A stretch of 64,000 bases of DNA from Scenedesmus sp. ARA3 (taxonomy: Eukaryota > Chlorophyta > Chlorophyceae > Sphaeropleales > Scenedesmaceae), in NCBI GenBank assembly GCA_004335835.1, contig RWJK01001742.1, positions 47,109-111,108 of the forward strand, read 5' to 3'. Shown piece after piece: positions 1 to 64,000 of this stretch. The notes beneath the pieces were generated by a model, which did not search any database, had not been told where the DNA came from, and worked only from the letters and a program-made list of their open reading frames with translations. Each line of letters begins with the position of its first letter. Position 1 is the stretch's first letter. A program made the translations under genes and the position numbers.

Positions 1-1390
1 GATGTGTGTAGCTGACTGACGATCGCTTGATGTACTTTGAAGAAACCTGGACTAAAGCTAGCTTATATACCGAGCGATTGCTGGCGCATGCACGCACGGA
101 ACCTCCGAAAACCGGCAGCTTCCGGCAGCACAAACCCTGGAACTAGCCCGGAACCACACGTCGGCAGCGTCCTTCTTCGTTGAGCTGAACAAAGAAAAAT
201 GATATGATACAGAAAAAGGTTGTTACAATATTTTGGTCAGGTTTGGATGAGGGTAAACCCGCTTGGTGTCAGCTTGGCACCGAGGTACTGGCAGCAAAGA
301 CACACAGCTGTTACGGCGTATGGGACCACGACATAAAACAAAATTTGTGCTAAACGTAGTAGCTGTGTATGTAATGGAATTTATTGCTACAACGATGGCC
401 CTGCACGCATCTTATGCCAGTGAAGTTCTGTCAGCTGCAATCCTAGCTGACGCACAGCATGCGTGCAGGGAATTAGCAAACATCTGCATGGAGCACAAGA
501 TTTGTCGTGTTCATCATGCGATTGCTATTGCACAGGACGGGCTGGTTTGTGTCAGATACCGCAGCCACTGAGTGCAGCTAGAGTCCACTGCCTCACCAGC
601 TCAGCCTGGCAGTGCCGCCCAGGCTGCAAGTTTCTGACTTCGTCCATGCCATGCCACACCGTGTGGCTGCACCCGTTAGGTTTGCAAACCACTAAGCATA
701 AGGTTGCACTTTCTTGCTTGCCTTGAAGAAGCCGCGTCTGCAATGCCAGGCAGTTGCAGTGGTGAGCTGGCAAGGGTTCTGTCGTCAGCGGTTGTTGCTC
801 CTGTGCTTGTGCTGCTGATGCCCCTGGTATGCAGGTGCAGCTGACCAGCAACGTAAGGATGTTTTCTGGGTCACCGCATGAGGCAAGTCCTTTGCATAGT
901 GGCTAGTCCTCTGCGACACCTTCATACTGCAGTGTGCCACAGCTCAGTGTCTTGCGCTCGGAAGTTTCATCATTCTTGAATTCCATCTTACTTACTTTTG
1001 GAGACGTATACATACACTCTTGCTTTGCGAGAAGATCGCGAAGGGCACAGTTTGCTGACGCACTGGTGGTCAGGAGCCCGCATGTGTCCGCCTTGACTCA
1101 GCTCTTAACTTTAAACTAGGGCTGCTTTAACAGCCTCGAGCCGGGCGGGGCAGCTTGGCGGGGGCTGCAGTATGTCCGGTGAGCTTTTGATGCTGTAGCT
1201 GGCCAGCATGCGCCGTTGAGAAGGCCAAATTGTTTTATCTGTGCTTGTATATGCATGTGCGCAGTATTATGTTTTGCCAGCACCTGTGACAGTGTATGCA
1301 GCAGCACCCTTGATAGCCATCCCGGCCACAGCAGCACTCGCCTCCCGTTCAGTTTTCTCCTGGTAACCTGCATGAACATCATCCAATCGC
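1..1390. other. Left flank and upstream region of PEX13, no gene seen
   Basis: Short open frames exist on both strands but none shows a recognisable domain, a splice-consistent chain or coding-like composition. The last few hundred bases presumably hold the PEX13 promoter and 5' UTR; I see no specific element that I can defend. Confidence 0.5.
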
Positions 1391-2580
1391 ATGGCATCAC
1401 AGCAGCTGGCCTGTGACCATGCCATGCTGCTGCCACTGCTGACTCTGTGCCCTCTCCTGCCCTGCACTTGCCTCACGCGCCCGCACATACCACGCATCAT
1501 TTTGCTGCTGCAGCACCCCCTGCAAAGCCTTGGGAACGCACTGGAGCAGCCGCAACAGCAGCAGGCAGCGACCCCGCAGCACCCAAGCCTTGGGAGCAGG
1601 CAGGCGCCTCAGCCCTCACCTCTCCTGCAAGCGCTGATGTAGCAGCAGGCAGTCAGCCCACTAGACCCTGGGAGCGCCAGGGTATAACAAGCAACGGCTA
1701 CGCCAGCACATCATACGGCACCAGGCCAGGCATGTACGGCGCAGCTGGTGCTGCTGGCCCGTATGGCAGCAGCACCTACGGCAGCACGTACGGCCAGCCC
1801 TATGGCAGCAGCACATACGGCAGCGGGCTGTATGGTAACACCAGCGGCATGTACGGCAGCAGTAGCTATGGCACTGGCTATGGCAGTAGCTACGGCAGCG
1901 GGTCAATGTACGGCGCCGGATCCGTGTACGGCGGCGGCGGCATGTACGGCAGCACCGGCGGCATGTACGGCAGCAGCATGTATGGCGGCGGGGGCATGTA
2001 TGGTGCTGGTGGGATGTACGGCAGTGGCGGCATGTACGGAATGCGGCCAGGGCTTGGCGGTGGCATGTATGGGCAGCCAGGGTTTGGCGGCCCAGGTGGT
2101 ATGGGAGGACCCTTTGACCCCAATGCGCCGCCGCCAGCGCCGCCGACAGCCTGGCAGGCAGTGCTTGCAGGAATCAATGGCGTCATGATGTTCTTCGGGC
2201 GGCTATCATTCCTAGTCGATGAGAATGCACATGCAGTGCATTTCTTCATCTCGGCGCTGCTGCAGCTGCTGGATAGAGCGGGGTCGTTGTATGGCGAGAT
2301 TGCTCGCTTCATCCTGCGAGTGATCTTCAAGCGCAAGCGGCCGCCAGGGCAGCTAGCTAAAGGGCAGCTGGCACTGCCGCCAGGTGCACCTGGCGCAGCA
2401 GATGCAGCAGCAGCAGGCAGGCTGGGTTTTTCAGGCAGGCCAGGTGCCCCAGCAGCAGCAGCAGCAGGAGGTGCAGGGTTTGGCGCTGCGTGGTCGCCTC
2501 CTGCACTGCCTGGCAGCAGTGTGGCTGCTGGAGATCTGCCAACTGGCGGCCACTGGGAGAACCTGTGGAGCGACAGTTAG
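1391..2580 (+). CDS. PEX13: Peroxin-13 (PEX13), peroxisomal matrix-protein import docking subunit
   Basis: PEX13 is an integral peroxisomal membrane protein that, with PEX14, docks the cargo receptor PEX5. The model has two exons, 1391-1412 and 1514-2580 (362 residues). A 22-base first exon encodes MASQQLA, a 101-base GT-AG intron follows (1413-1513), and the junction codon gives Ser, producing MASQQLASPPAKPWE, very like the N terminus of plant PEX13. Three PWE/PWERQG motifs come next, then a long Tyr-Gly-Ser/Met-Tyr-Gly repeat region (about residues 90-220), then the conserved membrane domain (AWQAVLAGINGV, LLQLLDRAGSLYGEIARFIL) and the plant-type C-terminal GGHWENLWSDS. An alternative start at 1447 lies inside the proposed intron and is less likely. 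Plant PEX13 likewise lacks the SH3 domain of fungal and animal proteins. The family call is firm; the first exon is inferred from splice signals and similarity. Confidence 0.9.
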
Positions 2581-2589
2581 CCACATGCA

Positions 2590-3410
2590 GCACCACAGCA
2601 GCAGCAGCAGCAGCAGCAACGGCAGACGAGCTGGGGTTGTTAGGAAGGCCAGGCGCCCCAGCAGCAGCAGCAGCAGCAGGTGCAGCGTTTGGCGCTGCGT
2701 GGTCGTCTCCTGCCCTGCCCAGCAGTAGTATGGCTGCTGCTGGTGACCTGCCAACTGGTGGCCACTGGGAGAACCTGTGGGGTGACAGCTAGCAGCATGC
2801 AGCACCACAGCAGCAGCAGCGGCCAAGCTGGGCTTCCAGGCATGCTGGCTCCCCTAGCAGCAGCAGGAGGTGCAGGGTTTGGCGCTGCGTGGTCGCCTCC
2901 TGCACTGCGTGGAAGCAGTACGGCTGCTGCTTGGGTCCTGCCAACTGGCGGCCACTGGAAGCAATCGTAGGGTGACAGCGAGCAGCATGCGGCGCAGCAA
3001 CAACAGCAGCAGCAAAAGTAGCAGGCAAGCTGGGGTTACCTGTGCAGGCTGGGCGTTATAGCAGCAGCAGCAGCATTGGCAGCTGGAGCAGGGTTTGGCA
3101 CGTTGTTGCCTCCTGCACTCCCTGGCATCAGTGTGGCTGCTGCTGGGGACCTACCCAGGTCACTGGGAGAACTCATTGGCCAACAGCTAGCACTCTGCGG
3201 CGCAATAGCAGCAGCAGCCGCAAGCTGTGTTACCTATGCAAGCCAAGCGTGCCAACAGCAGCCGCAACATTAGTAGCTGACGCAGGGTTTGGTGCTGCAT
3301 GGCCGCTTCCTCTGCTGCCTGGCAGTGGTATGGGTTGGGGATTTGCCAACTGCCGGCCACTGGGAGATTATGCTGGGGGAACAACGAGCATCATGCAGCG
3401 CAGTAGTAGG
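2590..3410 (+). repeat. Decayed tandem copies of the PEX13 3' end
   Basis: Four diverged copies of the last ~190-200 bases of the PEX13 coding region follow its stop codon. The best marker is the segment encoding GGHWENLW plus stop: it is intact in the gene (about 2540-2580), nearly intact in copy 2 (about 2755-2792, LPTGGHWENLWGDS then stop), mutated in copies 3 (about 2945), 4 (about 3155) and 5 (about 3347). Each copy also carries the Ala/Pro-rich block before it (GAGFGAAWSPPAL). Divergence increases away from the gene. The spacing is irregular, roughly 190-210 bases. No copy has its own start, so these are non-coding, most likely in the 3' UTR or just past it. Confidence 0.85.
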
Positions 3411-5321
3411 CCACTGGTTCAAGCTGTTGGTGGTTGGGTTTGCACGCTTGGCTGCTGCATTCTGGTGTGTCTGCTGGTGTGTGTGGTGGCATTTGGCAGC
3501 TTGGTTGCTGTGGTTCACGCTCTCTAGGGTTGAAGTTGCAGCAACCTGGCAACTTGGCCTGTCTGTAGTTGCTATTTCAACAAGGTTGTGTTCCACTGCT
3601 AGCTGTGTATGCTGTTGTTTTCTGCCTGCTGAGAGGTGGGTTGCAGATAGGCACTTTATTGTTCTTGGCTTGGCAATGCAGTGGGCGTTTACTGTGTGTG
3701 TGAAGGAAGTCTCGCCACAGCATTTGTTATGGTGTGCATGGCATGCCATGCAGTTATGTGCATTTGCTGCAGTGCTTGTAGCATAGGTTTGGGCTCGGCT
3801 ATTAGGTAGCTTGTACTTGTACCTTGTATGGGTAGTGATATCGCAGTTATGTCGGACATGATGTGGTGTTTGGTTGACATGGTGGGTGACCACTGTGCTG
3901 TGTTCAGCCGGAAACATCATGGCCCTCGAGGACACACGTTGGCGCCGCGCACAGAGGCGCTGTGCAGGTTGTTGGTCGGTGTCCGGCAGGACACCACGTT
4001 CTGTGATTGTTTGTGCGTGCAATTGGTATGCAGCTCTCGCATAGGAGACGCATATTTGCATACACTGTTGCACCTGACGCAGCTGCATGCATAACATGCT
4101 GGTGACCGGCTGAATCACCATCAGTCCTTGCTGCCACTGGCATTTGTCATGTTCTGCTTGGTTTTGTAATCACTGTACACACTTTCCTGCAAACAGCCAC
4201 ACGCCTGCACATCACACACTTTCCTGCAAACAGCCACATGCCTTCAACCGTAGGCAACAACCCTCGGTGTATTCTGTGTCCTGAGAGTGTCTCCACACAA
4301 ACACCCCTAGCGTCTTCAACATGTCCGCACACCATGCTCACACCTTCTACTAGATGATGCATGACTTCATGCAAAGACTAGCTTTTCACAGTAAACCCAT
4401 CTGCAAACCATCATTATGCAGCCCCAGTTGCAACTGCGACAGAAGGGTACCAGGCCGCAGAGTGCAGTTGATGGGCGCTCCTATCTCCTATGCAAGTCTG
4501 CAAGTTTGCAGGCGAGGAGCTATATGACGGACCCACATGTAACTTTCCCCTCCCACAACGTATTCAAGGCAAATGCAGATTGGCCATTCATAGCCCTCAA
4601 TGTCTGCACCACGCTCAATGTCATAAAAACCCAAACGGAGCACCTCTTGCGATGGCATGCACAATTTGGCAGCAGGTACACTACACAGTGTACTTGCATG
4701 CAGGGTGAGCCTCAGCTGCATGCATTTCGCCTGATAAAACACGCGCAAGCACATCGTGCTTCAATAGCATGTGCTGTGTGACACGTGAGTGATCAAGCAG
4801 CTAGATCAGTACTGATACTGCATGCACCAACTTATGTGCAAGAGCAGCGCTGCGTCATGGCAAGGACGGAGCGTGAGAGGTGCATAGTGTGCCGTGGAAC
4901 ACCATCTTCAGATGCATGGTGTAGTGGCCATAACGGCTGAGTGAAATGAACAGATGCACTGTGTGACGGGGGGCTGCTGCACAGCGTTGCTATTGCTAAT
5001 GCTAAAGCAGATTGCATTTGTCTTCTGCACAGAACCTGTGACAAGCATATGCCCAACGCAAGGGCTCATGAGCATGCACCACGATATGCGACATACCATA
5101 GCGACGTGAATCAAGTTTGCTACAAAAGCATCAAGGTTGAGTATGTAGTCCAAATTTCCCATGGGGAATGTTGAAGGCAGCACCTCAGAACTGTCATTGT
5201 GCGGTGCTGCCGCGTGGTGTAGATCTACCATTGCTGGTCACTAAATGCTGTGGCATGCGATGTAGCACAGTGCTACAGAATCTGCTGGAGGGAAGAACAT
5301 TGCCTGGAAAACAGCCCGCGC
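3411..5321. other. Intergenic, no gene seen
   Basis: I see no supported gene here. A two-copy direct repeat of about 30 bases containing cactttcctgcaaacagcca lies at roughly 4185-4240. The rest is unremarkable sequence with scattered short open frames. Confidence 0.5.
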
Positions 5322-8300
5322 TCAAGCACACAAACCCGGCATGGATGTAGGTGAGGTGACAGCGCGTTCATCCTCCTCCCACTGTTTGAAACCTACACCC
5401 AACTTGCCACCCAGATTGTCGCCCCAGCACATCACTTGCTGATCTGCCGAGGCTGCACACGTCGCATACTCGCCAGCATACAGGGCCGTCACATTCCTAA
5501 GCCCTTTGACCAGCAGTGGTGTGGCGCTGCCTTGATGCATCCCAAATGTCCCACTGGTGTAACCTTGCCCTAGCTGCCCGGCAAAATTGGCTCCCAGCAG
5601 TACACCTGCCCACCAGTGTCCGCTGCCACCCGCACTAGAGCACAGCCATGCCATATGCCTAGCGCAACATCCGAAACGTCAGCTGGAGGGAGAGGCACCT
5701 CCCACGGCTCCCAGTCATTGTTAGATAGCAGCGGGTCAGCGCCATACTGCCCCCAACACCATAGTGATGCGACTGGTTTTGTGTCTCCTCGCCCGCTCGT
5801 GGCGGGGCGCACAACACCGCACACACGACGTTCCCATCCTTACTCAACTACCAGCGGCCGGCGTCAACATTGGTCAATGTTGGGTCACGTGTCATGGCCC
5901 CCCAACATTGTATAGACCCATCTACGCGCGACCCGCATATGGTCGACTGGGCCACAGCAACATGAGTCACCACTGCTGTGAGGTTGACGTCGGTAGCTCT
6001 TCTGTCAAATATGGCGGGCCTGACCCCCCTGTCCCCCCAACACTGCATAGCGGAAGCCGAGCTTCCGGCTTCGGCCTCATACAACACACACGCACGGATA
6101 TAGCTCACAACCAACTGTATGATGCGTGGCGATTGCCTCAGGCCTTGAACAGCCACCGGCACTACCGAGTTGCTCCTCCTCCCGTTGCCGAGCTGCGCCT
6201 CATGCCCGTTGCCCATGCAGTACACCTTGTTGCCCTCTGAAGGAGGTGCCAGCACGCACGTGTAGCAAAAGCCAGCTCCCAAGTCGCTGACAGGCATGCC
6301 AGCAAGGGCAGTTGCAGGTGCAAGTGTCAAGCGTTGTTCGAGTCCTCTGGGGCCATCTGGGCCAAGCCCCATCGCACCACCATCGTTGTATCCTGCACAG
6401 TCTACGCTGCCGTCATTCAACAGCACACAGGTATGGCCGCTGCCAAAAGCTACCTGCTTGGCGCAGCGCTTGCAGGCTGGGTTGCCTACAGCCTCCAATG
6501 CTTCCTGGCTGCATCCACCTGCAGTGTAGAGACAACAGCAGCAATAGCTGAAGTTGGGGTAGCAACTGCGGCATTACCACCATGCACACACAGCACGTGC
6601 CCCTTCAGTGACATCCAACAAACACGTGATGGCAGCATTTGAGCAGTTGTTGCCTGCTGGCTGGTACCTGCTGCGACATTTGCTCACTGGCTCTTGACTT
6701 GCCTGCTGGACAACACAAAGTGACAACTGCAATGCAATTCACCAGAACTTAACCCAGCTTTGGCTGAACGAAGAAAGAACATCTATCACAGCGTGATATA
6801 CTCTGGTCATCAGCTGGTGTAGTGGCTGTGTCTGCCACTTCTGTGTACTCACTGGGACCCGGAGATGGTGGCGGGCTGGGCTGCTGCGGCGCAGCGGGAG
6901 ACAGAGATGGCGCGCCTGTTGGATCTGGGCTAGGCGATGGCGAAGTGCGTGGAGGCGACGGCGACAGAACAGGACGAGGGCTAGGCGATGGCATTGGCGG
7001 CGGCACCACTGCCTTCAGCAGCTGAGCCACCTTCCCGCAAAGCCTGAACGGTCCTGTGCCAACAGATGAGAGCTTCCTTCCAGAAGTATGTGCCTTTGAA
7101 GGCAGGTTGGAAGCCACCAGCTCTGCCAAAATGTCAGCCCTTTTCAAGGTCATCCCGACGTATGATGTGACAGCCACAGTGGCAAGGTCATCTGCTAGCT
7201 TCACAAGCCGCGGTGGCTGCTTAGGGTTGTACAACACACAGCCAGGTGCAGTGGTATCGTACACATATGATGCCTGCTGGAGCCGCTGCTTGACTTGTGA
7301 GGTGCGGGCTGCAAAGTTTGCCGTGGTAAACTGCACTGCAGAGGTGTAGTCGGGCTGCATGATGTAGCCAGATGCATATGCCATTTTGAATGTGCCGTTG
7401 ATGCCCCATTTGGTGGACCAGCTGCATGTCGTCGCATCACACACAGAGCATCTTAGGCATTCAGGATGCAAAACCAAGCGCATTGCTTGCCAGGCAAGTA
7501 GACCAGCTCTGCAGCCTGCATACTGCTAATAGGAGTACTGATCGAGCATTTCAACCAGACAAATGCGCTGGGTTGTGAAGTTGCAAGCACATTTGCCACA
7601 TGCCGAAATGGACACTGCACTTCTTTGCCGCCTGCAGCCGTGTTGATATACTTGTGTGCGTCTCTGCTGTCACCAAGAATGGCCCCGGTTCAAGACTGCC
7701 CCCCACAAATGCAGCAGGAACATAACCCAGTGAAGTCGGATGCGACAATGAACGAATGAATCATGTGTGCAGACGTGTTGATTAGTTCCAAATGCACTGC
7801 AGCAGCTGGTGCCGCATGTGTCGCAATCTTCCAGCTGGTGCCTGCCGCAGCAACTGCCGTGACGGCCGCCCACCTGTTCTTGCAGAGCCAGTAGCCGTCG
7901 CTGCTGCTGCGCGGGCACCAGCCGTAGCAGAACACCGCGTGCATCACCCCCTCAGTGCCAGGCTGAAGCTCGTTCATAGCCAAAAACACGCCTTGCTTAT
8001 AGGCTGTAAACCGCTCGAAATCAGCCCAAGGCAGTGCCATGGATGTTATGACGCCACCTGTGAGCATGATCTGCTCCTTCACTTTGGCCATAGGCTTCAG
8101 CGCGTTGCCATTGTATGCGGCAGACAGCTTTCCACCTGCGGAGAAGAGGGCAGACATCGGCAGCTGTTTGATGTTTCAAACAACTGGATCCAGCATCTCC
8201 GAAGATGCTTACAGCTTTTCAGCATCATTGAATGCAAAGCTGCTGGAGAGAATCAGCGCTGAGCGCTGCAACCGCCTGCAGTCAGTCACCAGGCAACAAC

Positions 8301-10751
8301 GTGGCGACACTCGCGCACCGCGCATCTGTCAGTGTTCACAGCTGCCACAACTGTGGCCTTGAGTGCTACTAGCGCACTCATGAGTCGTCTCTACTAGCAA
8401 ACGTGCCTACTAGCAAACGTGCCTGTCCCCTCATGAGTCGTGGCCTGTCTGCTAGTAGAGATGCGCTGATCAGCGCTGCAATTGCCTGCCCTCACTCACC
8501 CCGCGGCAGCACGTCTATACCCGCGCACCACCCATCTGTCACGCGATAGCAGTCCTCGTCGCCACTGGGACTGTAGTCCAAGCAGTCGCGCGACGTCCAC
8601 TTTGCCACTCCTCCCTGATTTACCCATTGCACCGCTTCATCATATGATGCGCCATGTCACAACTGACACGGGGATACAATCTGCGTGCAAACAAACGAAA
8701 ATGAAGTGGCCACCGCCAGATAGTCAAAACACTTGATCAATCATATCTGCATGCTCAGCACAGAACACTGCAAACTGAGGATATTTTTGCAGAGCGCCAA
8801 CAGCCAGCGATGCTATCGAATGCAAACTGCATGCTCACCACAGCACACTGCACATTGTCATTGCTGTGCTGCATGTCGTGCATTTGACGTATGTTGCTGC
8901 TTTGCACAATAGGACTCTGCCATTAGAAGCTGCTCGCCCAAGAAACACAGCCTTACTTGCAGAAGCTCAAGTCCTGCTCTGATAGGTTCAACTTCTGCCA
9001 GCTTTGCTGCTTGTACACATTTATGGCAGCCTCCGCAGCAGCAGTCATTGCAAATCCCACGCACGACAAGCAGGTGCCCTGAGTCTGCACACAGCAGCGG
9101 AGAAGCAAACAGCTGCGGTGATGCAGGCAGCTGCGATAATGCAGACAGCTGCGGTGATGCAAACAGCTGCGGTGATGCAACCAATTGTGGGTTGTGCCGT
9201 GCTTCTTAGGCTCTGATCAGAGCAAGGCATTGCGCATGCAGATGGACATTGTTCCCCTGGTCCAATGTTGCAGCCAGTTGCGTCATCAACAGAGCCGCAT
9301 TTGCTGCTGCTGCAGCTGCGCACTAGGGCCTACACTAACCTGTGCAGGGCTGATGAAGGCATTGCGTCCAGGCGTGTCTGCTGTGTTGTTTGATGAGTAG
9401 GCCGAGGGAGTCAGCGCCAACAGCAACACGTCAACACAGTCCAGGTCTGTGATGTCTTTCACGCCGCATGCTGCCTGTGCAATCTGTGTTAGGCTCAACC
9501 CAGCACCCAGATTGCCAAGTAAGTCCCGCTTGTTCCTGCTAATGCGGTAGTTGCGCCGGGTGGCATTGGGAGCAGCTCCCAGCCCCTTGCCTTTGTACTG
9601 CAGACCAGTTGAATAGCTGCAAGGCAGCAACCGGAATAGCCCTGTTCAACTTTCGGTGGAAACTGCTGCCAGCATGCATATGCTCTCGCCCTGTAAAAGG
9701 CGGCTCAGGCGAGGCTGCGCAGGACAGGGGCCAATAATTGATACAGAGTGCATTCCTGCTGCTGTACAGCAGCAATACATGTATGCTGCGGCCACTTATA
9801 TGCAGCACGCAGGTGATCACGCTGATGGCATGTGCTGCTCACCCAGGTGCCACCCGCTGCAGCTGGCTCCGTGGTACGTCTGCACAATGTCAAAGTAACA
9901 CAGCACCGCCCGTAAAGTGCAGGCTTGCATGCAACGTCCAGAATCTGTGTTGAACCACAGTAGTTTGCAGACCCTCAAGCATTGCATTTCACTAGCTGCT
10001 GCTGTTTTGCGAAAGGCTCACCCGTGTGTTTGCCTGCTGAAAGCACCAGTTCAATCAACACCACAATTGGCATGTTGTGTGCCACCCGCTTGCCTGCTGC
10101 TGTTGAGGTGTAACCGAGCCTTCCAGCACGCAAGGTGCCACCAGCATCACCACGGTGCGGCAATGCTGCTGGTGACGCTAGGCGATGCGTCTAGTGTCAC
10201 CGGGTAGTGCTGCTGGTGTTGACTGATGAGCAGTAGATTCACCACAGCAGTGCTTGCCTACATGTCGCAGCAGCTGCTGCAGCCAGCTGCTAAACACAAG
10301 CAGGCAGGCGCTGCAATTCAGCCGTTGTGTGCTGCAGTCCACCGAGTGACTCACCATGCAGATGAATGGAAGCAGCTGATAGGCCTACCAACAGCGCTAT
10401 GCCTGCAAAAAAATTGGGCGCCGCAGACATGCATTTGCAGGAGGTGCTGACAGCGGCAACGCTAGCCTGCGTAAAACTTGATGTGTGACACAGCACCGGA
10501 GTTGCATAACTGCACTGCATAGCTGCAGCAGCAGGCAGACTTTGGCACTGAAACACGTACTTTACCAATGACTTGAATTCATAGAGAGCTCGTGGGTTAC
10601 TGCCTTGATGATATGTTTGCATTTGGAGCGACCCAGTTGCTGTGCTGCTGCCCAACCAGAAGTAGCAGCCAAGAAGCAGCAGAGGCACTAGTAGTGTAAA
10701 GCAGCGGGCAGAAACAGACTTAATCAGCGCCCTTGTACGTGTCCACGTCAT
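5322..10751 (-). CDS. Papain-family (C1A) cysteine protease fused through a Pro-Ser hinge to RCC1-like repeats
   Basis: Read right to left. Exon 10751-10566 encodes a short basic tail and a signal anchor (FTLLVPLLLLGCYFWLG). A small exon at 9879-9843 is tentative. Exon 9597-9340 holds the probable propeptide end. Exon 9084-8957 carries the catalytic Cys (TQGTCLSCVGFA) and LSEQDL. Exon 8614-8500 holds a Cys-rich loop (DCLDYSP). Exon 8135-7874 has the catalytic His (GVMHAVFCYGW) and CKN. Exon 7421-6853 restores NSW at the junction (SWSTKWGINGTFKM) and ends in a long Pro-Ser hinge. Exon 6518 onward starts with a Cys-rich segment (GNPACKRC), then about six or seven RCC1/BLIP-II-type blades (QVAFGSGHTCVLLNDGS, DGSIQCWG, GGQVYCW). 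Phases agree at 9340/9084, 8500/8135, 7874/7421 and 6853/6518, so protease and blades belong to one transcript; the 8957/8614 phase does not, implying a missed small exon. The blade part has an in-frame TAG (5848-5850) and two frame changes (near 5770-5850 and 5592). Probably a secretory or vacuolar type II membrane protease. Confidence 0.72.
9108..9179. repeat. 18-bp minisatellite, four units, intronic
   Basis: Four tandem 18-base units of the form aacagctgcggtgatgca (the second diverged) lie just upstream, in gene sense, of the exon carrying the protease's catalytic Cys. They sit inside the intron before its 3' splice site at 9085. Confidence 0.9.
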
Positions 10752-11715
10752 GCAGGCTCCTGAGCTGTGCCGTGAGGCAGTCCGAAAGGCGGAACTTGCT
10801 TCGTTGTGCACTGCACAGTGCAGCAACAGCAGCAGCTGCTTGCGTGTGGGCACAGCACCGTGATCACACCGGCTCGTGATTAGCTTACGATTTCGACTGT
10901 ATTAACAATTTCTTCAGCGGGTTGCTCACAACGAAAGTCACGCTAATCACCGCGTCGCGGCGTGTCGGAGATTGCACAGAGAGTCCACTCTGATAAAAAA
11001 TATACACCAGTAATATATGAAAAGACGGTATAAGTAGTCAAAGGTCATGGGTTGAATGATCAGCATGCATCTCGGCGTGGAAGCCTGGAGGTTTCGGCAT
11101 GGGAGCAAACCACAAGCCCAGGTCTGGCCATGACATGGTCAGGTGGGCGGTGACACACACTGTGTTTCTTGTTTGACCAATGAGGCTTCTAAAGCGATCA
11201 GATGAACCATAAACTGTCCACAAGCCGTCCAGTTCATCAGATAGCACTGCGACGCTGATACAGACGCTGATACAGACCCTGATACAGACCCACCATGGTG
11301 GGAAGCTGGCCAGCTTCAAGCAACTTGCACTGCAATTGAATTGCGTGCCTGGCGTGCCTGGCCCAGGAAGCTGCAACAGCTCTACTGCACAGGCAGGTTA
11401 GGCCGCAACCAGATGAGCACATGGCGAGCAAGCCTTGCTCTGGCACTGAGTGCCAGGAAACCTGTGAATAACTCGCCTGCCAGGTAGTACCTAGGTACTG
11501 AGGCCTCAGCATGCAGCATCCTAATCATATCGCCAAAAAAATCAATGCACCCGTCAAACAGAAGACAGAAGTAAAGAAGGCTGCGCAGCAGATCACAGGC
11601 AAAGCAAATGGGGCACATCCTATCAGGGCCTGATGTCATAGCACACCAAACCAGACGTGACACAGGCCCTGAATTGCAAGCATCGGGTGCGTGCAACGGC
11701 AGCGCAGCCCATCAA
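10752..11715. other. Between the protease and RING genes; one unassigned open frame
   Basis: This is the probable promoter of the minus-strand protease gene plus the 3' flank of the RING gene. A minus-strand open frame at 11696-11382 reads as hydrophobic sequence (LLRSLLYFCLLFDGC, VPRYYLAGELFTGFLALSAR); I cannot identify it and do not claim it is expressed. Three 12-base tandem units acgctgatacag lie at 11252-11287. Confidence 0.4.
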
Positions 11716-12063
11716 TCAATCAGCCAGCGTCACCACTTCCTGCACTTTCTGCCTGCACATGGGGCACTCACTGCCAGGATCATACATGCTTGCACAGCCG
11801 CTGCACAGGCACAGGTGCATCAGCCCACCACGCAGCAGCCCCACCTCCCGCACACCCTCCCAGCACACCGCACATAGCACCTCAGCGCCATCATCACTGT
11901 CAGCATCATTGCCGTGTCCGCCTGCTGCTGCTGCTGCTGCTACATCAAAGGCGCCCGCAGGTGCAGCAGCAAGCGGCAGCACGCCTGTTGCTGTTGCTGC
12001 TGCCGCCGTTCGAAGTTCCGCAAACGCACAGTGTGGTGGCAGTAAAAAGCCTGACGGCTGTTG

Positions 12064-12114
<51 letters not shown>

Positions 12115-12286
12115 GTCTGGTGAGGCAGCGCGCAGTTGCTGGGTAGCCAGCAGCAGCAGAGGGTGGATGTAGTGCTGCAGCCTGCAGCGGGTTGTATGGC
12201 GCTGACAGCGCTGGAGTAATGACTGGTACTGCACTTGTAGTCGGTGGCCCACATGGCGCTGCTGCTGCTGCAATGTGCCTTGTGCC

Positions 12287-12322
<36 letters not shown>

Positions 12323-12581
12323 GGAGCTGGTCGCAGGTGCAACTGGCGTCCTCACAAGCCGGCTCCCACCAGGTGCTGCTGCTGCTGCTACTGCTGCAGG
12401 GCCAGTTATAGGGGTGGCGAGGCCAGCTGATGGCCCATTGGCAGCAGCTGCAGATGGCTGGCTCTGCTTGCTTCTGCTGCTGGTGCTGCTGCTGCTGCTG
12501 CTGCTGGCCTGGGTTGGCTGGCATGCTGCTGTTGCGCTCGGCATGCCAGCAGCTGCGGCAGCACGCCTGGGTGCCTTGCCA

Positions 12582-12621
<40 letters not shown>

Positions 12622-12895
12622 GAGTAAACTGCTTGCTGGGGGCTGCTGGGGCTGAAGTTGCCACAGCCTGCCGCTGCTTGCTGCCCCTGCTGCTGCTCGT
12701 TTCCTTTACTGCAGCTGACGTGGCAGCAGCAGAAGGTGCAGGATGCTGCAGTGGCTTGCAGCTAACGGCAGCAGCAGCAGCAGCAGCAGCATCAGCTGGC
12801 TGCTTTGAGGCAGCAGCTGAAGCTAAGGATGAATCAGCCTGCTGCTGCCTGCTGCTGTTCTGATGTGCATACTTTGACGGCGCCACTCCTGCTGC

Positions 12896-12934
<39 letters not shown>

Positions 12935-13064
12935 TGGTGGTGGTGGTGGTATCGTCCCGGGCTGCTGCAGCTGTGATTTCTTTGGATGAGGTCTTGCTGG
13001 CAGAAGTGCCCTGCTGTTTCTGCTGCTGGCGGGCTTTGGCGGGTGCCTGGGCTTGCATGACCTC
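11716..13064 (-). CDS. C-terminal RING-finger protein, probable E3 ubiquitin ligase (upstream exon structure uncertain)
   Basis: The C terminus is a C3HC4 RING placed at the very end of the protein: CAVCWEG, then CLCSGCASM, then CPMCRQKVQEVVTLAD and stop at 11716. This is the layout of membrane- or IAP-type ligases that transfer ubiquitin to substrates. Upstream lies a very low-complexity region of poly-Ala, poly-Ser and Gln coded by CAG/CTG runs. A long open frame from a plausible 3' splice site (AG at 13066-13065, then AGGTCATGC) covers 13064 to about 12110, but the RING lies in a different frame. The frame changes around the 17-unit CTG run at about 12063-12113, so either a small intron uses that run or its length is wrong in the assembly. 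An in-frame ATG was not found. A possible earlier exon lies at 13257-13110 (LPLTERLESGDQYMFIGR). The RING call is firm; the rest of the model is not. Confidence 0.6.
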
Positions 13065-13082
13065 TGCAAGGCAAAAGCAGCA

Positions 13083-13115
<33 letters not shown>

Positions 13116-13395
13116 CATGCATATGCGAGCGTGCCACAAATGTTGCGTTGACAGGAGTGTTGTTGTGGCAGCAGCGCAGTTCTGCCACAAACAAGCGCAT
13201 GCGGCCAATAAACATGTACTGATCACCTGATTCTAGTCGCTCTGTGAGTGGCAGCACTTGATGCTACTCGGCAAAGCACGCACCCACTTGCCAGGTTGAA
13301 GCGTATGCAGGAGTTGCTGCCGACGGCAGATGCGTCCAGTCAGCGAAGTACATGGTGAGCTGACATGTGCTGCTGTATCCCAGCTGTCACTGCAT

Positions 13396-13808
13396 TCACC
13401 ATCTCACCTGATAAGCCCGCATGTGCTGCTGCATCCCAGCTATCGCTGCATTGCCGGCAAGCTCACCTGGACTGCCGGGGCTCAACCTGGTGCTGCTGCC
13501 CAACCCCCCAGTTGCAGCAGCAGTGAGTCCTTCAAGCGCAGTTAAAGAGCCAGCCCGTACTGCGCTGCTACTGCTGCTGCTGCCACTGGCGCCGGCGTTG
13601 AGACGAGCAATCTGGCCCTCTGCTGCTGGCATTGCCTCCACCCCTGCTGCTACTGCTGCAGCAGCAGCTGATGGCTCTCGCGCTGCCTGCTCACTGGCCC
13701 TGCTGCTGCCACTGCTGCTGCCACTGCTGCTACTGCTGCGCACCCTGCTGCCACCGCTGCTTGTGGCCACCTGCCTACCGCCCGTCCTCCTGGCCTGCTT
13801 CTTATTGG

Positions 13809-13891
<83 letters not shown>

Positions 13892-16787
13892 GTGGTGGTG
13901 GTGGTGGTGTGTTCCGATGATGCATGCAGCTGGCCATTGTCAGCAGCAGCTGCAGCAGCAGCAGCAGTGGTGTCCGATGCTGTTGCAGCAGCGACAGCGT
14001 CTGCCGATGAGCTGAAGCATGTTGCAGCAGCAGCCACCTCAACAGATGCTGACATGTAGAGCTGCTGCAGCGCAGCCACCTCAACAGATGCTGACATGTA
14101 GAGCTGCTGCAGCGCAGCCACCAGCTTCCTGAAGGGTGCAAGCGGTGCACCCTCCCATGCCCAGCACACGCCAAACCATGCGCACACCAGCACAACTGCC
14201 CAAGTTTGTGCCTGTGTAAAGTCCATCTCTGGCCAATCAACGTGCATGCCACCCAAACCACAGCGCAGAGGAAAGCACAGAAGGCACGCGGCACTCAGAA
14301 CAAACAGCGCAGAAGCAGCAGCAAGCTGCCTGGCCAGCAGCCACACACAGCCGCTGTGCAGGCTGCTGATGTAACTCAGCGCACCACGGCCACTGCCGGC
14401 CATGCGAGCTGCTACGATTGTGCTGATGTGCGGCAGCACATTGTGGCCAAGGTCAACCACGCTAGCTGCAGCTAGTGCAGTCTGTGCAGCCATAGCCCTC
14501 CCAGTGGCTGCAATTGACTGACAATATCTGTCTGGCTGCTGCAGCACAACAAGCAGCTCACGGAAGGGTGGGAACTGCACCACGATCCATGCATAGCCCA
14601 CAATAGTTCCAGACACAATGATCGCCTCAATTGCAAACACTGTCTTCTGCACCAAAACAAGCTTCCAGCTAGCTTGTGGGTGAGCAGGAGCAAAAAGCCC
14701 GCCGCATATCTGCCACAGCAAGGTCACATAGAAAAGCGCAAGAGCTACAGCAATCAGGAGCCACGCAAGGCGCGTCGTGGCCCACCACAGACCACAACCC
14801 ACATCACGCAGCACACCACCTATGCGGCACAGCAGACTGCCCATGTAACGCAGCCCACCACGCAGATCAAGCAGCATACCACCCTTGTCAGGGCTAGCGC
14901 TGCAGGCTGCAGCAGGCTGCACACCCCGACCTGCTGCTCGCGCTGCTGCTGCTGCTGCCCTGCGCCGAGGCTTCGCACTCTGGGCCGAGGCGGACTGCCA
15001 CAACTGCCGCAACGCAGCCAAGCATAGTACCAGCACCGTCAAACATGCGCCTGTCAGTTTAAAAGTGTCCTGCAGTGTTAGCTGTGCAGCACGCCGGTCA
15101 GATGCAGGTTGACCCGCCGTACTGGTGCTGCTTTTGGCATCAGCAGTCTTCCTGTGCTCGTGCAGTGGTTTAATTGGCACTGCACCCTGCGGTGGCCCAA
15201 ACTCCCGCCACACAGCATCAAACGTGTTGACGCCTTTGCCGCAGTCAAAGCAGTCAAGCGTGGGCTCTGCTGTATAGCATGTCGCTTATTTAGAGTGCAT
15301 GTCAAACCCCGGAGCTTGCACATGCGCGGCCAGATGTTCGCCCGCGACGTGCCATGACACGAGGTGCTTGCTGGCAGGCCGTATGACGGGGGAGCGAAGG
15401 CACGCGCCGCAGTTGTGCAGAAAGGCTTGTTCTTCAAAGAACGGCAGGGCGCCAGCGTCGTGTGTGTCCAGGCATTCTTGGCAGGCGTTGGGAGCGCAGA
15501 AGTCGTCCTCGTAGGCATCCCAGTTATAGTCGACTATAACTGTCGCAGACGTCTGCAGGGTCGTCGCTTTCGTTGGCAAAACGCGACAGCCTGCAGGAGG
15601 GGAGGGACAACAGCGATGGCAGCAGCAGCAGCAGCAGCATGCATGCATTCGATGCTTGCAGGGGCCAGAAGTGTAGCAGCCCAGGTGTGGCAAATACCAA
15701 GAACATTGGCTTCAGGGTTCACCTACGGAGCAGCTGATGGAAGTGCTGCCAACGGCCAAGCACAGCTTGCAGGGCAACAGACCGTCTGTTGACAACTTGG
15801 GCTACGTTGTGCAGGCTTCATCATGGGGAAAACAAGCCCAAGGTAACATATGGCCTGCACCGTCAACTGCCAGCAGTTTGTACATCAGCTCTGGCGGGGT
15901 TGACATCCGACATGCACTGCAGGCAGTCTGCTGCTGCATATAAACTTGATAGTGGTTTGAAACCACTTTGTGTACTGCTTGCTGCTCAAGGTGGCAACAA
16001 CCTTGGAGTGGGGCGTACTGTCTGCAGCGTGAGCGTTCCTGGCATTGCAATGCACCAGCTCTTGCATGTATGCCTGCACCATTGCTGCTGCTGCTGCTGC
16101 TGCTGCTCACCACCAAACGGTTGCGTGATGTGCGAGCACGTTGCGCAGCACAGTGCTGACACTGTCAGACGCAAGGCAGGAGTGGCAGTTTCTGTAGCCA
16201 GAGTCGCTGACCATCAAGGCTTGATCAAGATCAAGATCAGGGTCAAGATCACTGTCTTCCCACCTGCAGCAATCATCATCAGCAGCAGACAGGTGTTTGC
16301 AGGACTTGAGGCAGGGGCCTGGGACAGCGAGAGGTGGCCGCTGCGCAAACCATGGACAGCATGAAGCCCACAATTCACAGCAATTTCGTTTATGAACATG
16401 TAGTACGCATTCACTGCAAACAACAGCTCATTATTCGCCTCTGAAGCACGTACTACTCAACAGTTGGACAAGATCATTCAATTCAGCAGTTGCTGCAGTG
16501 CATGACAATTGCCATGGCACTGCTCAGTTGCCTGCACCAGAGACGCCAGGGGCAAACATACAGCACCTCATGCCGCAAGAAATGGCTGTGGCTAAAGATC
16601 AGTGCTCAAACCTGTCTTTCAAGAGATGGGCGCAGCTGGTGCACTGGTTCGCTGCTGCGGTGTCATGCCGCTTCATGTGGCTGTCGCGTATGCGAGCTGC
16701 GAAATCCTCACGCCTTAGCTCAGCTGTTGTAACAATTGTAGACAGAAGAAGCAGCCACAGGACGCATTGCGAGCTGCCCCGAGCCAT
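13396..16787 (-). pseudogene. Broken copy (A) of an unrecognised Cys/His-rich multi-pass membrane protein family
   Basis: I do not recognise this family, but a close relative lies at 30438-32756. Exon 1 (16787-16612) encodes a signal peptide (MARGSSQCVLWLLLLSTI) and RDSHMKRHD...QCTSC. Exon 2 (16263-16111) has an acidic DLDPDLDLDQ stretch and NCHSCLAS...LRNVLAHH. Exon 3 starts at 15590 with LSRF and continues with CQECLD, FLHNCGACLRS, SKHLVSWH and WREFGPP. Exon 1-2 and 2-3 phases agree and match the relative exactly. After WREFGPP come several hydrophobic segments, a motif shared with the relative (APLAPFRKL), an in-frame 42-base duplication (LQQLYMSASVEVAA twice, around 14040-14125), then long Thr and Ser runs and a low-complexity tail ending at 13396. 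Two lesions break it: a frameshift at the palindrome 15523-15540 and an in-frame TAA at 15286-15288. The 600-codon frame downstream is still open, so the break may be recent or a sequence error. Confidence 0.6.
15523..15540. other. 18-bp perfect palindrome at a frameshift
   Basis: gttatagtcgactataac reads the same on both strands. It lies in exon 3 of membrane-protein copy A exactly where the reading frame changes. Removing about 10 bases would restore an uninterrupted frame, so it looks like a short inverted insertion. Confidence 0.8.
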
Positions 16788-19610
16788 GCTTGTCCGGCAA
16801 TCGGATCTCTGGACTGGAGTCAGGCAGCAGGAGAGGATGCCGTCGATATCAACATTATCCACCTCCTTGATCAACCTGAACGCTGATCAAAGCATCCAAG
16901 GTTTGGGTGGCCGGGGTCGGACATAGACCGCCACCAGCTGCCACGTGAACTACAGGCACCAGCTGCACAACATGAGCATCAGGACATATCATCATCGCGA
17001 GTGATGTCCAAACAAACTTTTTTACACCTTTCTCACATCTTGCACGTTACACAACGTAAACTGCCTGGAATACTACCACTGTACTGTGGGGCAGCCTGTG
17101 CTGCATGCACATGTGAGGCATCACCAGCACTGCTCCCGCGGAAAGGCCAGCGCTCAGCAGTCGCACTCAGCAAGGCATGCATACGCAGTCTGGAAAAATG
17201 TCTCTCGTTCTGCACACGACCACATGCCCAACAACCAGCAGCACCACACAATACCATGCCATAGTGCGCAGCCTTGCTTTGATGTTGATCGGCAGCCCGC
17301 GAGCCAGGCATTCACGAATACCCTGGCGTGGTGCTGCTTTGATCAAGGCAGCCATCACATGGCTGCCACACATCTGTTACGGGGCTTCGTCACCATGACT
17401 GCGCCTCACAAACAGCATGAGCACCACGTTGGCGACTACGGCTATGCAAGCTTGTGCCGTGCACACCTCGTAGTGCATGCACCCAGGCACACATGCAAGC
17501 AGTGCTACAGCATGCGGTGCCTCATTTGCAGATGCACATAGTGCAAGAGTCTGCACGCACGCCACTGTGCAGCATGCAACACCAGGCGCTTCACTCAGCA
17601 CAGAGTTGCCTGCAGCGTAGTCGAAACAAAAATGGCATCCTGCAAGCTGCCTACAGTTCTGCAGCGCATGCTTCTGCGCCCAAGACACCAGGCTGCGCAG
17701 AAGATGGGAGAGCATACAGCAAGCCTTACACACATGTTTGCAAAATGCACGCCGCTGCTGCAGGTTTGCAAAAGGCACCTGCATGCAATCAGTTGCAGAC
17801 CAGCAGCCGGATCTATCTGTAGCTGCCAGAAGCACCCCACACTGCAAAGAGCAGCAGCACAGCCAACAACGCACTGCGGCACACACTGAAGTGCCGTTGG
17901 CAGTGCCATCCACTGCTGGCTCGTTTGCAAAGGCTGCGTTTCATCTCCTTTGCAATAGCTGCACACGGACGGCACAACACAGGCGGCTGCACCTCAACAG
18001 CAGCAGAAGCTCCAGCCAGCAGCCACAGCTGTCTGCAAAATAATAATCGTGCCTGGTGAATCTGCCGCTGCACATACGCCACTGCAGAATCCACAGCATG
18101 CAGTGTGTACACGTGTGCTGTCTGGCAAGCGCTTCACCAGCCCTCATAATGACTGTTCAGCATGCTCCCGCAACTGCACAGCGCTGTACAATACTGCACT
18201 GCAATAAACCGCTCTGCACACCACTGTGCAGCATTGCACGTTGCGCACCACTGCACAGCACAGCACAGCTGAGCACAGCCGTGCACTGCACACAAGCTAG
18301 CTGCCAGCACTGCATACATTGTGCAAGACACATGCATGTGGCACATGCTGCCAGCTTTGCACTGTTAGCCCATGTGCTGCGGCCCAGTAGACCACACAGC
18401 ATCCCTCAAAGCACAATACCAGAGCAAGTCTCATGTGCCACCGAAGGGCTGCTTGGCCATGACCGTAGCTGCTGCACTGTCACGTGCTGCCACAGCAATC
18501 ATCAATAACATGCGGCCAACAAGCAGCGTCTTGCCACAAAAACCAAGACAAGACAGCGCACTGTACGCCAGGGCAGGTCTAACGCGCCAAAACAGCTGCT
18601 TGATTGTGACGCCGCCGCCGCAGGCTGACTGGTGCAGGAGCAGCGCTGGCACAGGCCACTGCCACGCAAACCACCCTGCTGCCAACGCCACACGCAGCGC
18701 CGAGCCAAGCGAAAACACACCACGCTCTTCACCGGAGCAGGCCTCATGCGCCAGGGCAGCTGTTTGTCACAATACAGCTGCTGCAGGCCACTGCCGCAGC
18801 ACCCACCTGCTACCAACACCACGAACAGTGGCTAGCACAAAGGAAGTACCGTGCCCTCCACCAAAGCAGGATCAAGCGCAACAGCAGCTGCTTGGCCGTA
18901 CGAGCCGCAACACCACCCACAGCGCCATGCCGTCCACCACAAGACCGCAACCTCCACCCAACACTGCAAGGCGGTCTCATGCACGATTCTGACGCCGTAG
19001 CTGCAGGTCAGTGCTGCAGGAGCAACCAACAGCTGATGACACAACCATATGCAGTGCCGTCCCACACAAGCAAACACACAGAGAACGGTGTTGCACAGGC
19101 ACGCCACGGCCGCACACCAGCAGTCATCGCCCCGCGCTACACATGTGCAGCGTTGTTGCAAACATGCAATCGCCCAGCGAGCGCAGCCAGTGTGTGTTGA
19201 ACAGCAGCTGCTGCAGCGCAGCTGGGCAGCCACTGCAACAGCTACAGCTACAGCCTGCTGCTGCATGAGCGCTGCCGAGGCAAGCAATGAGCACGCACGG
19301 CCATGCAGCACGACAGCACGCACAAGAGGAAGCACGCTAGCTGCTGCCACCAGCAAACAGGGGCAGGCAGAGGCATCTGTCAAGCTGTGCTTCAACTCTT
19401 CTGCTGTGCTTAACACTGTGCATACACAGCGGGCCAGCCGACAAGCCGGTCAGCATGTGAGCGCACAAGCACAAAAATGCATGGCATGACAACCGCATAC
19501 GCAGCTGCAGTGCCTGCTGCTGTTGTGTGCCACCGCCACCAGCAGCAAGAGTAGGGCAGGTGACAAAATGGAAAAAAGGTCCAGAAACAACGCATCCTCC
19601 CGCTGCCACC
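16788..19610. other. Intergenic with a decayed tandem repeat region
   Basis: No gene supported. From about 18424 to 19000 five diverged units can be seen, each with a segment like gcaggtctcatgcgcc followed by cagctgcttg. Their starts are near 18424, 18571, 18738, 18866 and 18970. The source of the repeat is not visible in the window. Runs resembling gcactgcacacca are also common at about 18180-18300. Confidence 0.45.
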
Positions 19611-20499
19611 TCACGCAATGGCAAGCCCAGCCATCGACGCAGCAACAGCTGCAGCACTGCTGCGCCCGGCATCGCCTGACGGGACGACACCATCTCCACC
19701 ATCACCTGCTGCTGCTGCTGCTGCTGCTGCTGCACCATGCGAGCCCCCAGGGCGCCGGCGCCCATACCTCCTGCTGCCGCTGCCTGCTGCTGCAGCTGCT
19801 GCTCCTGCTGCTGCTGGTGCATCACCACCACTGCCGCCACCACCAGCGGCAGCGCCAGCAATAGCAGCAGTGCTGCTAGCGCCAGCCGCATCACCACCTC
19901 CTGCAGCAGCTGCAGCAGTGCTCGCCGGCTTGGGCCTCCACACAACTGTCACATGGCCTGCTGCGCCTACGCCTGCTGCTGCCGCACCGCCACCACCCCT
20001 GCCGCTGCCACTGCCTGTCGTTCCCGTGCCGGAGCGTCCCTTGCCCCTGCCCCGGCCCCCGCTGCGCCTGCTGCTGCCATCACCAGCTCCTGCTGCTGCT
20101 GATGCTTCACCTCCATCCCCTGCTGCTGCTTCATGGCCCATCCCGCCACCTCCTGCAAGCGCAGCACTGACAGCACTTGCTGCAGCAGCAGCAGCAGCTG
20201 AGCTGGCTGCATCTGCATCAGCAGGCTGCATGCTGCTTGAGCGGCTGCCGCGGGCCCTGCCCCTGCCACGCTGACGCCGCCTGCCTGTGCGTACAGCAGC
20301 AGCAGCATCGCCCTCGCCTGCCGCCGCCCCTGCAGCTTCGCCGTCATGCGCAGCGCTTGCAGGAAACACATCACCGCCAGGCTCCCCTGTTGCTGCTGCT
20401 GCTGCTGCTGCGTTGCGGCCTCTGCCGCTGCGGCCGTGGTGGCGCCTGGAACGGCCCCTACCACGCGCTGCTGCTGTGCTGCCTTCCCCAGCCTCATCA

Positions 20500-20531
<32 letters not shown>

Positions 20532-21344
20532 ACTCTCAAGGTCGCCTGCCTGCGCACCATCCTGCTGCTGCTGCTGCTGCTGCCTCCTCCTCTCAGGCCT
20601 GCGCCTGCCCCTGCCCCTGCCGGCACTTTCTTCTGCAGCCTCATCGTCTGCTGCCTCATCACCTGCAGCCTCATCACCTGCTGCTGCTGCTGAGTCAGCG
20701 TGAGCTAATGGTGAATCAGCCTCAGCTGCAGAGTCGCCATCCTCCTGCTCGGCAGCAGGCCGCCGCAGCAGCGTGACCCGCGCGCCGTTTGCGCCAGGGG
20801 TTGGCTTGCGCACAGGCACCCACAGGGCCGCAACTGCGTTCTTTGCGGCGTTCACTGCATCATCCACATGCAGGCCTGCAGCTGCAGCTGTTGCTGTGTC
20901 AGCAGCAGCATCGTGCTCGTGTGCTCCGTCCTCAGCTGCTGCTGCACCCCGCCTGCCCCGGCCTGCTGTTCTGCTGCTGCCCCTGGCACCTCTGCCAGTC
21001 CTCCTGTGCCTTGCTGCATCCCTGTCAGCGGCCTCTGCTGCCTCAACGGCATCAGGCTGATGTGCTTCAGCACCAGCAGCTGGTGCAGAGCTGCAGCTGT
21101 CATCTAGCGCGTCTGAATCCGGCTGCCGGCCAGGCTTGGTGCGCCTGCCCCTGCCCCTGCGTGGGCCCCTGCCATCTGCTGCTGTTGCCCCAGCAGCTGC
21201 TGCTTTCGCGCCTTCTTGCCGCTCATCTTCAAAGTCATCACTCTCGCTCTCTGCAAGGTTTGAAGCCTGATGGACGCGCTCCTGGTGTTGCTTGAAGGCG
21301 TCGCGAGACGACAGCACCTCCCCGCACTCGGCACAAAAGAACAT
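19611..21344 (-). CDS. Single C2H2 zinc-finger protein with long RGR/RGG-rich disordered region
   Basis: The frame from ATG 21344 encodes 577 residues. The N terminus is one C2H2 finger (CAECGEVLSSRDAFKQHQERVH, spacing C-x2-C-x12-H-x4-H). The rest is disordered: acidic patches (ESESDDFEDE), many RGRGR/GRGRRR clusters resembling AT-hook or RGG RNA-binding motifs, and long poly-Ala runs. This suggests a nuclear nucleic-acid-binding protein, but no specific function can be given. The stop lies within GCGTGAGG, where GTGAGG could act as a 5' splice site, so a further 3' exon is possible. It is divergent from the exoribonuclease gene, with starts 355 bases apart. Confidence 0.7.
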
Positions 21345-21699
21345 TGCGTCGGGCTATCACTTCATCCTGAGGCAACGAACACGAAATATTGTTCAAAAGT
21401 ATAGCACGTTGATGATAAGATCGAGGCTAACCATGGACCTAAAACGGAACATTGCTATAACGTTTGTTTGTTTTGCTGGTGTCGCAGACGCCCCACGATG
21501 TCACACGATGATCGTCAAAGCTAGCAATACTTTGTTTCGGTGTAGTACCGGCTGCTTATAGCAGCATCACCAGTGCAAGAGCCATGAAGAAGGCAACTGC
21601 TGCTGCCTGAGTTGTGCTGCCTCCTTCCTTTTTTTGCCTGAAGTCTGACTTTATTGCAACGAAGACTATCTACCGGCACAACATAAAAAAATACTAGCC
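21345..21699. promoter_or_regulatory. Divergent intergenic region between the C2H2 and XRN genes
   Basis: The two start codons face away from each other with 355 bases between, so this stretch must hold both promoters and both 5' UTRs. It is visibly more A/T-rich than the flanking coding DNA, notably 21600-21695. No TATA box can be assigned with confidence. Confidence 0.5.
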
Positions 21700-23777
21700 A
21701 TGGGGATCCCTGGCTTCAATACCTGGTTCTATGAGAACAACAAGGCTGCGTACCAGCCACTGGCTCAGACAACAGTGGACCATCTGTACATTGACATGAA
21801 CTCGGTGCTGCACAATGTGCTGCGAAAAGGTAAGGCACAGCATCCTATGTGCCTAAGCCATGCACGCACTGGAGTGGGCTCACCTCCGCCGGTCATAGCA
21901 ACTGGCATGCAGCTGCTGTGCTGCTGCTGCTGCTGCTGCTGGTGCTGGCCCAGCCGTGCCCTCATGCAGCAGCTGCTCAAGATCTGTCTTGTGCCAGCTT
22001 CAAACCGCTGTCTTATAATCCCTGCCAGCCAAAATCATGACAGCTACCACCTGCTGCTGCACAAGCCCTGCCAGCTGCCCATGTTTCTGCAAACCCAGCG
22101 CATTCCTGCAACCCCTGTGCATTCCTGCAAACTTTCCTGCAGCCGAGCACTACGACAAGTACCACGCGCTGCTGCACAAGCGGCTGGACGCCATCCTGCG
22201 GCTGACCAACCCCCGCAAGAGCGTGATGCTGGCCATTGACGGGCCTGCACCGCTTGCTAAGCTCATCACGCAGCGCGAGCGGCGCAAGGTGCGGCAAACT
22301 AGAATTGTTGTTGTGCGGTTTTTGGTAGTAAGTGCTTTGTTCGGGGTGACGCTCCTGGCGAAGCTCATCACGCAGCGTGAGCGGCGCAAGGTGCGCTGCT
22401 GTTGGTGCTTATATGGAAGTGATGTGTGCTACAGCAGTGCTGTGTAGTGCGCCATCTCATCATGCAGCAGGAACCATGCATAGTGACGCGCCTGCTAGGT
22501 GCCATTCTGTGCAGTGCAGCGCAGCGCAATGCAGCGGCCTGTAACCCGTGTAGCACCAGCTTACAATACTTTTGTTTGAGATGCAAATGACACAATAACA
22601 ATGTCATTTGTGGTTTAAAGTTCACAACACTGCGTGTGTGCCTTCTGTGCTCGCAGAAGACATTCTCTGTGGAGTCGCGCAAGAAGGGCCAGCAGCAGCA
22701 GGGCGGCGGCAGCAGCGGCAGCAGCAGCAAGGGCAAGAAAGCTCGCAGCAACGTGGTGTCCAGCACCGCGCTGACACCCGGTACCCCCTTCATGCACGAC
22801 GTGTGTGTGTCCTGCTGCTACTATGTGTGCGCGCGCCTTGCCAACCGCAAGTGGCAGCACGTGAGTCAGTAGTAGCGCTACCCAGCATATCTGTTACACT
22901 TGCGCCTGCCCTGGTTTTGCGTGTTTGCCAGTATCGTACGCTGTCAGCAAATGATGTTTATTGTGGGATGGCCTCAGCTGCTGGTGTGCGCCAAGCAGCC
23001 ACTTTTTGAAACCGTGGACATGCTGCAGCTGGAATAGGAGCTGCCCCACCGTAGCTGGCAAGGGCGATGTTGTATGAGCTGTTGATGCACCAAACACGTC
23101 AGCAACCCACAGCATATTGCCTGTGAATAGATTGTCTGATTTGCAGCTTGAGTGGGAGCTGTCAGGCCCAACTGTGGCTGGCAAGGCTCATATGCATGTG
23201 ATGCTGCTGATGCACCAAACACAATTAAAGAGTGTAAAGTATCGCTTGTTTTGTTGCTTGATTTGCAGCTGGAGTGGGAGCTGTCAGGTCCTACTGTTGC
23301 TGGCGAGGGAGAGGTGAAGATCCTGGGGCGCCTGGCAAGGCCACGCCACGACGACTCGGTGTCACCCGCCGACACACACAGTGAGTGGCGGCTGTGAGTG
23401 ACACGGGTGACGCTAGTGACACGGGTGCGTGTTTGTGTGGGGAGGAGGAAGGGGGCGAGGTGAAGAACCTGGGGCGGCTGGCACGCCATGATGACTCGGT
23501 GGCACCCAGTGACACTCACAGTGAGTGACGCTGGGGTTGACACGGGTGACACTAGTGGCGCGCTTCGGTCACCTGTTTTGGTGACGCGTGTGGGTGGGAG
23601 GGTCAACAGGTGACACAGGTGACACTATTCCAGACACGGCTGGGACATCACGCTAAGCCAGCTTTACTTCTGCTGCTGCTGCTGCTGCTGCGGCTGCTGC
23701 TGCAGTGATTGTTGGATATGACGCTGACCTCATGCTGCTGGCGCTGGTGAGCAGCACGCCGCGGCTGCACACCATCA

Positions 23778-23827
<50 letters not shown>

Positions 23828-24450
23828 AGTGATTGTTGGAGATGACGCAGACCTCATCCTGATGGCTCTTGTGAGCAGCACCCCTCGCCTGCACATCCTC
23901 AACTCAGCGCTTGGGGAAGAGAAGAACCTGAGCCCGCAGAGTGCGGTGCTGAGCGTGGACAAGCTGCATGCAGTGTGGCAGGCAGGCGTGATGGCAGGTG
24001 CGAGCATATATATTAAATGTAATTTTGCATAGCATGGCAGGCTTGCTGTTCGGCTTGCTTCTTACGTTTTTTGAGCCCGCAGAGTGCGGTGCTGAGTGTG
24101 GATAGGCTGCATGCAGTGTGGCAGGCTGGCGTTATGGCAGGTGCGTTGTTTGGTTTTCTGCTTTTGCCTGTACAGCTGTGCAGATGCTGCTGAAGACAGT
24201 GTGCGAGAATGCAGTGCTGAGCGTGGACGAGCTGCATGCACTGTGGCAGGCAGGCGTCATGGTGTCTTGCTGTGTTGCTCAGTCGAAGCATTTCAAGAAA
24301 CGCGCGATAGAGCTGACAAGCATGGTTGCATGCTAGCATTGGCTCCGCTCTCTGTACATCCTGTTGCTTCCAGGCAACTCAACTGATGTCTTTCTTTTAC
24401 TGCACCTCTGCAGGCAAGGCCGGCGCTGTCAAGGGCGGCGGCAAGGCTGC

Positions 24451-24482
<32 letters not shown>

Positions 24483-25213
24483 CGCAGGCGCTTGCAGCGG
24501 CGCAGTTGGCCCCACTGTCCCGGCAGCAGCTGCTGCAGCTGCTTGGTGCTAAATCTGACTTGGCGCTGCTTGCTATTCTGGCCAGTGGCAACGACTACCT
24601 GCCTGCAGTGAAAGGGGCACCAAAACTGGAGACGCTGTGGGCCAGGTGGGTAGCAGCAATACGTTTCGTGTTTTTACTCAGTCTCTGTGTTGTATTGTAA
24701 TATTCTGGCCAGTGGCAATGACTATTTGCCTGCAGTGGAAGGCGCACCACAGCTGTAGACACTGTGGGGTAGGTGAGTGAGCAGCAGCTGGATGGTGCAT
24801 CAGCGTATGTTTTTTGGCAGGATTTGCAGTTGTTGCAGCTGCCTGACGCACTCGGGCTCTAGCTGGGTTTGGCAAGCAGGATAGGGTGGCTGTGCTGGTG
24901 CATGCTTTGGAGTGACCCAGCTCTGCTGCGCTGCGCTGTTTTCCTTGTTGCTGGTGCGCTTTGTTTCTGCAGCTATGTGAAGGTGCGGCAGCTGCCGCAG
25001 TTTGCTGGCTGCTCTATCATCACCATGACCAACAACACACCGCTGGAGCAGCAGCAGCAGCAGCAGCACTTCGCTGCTGCCAACGGCAACAGCAGCAGCA
25101 GCCACAGCCGGGAGCTTGCAGTGTCAGCAGAGCTTGATACGCTGATTCTGTCCGAGGTCCTGGCAGTGGCAATGGAGGGTGCGGGGTACTTCAACACCCC
25201 ACAGCATCCCGGC

Positions 25214-25255
<42 letters not shown>

Positions 25256-28200
25256 AACAGCCACAGCAGCAGCAGCAGCAGTGCAGCTGGTTTGAGCAGG
25301 GAGGCTGCTGCTGCGCTGCCTTGGCTGAAAGGGCTGCTGTGGACGATGAGCATGTACTATGCAGGTGAGCCGCGCTGCTGCTGCTGCTGCCGCTGCTGCT
25401 GCTTTGCTGGGACGGGTGCTGCTTGTATCGGCAACAGTCACACACACTTGTCGGAAGCAGCTGCTGGGATGTCTAATTTAGCACTGCGAACATAGCCGCT
25501 GCCAAGATATACTTACTGTGTGCTGTCGTTATGCATGATGTTATGAAGTGTAACATATGCTGATGTGGCTTGCAACCTTATGTAGCAATTGTGTAAAAAA
25601 AACACCTGCAGGTGACTGCCCCGACTACCGCTGGACCTACAAAGGTGCTGCACCAAGCACAGCAGGCATCCGCGCCCTCGCAGCAGCAGCAACAGCAGCC
25701 ATGAACGGCAGCAGCAGCAGCAACGGCAATGCAGCAGCAGCAGCAGCAGCAGCAGCAGCGCCACAGGGTCCCTCAGAGCATCACAAGCTGCGGCTGAGCA
25801 GCTTTTCTGTAAGCGTGTGCAGCAACGGTGGCAGCAGCAGCAGCAGCAGCAGCAGCAACGCTGCTGCAGGCGCGTGGCAGGCTGCTGTTGCTGCTGCTGC
25901 CGCGCGGCTGGGTGGCAGCAGCGACATCAACTTTGACCCACTGCTGCCACACGTGTGCAGGTGAGGTGCTGGGGGTGCTGCTGCATTGCTGCCATGCAGA
26001 CTCACACTGCACAACGCAGATTTAGCATCAAACACTGTCCGGCAGAACAGAAATGCATATCGCCACATGCACAACTGAAGTCTGTGGGATGCATGATGGC
26101 GTGTCACTGTAGCACGACAAGCGCAGTAAAACGACAGCCTTGCAGCTCAACCAGAACTCGTAGCTCTCTCACACCTGCCGTGAGTAACATGTGGCAGCAG
26201 CAGTGCATCCACGCAAGCGGCACCTTGCACCCAACGCATCCAGCGCAGATCAAGGCAGTAACACGCATTATGCACTCCTGCTGCTGCTGGTGCTTTGGTT
26301 GTATTGCTGCTGCAGTCTCGCGCTGCTGCCCGCTGGCGCGCAGCAGCATGTGCCGGCTGCGGTGCAGCACTTGATGGACAGCGCAAGCCCCATCTACGAC
26401 ATGTACGCTGCCTGTGAGGGCTGTGAAGCGGCAGCACAGGAAGCTTATGTGGCGCAGCGCGCATACGACGTGAGTGGGTGGGGTTCAATGCGTCAGGGTT
26501 TGGCTAGGGTTTGGCTAGGGTTTGCTGGTTTGAATGCTCCAGCCTGTGAGGGCTGCGAGGCAGCAGCACAGGAGGCCTATGCGGTGGCACAGTGCACGTA
26601 CGTTGTGAGTGTTTTAGAGTTTGACTGATTGTTTTGCGCAAAAGTGCCGTAGAACTGCGGCTTGCAATAGATCAGCACAGCAGCACACCGCGTGCTTATC
26701 AGATTACACCATTCTTTGCAAGCACACCCATATCTTTGACTGTTTGCGGTGCTGCCTGCCTTCTCCTCTTTGGCTGATCCACCGTGGATGGATCGCCTTT
26801 TAGGCTGTTCTCGGCCAGATCAAGGCACTCGAGGCAGAGGTGCAGGCTCTGCAGCAGGGCGATGCAGGCGAGCAGCAGCAGCAGCTGCAGGCGCGCCAGG
26901 ACGAGCTTGCTGCTGCCAAAGCTGCTGCGCTGTCTGTGCTGCAAGCGGCACTGGCCAAGCGCAAGCAGCATGAGGCGGCGGAGCACCCAGACGGTGGGTT
27001 GGTTTGCAGCAGTGCAACTTGATTATTGTCATTGTCATCAACACATAATATTCGATTCATCCGTAACCAGCCAGCAAAGGTAGCTCTGTGTCTTTGGTGA
27101 CGGGAGCGTCAGGCGTCTGCACAGCTTTGAACAGTAGAAGGCAGCAGAGCATCCCTTGATGAACTTTGCACACATTTATGAGCCTTGCAAACCCAGTCTG
27201 GGCACCTGCTTGCGCACACATCACAACTTCGTCATTCTGAGCACTTATAACTGTTACTTCGTGTGTGTTTGACTGTCGGCAGGCGTCAACACGTTTGACC
27301 TGGCGCGGCTGGAGGCGGCAGTGGCGGCTGTGCCTGCCAGCAGCTACAGCGGAGAGCAGCGGGCACTCACTCAGCTCAGCCACAGCCTGCTGTTCAGGTG
27401 TGATTTTGTGTCATGTGTTTCGTGTATATATCTGCATCTGGAATGTAACAACATTGCTTGCGTGCAGCTACAGCGGCGAGCAGCGGGCGCTGACCCAGCT
27501 CAGCCACAGCCTGCTGTTCAGGTGAATTTATGTTGTCTGCTGCTGTGCCAGCATGTCCCTAGAATGTATGAGGAGTGGTTTCGGGCAGCTACAGCGGGGA
27601 GCAGCGGGCCCTGACGCAGCTCAGCCACAGCTGCTGTTCAGGTCCGTTGTTTATTATGTTATGATGTTATCATGTGTGTCTGAGGTGTAAAGTGGATGCC
27701 TGCCAGCAGCTACAGCGGAGAGCAGCGAGCCCTGACGCAGCTCAGCCACAGCCTGCTGTTCAGGTGTGATTCGTTTGTTTGCTATTTTGTATATATTTGA
27801 ATCTGGACTGTCAGAAGAATGCTTGCGTGCAGCTACAGTGGCCAGCAGCGGGCACTCACCCAGCTGGGCCACAGCCTGTTGTACATGTATGTTCGACCAC
27901 TCTGCTGCCACGCAAACTGTTTCAGGTGCAGTTGCATTAGGTTGTACACATAAGCACCACATTCACCGTACATGTGACACTGGTTATTGTTTCTGCTGCT
28001 TGTTGTACCCTGCAGGATGGGCCAGCAGCAGCAGCAGGGCCACAACCGGCAGTACAACCAGCAGCAGTACGGCCAGCAGCAGTACGGTCAGCAGCAGTAC
28101 GGTCAGCAGCAGTATGGTCAGCAGCAGTACAGCCGCCTGCCAGGCCGGGCCTTCCGGCCGCCCCCTCCCCCTGTGGAACGCTTTGGGCCTGCCTTCAGCA

Positions 28201-29879
28201 GCAGGGGCTATGGTGGGGGGCCTGTGGTCATCCGTAGCCTACTATGGGAGACTGCCTTCGGCTGCCAGGTGCGTGGTTTCTGCTGCTTGCCTGTTGAGCT
28301 GTTTTCTCGTGTCAAGGGGCAACTTTCGGGGTAGCTTGCGGGGTACAGGGTGAAGCGTGCGGGGTAGTGTGCGGGTGCTGGGTGGAGGCGGGCCATCCGC
28401 AGTTTGCTGTAGAAGACTGCCTTGTTTTTGCGGGCATGGTTTTTCTCGCAACCTGTTACCCTGTCATGTTACATCTCTGCTGTGCATGCAGGGATCAGGA
28501 GGACCCCTTGGCCCTGTGCAGCACTGTCACTCCAGCCATTCTTTCCATTTGTCAAGATATTGAAACCATGAAGCCTAACAAATCTGTGTTGGCTTCTGTG
28601 CATGCAGGTGCAGGAGGACCCGGACTTGGCCCTGTACAGCAAGTATATGGTGGTGGGCACCGACTCAGCAGCAGCAGCAGGGGGTGCTGCAGGTGCTGCT
28701 GCAAGCGATGCAGCAGCAGCAGCAGCAGGGCAGCAGCACAAGCGCAAGCACACGCCGCCTCCTGCAGGTGCAGCCGGCACAGCAACTGCAAGCCAGCAGC
28801 AGCAGCAGCAGGGTGATGGGAGTGCAGCCAGCAACATTGCTGCTGCAGCTGCCCTGAAGGCTGCACTGAGAGCAGCAAGCGGCTCCAAAGCAGTAGCAGG
28901 GCCGCCACCTCAGAATGTGACCAAGGCGAGCACAGCAGACAGTGCTGCAGTGGCTGCAGCAGCAGTGGAGGCTGCTGCTGCTGCCGCTGCCGCTGCTGCT
29001 GCCGCGCTGGCAGCACATCAGCTAACTCCGCCGTCTGCACAGCAGCAGCAGCAGCAGCAGCACGGCAAGAAGCAGCAGCATGGTTCTGGGCAGGGTGATG
29101 CAGCTGCTGCTGCAGCAGCAGATGGGGCCAAGCAGCCAAGGCGCAAAAGCTCGTCGCCTAAGCCACGCGGCAGGCAGCAGCAGCAGCAGCAGGGCCAGGG
29201 CCGCCGCAACAGCGGCAGCAGCAGCAGCAATGGTGCTGCTAGGGATGACTGCCACGCAGTGGGCACTGCACCTGCACCAGCACCTCAGAAGGTGCCAATG
29301 CCGAGCAGCTTGCTGAACAGAGCATCAGCCGGCGGAGCAGCAGCAGCAGCAGCAGGCGGTGCTGGTGGTGTGACAGCTGGGTATGCTGGGCAGGGCGGCT
29401 ATGGTGGCACCTACACGCCGCAGCAGCAGCAGCAGCAGCCGGCGGGTTACAACCCGTTGCAACACCAGTACGACTACCAGCAGCAGCAGTACCAGTACCA
29501 GCAGCAGCAGCAGCAAGCGCAGGGATGGTACCAGCAGCAAGGCAGCTACCAGACAGTGCAGCCTCAGCAGCCGCAGCAGCAGCAATGGCACTGGCAACAG
29601 CACCAGCAGCAGCAGCAGCAGCCGGCTGGTTCGTACAACCCCCTGCAGCAGCAGCCGCAGCAGCTGCAGCCTCCGTGGCAGCAGCCGCAAGTGGCGCAGT
29701 ACCAGCAGCAGCAGCAGCTACAGTACCAGCAGCCGCAGCCGTTGCGTAGTGTGTCGCCGACAGGCATAGCCGCCGGCAGCAGCAGCAGCGGTGGCGTTGG
29801 TGCTGTGCCGCGGCCTGTGCTGCCTCATGCTGCAAGCGCAGCAGCGCGGCTGCCGCTGCCTGGCATGCACTTCCCCTGA
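21700..29879 (+). CDS. XRN-family 5'-3' exoribonuclease with a Gln-rich prion-like tail
   Basis: XRN enzymes degrade 5'-monophosphorylated RNA processively in mRNA turnover and transcription termination. Thirteen exons join with every phase agreeing: 21700-21829, 22143-22288, 22657-22860, 23269-23380, 23830-23997, 24414-24645, 24973-25364, 25612-25960, 26316-26469, 26819-26993, 27283-27397, 28016-28268, 28608-29879 (1233 residues). The catalytic signature is complete: LYIDMNSVLH, AIDGPAPLAK plus TQRERR (basic 5'-phosphate pocket), TPGTPF, AGEGEVKIL, GDDADLI and ASGNDYLP; later come GLLWTMSMYYAGDCPDYRW and DSASPIYDMY. An Ala/Gln coiled coil follows (about 630-687), then YGQQQ repeated (about 735-760), then a basic Ala/Gln region and a tail rich in Gln, Tyr and Asn (about 1070-1210). 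CAG-coded Gln/Ala/Ser runs interrupt the catalytic part. XRN1/4 (cytosolic) or XRN2 (nuclear) type cannot be decided. At least eight exons have echo copies nearby. Confidence 0.9.
22352..22395 (+). repeat. Echo of XRN exon 2 end with 5' splice site
   Basis: Copy of the exon end coding AKLITQRERRK plus the GTGCG splice donor, lying 60 bases into the following intron. Confidence 0.85.
23028..23225 (+). repeat. Two echoes of XRN exon 4 start, upstream of the exon
   Basis: Two copies of the segment coding LEWELSGPTVAG precede the real exon (which starts at 23269), each after a cag. The first (about 23030) has an in-frame stop; the second (about 23150) is intact for about 12 codons and is followed by shared intron sequence tgatgcaccaaacac. 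Confidence 0.85.
23450..23526 (+). repeat. Echo of XRN exon 4 end
   Basis: Copy of the exon part coding GEVKILGRLAR...HDDSV with the CACA/GTGAGT splice donor. It lies in the intron after exon 4, amid short GTGACACGGGTGAC-type repeats. Confidence 0.85.
23706..23785 (+). repeat. Echo of XRN exon 5 start including the DxD active-site motif
   Basis: A second copy of the exon start follows an equally good 3' splice site (ctgctgctgcag) and reads IVGYDADLMLLALVSSTPRLH, in phase with exon 4. It then runs into a CTG tract without a clear donor, so exon 5 proper (23830-23997) is taken as the functional one. Confidence 0.85.
24072..24262 (+). repeat. Two echoes of XRN exon 5 end
   Basis: Two copies of the segment coding AVLSVDKLHAVWQAGVMAG lie in the following intron at about 24085-24143 and 24208-24262. 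The first keeps a GTGCG donor; the second is altered at the donor. Confidence 0.85.
24699..24778 (+). repeat. Echo of XRN exon 6 end, with stop
   Basis: Copy of the segment coding ILASGNDYLPAVKGAP, now with a TAG in place of the Glu codon after the Leu, followed by a GTAGGTGAG donor-like end. Confidence 0.85.
26541..26610 (+). repeat. Echo of XRN exon 9 end
   Basis: Copy of the segment coding ACEGCEAAAQEAY with one codon inserted, ending at a GTGAGT donor as in the true exon end at 26469. Confidence 0.85.
27466..27890 (+). repeat. Four echoes of XRN exon 11 end, ~122-bp period
   Basis: The true exon end coding SYSGEQRALTQLSHSLLF starts at 27342. Copies start at 27466, 27587, 27708 and 27831 (spacings 124, 121, 121, 123). 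The first and third copies keep LLF plus a GTG donor, the second has lost one base, the fourth reads SGQQRALTQLGHSLLY. Shared intron sequence (gtgtatatatctgcatctgg-like) lies between some of them. Confidence 0.9.
28050..28131 (+). repeat. In-frame 15-bp coding repeat (YGQQQ)
   Basis: Five units of tacggtcagcagcag-type sequence inside XRN exon 12 encode Tyr-(Asn/Gly)-Gln-Gln-Gln repeats. This is coding, unlike the echoes. Confidence 0.9.
28487..28560 (+). repeat. Echo of XRN exon 13 start
   Basis: After catgcag, the segment coding QEDPDLALYS occurs in shortened form (gatcaggaggaccccttggccctgt) about 120 bases before the real exon start at 28608, which follows the same catgcag acceptor. Confidence 0.8.
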
Positions 29880-30437
29880 AGCGGGTGGGTCGGGAGTGAT
29901 GTGTTGTTGGGCTGTGTTTTGGTGGTTGATGGTTGCTGTGTTTGCTGTTGCTCGGCGTAAGCATGAGAATGCTTGTTACGTCAGGCCTGCCACGGGGTGG
30001 GTTGTGGGCCCTTGGCTGGGCCGGGAATGATGGCAGACGGCTATAGACTGGGTACTCGCTCCATCAGCCTGTCATTGGCTTGACAATGGGCTGTGCTGCC
30101 GTCGTGTGAGACACTAATCGTGATGTATTGGTGGGCTGTGTTTTGGTGGTTGATGGGTGTTGCTGGTAGCACGCATTGTGTAAGTTACACAGTGTAACAG
30201 TATCACCGGCTTTCAAACCTTTTCTCAATCTCAGCTGCTGGCTGCACGCAGGGTCGGGTGACCAGAGTCGAGCAGAAACATTTGAAAAGTGCCACCCTGT
30301 CACCGGCGCGGGAAGCCGGCATCCAAAGCTCAGATGCTTTGGCGGTGCAGTTTCTACAGACTGAATATCAGCAAAGTATGTTTTTTGCCTGCCTTGCAAC
30401 GATCACGAAGTCTGAGTTCCTCCGGATAGACTGAGGC
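29880..30437. other. Intergenic between XRN and membrane-protein copy B
   Basis: No gene seen. Two TGTAA motifs, the usual green-algal polyadenylation signal, occur at about 30178-30200 and may end the XRN transcript. Confidence 0.4.
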
Positions 30438-32756
30438 ATGGCACGGGGTGGCTTGCAACTGGTCCTATGGCTGCTGCTTCTCTGTGTAGCTGCTACAAGA
30501 GCTGATATAAACCGGAAAGAGCTCGCAGCTCGCATGCGCGACAGCCACATGAAGCGGCATGATCCTAAAGCAGCAAAGCAGTGCACCCGCTGCACGTAGG
30601 TCTTGAAGGAGAAGTGAGTTCATTGGATCCATGAAAGACATCAGTTCATGCTGTCACAGCTACATGGGATGCAGCTGGCTTCTCTGGTGCAGGCCGCTGT
30701 GCAGCAGTGCCGTGGCAACTGCTATCTGCTGCTGCCATCCATCTCATCTGTGCGGCTTGCTGCAGCAAGTGCAGCATGCAGGTGCTTGAAAATGCGTTGT
30801 TCAGATGCTAAGCTCATTCATTTCCGAGCCTTGTAGCTTCGCGAAGCTTCAGACGCTCAATCATCTGCGCAGCTGCTACCTCCCATTGCCTCCACTCGCT
30901 GCCCCAGTCCTGCAAACAAGTTGTAACACCTGCTGCTCCTGCTGTCAACCGCTGCAGGTGGATTGATTCAGCTTTGAGGACGGATGATTACTCCTACAGG
31001 GACTGCCAGTCCTGCCTTGCATCCAAGAACATCAGCACTGTGCTGCGCAACGTGCTGGCACATCACACAACCAATTGGTGGTGAGCACCAGCAGCAGCAG
31101 CAGCAGCACTTGCCAAGTGTGGAGGCAGGCGGTCAAGGGAGAGCTGCTACTATGCGCTGTTACTGTAACACTCTCAGCAGCCTGCAAAGATCACAGTTGC
31201 TTCTGGGCCGTCACATCCATCAGCAGTTTTTTTTGCATTTGGCAGCTCCTCACTGGGTCGACAGTCAGCGGAGCAGACCAGCAACTGAAGGACAGCAGAA
31301 CCATCACATCAGCAAACGGCTGCTATCAGCTGCGAGAAGCAGGCAGCTTGTTTGTGCTTGTGTTCACATTTTGCTCACCACATCTGAGAGCTAGCACAAG
31401 CAGCCGCGCTGTCCTGCAAACCAGCAGGTCTGCTCCGCAGCGCCCCTTTCATGTTCTATTGGCGGGACAACTACGCCAGCAGTCGGCGCAGCCGTGCAGC
31501 ACGCTATAGCTTTTATTTGCACAACCTTTCTGGTTAGGCTCCTGACTGTTTCCTTTACCCTGTGAGTATGCTGTAGCTGCCCGTCTTGTTCTAGCCCGCA
31601 CAGACTTAGGGCCTAAAACTGTCCGTGACAGCAGCTTTGCCTGATTGTCACCATAACGTTCCTGTCAGTGCTTTGAAGCTGTTCAATGCTTCGAAGCATC
31701 TTTGCAATCTTATAAATTCGATCTGTTTTCTGCTTGTCTCGCAGGCTGTCGCGATTCAAGGAGAGCGACCACATCACAGACCACGTGCATGATGATGCAG
31801 ACAGATTCACCGCATCCGGCTACTGCCAAGAGTGCTTGGATGAAAACGACCTGCTGGTGTCCGACGAGAAAGCCTTTCTGCACACGTGTGGCGTGTGCCT
31901 GCACTCCTCAAAAATCCGCCGCTCCAGCAAGCATCAGGTGTCGTGGCACCTCGCAGGCGTGTATCTGGACGCGTACTTGCACACCCCATCGCTGGACCGC
32001 CACTCAAAGTATGCATCGCCAGAGCCTGGTGACTATGATTGCTTTGATTGCGACGAAGACGTCAACGATTTTGATACGGTGTGGCGGGAGTTTGGGCCGC
32101 CAAAAGATGCACTGTCGTCAGTGCTAGGCAAGCGTAGGCGCAGTGGGGCTGCCACCAAACCCAACAGCAAGGGCAGTCCGCGTGCATCTCGCTGGCACAC
32201 TGCACAAAGAACTTTGCAGGACATTGGACTCGCAGTGTCTGCGTTTGCGGCAGTGCTGCTGTGCTGTCTGGTTGGGTGGCGAGCGTACAAGGCAGCTGCA
32301 GCAGCACAAACTGCATCATCGCGGCGCAGGGCAGGCAGGCGTGCACAGCCTGCAGCTGCTGCCACTGGTGTGCCGTGGTTCATCGGTCTTGGTGCTTGGT
32401 ACTTTGCAAAGCACGCGTGGCCTCTGGCAAGCCGGCTTGCTGTTGCTGCGGCTCTGTGGTTTGTGTGCGTCGCCACGCCTGTTTTCTCCCTGTTTGTTGA
32501 CCCAGATAGTTTCGAGGCTGACGCGAACTTCGAACGGCTGTTGGAGGGCACGTTCCTTGAGGGTGAGGCAGAGGAGGCGTTGGGTTTGATGCTGGTGGTA
32601 GGGTTAGGCGTGTGCTTTGCATGGGCCTGGGCGCCACTCGCACCCTTCAGGAAGCTGCTTGCTGCGCTGCAGCACATCAGCAGCGGCCTTGGCCGTGTAG
32701 CAGCAGCAGTGGACACTCTTGCACGTGGAACAGCGATATCGCTGTTATCTTTTTAG
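30438..32756 (+). CDS. Cys/His-rich signal-peptide multi-pass membrane protein, copy B (family not recognised)
   Basis: Three exons: 30438-30595 (or -30613), 30958-31080, 31745-32756; phases agree and exon sizes and junctions match copy A at 13396-16787. The product (about 430 residues) begins with a signal peptide (MARGGLQLVLWLLLLCVAAT), then RDSHMKRHD...QCTRC, DCQSCLASKNISTVLRNVLAHH, WWLSRF, CQECLD, FLHTCGVCLHSSKIR, SKHQVSWHLAG, DCFDCDEDV and WREFGPP: a set of paired Cys and His that could bind zinc or form disulphides on the lumenal side. At least three hydrophobic segments follow (VSAFAAVLLCCLVGW; RLAVAAALWFVCVATPVFSLFV; GLMLVVGLGVCFAWAW), then APLAPFRKLLAAL. With the downstream donor (GTGAGT after 30613), exon 1 contains a TAG at 30597-30599; using the GTAGGT donor at 30596 removes it and keeps the phase. 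Function unknown. Confidence 0.68.
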
Positions 32757-33216
32757 CTGATTAGCTTTTACACTGTTGCTCACCGGCAATCGACTTCACC
32801 GACCGTTTTCTCAAAGTGCAGTGCTGCTGCACTGAAGCAGTGCTGCTGTCCTGTGGCACGTGGGCACGTGCATGCACTGCGTCTTTCAGCACATGCTCTT
32901 CCATCGTGCTGCTACCAACACCACGCAATATGTAAGTATATCTAATCATTCTTACTACATTTGCTGCGGATTCAGCCTTCCACTCGTCCTCGAAAGCTTG
33001 TCCAAGGTCGTTTGCTGCTGACGACACCAGAAACGGTCGCGACCGTATCTGTGTGGCACAAGCAGAGTTTTCCACCGTACACGAAAGGTCGCGATCTAGA
33101 ACTACTTGCTTAGTGCAGCTATAACGTTCCTGCAGTGGCATCACAGCAGCACGGCCCCTTCTCAATCGGCCTGGAGCAAGCCTTGCAGGAGAGAACGCCT
33201 CTGGCCCAGCAGCACC
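32757..33216. other. Intergenic
   Basis: No supported gene. The minus strand has an open frame with hydrophobic stretches (FLLLLVCTCLLLVVM, around 33280), but it overlaps the first exon of the next plus-strand gene and shows no other support. Confidence 0.45.
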
Positions 33217-36200
33217 ATGGCAAAAGTTATGGACAGAGACACGATCCAGTTCATCATGCGATCCATGACCACCAACAACAGGCAAGTGCACACTAACAGC
33301 AGCAGGAAGCAGCGCGGTGCGGCTACTGCTCCAGGCATCCGATGGTAGCGCTTGTGCAATGAGCTGTGTGCATTCATGCGGCATCCACACCTTACTCCAG
33401 TACCCTGTGAGTGGCAGGTGTGCAGTGTTTCTATGTAATGCAGACCAGCTCTTGCTGCAGACCAGATCTCTGCTGCCTTGTAGTGCAGCTGATCAGATCA
33501 TGAGCACCTGGCAGCACCCTGCCAATACAACTTGCAGGATGGCATGCCCCTGCCACATGTACTAGGGATCCTTGTGCGCTGCGCAGGGAGTTGCAGCGTT
33601 GCGTTGGCACGTCAGCTCCTCACTGATGATGTGAAGCTGTTGCAATTATCTTCTGCTGTGCTGTGCCTTTCTCCTGTGCTGTTATGCTGCTGTACTTGAT
33701 TACTGCGCAGGGAGCTGCAGCGGCGTGTTGCAGACCAGTTCCTCACTGATGACGTGAAGCTGGTGCACGTCCTGGGCGATGTGCAGGGCAGGGACGCCCT
33801 GTACGGCGTGTACAGGGCAGCAGTGACAGGTGGGTGATGCGTGTATTGCATGGTGCATAGGGTTTTGCGCTTCACTGGGAATGTGCAGGCCAGGGACTCC
33901 CCGCGTCGGACGCGCTGTACGGCGTGTACAGGGCAGCAGTGACAGGTGGGTGATGCGTGTATTGCATGGTACATTGGGTTTTGCGCTTTACTGGGAATGT
34001 GCAGGCCAGGGACTCCCCGCGTCGGNNNNNNNNNNNNNNNNNNNNNNNNNNNNNNNNNNNNNNNNNNNNNNNNNNNNNNNNNNNNNNNNNNNNNNNNNNN
34101 NNNNNNNNNNNNNNNNNNNNNNNNNNNNNNNNNNNNNNNNNNNNNNNNNNNNNNNNNNNNNNNNNNNNNNNNNNNNNNNNNNNNNNNNNNNNNNNNNNNN
34201 NNNNNNNNNNNNNNNNNNNNNNNNNNNNNNNNNNNNNNNNNNNNNNNNNNNNNNNNNNNNNNNNNNNNNNNNNNTACAGGGCAGCAGTGACAGGTGGGTG
34301 ATGCGTGTATTGCATGGTACATTGGGTTTTGCGCTTTACTGGGAATGTGCAGGCCAGGGACTCCCCGCGTCGGGCGCGCTGTACGGCGTATACAGGGCAG
34401 CAGTGACAGGTAGGTGATTGTGTGTTGCACAAGCTGGGTGCTGCACTTTAGCGGAAATGTGCAGGGCAGGGACGCCCTGTATGGCGTGTACAGAGCAGCA
34501 GTAGCAGGTGAGTGCATGTGTTCTCAGGGAGCAACGTGTGAATGGGTTGAACTTCTTGGGCGATGCGCAGGGCAGGGACGCACTGTACGGCGTGTACAGG
34601 GCAGCAGTCGCAGGTGCGGGAATGTGTGTAAGGCAGGGTGGATCAAGTGCTGCATTTTGGTGGGAATGTGCAGGACAAGAACGCGCTGTATGGCTTGTAC
34701 AGGGCAGCATTCACAGGTGAGAAAGTGCGAGTGTATAGAAGTGTTGATATGAAACGGCTGCATTGCAGCGCCAGCAGGGACGCGCTGTATGGCGTGTACA
34801 GAGCAGCAGTCACAGGTAAGGAAGTGTGCGTGTGAAGCGAATGTGGAGCGAAAGGGCTGCATTGCAGCGCCAGCAGAGGGGCGCTGTACAGCGTGTTACA
34901 GGGCAGCAGTCACAGGTGGGTGTGGGGCTTCAAACATCTGCATTGTGCGTGCATCACAGCAGCAGCAGTGCGTGCTGCATTAGCTGTTCTGGCCAGCACA
35001 CCCATGGGTGTGATCCAAGCAGTGTTTGCAGGAAAGTATTGCACTGCAGGTAACAGCTGCTGCTTCCCCCTTAGCCGCAACTGCAGGCCTGGACTACGAG
35101 CTGCTGTTCACCGAGATGGTGGTGGATGAGCACATTGCAGCATGCTGGGTGGACCTCAACATTGAGCTGGCACCCTTGTACAAAAATGTTGACGGCTGCT
35201 GCTGCTGCTCCTGCAAACGTGTCTGCCTGCTGCTGCAGGCCTGGACTACGAGCTGCTGTTCAACGAGATGGTTGTGGATGAGCACATGGCAGCATGCTGG
35301 GTGGACCTCAACCTCAAGCTGCCGCCCTTCTTCCTCAGGCGCTACCACCTGCCCACGGTGGTCATGCTGCGCTTCAGACACTGCGAGGACGGCCTGTGAG
35401 TAACATAACTTTGCTGCTGCACTGGATGCCTTGTTATCGGGTTGTCAGTGCTTCTTTTGAGAACTTCAGCAGCAGTCCATTGTACGAGTACAGGTACCAC
35501 TGCATTAGTTGCCTGGCTGCGCTCGCTCACAAGGAGCGGCGCAGAAGGCATCCACTGCAGTGGCGCCTCCTCTTGGCCATTTATATGATAAATAAACAAA
35601 ATTACAGCAAGTCGTGATGCATGACGCGCCGGTATTGCAGCGACCTTCTATGCTCCCTGCAGCAGCACCACTTCCTTATCAAAACAATAAGGTTCTGGTG
35701 AATCACAGCGTTTGCAGTAAGGCTTGATGCATAATGTAGTGACATTGCAGTCTGCTTCTCTGCAGTTTGCTTTAATGCTCAGTCTGCGTTATGCATCTGG
35801 CAAGCATGACGCCTCTAGGCTAGGTTATAGCGCCCCACATCTGATTGCGTACTTGTGATAACTTCTGCTGCTACTGCTGCCGCTGCTGCTGCTGTTATTG
35901 CTGCTGCTGCCCTGCAGGATTGCATCTGTGAGCAGATTGACCACCACGGCATCTTCTTGGCCATGTGATGATTGCACTGCCCTGAGCACAACTGCTATTT
36001 TGCTGATGCTGCTGCTGCTGATGATGACCCGCAGGATTCGCATCTGCGAGCAGATTGACCACCACAGCGTCTTCGTGCTCATGTGGGCGCTAGGCTGGCC
36101 CTTCAGTGCGGTGTGGGACCTGGTGGTGCGGCGCATCACCGGCACCATGATGAGCACCTCAGGTGCGCTTTTGCTTCCCTTCAAAGTACCATAGGCAAGC

Positions 36201-38184
36201 CATTTGCAGTCAAACTGCTGCTGGACATGCTGGTGTCTTGTGCTGTGGTTCAGGGGTTGAAGCATGCAACTTTATTAGGTTATGATGTTGTTTTTATTGT
36301 TTGTGTTGATGTGGGCGCTAGGCTGGCCCTTCAGCACTGTCTGGGACCTGGTGGTGCGGCGCGTCACTGGCACCATGATGAGCACCTCAGGCGGGTGTTG
36401 CACTTTTCAAGCACCTGGTCCTTTGTTTGACTTGACTCTGCTTGACTCGCCAGGCTCATCACTGGCACGCCTTTCTGCCTCAGGCCTCAGGCCTCAGGGG
36501 CAGCAGGGCAGGGCGCGCTGAGGCCCAGGGTTGGATAAACACATGTCTGGTACTCATGTGGGCCCTGGGCTGGCCCTTCAGTGCGGTATGGGACCTGGTG
36601 GTACGGCACATCACTGTCACCATGATGAGCACATCAGGTGGGAGGTGCTGGCATTCTGAGCATCATAGGCAAGCCATTTGCATGTCTGTGCGGCATGCTG
36701 GTGTCTTTTGCTGTGGTTCAGGGATTGAAGCATTTGACTTCATTCTGCTACGGTTACATTGTTTGGGTTCATGTGGGCGCTGCTGTCTGGCACTTTGTCG
36801 TTGGTCCTGAGGGATTTGTACACAAGCCCTTTGCAGATCGAGTTGTGGGACCTGGTGGTGCGGCGCATCACTACCATGATGAGCACAGGTGGGGTTTTGC
36901 TTCCCTTCAGAGTACCATAGGCCAGCCGTTTGCATGTCAGGCTGCTGCTGGAGCTGCTGGTGTGGCGGGGCAGGGGTTCAGGGATTGAAGCATGTGACTG
37001 TATTAGGTTATGGTGATGTTTTAATTGTTTGTGTTCATGTGGGCGCTGCGCTGGCCTTTTGGTGTGGTGTAAGACCTGGTGGTGCGGCACATCACTGGCA
37101 CCATGAATTATTGGAGTTCAACAAGTTGCCAAGTCAGTACGGCAGGTTTTCTAATTGGGTTTCAAGGTGTTTCTTTGGCACCGTTCTGTTCATGTGGCTG
37201 GCTCCTGTAGGGCCTGGCCAGGCTGCGCATCACTGGAAAGCTGCTGACCGCAGCAGGTGGTGCAGCCTGTGCAAGCCAGGTACCCTGCAGCCGTCGCACA
37301 AGCCTGCAGGCTGCACCGTCAAAGCAGCAGGGGACGCCACCAAGCCGTACTGCCTCTCGACCTCAACAGCTCCGCCCGTTGCTTACAGTCTGCTGCTGCT
37401 CTACCAATCTGCCGGCTGGGCCGTGGACGCAGCAGAAGATGCCACGCGTGCAGCACTCACTGCCGGCCTCAAAAGCTCAGGCTGGCTGCTGAACCAGTTC
37501 CTGCCAGAGCCACCAAAACTTGCCGACACAAATCAAACTGCTTCCATAGCTGCCATCGCTGCTGCTGCTGCTGCTGCTGCCTGCAGGCTGGGCTGTTGAT
37601 ACAGCAGAAGATGCAACCAGGGCAGCACTCACAGTCGGCCTGAAGAGCTCTGGCTGGCTGCTGAACCAGTTCCTACCGGAGCCCCTGCTGGACTCGCTGA
37701 GTCAGGCGCTGCCGCAGGGCTTAGTGCAGCAGCTGGGGCTCAGCAGCGGTTTAAGCAGCCAGCCTGCAGATGGTGTGGTGAACCCTGCGGTGCGCATGTG
37801 GGAGGATGTGCGGGCGGCAAAGGATGCGGCTGCAGCAAGAGGCCGGGCAGCGGAGAAGGGTGATGAAGTTGGAGAGCTGAGTTGGGAGCCGCTGCCAGTG
37901 AGCAGCAGCAGCAGAGGCAGCAGCAGCAAAGAGCCAGCAGCGGCTGGCGACGGCAGTGCTGCTGGTGCTGCTGCTGCTGCTGCTGGCACGGCCTCAGGCA
38001 ATGGGGTTGAGTGGATGCCGGGGCCCTCTGCTGTTGGTGGTGTCAAGCCAGCAGATGAGCATGACCAGGCCAAGCCAGCAGCAGCAGCTGCACCAGCAGC
38101 AGCAAGCAGCGTGCTCAGCAGCACGGTGGCAGGCGGATCTTACCCTGCTGCTGCCGGCAGCTATGGGGACAGCACTGCTGGCAG

Positions 38185-38226
<42 letters not shown>

Positions 38227-38902
38227 TGCTGCTGTGAGTGCAAAGGGGCTGGAGGCAGCAGTGCCACTGGCTGCAGTGCCGCTGCCAGCGGGGCCTGCAG
38301 GTGCAGCTGAAAGCTCAGCAGCTGGCAAGGCAGCAACAGCTGACTCAGCAGCAGATGACAAGGCAGCTAACAAGGCTGCAGCAGTGAAGGAGTCTGGCAC
38401 TGCAGGTGGCGTTGAGGACAAGGCAGCAGCAGCAGCAGCAGCAGCAGGGGCGCATGCTGACTCAGCAGCAGCGCTGAAGGAGGGTGGGGCTGCTGGCGGC
38501 GGCAACGGCAAGGCAGCAGCAGCAGCAGGGACAGCCACGCCAGCAGCAGCACCAAAGCTATCGGGGCCTGGCAGCAAATCGGGTGAGTGGCAACGTCCTT
38601 TGGGAGTCTGTAATATTTGTCAGGCTGTTGAGGCACACATGCTTAGGAGCATGAAACCCAAGTGGAGCCCTGCAGCTGATGCCGTGCCGTCTTGGTGCCT
38701 TGCAACGTTCGGAATGCTGAGCAGCAATGCTACTGTGTGGTGATTTGGCGCCGGAGCTGTAGTCATAATATGTGTGCTGGGTTATGCTTTGCCACTTTGG
38801 CAGTGCGCTGTGAACATCTTGATCACACCCTTGCATCGCCTTGTCACTGACCGCAGCTCCTGCTCCCCTGCTGCTGCAGGTAAGCGCAAGAAGAAGCACT
38901 GA
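33217..38902 (+). CDS. Probable SigF-like NTF2-fold domain protein with Ala-rich C-terminal region
   Basis: Six exons with all phases agreeing: 33217-33281, 33711-33829, 35239-35395, 36035-36162, 37587-38582, 38880-38902 (495 residues). The first intron is GC-AG (CAG/GCAAGT). Residues 1-155 read MAKVMDRDTIQFIMRSM, FLTDDVKLVHVL, GRDALYGVYRAAV, LDYELLFNEMVVDEH, LRRYHLPTVVMLRF, RICEQIDHHSVFVLMWALGWP and AVWDLVVRRITGTMMS. This resembles the NTF2-like domain annotated as SigF-like in fungi and algae (tryptic order: N-terminal helix, HxL/F, substrate pocket strands, then a Trp-rich membrane-associated end). That name is from memory of the pattern and the biochemical role is unknown. Then come AEDATRAALTVGLKSSGWLLNQFLPEP, a Ser/Ala-rich region with KAA repeats, and a basic tail KRKKKH. 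An assembly gap (34026-34274) lies in intron 2. Exons 2-5 all have echo copies. Confidence 0.6.
33587..33650 (+). repeat. Frameshifted echo of exon 2 start (NTF2-like gene)
   Basis: After the same gcgcag acceptor, ggagttgcagcg... repeats the exon 2 start (33711) 124 bases upstream but has one extra base, which breaks the frame before LTDDVKL. Confidence 0.85.
33790..34920 (+). repeat. Tandem array of exon 2 end (GRDALYGVYRAAVTG) across an assembly gap
   Basis: At least nine visible copies of the 43-base exon end plus donor, each preceded by an acceptor-like tgtgcag. Units before and after the gap are nearly identical with a 116-base period (unit starts 33829, 33945, 34293; 348 = 3 x 116). 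Later units, at about 34409, 34506, 34612, 34716, 34814 and 34914, are shorter (about 98-106 bases) and more diverged. Including any copy as an exon would shift the reading frame, since 43 is not a multiple of three. Confidence 0.9.
34026..34274. other. Assembly gap (249 N)
   Basis: A run of N inside the 116-bp array. The flanking units stay in register across it, so the gap length probably was estimated correctly. Confidence 1.
35087..35200 (+). repeat. Echo of exon 3 start (NTF2-like gene)
   Basis: Copy coding LDYELLFTEMVVDEHIAACWVDL after an intact acceptor, 152 bases before the true exon 3 (35239). It runs out of frame after ELAPLYKN, without a donor. Confidence 0.85.
35918..35995 (+). 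repeat. Echo of exon 4 start (NTF2-like gene)
   Basis: Copy coding ICEQIDHHGIFLAM then stop, after gccctgcag, 117 bases before the true exon 4 (36035). Confidence 0.85.
36300..37110 (+). repeat. Four echoes of exon 4 end (NTF2-like gene)
   Basis: Copies of the segment coding LMWALGWPFSAVWDLVVRRITGTMMS begin near 36311, 36555, 36772 and 37036; the true one is near 36080. The first two are almost intact, the third has an insertion, the fourth has a stop. Shared intron sequence (ccataggcaagccatttgcatgtc; gggattgaagcatgtgac) repeats with them. Confidence 0.9.
37408..37512 (+). repeat. Echo of exon 5 start (NTF2-like gene)
   Basis: Copy coding AGWAVDAAEDATRAALTAGL and SSGWLLNQFLPEP lies about 180 bases before the true exon 5 at 37587. 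It lacks a cag acceptor at its edge. Confidence 0.85.
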
Positions 38903-39208
38903 GCCTGCTGCCCTCAACAGCAGCACTGAGCCTGCTGCCCTCAACAGCAGCTCCAGCAAAGTTGACACCATTCTGCTGGACGTGCAGCAGCACTGCAGCA
39001 CTGCAGCGCAGCTGCATGCAGCTCGCAAGCTGGCCTAGAGACTTTGTACAAGTTGCAGACGTGCAAGCAGTCCTGGACATGGGCTGTTCATTCAGCCAGC
39101 TGGGTTGCTGCTGCTGCTCGCCTGCAGGCGGCGCCGGAGATGAGCACAATGCAGTGAACAGCACAGCTGCAAGCACGGCAGTTCCATCACCTGGTGATGC
39201 TGGCAGGG

Positions 39209-39254
<46 letters not shown>

Positions 39255-40034
39255 TGCAGATGCAGCACAGGGCAGCACAGCGCTTCCCACGGCACGCCGC
39301 CAGCAGCTGCAGTACTGGAGCGTCTCTTGATGTTCTGGATTTGAATGAATGTTGAAGGTTTGGTTGTGTCTGCGTTTTGCTGAAATGAGATGGTGGACTA
39401 CGCTGGCAGTATGCTTGGTAGCAGATAGCAGCCGCGTGCCGTTGTATAGAATGCTCTTGCTTTGACTGAGATTATACTTTGTTTCACTTGAGTAACACGG
39501 TATCACTCTGCCCACTCGAATATGCAAGCCATTGCTTTATTATGTACGGAACCACTGATGGTTGTGGATGTGCTGAGCGGCAGGCACGCCCAAGGGCAAC
39601 CAAGGTAAAACCACGGAACACCTCAACCGCAACCGTCGCCTAGGGCTTTGGGAGTGCTGCTGCGTCGACTTGCCGTCCACAACTTGTTTCAACTTAGTAC
39701 GTCTCACGACGTAAGTGCGTGCTGTACGACAAGCCGCTGATCAGATTGCTACCACCGGAACCGTTCTGGAAAAGGGCCTTGGCGACACCAGCCCTTCTTT
39801 TGTTCGAGCACCCCGCAGGTCCACAGCTGGACATTAAGTTTTCACACCATAACTCCAGCCAAAGCATACATTTTAGGCTTGACAGCACGCGTAGTGTGTC
39901 ACAGCAAAGAGACAACAACACCCACAGCAGTAGCTGGCAGCAGCACCAAGTGCAAAGCGGCACCAGCACGGCCCATTTGCTGCCATGCGCCAGATCCAGG
40001 CCTTTACCTGAAATCTTCGTTGTTCATACTGTCA
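38903..40034. other. Intergenic
   Basis: A 26-base direct repeat (cagcactgagcctgctgccctcaa) lies at about 38896-38950. A plus-strand Ala-rich open frame (38962-39330) coded by a CAG run is probably not a gene. Nothing else supported. Confidence 0.45.
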
Positions 40035-41941
40035 ATGAGCCAACAGGCAGCAGCAGCAGCAGCACCACCACGCCGCCAGATTGTTGCTGTTGTTGGTGAC
40101 AACTGCCTGGATGCTGCTGCAATGGAGCCAGGGATGGCAGGAGGCGACGAGCAACATAAGCAGCAGCTGGCTGAACAGGTGAGCTGTGTCTGTTGTGTAA
40201 CAACACTTTTGTTAGTGTGTTTCCTCTCAAGCATGGATATTGCAGCAGAGTTGTGGCTGCAGGCTGCACGCGAGCAGCAGCCTGGCATGCGCGAACACGA
40301 TGCACTGTGAGCGCAGCTGCCTGTCGTCGCCACCAGCCAGTGGAGTGTTGTCAAGGGAGAGTTTTCATTTTACAACATGTAAGCAGGGCTGAAGCTGGCT
40401 CTGGCGCTGAAATGCTGTATCCTACTTGGATCAAACGTTTACAACCCGCTTGGGTGGAGTACCCCGCGTTCATACATGTTGTGCTGCTGATTGCAGACAG
40501 CATGGCTGGCTGCTGATCAGCACTGGCGGTCACCTAAAAGCATGTGTTCTGGATTTAAAAAGATTCAAATGCAGCCACACATGCATTGGACAATAAATTT
40601 GTGATGCACGTGTCAGCGGCTGTGCATGTGCAGAAAGCGTGCTCCCTGCACAACCCGCCATGCAGTTTCAGGCTCAATTTTTTTCACTGTGTGTTTGACT
40701 GGCCACGAGCTGTGTGCACCACACAAGTCGCTACTGCAGTGGTGTGCTGCTGCAGGTTGGGCAAGCCATTGTTGATGCGGGGCACAGGGTGCTCACAGGC
40801 GGCCTGGCAGGTGAGGCAGCAGCAGCAGCAGCACTGGCGGCAGCAGCAGCCGTTACAGGGAGGGCGACACCATTGCTGTGCTGCCTGGAGAGGACCCGGC
40901 AGCAGCCAGCAGCAATGCGGACATTGTGATATGCACCGGCTTGGGATCCTATAGAAATGGTAAGTGGCATGTGCTGCTGGCTTTGCTACTAGTACTGCAG
41001 GATGTCATCTCACATGTCTGCTGCCAGTCACTGCTAAGCTGGCTCGTGGCCGGGTGCATTGCTGTGCTGCCTGGACAGGACCCGGAAGCAGCCGGCAGCA
41101 GTGCTGACATTGTGATATGCACCGGCCTGGGCTCCTACAGGAATGGTGAGTGGCATGTAGAAATGATGAATTGATTCGGCTCATAGATTTTGAGGAATCA
41201 AAGTAACGCATAACTATATGTGCTGCTGGCTTCCGTACTGCTTGGCGAGGCACCAGCGGCAGCCAGCAGCCATGCTGCCATTGCCATGTGCACAGGCTTG
41301 GAATTGATGGATGGTGTGTGCTTCTGGTTTTGCTATTGCTTGATGTCAGCTCAAATCTTTGCTGCCAGTCACCTGCTGAGCTGGCGCATGGCTGGCTGCA
41401 TTGGTGGCACCTATCCTGTGCCGCAGCAATCTCCTGCATGCCATACCTCGCCAGTGCACACTGAGCGATGAGCGATATACTCGTGCCAGTGGAGGTAGCA
41501 CCACGGTGGTATGTACATAGCGATTTCGAAAGCACAGCAGCGTAGCTTCCTGCCAGACCTGCCTTGATGCAGCCTGTCTGCTCTGCTTCCTGCTGGTGCT
41601 GCTCTTCTACCTGCTCTGTTATGTGCATGCTGCTGCAAGCTGCCAACCAAACCTTCGCCTCCCAGCTTTTACAAGCAGCTGTACCACTGCAACACTAACC
41701 GTTTCCTGCAGGCATTGTGGGCCGCGCAGATGCAGTGATCGCTGTCGGCGGCGGCGGCGGCACCTTGCAGGAAATCTGCATTGCCTGGAAGGCTGCCAGG
41801 CTGGTGGTGGTGATGGCGGGGGTCAGCGGCGCCACGTCAGCGCTTGCAGGAAAGTGCATCGACGGCCGCGGTGGGCCGGGCCGGCGGGCTGTGCTGGGGG
41901 CGAATACGGCTGAGCAGGCAGTGCAGCTGCTGCAGCTGTGA
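40035..41941 (+). CDS. SLOG/LOG-type Rossmann-fold protein (TIGR00725-like)
   Basis: The family has a Rossmann fold with a nucleotide-binding GG(x)GT motif; LOG members release active cytokinin from its ribotide, while the TIGR00725 branch has no firm role. Exons: 40035-40178 (MSQQ...[11 protein letters not shown]), 40756-40810 ([19 protein letters not shown]), a segment ending at 40959 ([32 protein letters not shown]) and 41712-41941 ([21 protein letters not shown], then VVVMAGVSG). The order IVAVVG, LTGG, IAVLPG, VICTGLG..RN and GGGGGTLQE fits the family. Between LTGGLAG and EGDTI the frame changes within a CAG run (40811-40858), with no intron of normal length available, so either one base is wrong or the gene is damaged there. 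Two echoes of the third segment follow it. Confidence 0.68.
41042..41320 (+). repeat. Two echoes of the SLOG gene's IAVLPG...RN segment
   Basis: Copy at 41042-41146 reads [20 protein letters not shown] then [12 protein letters not shown] with an intact GTGAGT donor. Copy at about 41219-41318 is diverged ([21 protein letters not shown]). The first copy keeps the same phase at its donor as the true segment ending at 40959. Confidence 0.85.
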
Positions 41942-43689
41942 TATTCATGATGTTTGTGCTGAACTTCAACTTGAAGTTGGAGTTGATCAAGGTAGCATTT
42001 TCCACAGTAGAAACACTAAGGCTGATGCATCATCATTGTGTTACAATTCGAATTTTCTAGAAGGTGTGCTCGTGGCATGTTTGGATGGGGTGCTGCTCCT
42101 GGTGCACAGCATGCTCTCCTGCAGTGGCCGCAGCAGGCTGCTAGCGCTACGTAGCGCAGTATACTTTGCCTCAGGCAGGCTGCTGTTTGGCGGGCTGTGC
42201 ACTACCGCGCCGACATCCGGTGACAGAACCTATTGTTGGACCGAGATCGTCTCGTTGGCACGAATGACAATGCAGAAGTGCCACTGCGGTGCCAGCCCCT
42301 GCTGCACTACAGGTACAGGTGCACTACAGGTACAGGCTGACCAGCCAGCCAGCCCAGCTGGACCCTTCGCCTGGTGACCTGTTGCGCGCACAACTGCATC
42401 ACGTGTATCAGTATCGGAGTTTCTAAAACAAACAGAAGATCAAATGCACAGTAGAACTCGTGGGAGGTGATAGTGAAGGCGGGCGAAGCTAGAAGCTAGA
42501 ACTTCCAGACCTGAAGACAGCCAGAATCACCGCTGCCATTACAAAATAGCGAAGCAGGCGATAAACGAACAATTTCTAGTCTAATTTGTCAATTGATGCG
42601 CAGAACCACCGCGTTCCCGGGTGTCACCTGGCGGTTGTTCCGTGCGGTAGTGAGTCTCAAGAAGCGGGGAAAGCACTGACAGTCACCGACACCTTGCAAT
42701 GCTTCAGGCGTCCCATAACTGCACCAAACTGGTCGTTTCTGCTGATTGATCAGCTGCAGTTGTTGGCTCGCACTGCACGGTGCTGGGCTCGGTCTGGCTG
42801 AAGCTGCCGCGTTGACGTTCCTGGCTTAGTCCGTCAGAAAAGCTCTTTTAAGCCCGACAAAGCAATATTCAGCTGAGAGTAGCAGTTGATAGGCCACAAG
42901 GAGCACCAAGAATATTGACGTAAAACAGACGGCAACGCAAGGAGCAGGTCACCATCGCCGGCAGCACGGCCACGAGTAGCTGTGGTCAAACGAAACTGGA
43001 AGGTGAGTGCTGCTTAGCACAGATGCGGTCAATGCAAGGCGCCATTTCTGCGGAGCAGCAGCTCCAGCCCATCAGGCAGAAGCATCTCCAAGCACGCAGT
43101 AACAGCACTTGAAAAGAACATTCGACTATACACCAAACGGATATAACAGCTGCCGAAGTCAGCTGGGCTGCCAGCGCTTGAAGGGAAGTGAGAACTGGGA
43201 TGCACACAGCAGGCCTACTGAGCCTACAGCGTTCGAACCAGCAGCGTGCCAGCTTGCTGCCATGAGTTGACTCTGGTCAACATGCACACTACAGTGGCTG
43301 TAGCACTGCAACATCAGCAGCAGTGCTTCCAGCAGGAATGCAAATCAACCTGCACAGCCAGGCTGCCAGGCAGCTTTGCCACCCCTGCAGGAAGCTCCAT
43401 CCCAGACCTAGTCAGCAGAAGCACCATTCAGCAGCAGCACCACACAGCAGCAACCCAATGGCTCCTCAGATGCGGCAGCTGCCCCAGCGCCAGCTTGCAA
43501 CTGTTTCCTGCAGCTGTCTCCTGCAGCTGCAGCTTACTCCTATCCACCAGCAGCAGCGCCACCAAACCTCCGCAGCACTCTGCATCCTGTACAGCTCACA
43601 TCATGCGTGTCCTGTCCACCTGCTGCTTGCAGGAGCTTTACAAACTGCCCCAGCAGGCAAAAACAAACAAAACTCCGGAGCAAGGCAGC
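41942..43689. other. Intergenic
   Basis: No gene seen. The last few hundred bases are the upstream region of the acyltransferase; an upstream in-frame extension to 43246 exists but is low in family similarity, so it was not used. Confidence 0.45.
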
Positions 43690-44549
43690 ATGCAGGCAGC
43701 AGGCATGGCTTGCCAGAAGCGCTCAGCAGCAGGGAGCCGCGATGACTGTACCATCATGGTGGATGGCAGCAGCACTGCTGCCGCTGCAACACCAGCAGCA
43801 GCAGCAGCAGCAGCAGCGCCGGCAGTGCGCAGCAAGCCGCGCACCTACTATGTGGACTGGCTGCGAGTGTTCCTGACAGGTGCGTGATGCAACTGCTGCT
43901 TTCCCCTCTTTGCTGAAATAAAGCGGCCATTCATGACACGATACACATGTGAAGTATGCGTCAGCAATCAACGGTCAACAATCGACTCTTCCTGACACGT
44001 GAGTGGTGCGGCTGCTGGTGTTGTTGCCTGTTGAGATAAGCCGCAATCTCATGATGTGTGTATGTACGAGGCATTGCTGTTGGTAGTAATGTGAGCAAGT
44101 ATCTCTTCAGCATTGTCACTGTCAGCACGCCATACAATGCATTGCTTTTGTAATGTAAGCGTAAGTTCGTCGCTGCGTGGGCGTACAAAACGACTGCATA
44201 CACAGCTCGTGCGGATAAGACAGCAGCAGCTAGTGGCGCAGCCATTGTGGCATGCTACACAGCAGCAGCAGCAGCAGCGCCGGCGGCTGTGCTGGTGAAC
44301 AGGGCATCTCAGCAGCAAGTGTCTGCAGCAGCTACCCCCGTTCGTTTGCTTGCAGCAGCTGCAGCTGGCTGCATTGCAAATTGCAGTTGTCACTGCTGCC
44401 GTGCCTGGCATGCTGCTGCTGTCAAATCACGTCACATGCTCCCTTTGAGCGTAAGCCAGTGCTCCTGTGACTTTTTCTGCCGCAGTGCTGGTGCTGCTGC
44501 ACCAATGCATCACGAAGTAACTCAGCACTTGGAAGCCATGGAAGTCACA

Positions 44550-44604
<55 letters not shown>

Positions 44605-46758
44605 CACCTGACGCTTTCCTGCTGCTGCCGCAATCTCTTCTAATTCCGCAGTGCTGGTGCTGCTGCACCACTGCCTGACCGAGTACCTGTCCACTTGGAA
44701 GCCGTGGAAGGCTCGCAAGGGCGACACCGCGCACTGGCTGCTGGTGCAGCTGTTTGTGAACGGCAATCAGGCCTACTTCATGACGCTCTTCTTCTTCCTG
44801 TCAGGTGGGAATTGGTTTGTTACAGGAGTTACAATGTTTTGGGTGTGGTTCACCAGGGGCCATGGTGCAGCTGCTTGTGAATGGCAACCAGGCCTAGTTC
44901 ATGACGCTGTTCTTCTTCCTGTCAGGTGAATATAGCAGTTATCTGGGTTGGGCTTTAGATTTTGGGGCGTGTAGGGCTGGACAGTCAACACGGATCGGCA
45001 ACCAGTCCTACTTCACGATACCCTTCTTCTTCCAGTCAGGTGCGGCGAGCGATGTAGTGCTCAGTGGTGTAGGCTTGTGGCTTGTGGCTCAAGGTTTGGG
45101 ATGTTCGCCAGCAGGGAGTGGCAACTGACCTTTGTCATTACGCTGTTGTTCTTCAGCTGGGTTTACAGTTCCGGGTTCAGGGTAGATCTACTGAATGTGC
45201 TGAGAGAGGTTCACATAGCAGTGCGTTGCGTTTTAATGGCTTGCGCAAGGCTGACTTGTAGCATCCGCTCACTCAGACGATCTGTCTGCTTGTACGCACC
45301 CGCAGGCCTGTACGCGCCGACCTCATACAAGCGCAAGGGCCCCTGGGAGTTCCTCAAGGGCCGCACCCTGCACTTACATCACACATAAATAACAGACCTT
45401 GCGGCACACTGCTACGAAAGCTGCACGCAAGCTCTAGCCTGCGCACTGACACCGCCTGTCTGCTTTGCTGCACACGCTGTGATGCGACTGCAGGCCTGTA
45501 CGTGCCCCCTTCCTACAAGCGCAAGGGCCCCTAAGAGTTCCTCAAGGAACATGCTTGACATTGAAAAAGCGTGCGGCATGCTGTTTGGCCAGATGCATCA
45601 TAAGCTGAGCTGTGCACTCACACCATCTGTCATGCCTGCCGTGCACACGCAGGCCTGTATGTGCCCCCTTCATACAAGCGCAAGGGCCCCTGGGAGTTCC
45701 TCAAAGACCGCACCCTGCGCCTCGTCATCCCCTGCCTCTTCTACAGCATGATCATTGCACCTTTCAACATCTGGTGGGTCAAGCACACCACAGACCCAAA
45801 AGCCACGATGGGTCAAGCATTCGCCGAATGGTTTGCCCCCGGATGGCCGACAAAGTACGTGCTGCCGACAGGCCCGCCTTGGTTCATCTGGATGCTCTGG
45901 TGCTTCAACGTGGCGTATGTTATCATCAAGGTCATGGCGGATTCGGCGGTTGGGAAGAAGCTGCTGCAGGCAGTCTGTAAGGCTTGCAGGAAAGGCGATG
46001 ATGCAGCAGCAGCGCTGCCGCAGCAGGGGGATGACAAAAAGGAGGCGGCAGGGTCCGCTGCTAAGCCTGCAGCACCCAGCTGCGTGGAATACACCACTAA
46101 GCAGTGGCTGGTCGGCGGCGCGGTGCTCACGTTCGTGCTGTTTGTGCTCATGTTTGCCACGCGCGTGCTGGATATGCTCGCTTTCAACCTGCGGCCTGCT
46201 GTCTTCGTCTCCCAGGGTCCGTTTGTGGCTTTCATGCCTGACTACTTTGTGGTGTATGTGGTGACGTTTGGCCTCGGCATCTACTCTGGTCCTGCAAGCT
46301 GGAATGTGCTGGCCCGCATGCCCAGCGGGTATGCGGCTTGGTGGCTCAGCATCTCAGGTATCTGGTGGGTGCTTGGCGGTTGGATTCCAAACATCCTGCT
46401 GCTGCGGCAGATGTCCCTGCAGTTTGGCATGGGGACATTCATGGGCAGCTGGATGCTCCGTACTTTTGTGGAGCAGTCATTCTGCGTGGTGTGGTCAGCA
46501 GGGCTGCTGGTGCTGTTCAGGGAGGCGTTTAACATCCAGCCAAAGTGGCTGGGGCGCCAGATCATTAACGGCGCGTACGGCGCGTACATCATCCACCCGC
46601 CGATTATCATCCTGTTTGCGCGTGCGGTGATGGGGCTGGATGCGCTCGCGCCCAGCGCTGTGATCAATGCGGCGGTGATTAGTCTGCCGGTGGTGGTGTG
46701 TGCATGGACGGTGGCGGCGGCTGTGCGCGCGATCCCCGGCTTTGACCGCGTGCTGTAG
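43690..46758 (+). CDS. Acyltransferase-3 family multi-pass membrane protein
   Basis: Acyltransferase-3 (PF01757) proteins move acyl groups, often O-acetyl, across or at membranes. Exons 43690-43879, 44652-44804 and 45653-46758 join in phase (482 residues). A low-complexity N terminus (poly-Ala) precedes RTYYVDWLRVFLTG, then VLVLLHHCLTEY, AYFMTLFFFLSGLYVPPSYKRKG and FLKDRTLRLVIPCLFYSMII, the typical start with the HH pair in the first membrane helix. At least nine hydrophobic segments follow, including FVVYVVTFGLGIYSG and YGAYIIHPPIIILFARAV. A charged loop (KKEAAGSAAKP) separates two halves. Substrate cannot be told. Exon 2 and exon 3 edges and the 3' end are all duplicated as echoes. The start at 43690 was chosen because it is the nearest ATG before the conserved region; an ATG at 43705 is equally possible. 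Confidence 0.82.
44475..44545 (+). repeat. Echo of acyltransferase exon 2 start
   Basis: After ttctgccgcag, the start coding VLVLLHQCIT appears with a stop soon after, 176 bases before the true exon 2, which follows a similar acceptor. A CTG run separates them. Confidence 0.85.
44870..45165 (+). repeat. Three echoes of acyltransferase exon 2 end, ~120-bp period
   Basis: The segment coding NGNQAYFMTLFFFLSG (true copy ggcaatcag at 44762) repeats at 44883, 44998 and 45119 (spacings 121, 115, 121), each ending in a TCAG/GTG-type or decayed donor, with increasing divergence. Confidence 0.9.
45305..45560 (+). repeat. Two echoes of acyltransferase exon 3 start
   Basis: Copies at 45305 and 45494, each right after a good acceptor, code GLYAPTSYKRKGPWEFLKGR (then stop) and GLYVPPSYKRKGP (then stop). 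The true exon starts at 45653. Confidence 0.9.
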
Positions 46759-46759
46759 G

Positions 46760-47475
46760 CTGCCGCTGTGCTTGGATGCCTTGCAGTCTGCCACCAGATG
46801 AGTTGCTGCCGCGCCTTTCACTTTTCACATTTTGGCTGAAGGCAGTGCAACAGTTTCAAACTGGCAGGCAGCTGTCAGCGGTGATGGGGCTGGATGCGCT
46901 TGCGTTCAGCGCTGTGATCAATGCGACGGTGATTAGTTTGCCGGTGGTGGTATGCGCGTGGGCGGTGGCGGCGGCTGTGCGTGCGATCCCAGGCTTTGAC
47001 CGCGTGCTGTAGGCAGCTGCTGTGTTTGGATTGGATGCGCTACAGTGTGTGGCTAGTTGAGATGCTGTTGTTGCCACGCCTTCAATGCATGCTGTGACCA
47101 GCGGCAGTGCAGCATGTCTCATGATGACAGGCAGCTGTCAGCGGTGATGGGGCTGGATGCGCTTGCACCCAGTGCTGTCATCAATGCGGCTGTGTGTTGT
47201 TTGCCAGTGCTGGTGTGCGCGTGGACGGTGGCGGCGGCTGTGCGCGCCATTCCAGGCTTTGACCGCGGCTGTAGGCGGCTGTTCTTCCTTGGATGCCGTG
47301 CAGTGTGTGGCCAGATGAGTTGCTGTGAGATGAGTTGCTGCCGTGCCTTTCACTCTTCACATTGTGGCTGGAGACAGTGCAGCAACTTGCAAACTGACAG
47401 GCAGCTGTCGGTGGTGGCTGTGGCTGTTTCAGGCTTTGACCAGGCTTTGACCATGTGCAGTGCTGCTGGCAAGGT
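46760..47475 (+). repeat. Echoes of the acyltransferase 3' end after the stop
   Basis: Two long copies of the last ~130 coding bases plus 3' flank: the segment coding VMGLDALAPSAVINA to IPGFDRVL recurs at about 46880-47012 (complete to the stop) and 47144-47275 (end altered), with a short remnant (ggctttgaccaggctttgac) near 47430. The spacing is about 255-265 bases. Confidence 0.9.
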
Positions 47476-47839
47476 ATCTAGCAGGTATCATGCAGGTGTT
47501 TGCAGTTGTTCGAGAATGTGTTGCTGCTGCCACAACTGTTGAAGGGCAGCTGGGAAATGACAGGTGGTCAAAGTATTTTGTCATGGATGTTGACCGGTGT
47601 TGCTGCTGTTGCTGCACGGTGTTCTGCTGTTGCTGACGCTTTGCTGGCTGCCAGAGAGAGTGGTGGCTGCTGTTGCCACAGCACTTTGCAGCAACTGGCT
47701 GTAATTGTGCAAGTCTGTGCATTGCAGCAAGCTGACGCCCTCTGGCTCAACACAGCAGTGATGCCGTCATGGCGTGGTGCTGCAGTGCAGCTTGCCGCAT
47801 GTATGGCGCCTCATCACAACATGGCTTCAGCAAGGTGGC

Positions 47840-47882
<43 letters not shown>

Positions 47883-48274
47883 AGCTCACACCGCAGCTTG
47901 CTGCACCAAGCGCGCCTGCAGCAACTGGAAGGAGTGTGAATTGCGTTTCTTCTTATAAGTTTGATTGATTTGAGTTCCAGTTTCCATGATAAGCAGGATG
48001 GTGCAGGGAAGTGTTTCTGTTACAACTCCTAGCTTTGAGACGGAAAACGCGCTGGGTTGCTGCGTGTGCACATGGGTGACAGCAAGGCACAGGAACAGGG
48101 TGGGGGGGCAGGCGGAGGTTATTGTGTGGCCATGTGTTATTTTTTACAAATTGATTAGTATTTACGTGCCAGGGGCTCTGAAGGTCGCTTCTGAACTGTT
48201 GCTGGCAGGTCAGCTGGTGGGAAGGGTGGGAACCTTGCATGATGTGATGTGGTGACTCTAAACCCTCAACTCTA

Positions 48275-48385
48275 GATCAACCCCATTGCCCTTTATGTTG
48301 GCGCCCCTGTGTTGCACAGGCAAGAGAGAATGGGAGAGAGAGTGGCAACGGCATGGCTCCAACATTAAGGGCAATGGGGTTGATC
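48275..48385. repeat. Inverted repeat, 31-bp arms with 2 mismatches, 49-bp loop
   Basis: Arm 48275-48305 (gatcaaccccattgcccttt...) is the reverse complement of arm 48355-48385 (...aagggcaatggggttgatc) except at two positions. It could be a small inverted-repeat element or, if transcribed, a small-RNA precursor hairpin. Confidence 0.9.
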
Positions 48386-49027
48386 GGTGTGCGCGCTGTG
48401 GAACGTTGATATCCTCAAGTGCACGTGACCTTTGGAGGCAGTTCTGTGCTGTCGTCATGCGTTGTTGTGCTGCAAACCTCAGATGCAGCTTGCTGGTGCT
48501 GGCTGAACCCTTCAGCTAGCGGCTAGCTAGCCTACTGTAGTGCACTGCAGCAATGTGTGCAGTCAGGATGGCTGTTGGCTATTCAGAGGAGGAGATGTAA
48601 CACCCAGCAGTTCAGTCCAACTCTGCCCTTCTACACGCGCGGTTTATGTGCTGAATCTTGACGTTATGCAGAACTGCGCAGCAGCACTGACATGTGAAAA
48701 CAAACAACCTTACTACTGGGACGCTGCAAACCCAAATCATGAGCGGACGGCGCGGACAACATCAGCCTCATCTCAGGTGAAAGGCAGAAACACAAAGCAG
48801 GATAGTGCCGCATCCAAACGCACAGCTTGCGCAGCCGCCTAGTCTACACGTGCACATGGCACTAAAGCAGCATGTGGCACTGATGCAGCAGCTGCTGCCA
48901 AGCCTGCTTGTCTTGCTGGCAGGCGGCCCCCAGCTCTGTGTATGATGATGGAGAGCGGCGCAGGAGGGGAAGGCAAGCTACGAGAAAGCACGAAAGCTAC
49001 GGCCCTAAAGAGAAAAGTGGGCCCATT

Positions 49028-49192
49028 CATTGCATTGCATTTGTTACACGGAGGCGGGTCTCACCAACCCCGCAGGGGCTAGGTACTGCCAGTCAAGCCA
49101 ACACTCCCTGGCATTGCATTGCATTTGTTACACGGAGGCGGTCTCCCCAACCCCGCAGGGGCTAGGTACTGCCAGTCAAGCCAACACTCCGC
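49028..49192. repeat. 84-bp direct tandem duplication
   Basis: Two units starting at 49028 and 49112 share cattgcattgcatttgttac and aaccccgcaggggctaggta, with only a few differences. The origin is unknown. It lies about 300 bases before the tRNA. Confidence 0.9.
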
Positions 49193-49507
49193 CGATTAAG
49201 CCCTCGTATCATAAGGACCAGCGGGTATTTGTCCAACCTCCAGTTCCCCACACCACCGTAAACGCAAGCATGCATGCAATACAAGCCTTTGTTTGGTTTG
49301 TTTGTGCAAGCCCAGAAGAGGTCTGTTACAGGGGGGGGCAAGCGATCACCCTTAAGTGAGTCACTTGCCCCTGCAAGCCCTGGCTGCGCTGAAAAATTGG
49401 CTTTGCGGCATTCACCACTTGCTGCTGCTGCCACGTCTGCATCCAGCAGCAGGGGTGCCTGCCTGCACATCAGTGGCCTTCCGATGCTCAGGTCGGCGGT
49501 TCGAACC

Positions 49508-49606
49508 GGGTCTTTGGCGCAGTTGGTTAGCGCGTAGGTCTCATAACATGACTCAATAAGAGTGAGAGACATCCTAAGGTCGCCAGTTTGATCCTGGCAA
49601 GGCCCA
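49508..49606 (+). tRNA. tRNA-Met(CAT), elongator type, 25-nt intron
   Basis: The cloverleaf folds: acceptor stem GGGTCTT with AAGGCCC (one G-U), D arm GCGC-agttggtta-GCGC, anticodon stem and loop TAGGT-CTCATAA, variable region AAGGTC, T arm GCCAG-TTTGATC-CTGGC, discriminator A. The anticodon CAT and the sequence GCGCGTAGGTCTCATA match plant elongator tRNA-Met, which also has an intron just 3' of the anticodon; here the intron is 49546-49570. The T loop has T at position 56, where C is nearly universal, so the gene may be weak or a recent pseudogene. CCA is not encoded. Confidence 0.82.
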
Positions 49607-49639
49607 GAACACTCGCGGGTTCAGGCACGCTGCATTTTG

Positions 49640-49751
49640 CACCTTCACGCACACCTGAAGCAGCTGCCGCGCGCCGTCCTCAGCCGGCCCAGGGCGCGCC
49701 CTCCACCTGATGGACCACTACCGCCAGCCTTTCCACAGCGTCAACGTTCCG
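49640..49751 (+). other. Possible orphan exon
   Basis: A frame reading ALHLMDHYRQPFHSVNVP ends at a consensus GTAAG donor (49752). I could not link it to a neighbouring exon or a family, so it is recorded only as a candidate. Confidence 0.2.
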
Positions 49752-51785
49752 GTAAGATTGTTTGTTTTCGACGCCCATGTCGAGTGATCAGGATGCTTAC
49801 ATGCCGTGTATATGCCATATGCAAACTCTCTGTCAACAGCTCCAAGGCGGTGCAGGAGAAGTTCACGGTCTCTTATTGTGAACTTCACCAAGTACTGTGG
49901 CTCAGCAGTGCTGCGGCTTCTGCTGCGCACTGCACATGCTCCACAGCGCAGGCTGCCGAAGCATGGCGTGCATGCGGATCGAGCAACGGCTGCTAGACCC
50001 TAGACCATCACGCACGTCACCCAGCTGCGCCATCGCTGCTTTTGCTACGCGCTCTGCTGCCACAGTTGTAGAGAAGCAGTTGATCGGCATGCAGCTGCCG
50101 CACTGTTTGAGTTTCTGCAGGTGCACAACCAGCTGATTTTGCACAGAGCCCACATAACATACTGATGTCCAATTACATTCGTTGGCAATTGCAACCTTGG
50201 CACAGCAGTGTTGTACAATGTCTACGCTGAGCCCTTTTGCAAGCAGAGCTGTGAGCCCTGGCATGCAAGTGTGAAATGCAGAACCATCTCCCAACACCTC
50301 CTGTCCCGATGCAACAGTCATTTGACACGACTACCAGATGATGCAGCAATTATCTGCTTCTTGAACTGATCGCAAAGGAATGAATTGAGTAGCAAACAGC
50401 CACAGCCACCCGTGCACCCCCTGGTAACCGACACGTGCGGTAACACCAACTGCAAGCACCCTCCAGCTGGCACCAAACAGCACTGTGCAGCTACACAATG
50501 CATGCTGCAAACCGCACAAAACAACACTCCATTTTACAAAAACACATGCCAGCGCTCCAGTGCTGGCCTGCTTGCATGCAATCGATTGCAGTCTTGTTGT
50601 CAGCAACCACCACGTAGGTGCGGCCGCGGGCAAAGCAGTACATGTTGTGGCTACATATGTTTATATGCACCAGGCACACTCACAAGGCGCAGCAGCACAG
50701 GGCCACTCTGCAGAGTCAAGGGCCAGGTTATAGGCTCCAAAACCCAACCCCTTGGCAAACCCTGACAATAACAGAAGATGGACTCATTGATTGAAACAAC
50801 AGCAGCGTTGTCCAAAGGAGACAACAGACCAGCCAATAGCACGTTGCCAGGGGCTAGCAACGTTGCTGCAGGTGCACGCCAAATCACACGCACTCAATTG
50901 CAGGGTCAACAATATGCAACCAACACCACCACCACCCATGCAGCTTCAATACGCAGCACCAGCCTTGTGTGGTGTGGTGCTCGCCACACAGCATCAAACC
51001 AGCAGCCCGCTGCGGTAGCAGCAGGGCCCGTCACAGCTGTGTCGGCAAATAATGTTGCAGTGGATGGGCGCTAGATAGCCGGAAAAGCTCGCATAGCAGC
51101 AGCAGCAGCAGCAGCAGCAGCATTTCCTGGCAGTAGTGTGCAGCTGAAGCCACACACAGCAAGTGCAGGGCGTTGACACATCACAACAATGCAGCAAACC
51201 ACTGTGGCCAACGGCATCCCTATGCTGGATAACAGACAAATGCACAACACACGCTTTGCGCTTGCAGCGTACAAAGCTGTACAGGCGGAAGTGCAGGTTT
51301 GTGTGCAGTTGTTGTGTAGAGGTTAGCACAGTCAGCCGCGATGTGCCGCACCCCTGACAGCAGACTGACAAGAGCACACATACAACGAGTCAAAGCATTG
51401 CAACCGTCTGGCAGCAGGCAAGCGCTGCGCACTTTGAAACTGACAACCCCAGTCCGCAGCCGGCTTACATGTTGAAACAAAGCAGCATTGAACGAAAACT
51501 TGCATGGCAGCAGCGCACGACTCATACACTGCATGCCAGCTAGCAAGGCAAGCGGGCTGGGTATGCAGCGGCGTAACAATAATGGTGTGACCATGACATA
51601 CCAAAGTAACCCCAAAGTGTGACAGACATGTGCATGCTGTGCTGCCTGTCACGGCTACCTAACCATATCCCTGCACACAAGAAGCATGCACATGGTTGCA
51701 GCTTTAACATAGTGTCACAGCCCCACGCACACTTATCAGTCCACCCCAACACTGTAGCTTGCCACAGAGTGCAGCGCTGCGACAA

Positions 51786-51823
<38 letters not shown>

Positions 51824-54026
51824 GGCTACTGACCCAAAGCCAAGGCACAGTGCAGCACTACAGATAACAAGCGTGTGTTCAAGCAGGAACAGCCGCAACA
51901 GACAACCGCGGCGGCTGAACAGCCGTGTTGTAAACGCCGCAAAAGAACAAGACGGACCAGCACGACGCTCAAACAACCAAGGCGGTCATACTGCAATATA
52001 ACTGGCTGCTGAGCAGACAGCAGTGGGGTTTGTAGAGCCAAACTGCCAGGCAGCAGCAGAGCCTCTACATTGCTGACAGGATCAACAGAAAAGCACGCCG
52101 TGGACAACGTGCCTGGCTATTACGCTGCACAGTTTGAAAGCTAGTTTGGGTGCATTTAGTGGTTCAAGCAGGCCCTGCCTGGCGTTGCTGCAGCACAAGA
52201 TACAAGTGTTTGATGTCATATGGACCAACAACCACACACGAGCATTGCAGGAACACGAGCATTGCAGGAACAGCTGCAAAGGCCAATGCCCGGACGCTGC
52301 ACACAGCCTCACTTGCAGTTAAGCATGCATATGGCTATACACCGAATATGCCCTCCCCTGCCAAGACGAAAACCCCCGCAGAAAAGAACCTCTGTGAAAA
52401 ATAACACCCGTACACAGGGCACAAAACGACACCAGCTGCCGCTTGGCGTGGTGTCACGACCTAACAGGCAGGCGCCACGCCTCACAGCAGCACAGCAGGG
52501 TTTTGCCCTGTCGGCATCAAAGCAGGGTTCTGCCCTATCGGCAGCACAGCAGGGTTTTGCCCTATCGGCTAAAACCCTGCACAAACCAGGTGCAGTTGAA
52601 GCAGGCTGCACATCCACCAGCTTGCGCCAGCCACAATTGCAGTATGCTGGCACAAGAGGCATGCAGCAACACCTGATGCATGTCAAGCATATGCGCACCA
52701 ATCGCATCAAGCTGCTCACGTCCTGATGCATGCAATGCAGTCCCTTTGCACATGCAGAGAGACCGGCCATGCATCAACAGCTGGCGTACCAAAGCATGCA
52801 GCGGCGACTTGTGCGTACAGACACGTACTGCAGCGATGGGCACAGTCAGCATGCGTCTGCAGCACCTTTCATCTGGCTACAGTGCCAGACCAAGTACATG
52901 CACCTGCTGCAGCAATAGCACAGTTGCTGAGCCCTTGCTGCGGCATGCCTGCTGCACAAAGAACAATACGAGTCACACAACGCTGCCACAGCAATGCTTT
53001 GCAGTGACAGCAGCTATATCAAGCATATACGGCAGTCATGCGAGCGCGGCTGGTGTTAAGGCAGCCCCAAAAGAACCTAGACCCCCCAAAAACAACAAAT
53101 AGCGACTGTGGCAAGACAGGGGGGCCCTGAGCACCAGTGCTGTTCACACAGGTGCTGCGCACCAATGCTTGCTTGCACTGATGCTCAGCAACAGTGCTTG
53201 TTAGCATATCAGATGCTGGGGCGCAGTGATAACATGTACCCGCTGCTTACAAGGCTGCTGACAAGGCGACCAGGTGCCCTTGTATCTTTACCACAAAGGC
53301 AACAAAGCATCATGACACAGAGACGAAGCAGCAGACATAACAGGATACTTTCTGCATGCTGAACGTTCATCTGATTTGTTCAAAACTGGTCTGACCAACA
53401 CTGTTAGTTTGACTGCTTTGACTGGTCAACGGGCAGCACAGCGACATCCAAGACAACTACACAGCAGCTAATGGACATTCCATGCTGCAGCATTGTACAG
53501 TGCATTTACACTGTCAAATTGTGAACACAACTCCAGCACTTGCAAACTCTGCTGAATCATGTACAGAGTAAAGTATGCGGAGCTGCATTGTGCAGGCAGG
53601 CACTGACCCACTTCATGTAGCAAGGTGCACACACTGAAACATATGCATGCTGGAGACACGTTGGCTTCTGCTGCATGCTTGCTTAGATCCAGCTTCCTCC
53701 ACACCCGACAAAAACAGTCCTCCACACCCGACAAAAACAGTGCAACCAAAATTTGACATCAATGCATGCCAACTGCAAAGCCAGGCAAGTGCTTGCGGAA
53801 CGCGCCGCAGCACGCCACCGACCAGCTTGGTAAAGAACCGCTGCATTTCAAAAGACACAACCAGCCTGCAGCCACATCCCAAAAGACGACCAATCACACA
53901 CGACACCACGCAGCGACGTATACAGCTACGCACACCACACAAGCACACGCCAGACCGGTCGTCTCTCCGTGCACATGCACATGATCAAGAATCAGGGTTT
54001 TGGCCCACCAGCCGCCGCACCAAACC
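49752..54026. other. Intergenic, no gene seen
   Basis: A long stretch without a supported gene. It has CAG/CTG runs (51098-51121, 51790-51822) and three 27-base tandem units (agcagggttttgccctatcgg-type) at 52494-52573. Short open frames show no domains. Confidence 0.5.
52494..52573. repeat. 27-bp tandem repeat, three units
   Basis: Units at 52494, 52521 and 52548 of agcagggttttgccctatcgg followed by a variable 6-base end. Confidence 0.9.
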
Positions 54027-57000
54027 CTAATCCCAGTAGCCCACCATAGGTCCCAGTGCATCACCTGCACTGAGAGCCTTCGGGGTCAAGTCAACGCCAG
54101 AGCCACTCAGCCGCCACTGCTGCTGCTGCTGCTGCTGCTGTACTGGCCACACGCTGCCTGATTGCTTGCCTGATAGCTTGCCTGCGTCCTGGCTGCCCAT
54201 GACATCATCCAGCGCGCTGCAATCCACGCCTCGCGCAAACGCCTTGCGCCCGGTCACAAGCACATTGTCAAACGCCTGCATCTCGCTCACGTCAGCGCCA
54301 GTGCTCACAGCAGCAGCAGCAGCGTCTGCCGCATTGCTGCGCAGCGCCTGTAGGGCTTGCAGCCGCTGCTGGTGCGAGCCGCTGTTGCCTAAATGATCCA
54401 CAGGAGGCACGCTGTGCCGCCGCACCGCAGCAGCTTGCTTAAACCCCCCACCTTGAACCCTCCCCGGCCCTACCGGCCCTGCATCTGCGCCGCTGCCAGC
54501 CGCACTGCTGCCCAAGCCCAAGCCAGGGTTCAGCCCAGCCGCCAAAACCTGATCCAGGGTTCTGTAGCCTCCTCCTGCTGAACCGCCGTTGCAGGTCTGC
54601 AGCACTGCACCCGCTGACAGTGGCAGCCGCATCGCTGCTGGTAGAGCTGCAGCAGCAGGGCGGGCCCAGTTTGCCCTGGGGGTCACAGCCTCAGGGATAG
54701 CCTGCAGGCCACGCACTGCTGCTGCAGCTGGGGAGGCATTGTTGAAGCTGACACTCTTGCGCACTGGCTGCCTGGCGACGCCAGCAGCAGCAGCAGCGGC
54801 AGATGTAGCTGCCTGGGCAGCAGCAGCAGCTGCTGCAGCGCTGCTGTTGTCCGCTGCCTCAGCAGCAGCAGCTGCAGCTGCAGCTGCTTTTGCGACACCA
54901 TAAAAGCTTGCTGCGCCGGTGCTGCCGCTGCTGGCGCCGCTGCCGCGCCTGCTGCTGCTCCTGCTGCTGCCGCCAGGCTGCAGCACACCTGGCAGTGGCG
55001 CAGACGCACTGGCAGCAGCAGCAGCAGTCGGCTGTAGCCACGGCCCGCTGGGCCAGCTCTGCTGCATGTCCATGTGCTGTAGCGCAGTTAGCTGCAGCGC
55101 CAGTTGCATCTGCAGCAGCTGCTCTGCGACAGCACTAATGCAGGGCCGCTCTGCCGGCTCTGCTGCCCAGCACTGCTCAGCCAAAACAATGAGCTCAGGA
55201 GGAGATCCTGGCTGCCAGGGGGGCCGCTGCTTGGCTAAAACAAGCTGCATGACCTCCATGCTGTGGCTGCAGTTCCTGAAGGGAGTGGTGCCGCCATGCA
55301 CCACCTCCCAGACTGCAACAAAGTGACAGAAAAAGAGGTGCGACGGAAGCAAGACGGTCAGAAACTCAACATGAGCAAGCAGGCACGAGCTGCATGACCT
55401 CCCAGCTGTGGCTGCAGTGCCTGAAGGGGGTGGTGCCGCCATGCACCACCTCCCAGACTGCAAGGAAAGAGGTGGCAAGGGAAGCAGAAAGCAAGAAGGT
55501 GAGCAAACAGCATGAGCAAGCGGCACGAGCTGCATGACCTCCCAGCTGTGGCTGCAGTGCCTGAAGGGGGCGGTGCCGCCATGCACCACCTCCCAGACTG
55601 CAGAAAAAGGGTTGACAAGGGAAGCAGAAAGCAAAAAGGTAAGAAAAGCAACATGAGCAAGCCAGCACCAGCCGCATGACCTCCATGCTGTGGGTGCAGT
55701 GCCTGAAGGGGGTAGTGCTGCCATGCCACCTCCCAGACTGCAAAAAGAGAATGAAGAGTGCAGAGAGCGTGCATGTGGTGATTACGTAGCAGTAATGCAG
55801 TTGTAAACAGCTTGATTTATCCTCACTGGTAATTACGTAGCAGTAATGCAGGTGTAAACAGCTTGACTTATCCTCACTGAACACCATGTGCACTGTCAGC
55901 AAGCATCCAGTGCAGCACACGATGAGGCTGTACGGCTGCCCAGCAGCACCACCACCAGCAGCAGCAGCAGCAGCCACCTAATAAGCATGCCCATGCTGTA
56001 CCGTGGACGGTCTGACGTAATACCACGTCACTCTATATCAACATAACATAAGACAGCAGCAGCAGCCGCCACTCACTGAGCATGCCCATGCTGTACACGT
56101 CAGCCGCCTTGGACTGCTTGCCGGTGAGCAGCAGCTCCGGCGCCATCTGCAGCAGCAGCAGCAGCAGCAGCAGCAGGGTGCAGGGACACAAAAGTGTCAG
56201 CAATCTTGCCGCATACTTGGTGCTAGTCTGATAACGCCTAGTCTGATAACAGCGAACTGCACTCAGCAGCAGACTGCAATCCAAATTCCTGTCTCCCATC
56301 ACCATACTGCTGCTGCCTGCGACCTTTAACCCTCAAACGACGGCCATGCAATGCATGAATACGTTCCAGGCTGTTGAAACACCATTAGGCTCACATGCGT
56401 GATGGCGCCTTGTTACTGTTGCTGCCGCTCGTGCTGCTGCTGGTTGATGCTGTCGGTCGCGTCCAGCAAGTGCAAATGAATGCAATGCACTAACAGTGGC
56501 TCACCAATTTGACACAGAGTGCATACCCCGTTAACAGTGCACTCACGTGTGTGATGGTGTGAAGGCTCTGCGTGCTGCTGCTGCTGCTGCTGCTCGTGCT
56601 GCTGCTGCTGCTTGTGCTGTTGCTGACTAGTGCCGTCGTTGCAGCCTCATGTTTGCGATATACTCACGTGTGTGATGGTGCCCAGGCTCTGCGTGCTGCA
56701 GTGGCTCTTGCCTGCATCCAAAGCCCTGGACAGCGAGAAGTCCATCACCTGGACATGAAAGCCAACAAAAACACAGCAGGTTAAGACACACCAGATAACC
56801 AGATACTTCACACACAGCAGGATGTATCAGGATAGGATGTCGGACATGTACACAGCAAGCTGGGCCCACAAGTGCCATGCAAGCAGCACACAGCAGCCCA
56901 AGACAGACTGGCATACATTACGCACTGCTGCTCGCCAAGCAGCACCGGCAACTGCCTACACAGGGCCTCTGCTGTGCTGCTGGCTCCCTTAGTCACAGTT

Positions 57001-60000
57001 GTGTGCTGCTCATGCGAACGCCTGCTGCGCAGAGTTGTTGGTTACAAGCGTAGCCACGTCGCGCAATGCTGGGGTCAAACATATGGTCAAACATGCGGTC
57101 AAACATGTGGTCAAACATGCGGTCAAACATGCGGTCAAACATACCTTGCACACAAAGTCGACGCCCTCCGCGTTGCGGCTGCTGCTGCTCCTGCAGCTCC
57201 TGCCGCCCTCCGCATTGCCGTTGCATGCTGCAGGGCTCGTCGCATCCGCTGCTGCTGCTGCATTATTGTTGTGGTTAGCAGCGGGCTGCGTGCTGACGAG
57301 GCAAACATTGCCTGCCTTCAGGTCCCCGTGCATGAGGCCCTTGCTGTGGAGGTACTCCAAGCCGCGCGCAACATCCAGCAGGCACGATAGCATGCGCTCC
57401 TGATGATGCAGCAAAACAAACAGCGAAGACAGAGAAAATGAGACAATTTAGCGGTGTGCTGGCAGCAAAGGCAGGGACATGAGCGACGGGCAAGCAAGAG
57501 CAACAGCCGCAACAGCACACAGCAGCGAGGTTGCAACAGAGCTGCCGGCCGCCGCAGCAACGGCAGGCACCCTGGCTGTCAATTTGACACACTGCGCAGC
57601 GCAGCACCAAATCGCCAACCCGTCAAAGCAAGTCTGCAGCTACAATTGCGCACTGAAATGTACACACCAGCTGCACAGCATGTCAACAGCAGCCAGCAGC
57701 AGCAGCAGCAGCAGTGCCTCACCATGGTCGCAAACTTGCCATTCTTTGCTGCTGCGTCCAGCGGCCCGCCATCACACAGCTCCTGCACAATCCCTGCAAA
57801 CAAGCAACAGAAAGACCATACATCAGTTGAAGGTCAGTGTGCGAAGCGTTACTAAGGCGGTGCTTCTACTCGACGAAGCTACTGCTGACCGAGCACTGTA
57901 CCGCAAGCGTCACAGCATGCTATTAACCGGCACCACCATGCAGCCTTCAGATGCAGCACGATGCAACAATGATGCTTTGAAACAGCAACTTGCAGCAAAC
58001 GGGCCATCACAGAAGCTTGCAGGAAGCACCCCAACAATGCAGCTTGCAGGAGCCAGCCAGACACAGCAGCTTGCAGGACACCGATCAAAACGAAACACAG
58101 CTTGCAGCAGCTTGCAGGACACCACCGGAACACAGCAGCTTGCAGGAAACGCGCGCACACACATGTCTGCGCCTCCAGATCGTCCTCGTCCTCGTCGTCG
58201 TCAAAAGTAACACAGCATCGTGCAAGATACTATTAAACACCACAGCTTGCAGGCAACAGTCAAACAAATCAGCTTGCAGGACGCACATGTCTGCGTCTCC
58301 AGATCGTCCTCGTCATCGTCAAATCCAACACAGCAGCTTGCAGGATACTGTTCAACACCACAGCTTGCAAGCCATGCTCAAACAAATCAACTTGCAGGAG
58401 ACGCACATGTCTGCGCCTCCAGATCGTCCTCGTCATCATCAGCTGCGCCAGCCACCCCCAGCCAGCCGTAAGCCGCCTCTGTGTCAGCAGCACCCAGCTC
58501 CAGCACGCCACACGCTGACGTGGCAGTGCCTGCCGCAGCGTCCAGGTGCAGGCTGCTGTAGCGGCGGCCGCCTTCCTGCAAGGAGCCGCCGCCGCAACCC
58601 GACACTGCTGCTGCTGCTGCTGGTTCGGCAGCCGCCTCGTCATGCGCGCCGCTGCCGCTGCCGCTAAACGCTGTACGTAGCATCTGCTGGCCCTGCTGCT
58701 GCGGCGGTGCCGCGCCGCCGCACTCGTCATCAATCACAGCCTTGGCTCGCTGCCACATGAGCACATGATGTGTCTGCACCACATTCTTGTGGCAGGCCTG
58801 CAGCATGAGGTCTGTTTCGTGCACTGCATGTGCTGCTGCGCGTAGTCCCGAGTGGTAAAGCACTTTCACTGCTACTGGCTGACCCCGCCACTGGCCCTTG
58901 TATACTTTGCCATGTGCCCCACAGCCCAGCACGACACCTGGCAGCACACCAGAAGGGTTTGCAGGAAAACGGCGTTGCAGGAAACAGAGGGCGCAAGTGA
59001 AGTCCTGGGTGAGACAGCAGCAGCAGCTAGGGCCCGCGGCGTGCGTGCGGCACAGTGCCCACACAGCAGCGGAATGTGCAGGCATGCTCAGCCTGGTGCC
59101 AGGGCATAGATGCTTACAAAGCAGATATGCTTGGATGCCGCATGGCTGCATGCATCTGTAGGCGTGCCGGAGTGTACAATTTTGCTGAAAAGACAGAAAT
59201 ACAACCGTCAAGTGCAGCGTGTGCACGCACGCCACTGCCTCATGCGCGCCGCACATTGCCACCGCGCTGATGATCATTCATCCAAAGCTCCACACTTGCA
59301 GGAAGCACACTTGCAGGAAGCACGCTTGCAGGAACACACTTGCAGGAAACAGCAGCACACTCACCTAAGCTGATGTCCTCCCCAGCCTGCTGCTGCAACA
59401 TGCTGCTGCCTGACTCCTGCTGCTGCTGCTCCTGCGGCAGCTGCCGCTGCTCGCTCCCTGGCTGCGAGGATGCAGCCTGCACAGCAGGGCTGCTCCTGCT
59501 GAGCACACAAGTCCATCCGCAGCCCAGCGGCGTTACGGTGTTGGCAGATGCTCGCCCGCTCAGAGGCAGCGGGCCGCTGTCTGACCTCACACCCGACTTG
59601 CTGCCGCCACTGCTGCCGCTGCGGCTGCTGCCGGCCTTGCTGTGGTTGGGCTGTTTATTGAAAGAGATGCTGTCATGCGCTGCGATCCTGCAAGCCGGGC
59701 TGCCGCTGCTCCTGCTGCTGACGCTGCCGCTGCCCACCGTGAGCAGCGAGGTTTCTGCTGCTGATGACGGTGCTGCTGCTGGTGCTGCTGCTGGTGGCAG
59801 TTGGCTGTGCAGGCCCTGCCACAGGGCCTCGGAGCCCTGCTGCTCCTGCTGCTGCCGCTGCTGCGACTGCGACTGCAGTTGCTGCTGCGGTGCAGGCTGC
59901 TGCTGCTGCTCGTTGTGTGCAAGGTAAGTGGCGAAGCTAGGTGCTGCGAGTTCTGGGACGCTGTCGTCAAAGCTAGGTGATGCTAGTGCATGGGAAATTT

Positions 60001-60787
60001 CCACGGATGCAAACGCTTCGTCCTCATCATCACTGTGACTGCCATCATCACCTGCTGCTTCTAAGCACTGCACAAGACCCTGCTCCTGCGTATGAGCAGC
60101 CGCAGCTGCAGCTGCATCAGACACAGCCGCTGCTGCGTTGGATGCTTTGGCAGCAAGCAGAGCCAGCAGCACTGCTGCATACTTTGCTCCTGCTGCTACG
60201 ACCGCCAGCGGCACGTGCCGCAGCTGCTGCCAGGCCAGTGCTGCATACAGCAGCAGCAACTCGCATGCTATGCTAGAAGGCCCTGCTGCTGGCTCCAAAG
60301 TAGCCCTCTGCTGCTGGAGCTGCTGCTGCTGCTGCAGAGGCCTCACGCCTGCCTGCGTGCTGTGCCTGCCCAGGAGGAAGCCTCCAAGGCAGCTGATAAG
60401 CACAAACACGATGACATCTGCAAGCATCAACGAGCAGAAAGATGCTGCTGGTGAAGCGCTGCCCGGCATGCCTCATGCAGGAAGCCGTGGTGGTGCTGCA
60501 CCTCACAGCCAGGGGCTCTGCCAAAGAGTTGTAGCTTTGCAGCTGAACTATCCAAGCAGCGCATCGGCTGTTGAAAATTATACTACTGAAGCACGGATCA
60601 AATCAAGCTCACCCGGAAGCGTGTAGCCTGGCGTTGCACCGTGAGCAGCGACTTGATTCAGCGCCCCGGCGATGCAGCCCGTGTCAGCTGTCCACGACTG
60701 CTGGATTGGAGCTCCAGGCAGTGATACTAGGATGAGGGCAGCAAGCAAGCACTCTTGCAAGGCGATGATGCCCAAGAGTGGCTGCAT
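54027..60787 (-). CDS. Membrane-anchored TKL-type protein kinase
   Basis: Eight exons, all phases agreeing: 60787-60613, 60417-59365, 58937-58407, 57793-57723, 57399-57145, 56748-56668, 56146-56077, 55312-54027 (1173 residues). Residues 1-58 hold a signal peptide (MQPLLGIIALQECLLAALIL) and a short ectodomain; one membrane helix follows (DVIVFVLISCLGGFLLG); residues 80-408 are Gln/Ser/Ala-rich. The kinase domain starts at about 409: ISLGVVLGCGAHGKVYKG (Gly loop), VAVKVL (Lys), HETDL (Glu), a 100-residue acidic/Ala insertion, TWIVQELCDGGPL (hinge), LMHGDLKAGNV (catalytic loop, HGD for HRD), a second insertion, VMDFSLSRAL (DFS for DFG), GTITHMAPELL, AADVYSMGMLIWEVVHG, and CWAAEPAERP. The C terminus is 380 residues of low complexity. 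Lys, Glu, catalytic Asp and Asn are present, so it is probably active; ligand and targets are unknown. Similar algal TKL kinases are numerous. Confidence 0.88.
55318..55760 (-). repeat. Three echoes of kinase exon 8 start with intact 3' splice sites
   Basis: The exon 8 start (TCTGGGAGGTGGTGCATGGC, 55312) recurs at 55457, 55597 and 55737 (spacings 145, 140, 140), each after a good tgcag acceptor. The copies read WEVVHGGTTPFRHCSHSWEVM-like for about 25 codons and then enter shared intron sequence. Confidence 0.9.
55977..56007 (-). repeat. Echo of kinase exon 7 end
   Basis: On the minus strand gtacagcatgggcatgctta repeats the exon end coding YSMGML about 90 bases into the intron, with the donor lost. 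Confidence 0.7.
56390..56575 (-). repeat. Two echoes of kinase exon 6 end
   Basis: Copies of the segment coding GTITH plus GTGAG donor occur at about 56543-56575 (with part of the CTQSL sequence before it) and 56390-56410. The true end is at 56668. CTG runs lie between. Confidence 0.75.
57073..57144 (-). repeat. 12-bp minisatellite starting exactly at a 5' splice site
   Basis: On the minus strand the intron after kinase exon 5 begins GTATGTTTGACC and this 12-base unit repeats six times (first two bases GT, GC, GC, AC, GC, AT). The first unit is the splice donor itself. Confidence 0.95.
58155..58330 (-). repeat. Two echoes of kinase exon 3 end
   Basis: The segment coding DDEDDLEAQT with its CAT/GTGCGT donor (true end 58407) recurs at about 58281-58330 (donor GTGCGT kept) and 58155-58207 (GTGTGT). 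Between them are other short repeats containing cagcttgcagga. Confidence 0.9.
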
Positions 60788-62329
60788 TGCTATTGTTCAT
60801 GTCAGGCTGCCTCCATGTTGCACAGATCTTTACATTGATCCACTATGCTTGTCTGCATGGCCAAGCAAAGCTGTCTTGATTGAAGTCATCACCAGCCGTG
60901 TCACGTTGCTGGTTGCCGACAGGTTATTGCGTCGACGGATGGGTCAGCAGAGCATATTTGATGTAAATCGGTGCTACGAGGAATGGTATGCACGGCCAGG
61001 TGGCGTGTCCGGCCCATGTGCCTGAAGCCTGAAAGCACGGGAGCACGGGGGCGTCAGAAGCAAACTGCCTTGACAGCAAGCACACGTACACGACAGAGGC
61101 TCCGAAAGGCAGTAGAACATGAACACGGTAGGACGTATTTGAGACTGTGTTGCCGCAGGCATACCCGACAGACACCATTCGTGATGGCTGGCTCATGCTG
61201 GCCAAGGGGCCCACAGGTCTGATTTGTGACAGATTTGCATGTGCCAGCAACGCACAATGGTGAGCTTGCAGCTCACGCCATCACCAACACAGTGCCATGC
61301 ACATAGAAAAAACTGGCCACAAAACAGCCTGCAAACTCGATGCAGCAGGATGGCCTGCACCACTGGTGCACCATGACTGCCCACTGTGTGACTGTCGGAA
61401 TCATCGCAGGAGTACTGTTGCTCACCCACTGGGTTGCTGGGCCAGCAGCAGCTGCTGTGGACAGGGCATGCAAAAAGGGAATGCGTGCAACAGAATGCTT
61501 GTGCACAAGCACTGCCGGTGGGTGTGCCGACATGTCTGTGTACACAGCACACCAGCCTGAGGATGTGTTTGTTGCAAAAAAACTGTACACAAGCAAGCAG
61601 CTGAACGGAACACACCGTACTATTTTTGTTGCTGCCAACAAGGCTGCTCGTCAATGCAGAAACATGCCAACAGATATGCAGCTTCAACCTTGAAACATAA
61701 CAGCAGCGTATCACAGCTGCTATTCACCCGCAACAGCTCACTGCATTGCATGCATCATCAACATCAAAAAGCAGGATTGTGTCCCAACCAGACTAAGGAA
61801 TGCTCTCTCGTTGATACCGGCATTTTGCAGCCAGGTGGTTGCACAAAGAACTGTGCAATTGTTTGGACATCAAACTCTACCCACGCTTGAACATACTGAT
61901 AATGGCCGACATCAGACGCCCAGAAGACAACTTGGAGGTCCACTCATGTTGTCAGAACTGTTGTGGCACTCACAGCTTGCAGGTCTGCTCATATGCCTCA
62001 CAACCACAAGACCCTGTGCATCACCACACCTGTCACACTCCTGAAGTGAGTACAACTTGTAATCGCAACCAGACAGATCACCAACATGCACCTGAATGCA
62101 GGACAAGAGCACCAGCACTCGCCTGACAGTCACCTTTGCGCAGAGGCAAACCAAGGACATAAAATGTCCAGTAATAACGAGCGCATTCTGTCCAGTGCAG
62201 CACCTGCTGTGTCGCTTTCTTGGCACTGAACTGTTGCTGCGCATGAAAGCTCAGCACGCTACTGTAACAGCCCCTGCGGCTGGTAGCTGCTGTAACTTTG
62301 CCCGCAGATTGTCACAGGCGCAAGCCCTA
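60788..62329. other. Intergenic between the kinase and the subtilisin-like gene
   Basis: It should contain the kinase promoter. Several moderate open frames on both strands (for example 61714-61193 minus) show no recognisable domain or splice chain; I call no gene. Confidence 0.45.
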
Positions 62330-63939
62330 CTAGCCGCTCCTAGTACTGCAGCCACTAATGTTCCTGTTGCTCGGGCAGCTCGAACTGCTGCCTCTGCACA
62401 CTGCATCTGCCACACACGGCCCAGTAGATGCCCTGCACACATATCCCACAGGCATAAAGTCGTAGCAGCAGCTCACCCTGTTGCCGCTGCTGTTGCGCAC
62501 AGCCAGAGTATACTTGCCATTTGGGCAGCTCCTACTGCCAGCAGCTGGTAGGGTCCCTGTTAGGGCTGACACACAGAGTGGCAGGCCGGTGCTTGGGCAG
62601 GTTACACCAGCAGCAGGAGGATGAGGGCTGGGGCTGGGATTAGGGCTTGGGCTTGGGCTGGGGCTGGGTTTAGGGCTTGGGCTTGGGCTTGGGGTGGGGT
62701 TTGGCTGCATTGCAGGAGTGGGTGAAGCGCCGGGCGGTCCAAAGGGAGCAGGAGGGCCAGCAGGCGCTGCAAGTGCCGCTACTGCTGCCTTCACGCAGTC
62801 TAGCGCAGCAGCTGCGTTCAGGATGCCACCTGATATGCGCTTCATGCCTGATGTGTCGCCGACTGCAGGCTTGACTGGCTGCGCCAGGCTGGTGGCTTTT
62901 ATGCAGCGGATGACCTGTGCTGCTGTGGCGCTGGGCACAGCATTGCGGAGGAGCAGGGCCACCGCTGCAACATACGGCGTGGCCTGGGGACAGGAGAGGC
63001 AGCAAAGCAGACAGGGAGACACACAGTCAGCGTGATAAAGTATGCACTCAAAGTGGCATGATGATCCAGAAGTGCGTAGAAAGTCTGAGCACCGCTTACA
63101 ATACGGCTGTAGTGTGTGCGTGCTACAGCTGTGTCTGCTGCCACCCAATTATCAGCATTGGTGCACAACTCATTTGCTGACACTGTAGTTGGCTATATAT
63201 GAGGCTGCAGCCATCATCCCAAAAGATTGCCCTCATGTGACAAGCAGGTGCCCCATCTGCATGTCGCACACCGCAGCAGCCAAGACCCATGCAGCTGTAT
63301 TGCTTCTCTAGGATCTGTACATTCAATTGTTAGATCTGTAGAAGGCCCCTCACCATAGAAGTGCCTGACCAAGTGGCAGAGGCCCAGTAGTTTGAAATGG
63401 TGCTGTCAGCATAGTGGCTGGGAATGTCTGAAACAATGCCCACACCTGCACACACATACACACAACCACAACAGCAGAAGAGGAGTGTTCAGCAGTAATT
63501 AAAGCCTTGCCTTGTGATTGGTAAGCTACTGCTGCTACCCAGACTAAGCAGCTCATACCAGCCAAAGCTATGCCGTGCCTGACTGTTTGGGCGTGAGCGA
63601 CGTACTGTGTGTACAGCAGCAGTGCGGCAGCCACGCACTCTGATCCACCGCGAGTTACAAGTTGCATGTGCTATTGCATCAGACGCAGTCAAGCCTGCTT
63701 TTCAGCCTATGCTCTTCCGACGCACTGCTCACCTGGTGCCGCCACACCCACTGCCGATCCCCAGTTTGAAAACGTGGCCAGGCGGTCCGAGTTATCCACA
63801 GCCGCCACTGTCAGCACGCAGTCGGGGTACAGCGCTGCAAACTTGCCAGGGTACTGGCCGTCATATTGGTAGCCTGATGCATCAGTGCCGGCGGCTGAGA
63901 TGTTGAGACCCTCGTTGCCGGCAGCCACAACAACCATGC
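62330..63939 (-). CDS. Subtilisin-like (S8) serine protease, 3' part, with Pro-Ser hinge and Cys-rich tail
   Basis: Three exons in phase: 63939-63733 (VVVAAGNEG, VLTVAAVDNSDRLATFSNWG, VGVAAPG), 63445-63354 (IVSDIPSHYADS, SATWSGTSM) and 62983-62330 (ATPYVAAVALLLRNAVPSAT). The oxyanion Asn (AAGNEG) and the catalytic Ser (GTSMATPYVA) are present; the catalytic Asp and His must lie beyond the right edge. After the protease domain comes a hinge of Pro-Ser-Pro repeats (about 62625-62720) and a Cys-rich tail (VTCPSTGLPLC, RVSCCYDF, CVADAVCRGSSSSC) ending at the stop at 62330. The hinge plus Cys tail suggests a secreted or cell-wall-associated protein. The hinge resembles that of the cysteine protease gene at 5.3-10.8 kb. 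The gene is truncated by the window, not broken. Confidence 0.88.
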
Positions 63940-63944
63940 CTGAT

Positions 63945-64000
<56 letters not shown>
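63945..64000. repeat. CAG run at the window edge
   Basis: At least 18 CAG units, in the intron just upstream (gene sense) of the subtilisin-like exon at 63939; the run supplies CTG repeats before the 3' splice site, as in many introns here. Confidence 0.95.

Follow-up and report, generated by a model that had tools for sequence, protein, structure and literature searches.

Tandem copies of single exon edges lengthen introns in genes of a green alga, Tetradesmus obliquus or a very close relative

Why should the starts and ends of exons be repeated, often several times, beside the very exons that carry them? This question was raised by a window of 64,000 nucleotides (the whole stretch of DNA that was analysed), which belongs to an algal assembly of 87 Mb in 1567 contigs. 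Self-alignment of the window yielded 24 repeat arrays, 21 of which begin at 22-59 kb, where Tandem Repeats Finder and self-BLAST also detected many direct repeats. The initial annotation had placed exon-edge copies in six unrelated genes. Three of its names were confirmed, namely XRN (Pfam XRN_N match), an acyltransferase (43.8-46.8 kb, best named relative from Scenedesmus) and a kinase (exons at 54.0-59.3 kb on the minus strand, with arrays adjoining them), whereas PEX13, NTF2-like and SLOG found no Pfam support on the open frames tried. The arrays read in relation to exons are as follows (window positions).

22253-22395, + strand: end of XRN exon 2 (22143-22288) and its copy, step 102 bp
23024-23308, + strand: XRN exon 23269-23380, copies of its start at a step of 118 bp
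23307-23557, + strand: end of XRN exon 23269-23380 and copy, step 146 bp
23703-23901, + strand: start of XRN exon 23830-23997 and copy, step 124 bp
23929-24262, + strand: end of XRN exon 23830-23997, copied twice with steps of 143 and 268 bp
24574-24786, + strand: end of XRN exon 24414-24645 (start uncertain) and copy, step 127 bp
26410-26611, + strand: end of XRN exon 26316-26477 and copy, step 132 bp
27331-27895, + strand: end of XRN exon 27283-27397, copied several times in an array with a step of about 121-124 bp
33579-34922, + strand: putative exon at about 33711-33829 (read from the sequence, without homologue), one start copy and at least six end copies, with a gap inside
35081-35329, + strand: start of a putative exon (AGLDYELLF..., read from the sequence) and copy, step 152 bp
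44480-44710, + strand: start copy of acyltransferase exon 44652-44804 and the exon itself
44742-45042, + strand: end of acyltransferase exon 44652-44804 and two copies
45270-45718, + strand: two start copies of acyltransferase exon 45653-46755 and the exon itself
46624-47426, + strand: last part of the acyltransferase coding sequence, its stop codon and the 3' flank, plus two further copies, step 254 bp
55240-55750, - strand: array adjoining a kinase exon (PK_Tyr_Ser-Thr, profile 192-258), edge approximate, step 145 bp
58061-58441, - strand: array between kinase exons, edge approximate, step 118-135 bp

The XRN listing comprised eight arrays, one of which was split in two because its repeats differ in step and belong to opposite edges of one exon, giving a count of nine; eight of them span exactly one exon edge, and the ninth of the region (28477-28641) lies in a stretch without a gene model. 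All four acyltransferase arrays span one edge, and since one of these edges is the stop codon, a splice site is not required for an array. The region 33.6-35.4 kb reads as an exon with copies of both its ends and at least six further end copies; an assembly gap inside this array is flanked on each side by 99 identical bases.

The analysis was extended to genes located elsewhere in the assembly. The CCT1 protein encoded at locus L012 is identical to the T. obliquus protein P0039 at 494 of the 495 residues compared, the sole difference being T224A, and judging from this match the source alga is T. obliquus or a very close relative. Exon models were obtained by spliced alignment for CCT1, the acyltransferase and XRN (for the latter with a composite and three distant homologues), and from composites, with some exons missing, for CCT5 and CCT8. 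The XRN protein search returned no T. obliquus protein. Copies were counted in four genes with homology-supported exons, two inside the window (XRN and the acyltransferase) and two elsewhere (CCT1 and CCT5), excluding those with less than 28 bp of exon or made mostly of CAG/CTG (for instance the "copy" of acyltransferase exon 1 at 44260); in two of the analyses, including that of flank similarity and of similarity with distance, copies were excluded by exon length only. The position of arrays was analysed in CCT1, CCT5, CCT8 and the acyltransferase, i.e. 28 arrays in 19 introns (11 of CCT1, five of the seven of CCT5, one of CCT8 and two of the acyltransferase), to which we added eight of the nine XRN arrays and, by hand, an intron-only minisatellite of CCT1 intron 9. 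The two CCT5 introns with missing exons lie outside the 19-intron set, and their edges are counted among the 63 edges of the copy census.

Searching L012 with the true CCT1 protein revealed that most exon ends recur one to five times in the adjoining intron. Altogether, we counted 77 partial exon-edge copies at 38 of 63 edges, distributed as 37 copies at 17 of 22 edges in CCT1, 21 at 9 of 14 in CCT5, 12 at 8 of 22 in XRN and 7 at 4 of 5 in the acyltransferase. When the two halves of each exon were used separately, copies of the start half always occurred upstream (34/34) and copies of the end half always downstream (39/39). Hence 73 copies lie on the expected side and none on the wrong side, 62 of them in CCT1, CCT5 and the acyltransferase, the genes of the original test, and 11 in XRN, which was added afterwards. 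A reversed-query control run on CCT1, CCT5 and the acyltransferase returned no copy. This one-sidedness, on account of which retrocopied exon fragments were rejected, is what is expected if each duplication spans a single junction. The exon-edge copies noticed in the initial annotation are therefore real.

The arrays themselves follow the same rule, in that 27 of the 28 cross a single exon edge and not one crosses both; with XRN and the hand-added array the figure is 35 of 37, in five genes. Uniform placement would put 10.5 of the 37 at an edge with the present intron lengths, and 18.4 with the reconstructed earlier lengths. The association between arrays and exon edges is thus strong, and arrays occur at edges rather than in intron interiors, as the annotation had proposed for short duplications that cross one border in several unrelated genes. 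The position of a generic minisatellite would be independent of exon edges, unlike the 35 of 37 arrays found at an edge, subject to how easily each kind of array is seen. If arrays at edges were three, five or ten times easier to see, the probability of observing 35 of 37 would be 0.0002, 0.0075 or 0.14, respectively. Because a tenfold visibility makes the count unsurprising, it is unproven that duplication is aimed at exon-intron borders. It is worth noting that every one of the 11 arrays reaching a best identity of 93% or more crosses an edge, where 3.45 would be expected at present lengths.

Regarding the anatomy of the copies, the smallest step is 90-150 bp in 121 of the 156 arrays found at all loci, and the exon part of a copy measures 63 bp on average (SD 19, range 30-132 bp). 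Arrays contain up to six copies, which differ from one another and from the exon. The splice dinucleotide is intact in 61 of the 64 copies that reach it, and in several arrays full units with their intron flank are repeated head to tail. On average, the copied flanks resemble the real ones more closely than shuffled sequence does (mean z 1.5 over 56 copies), z exceeding 3 in five copies, and they are far more diverged than the exon parts. In three copies the flank is essentially unrelated though the exon part is 88-100% alike, and in one copy identity extends over 68 exon bases and five bases into the intron, beyond which 45 bases are unrelated. Telomere-like TTTAGGG motifs were considered as a general partner of the copies and dismissed, being common in CCT1 and few elsewhere. 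The copies had also been thought to decay with distance from the exon, which was not borne out; similarity did not fall with distance (Spearman 0.06, p=0.64), and in 20 groups the nearest copy was more similar than the farthest in 12, less similar in 7 and equally so in 1.

Arrays cover 5890 of the 8331 bp of CCT1 intron. After subtraction of the copies, 24 introns have a median length of 287 bp, in agreement with the introns of array-free loci (202-389 bp, n=10, with profile matches resembling copies or containing stops excluded); the kinesin introns have a median of 237 bp (n=64). From this agreement, the copies account for the lengthening of existing introns, which grew several-fold from about 290 bp and now reach up to 1.6 kb.

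The differences accumulated by the copies are unevenly distributed over codon positions. Between exon and copy, positions 1, 2 and 3 differ at 91/1621, 75/1610 and 310/1599 sites, and between copies of one edge at 108/1308, 104/1287 and 239/1278 sites. If the copy evolves neutrally and the exon is constrained, the third-position rate should be no more than twice that of the other positions, and the observed excess over such neutral decay has a p of about 1e-11 (3e-7 if each edge is represented by one copy), both values being rough as copies of one edge are related. Likewise, 36 of the 77 copies have at most one change at positions 1-2 and yet differ at 103 of 694 third positions. Base composition fails to explain the excess, and protein-level constraint on the copies, suggested by the synonymous excess, is contradicted by the stops and frameshifts that they contain. 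The copies are not coding, because their five stops against 146 missense changes are close to the share expected if neutral (about 3% stops) and because 15 of their 18 indels shift the frame, three being multiples of three. Simple decay of a duplicate is, from this pattern, insufficient to explain the substitutions, and copy and exon would share a longer ancestry as functional exon than the time the copy has spent as non-coding DNA. Since the divergence would have arisen in functional exon lineages, we infer that diverged versions of the gene have exchanged sequence. At the T224A site, the copy adjoining the CCT1 exon carries the P0039 state.

As to what the copies can become, the annotated T. 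obliquus isoform P0041 of CCT1, located on a contig of up to 4.4 Mb, possesses nine extra residues that map exactly to L012:8824-8850, within the third copy made from the exon 10 end. Through a base unique to this copy, an AG arises that, together with the donor already present in the copy, delimits an in-frame exon of 27 nt. The P0039 and P0040 isoforms, the latter probably derived from transcripts (source contigs of 1.85 kb or less), use the outermost splice sites only. Thus, an exon-edge copy likely supplied a new 27-nt exon in an annotated isoform, which agrees with the role in exon creation suggested by the initial annotation.

Copies are unequally shared among genes. Thirteen of 20 gene loci, chosen (not random) from three conserved families, carry arrays at a density of about three or more per 10 kb, those beyond the modelled genes being counted as repeats without assignment to exon edges. 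The counts are 0-15 in ten CCT loci, 0-15 in six tRNA-synthetase loci and 0, 0, 2 and 0 in four kinesin loci; several CCT and tRNA-synthetase genes are copy-rich and the kinesin loci almost free. Five arbitrary loci contain 7, 0, 0, 1 and 1 arrays, and eight short kinase loci 0, 0, 0, 1, 0, 0, 7 and 2. In profile tables, the same profile segment occurs twice in neighbouring matches in 3 of 33 kinesin genes and 2 of 32 p450 genes (74 of 86 p450 rows, the 12 on single-hit contigs being excluded). The proposal that most multi-exon genes are affected is consequently too strong, as it fits the 13 loci but neither the kinesins nor most of the arbitrary loci. CCT1 has arrays in 10 of its 11 introns, versus none of 10 introns in four array-free loci (p=3e-5). 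The array-free loci do not appear to stem from another organism, GC, CpG and CAG contents being similar and third-position GC overlapping.

We propose, with somewhat more confidence than doubt, that splice-silent tandem duplication of DNA at single exon edges is combined with recombination between diverged versions of the same gene. A short duplication, usually of 90-150 bp, would cross one coding-exon edge (donor, acceptor or stop codon) and remain silent, since the first donor or the last acceptor is left in place as a complete edge. As donor copies would precede acceptor copies, no acceptor-then-donor pair could be read as an exon, and the seven CCT1 introns with both kinds do contain the end copies first and the start copies second. 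Use of the outermost sites would give a normal mRNA, in keeping with the known normal CCT1 protein and with a cell that presumably recognises exons rather than introns. Repeated events would stretch the introns, and recombination, for which exons may offer the best-matched stretches, would make the duplications or later reshuffle them. Most copies would be neutral, a point change occasionally converting one into a new exon. Two observations go against this explanation: flank similarity has a z below 2 in 33 of the 56 copies and is practically lost in the three mentioned above, where plain duplication of such age should show more, and the contrast between copy-rich and copy-free genes is left without account.

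Duplications of about 120 bp could alternatively fall uniformly anywhere in introns, those containing exon being the only ones to stay recognisable, with population recombination adding the synonymous differences. We find this unlikely, if still a serious contender: it takes coding selection to hold one copy and intron sequence to turn over fast, in line with the far more diverged flanks, and with earlier introns of about 290 bp half of the placements would touch an edge, a tenfold visibility advantage explaining the remainder; a fivefold advantage would nevertheless not suffice, the arrays of highest identity are all at edges, and it is not explained why whole genes are full or free. Somewhat more doubtful to us is that the copies are recombination scars, an exchange that begins in exons, as the sole stretches to match well, failing where homology stops at the exon edge and leaving the old edge beside the new one. 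If so, genes would be scarred at nearly every exon or at none, thereby recording which were exchanged, and the scars would feed exon birth. A duplication coupled to splicing or transcription, in which the junction itself is targeted through RNA-DNA hybrids or exon-border breaks, would account for arrays at splice sites and for a junction lying roughly midway in the step (with about 63 bp of exon in 90-150 bp); we deem it improbable in view of the array across a stop codon and of CCT subunits that are presumably co-expressed and yet differ widely in arrays. Moreover, such centring would equally arise if a copy needed about 30 bp of exon to be visible and some intron for a working acceptor.

Introners are a source of large-scale intron change in algae. 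They are mentioned in PMC12730881. No widely shared element was seen among the loci compared, and it is existing introns that are lengthened. Introner-like mobile elements bearing splice sites would explain why copies carry such sites, and a 58-bp stretch is common to an XRN intron and a tRNA-synthetase intron, but each copy matches its own neighbouring exon, and apart from this stretch no large family of dispersed sequence over many introns was found among these loci. The distant matches printed for the window are four segments of one inverted pair, and of the 38 between-locus matches the 25 listed are mostly apparent paralogous exons, so that we judge these elements a most improbable source. 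Hardly more credible is an assembly artefact from collapsed haplotypes or repeats, as might be suspected from the one array with a gap between identical bases, given that copies differ mutually and from the exon, at up to six per array, and that P0041, annotated on a contig longer than those seen here, contains exactly the 27-nt exon of one copy. That selection keeps the copies as decoys or spare splice sites is, for its part, very unlikely, despite the intact splice dinucleotides and the one copy that serves as an exon, as a divergence of about 0.05 per site at positions 1-2 would leave most dinucleotides unaltered in any case, and stops and indels look neutral.

Some single duplications of this kind are already in print. 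In the available text of PMC4974935, a tandem duplication across an intron-exon boundary of the potato RdRp gene, which took in the 3' portion of the intron (with branch site, tract and acceptor) together with the 5' portion of the following exon, made a new intron. Similarly to that case, a copy in the alga joins part of an exon to the intron next to it, includes one splice site and lies directly oriented alongside the original. In contrast, the potato duplication, as given there, is one event in one gene that produced a new intron, whereas the alga presents both kinds of edge and a stop codon, arrays, many exons per gene and the lengthening of existing introns; the CCT1 exon order and protein are unchanged. 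The same text describes the Rogers model (ATP2A1), in which an intron is gained by duplicating an exon segment that contains AGGT. This model shares with the alga a tandem duplication within a gene and an unchanged protein, but it places the copy of the next-exon start first and that of the previous-exon end last; the order is reversed in the seven CCT1 introns, no copy lies on the wrong side and the intron pre-exists. Whole-exon tandem duplication, as outlined in PMC9013439 and PMC12343006, also repeats exon sequence beside itself; the algal copies checked are edge copies of 30-132 bp, i.e. partial exons with one splice site, which are not exons until another site arises, as in the one annotated exception that gained an acceptor. 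In the open-licence literature searched, we found neither an account of genes in which most exon edges are accompanied by arrays of copies of themselves, nor a T. obliquus genome paper describing exon-edge copies. Accordingly, duplications across one exon border have precedents, and for arrays at most edges of a gene no published description was found.

If the phenomenon is general, it would constitute a strong and testable cause of intron lengthening, together with a natural experiment on how the spliceosome chooses among up to seven near-identical sites. It would also provide a standing supply of half-made exons, and would make automatic gene models unreliable in this algal group.

The nine extra residues that distinguish P0041, the second annotated isoform of the Tetradesmus obliquus CCT1 protein (P0039), match a 27-nt in-frame exon in the CCT1 locus of the ARA3 assembly (L012:8824-8850; contig C1492 of genome G000). 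This exon lies within a copy of an exon end, a partial repeat in the neighbouring intron, and was probably born there.

In the region L012:3962-4162, the CCT1 exon of the ARA3 strain encodes Thr at residue 224 versus Ala in P0039; the copy adjoining this exon carries the Ala state, as in P0039. The CCT1 introns of L012 are also rich in telomere-like TTTAGGG/CCCTAAA stretches (48 and 33 eight-base matches), which are sparse in the other loci. In the annotated CCT1 protein of Scenedesmus sp. NREL 46B-D3 (P0044), a foreign-looking stretch stands where one exon should end and the following one begin; similar copies may have misled the gene model. The other features are as follows:

L012:7239-7437, intron-only minisatellite whose first base falls at the CCT1 exon 9 donor
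Window 34026-34274, a run of 249 N marking an assembly gap within a tandem array
Window 14105-16789 and 30436-32674, segments resembling each other (69-87% identity) in inverted orientation

As the 99 bases preceding the gap are identical to the 99 bases following it, the copy number of this array is uncertain. The inverted pair is perhaps an inverted gene duplicate. A 58-bp stretch containing GGTGACAC-like repeats is common, at 91% identity, to an intron of XRN (window 23545-23602) and a tRNA-synthetase locus elsewhere in the assembly (L024:4923-4980), and may possibly represent a small dispersed element.
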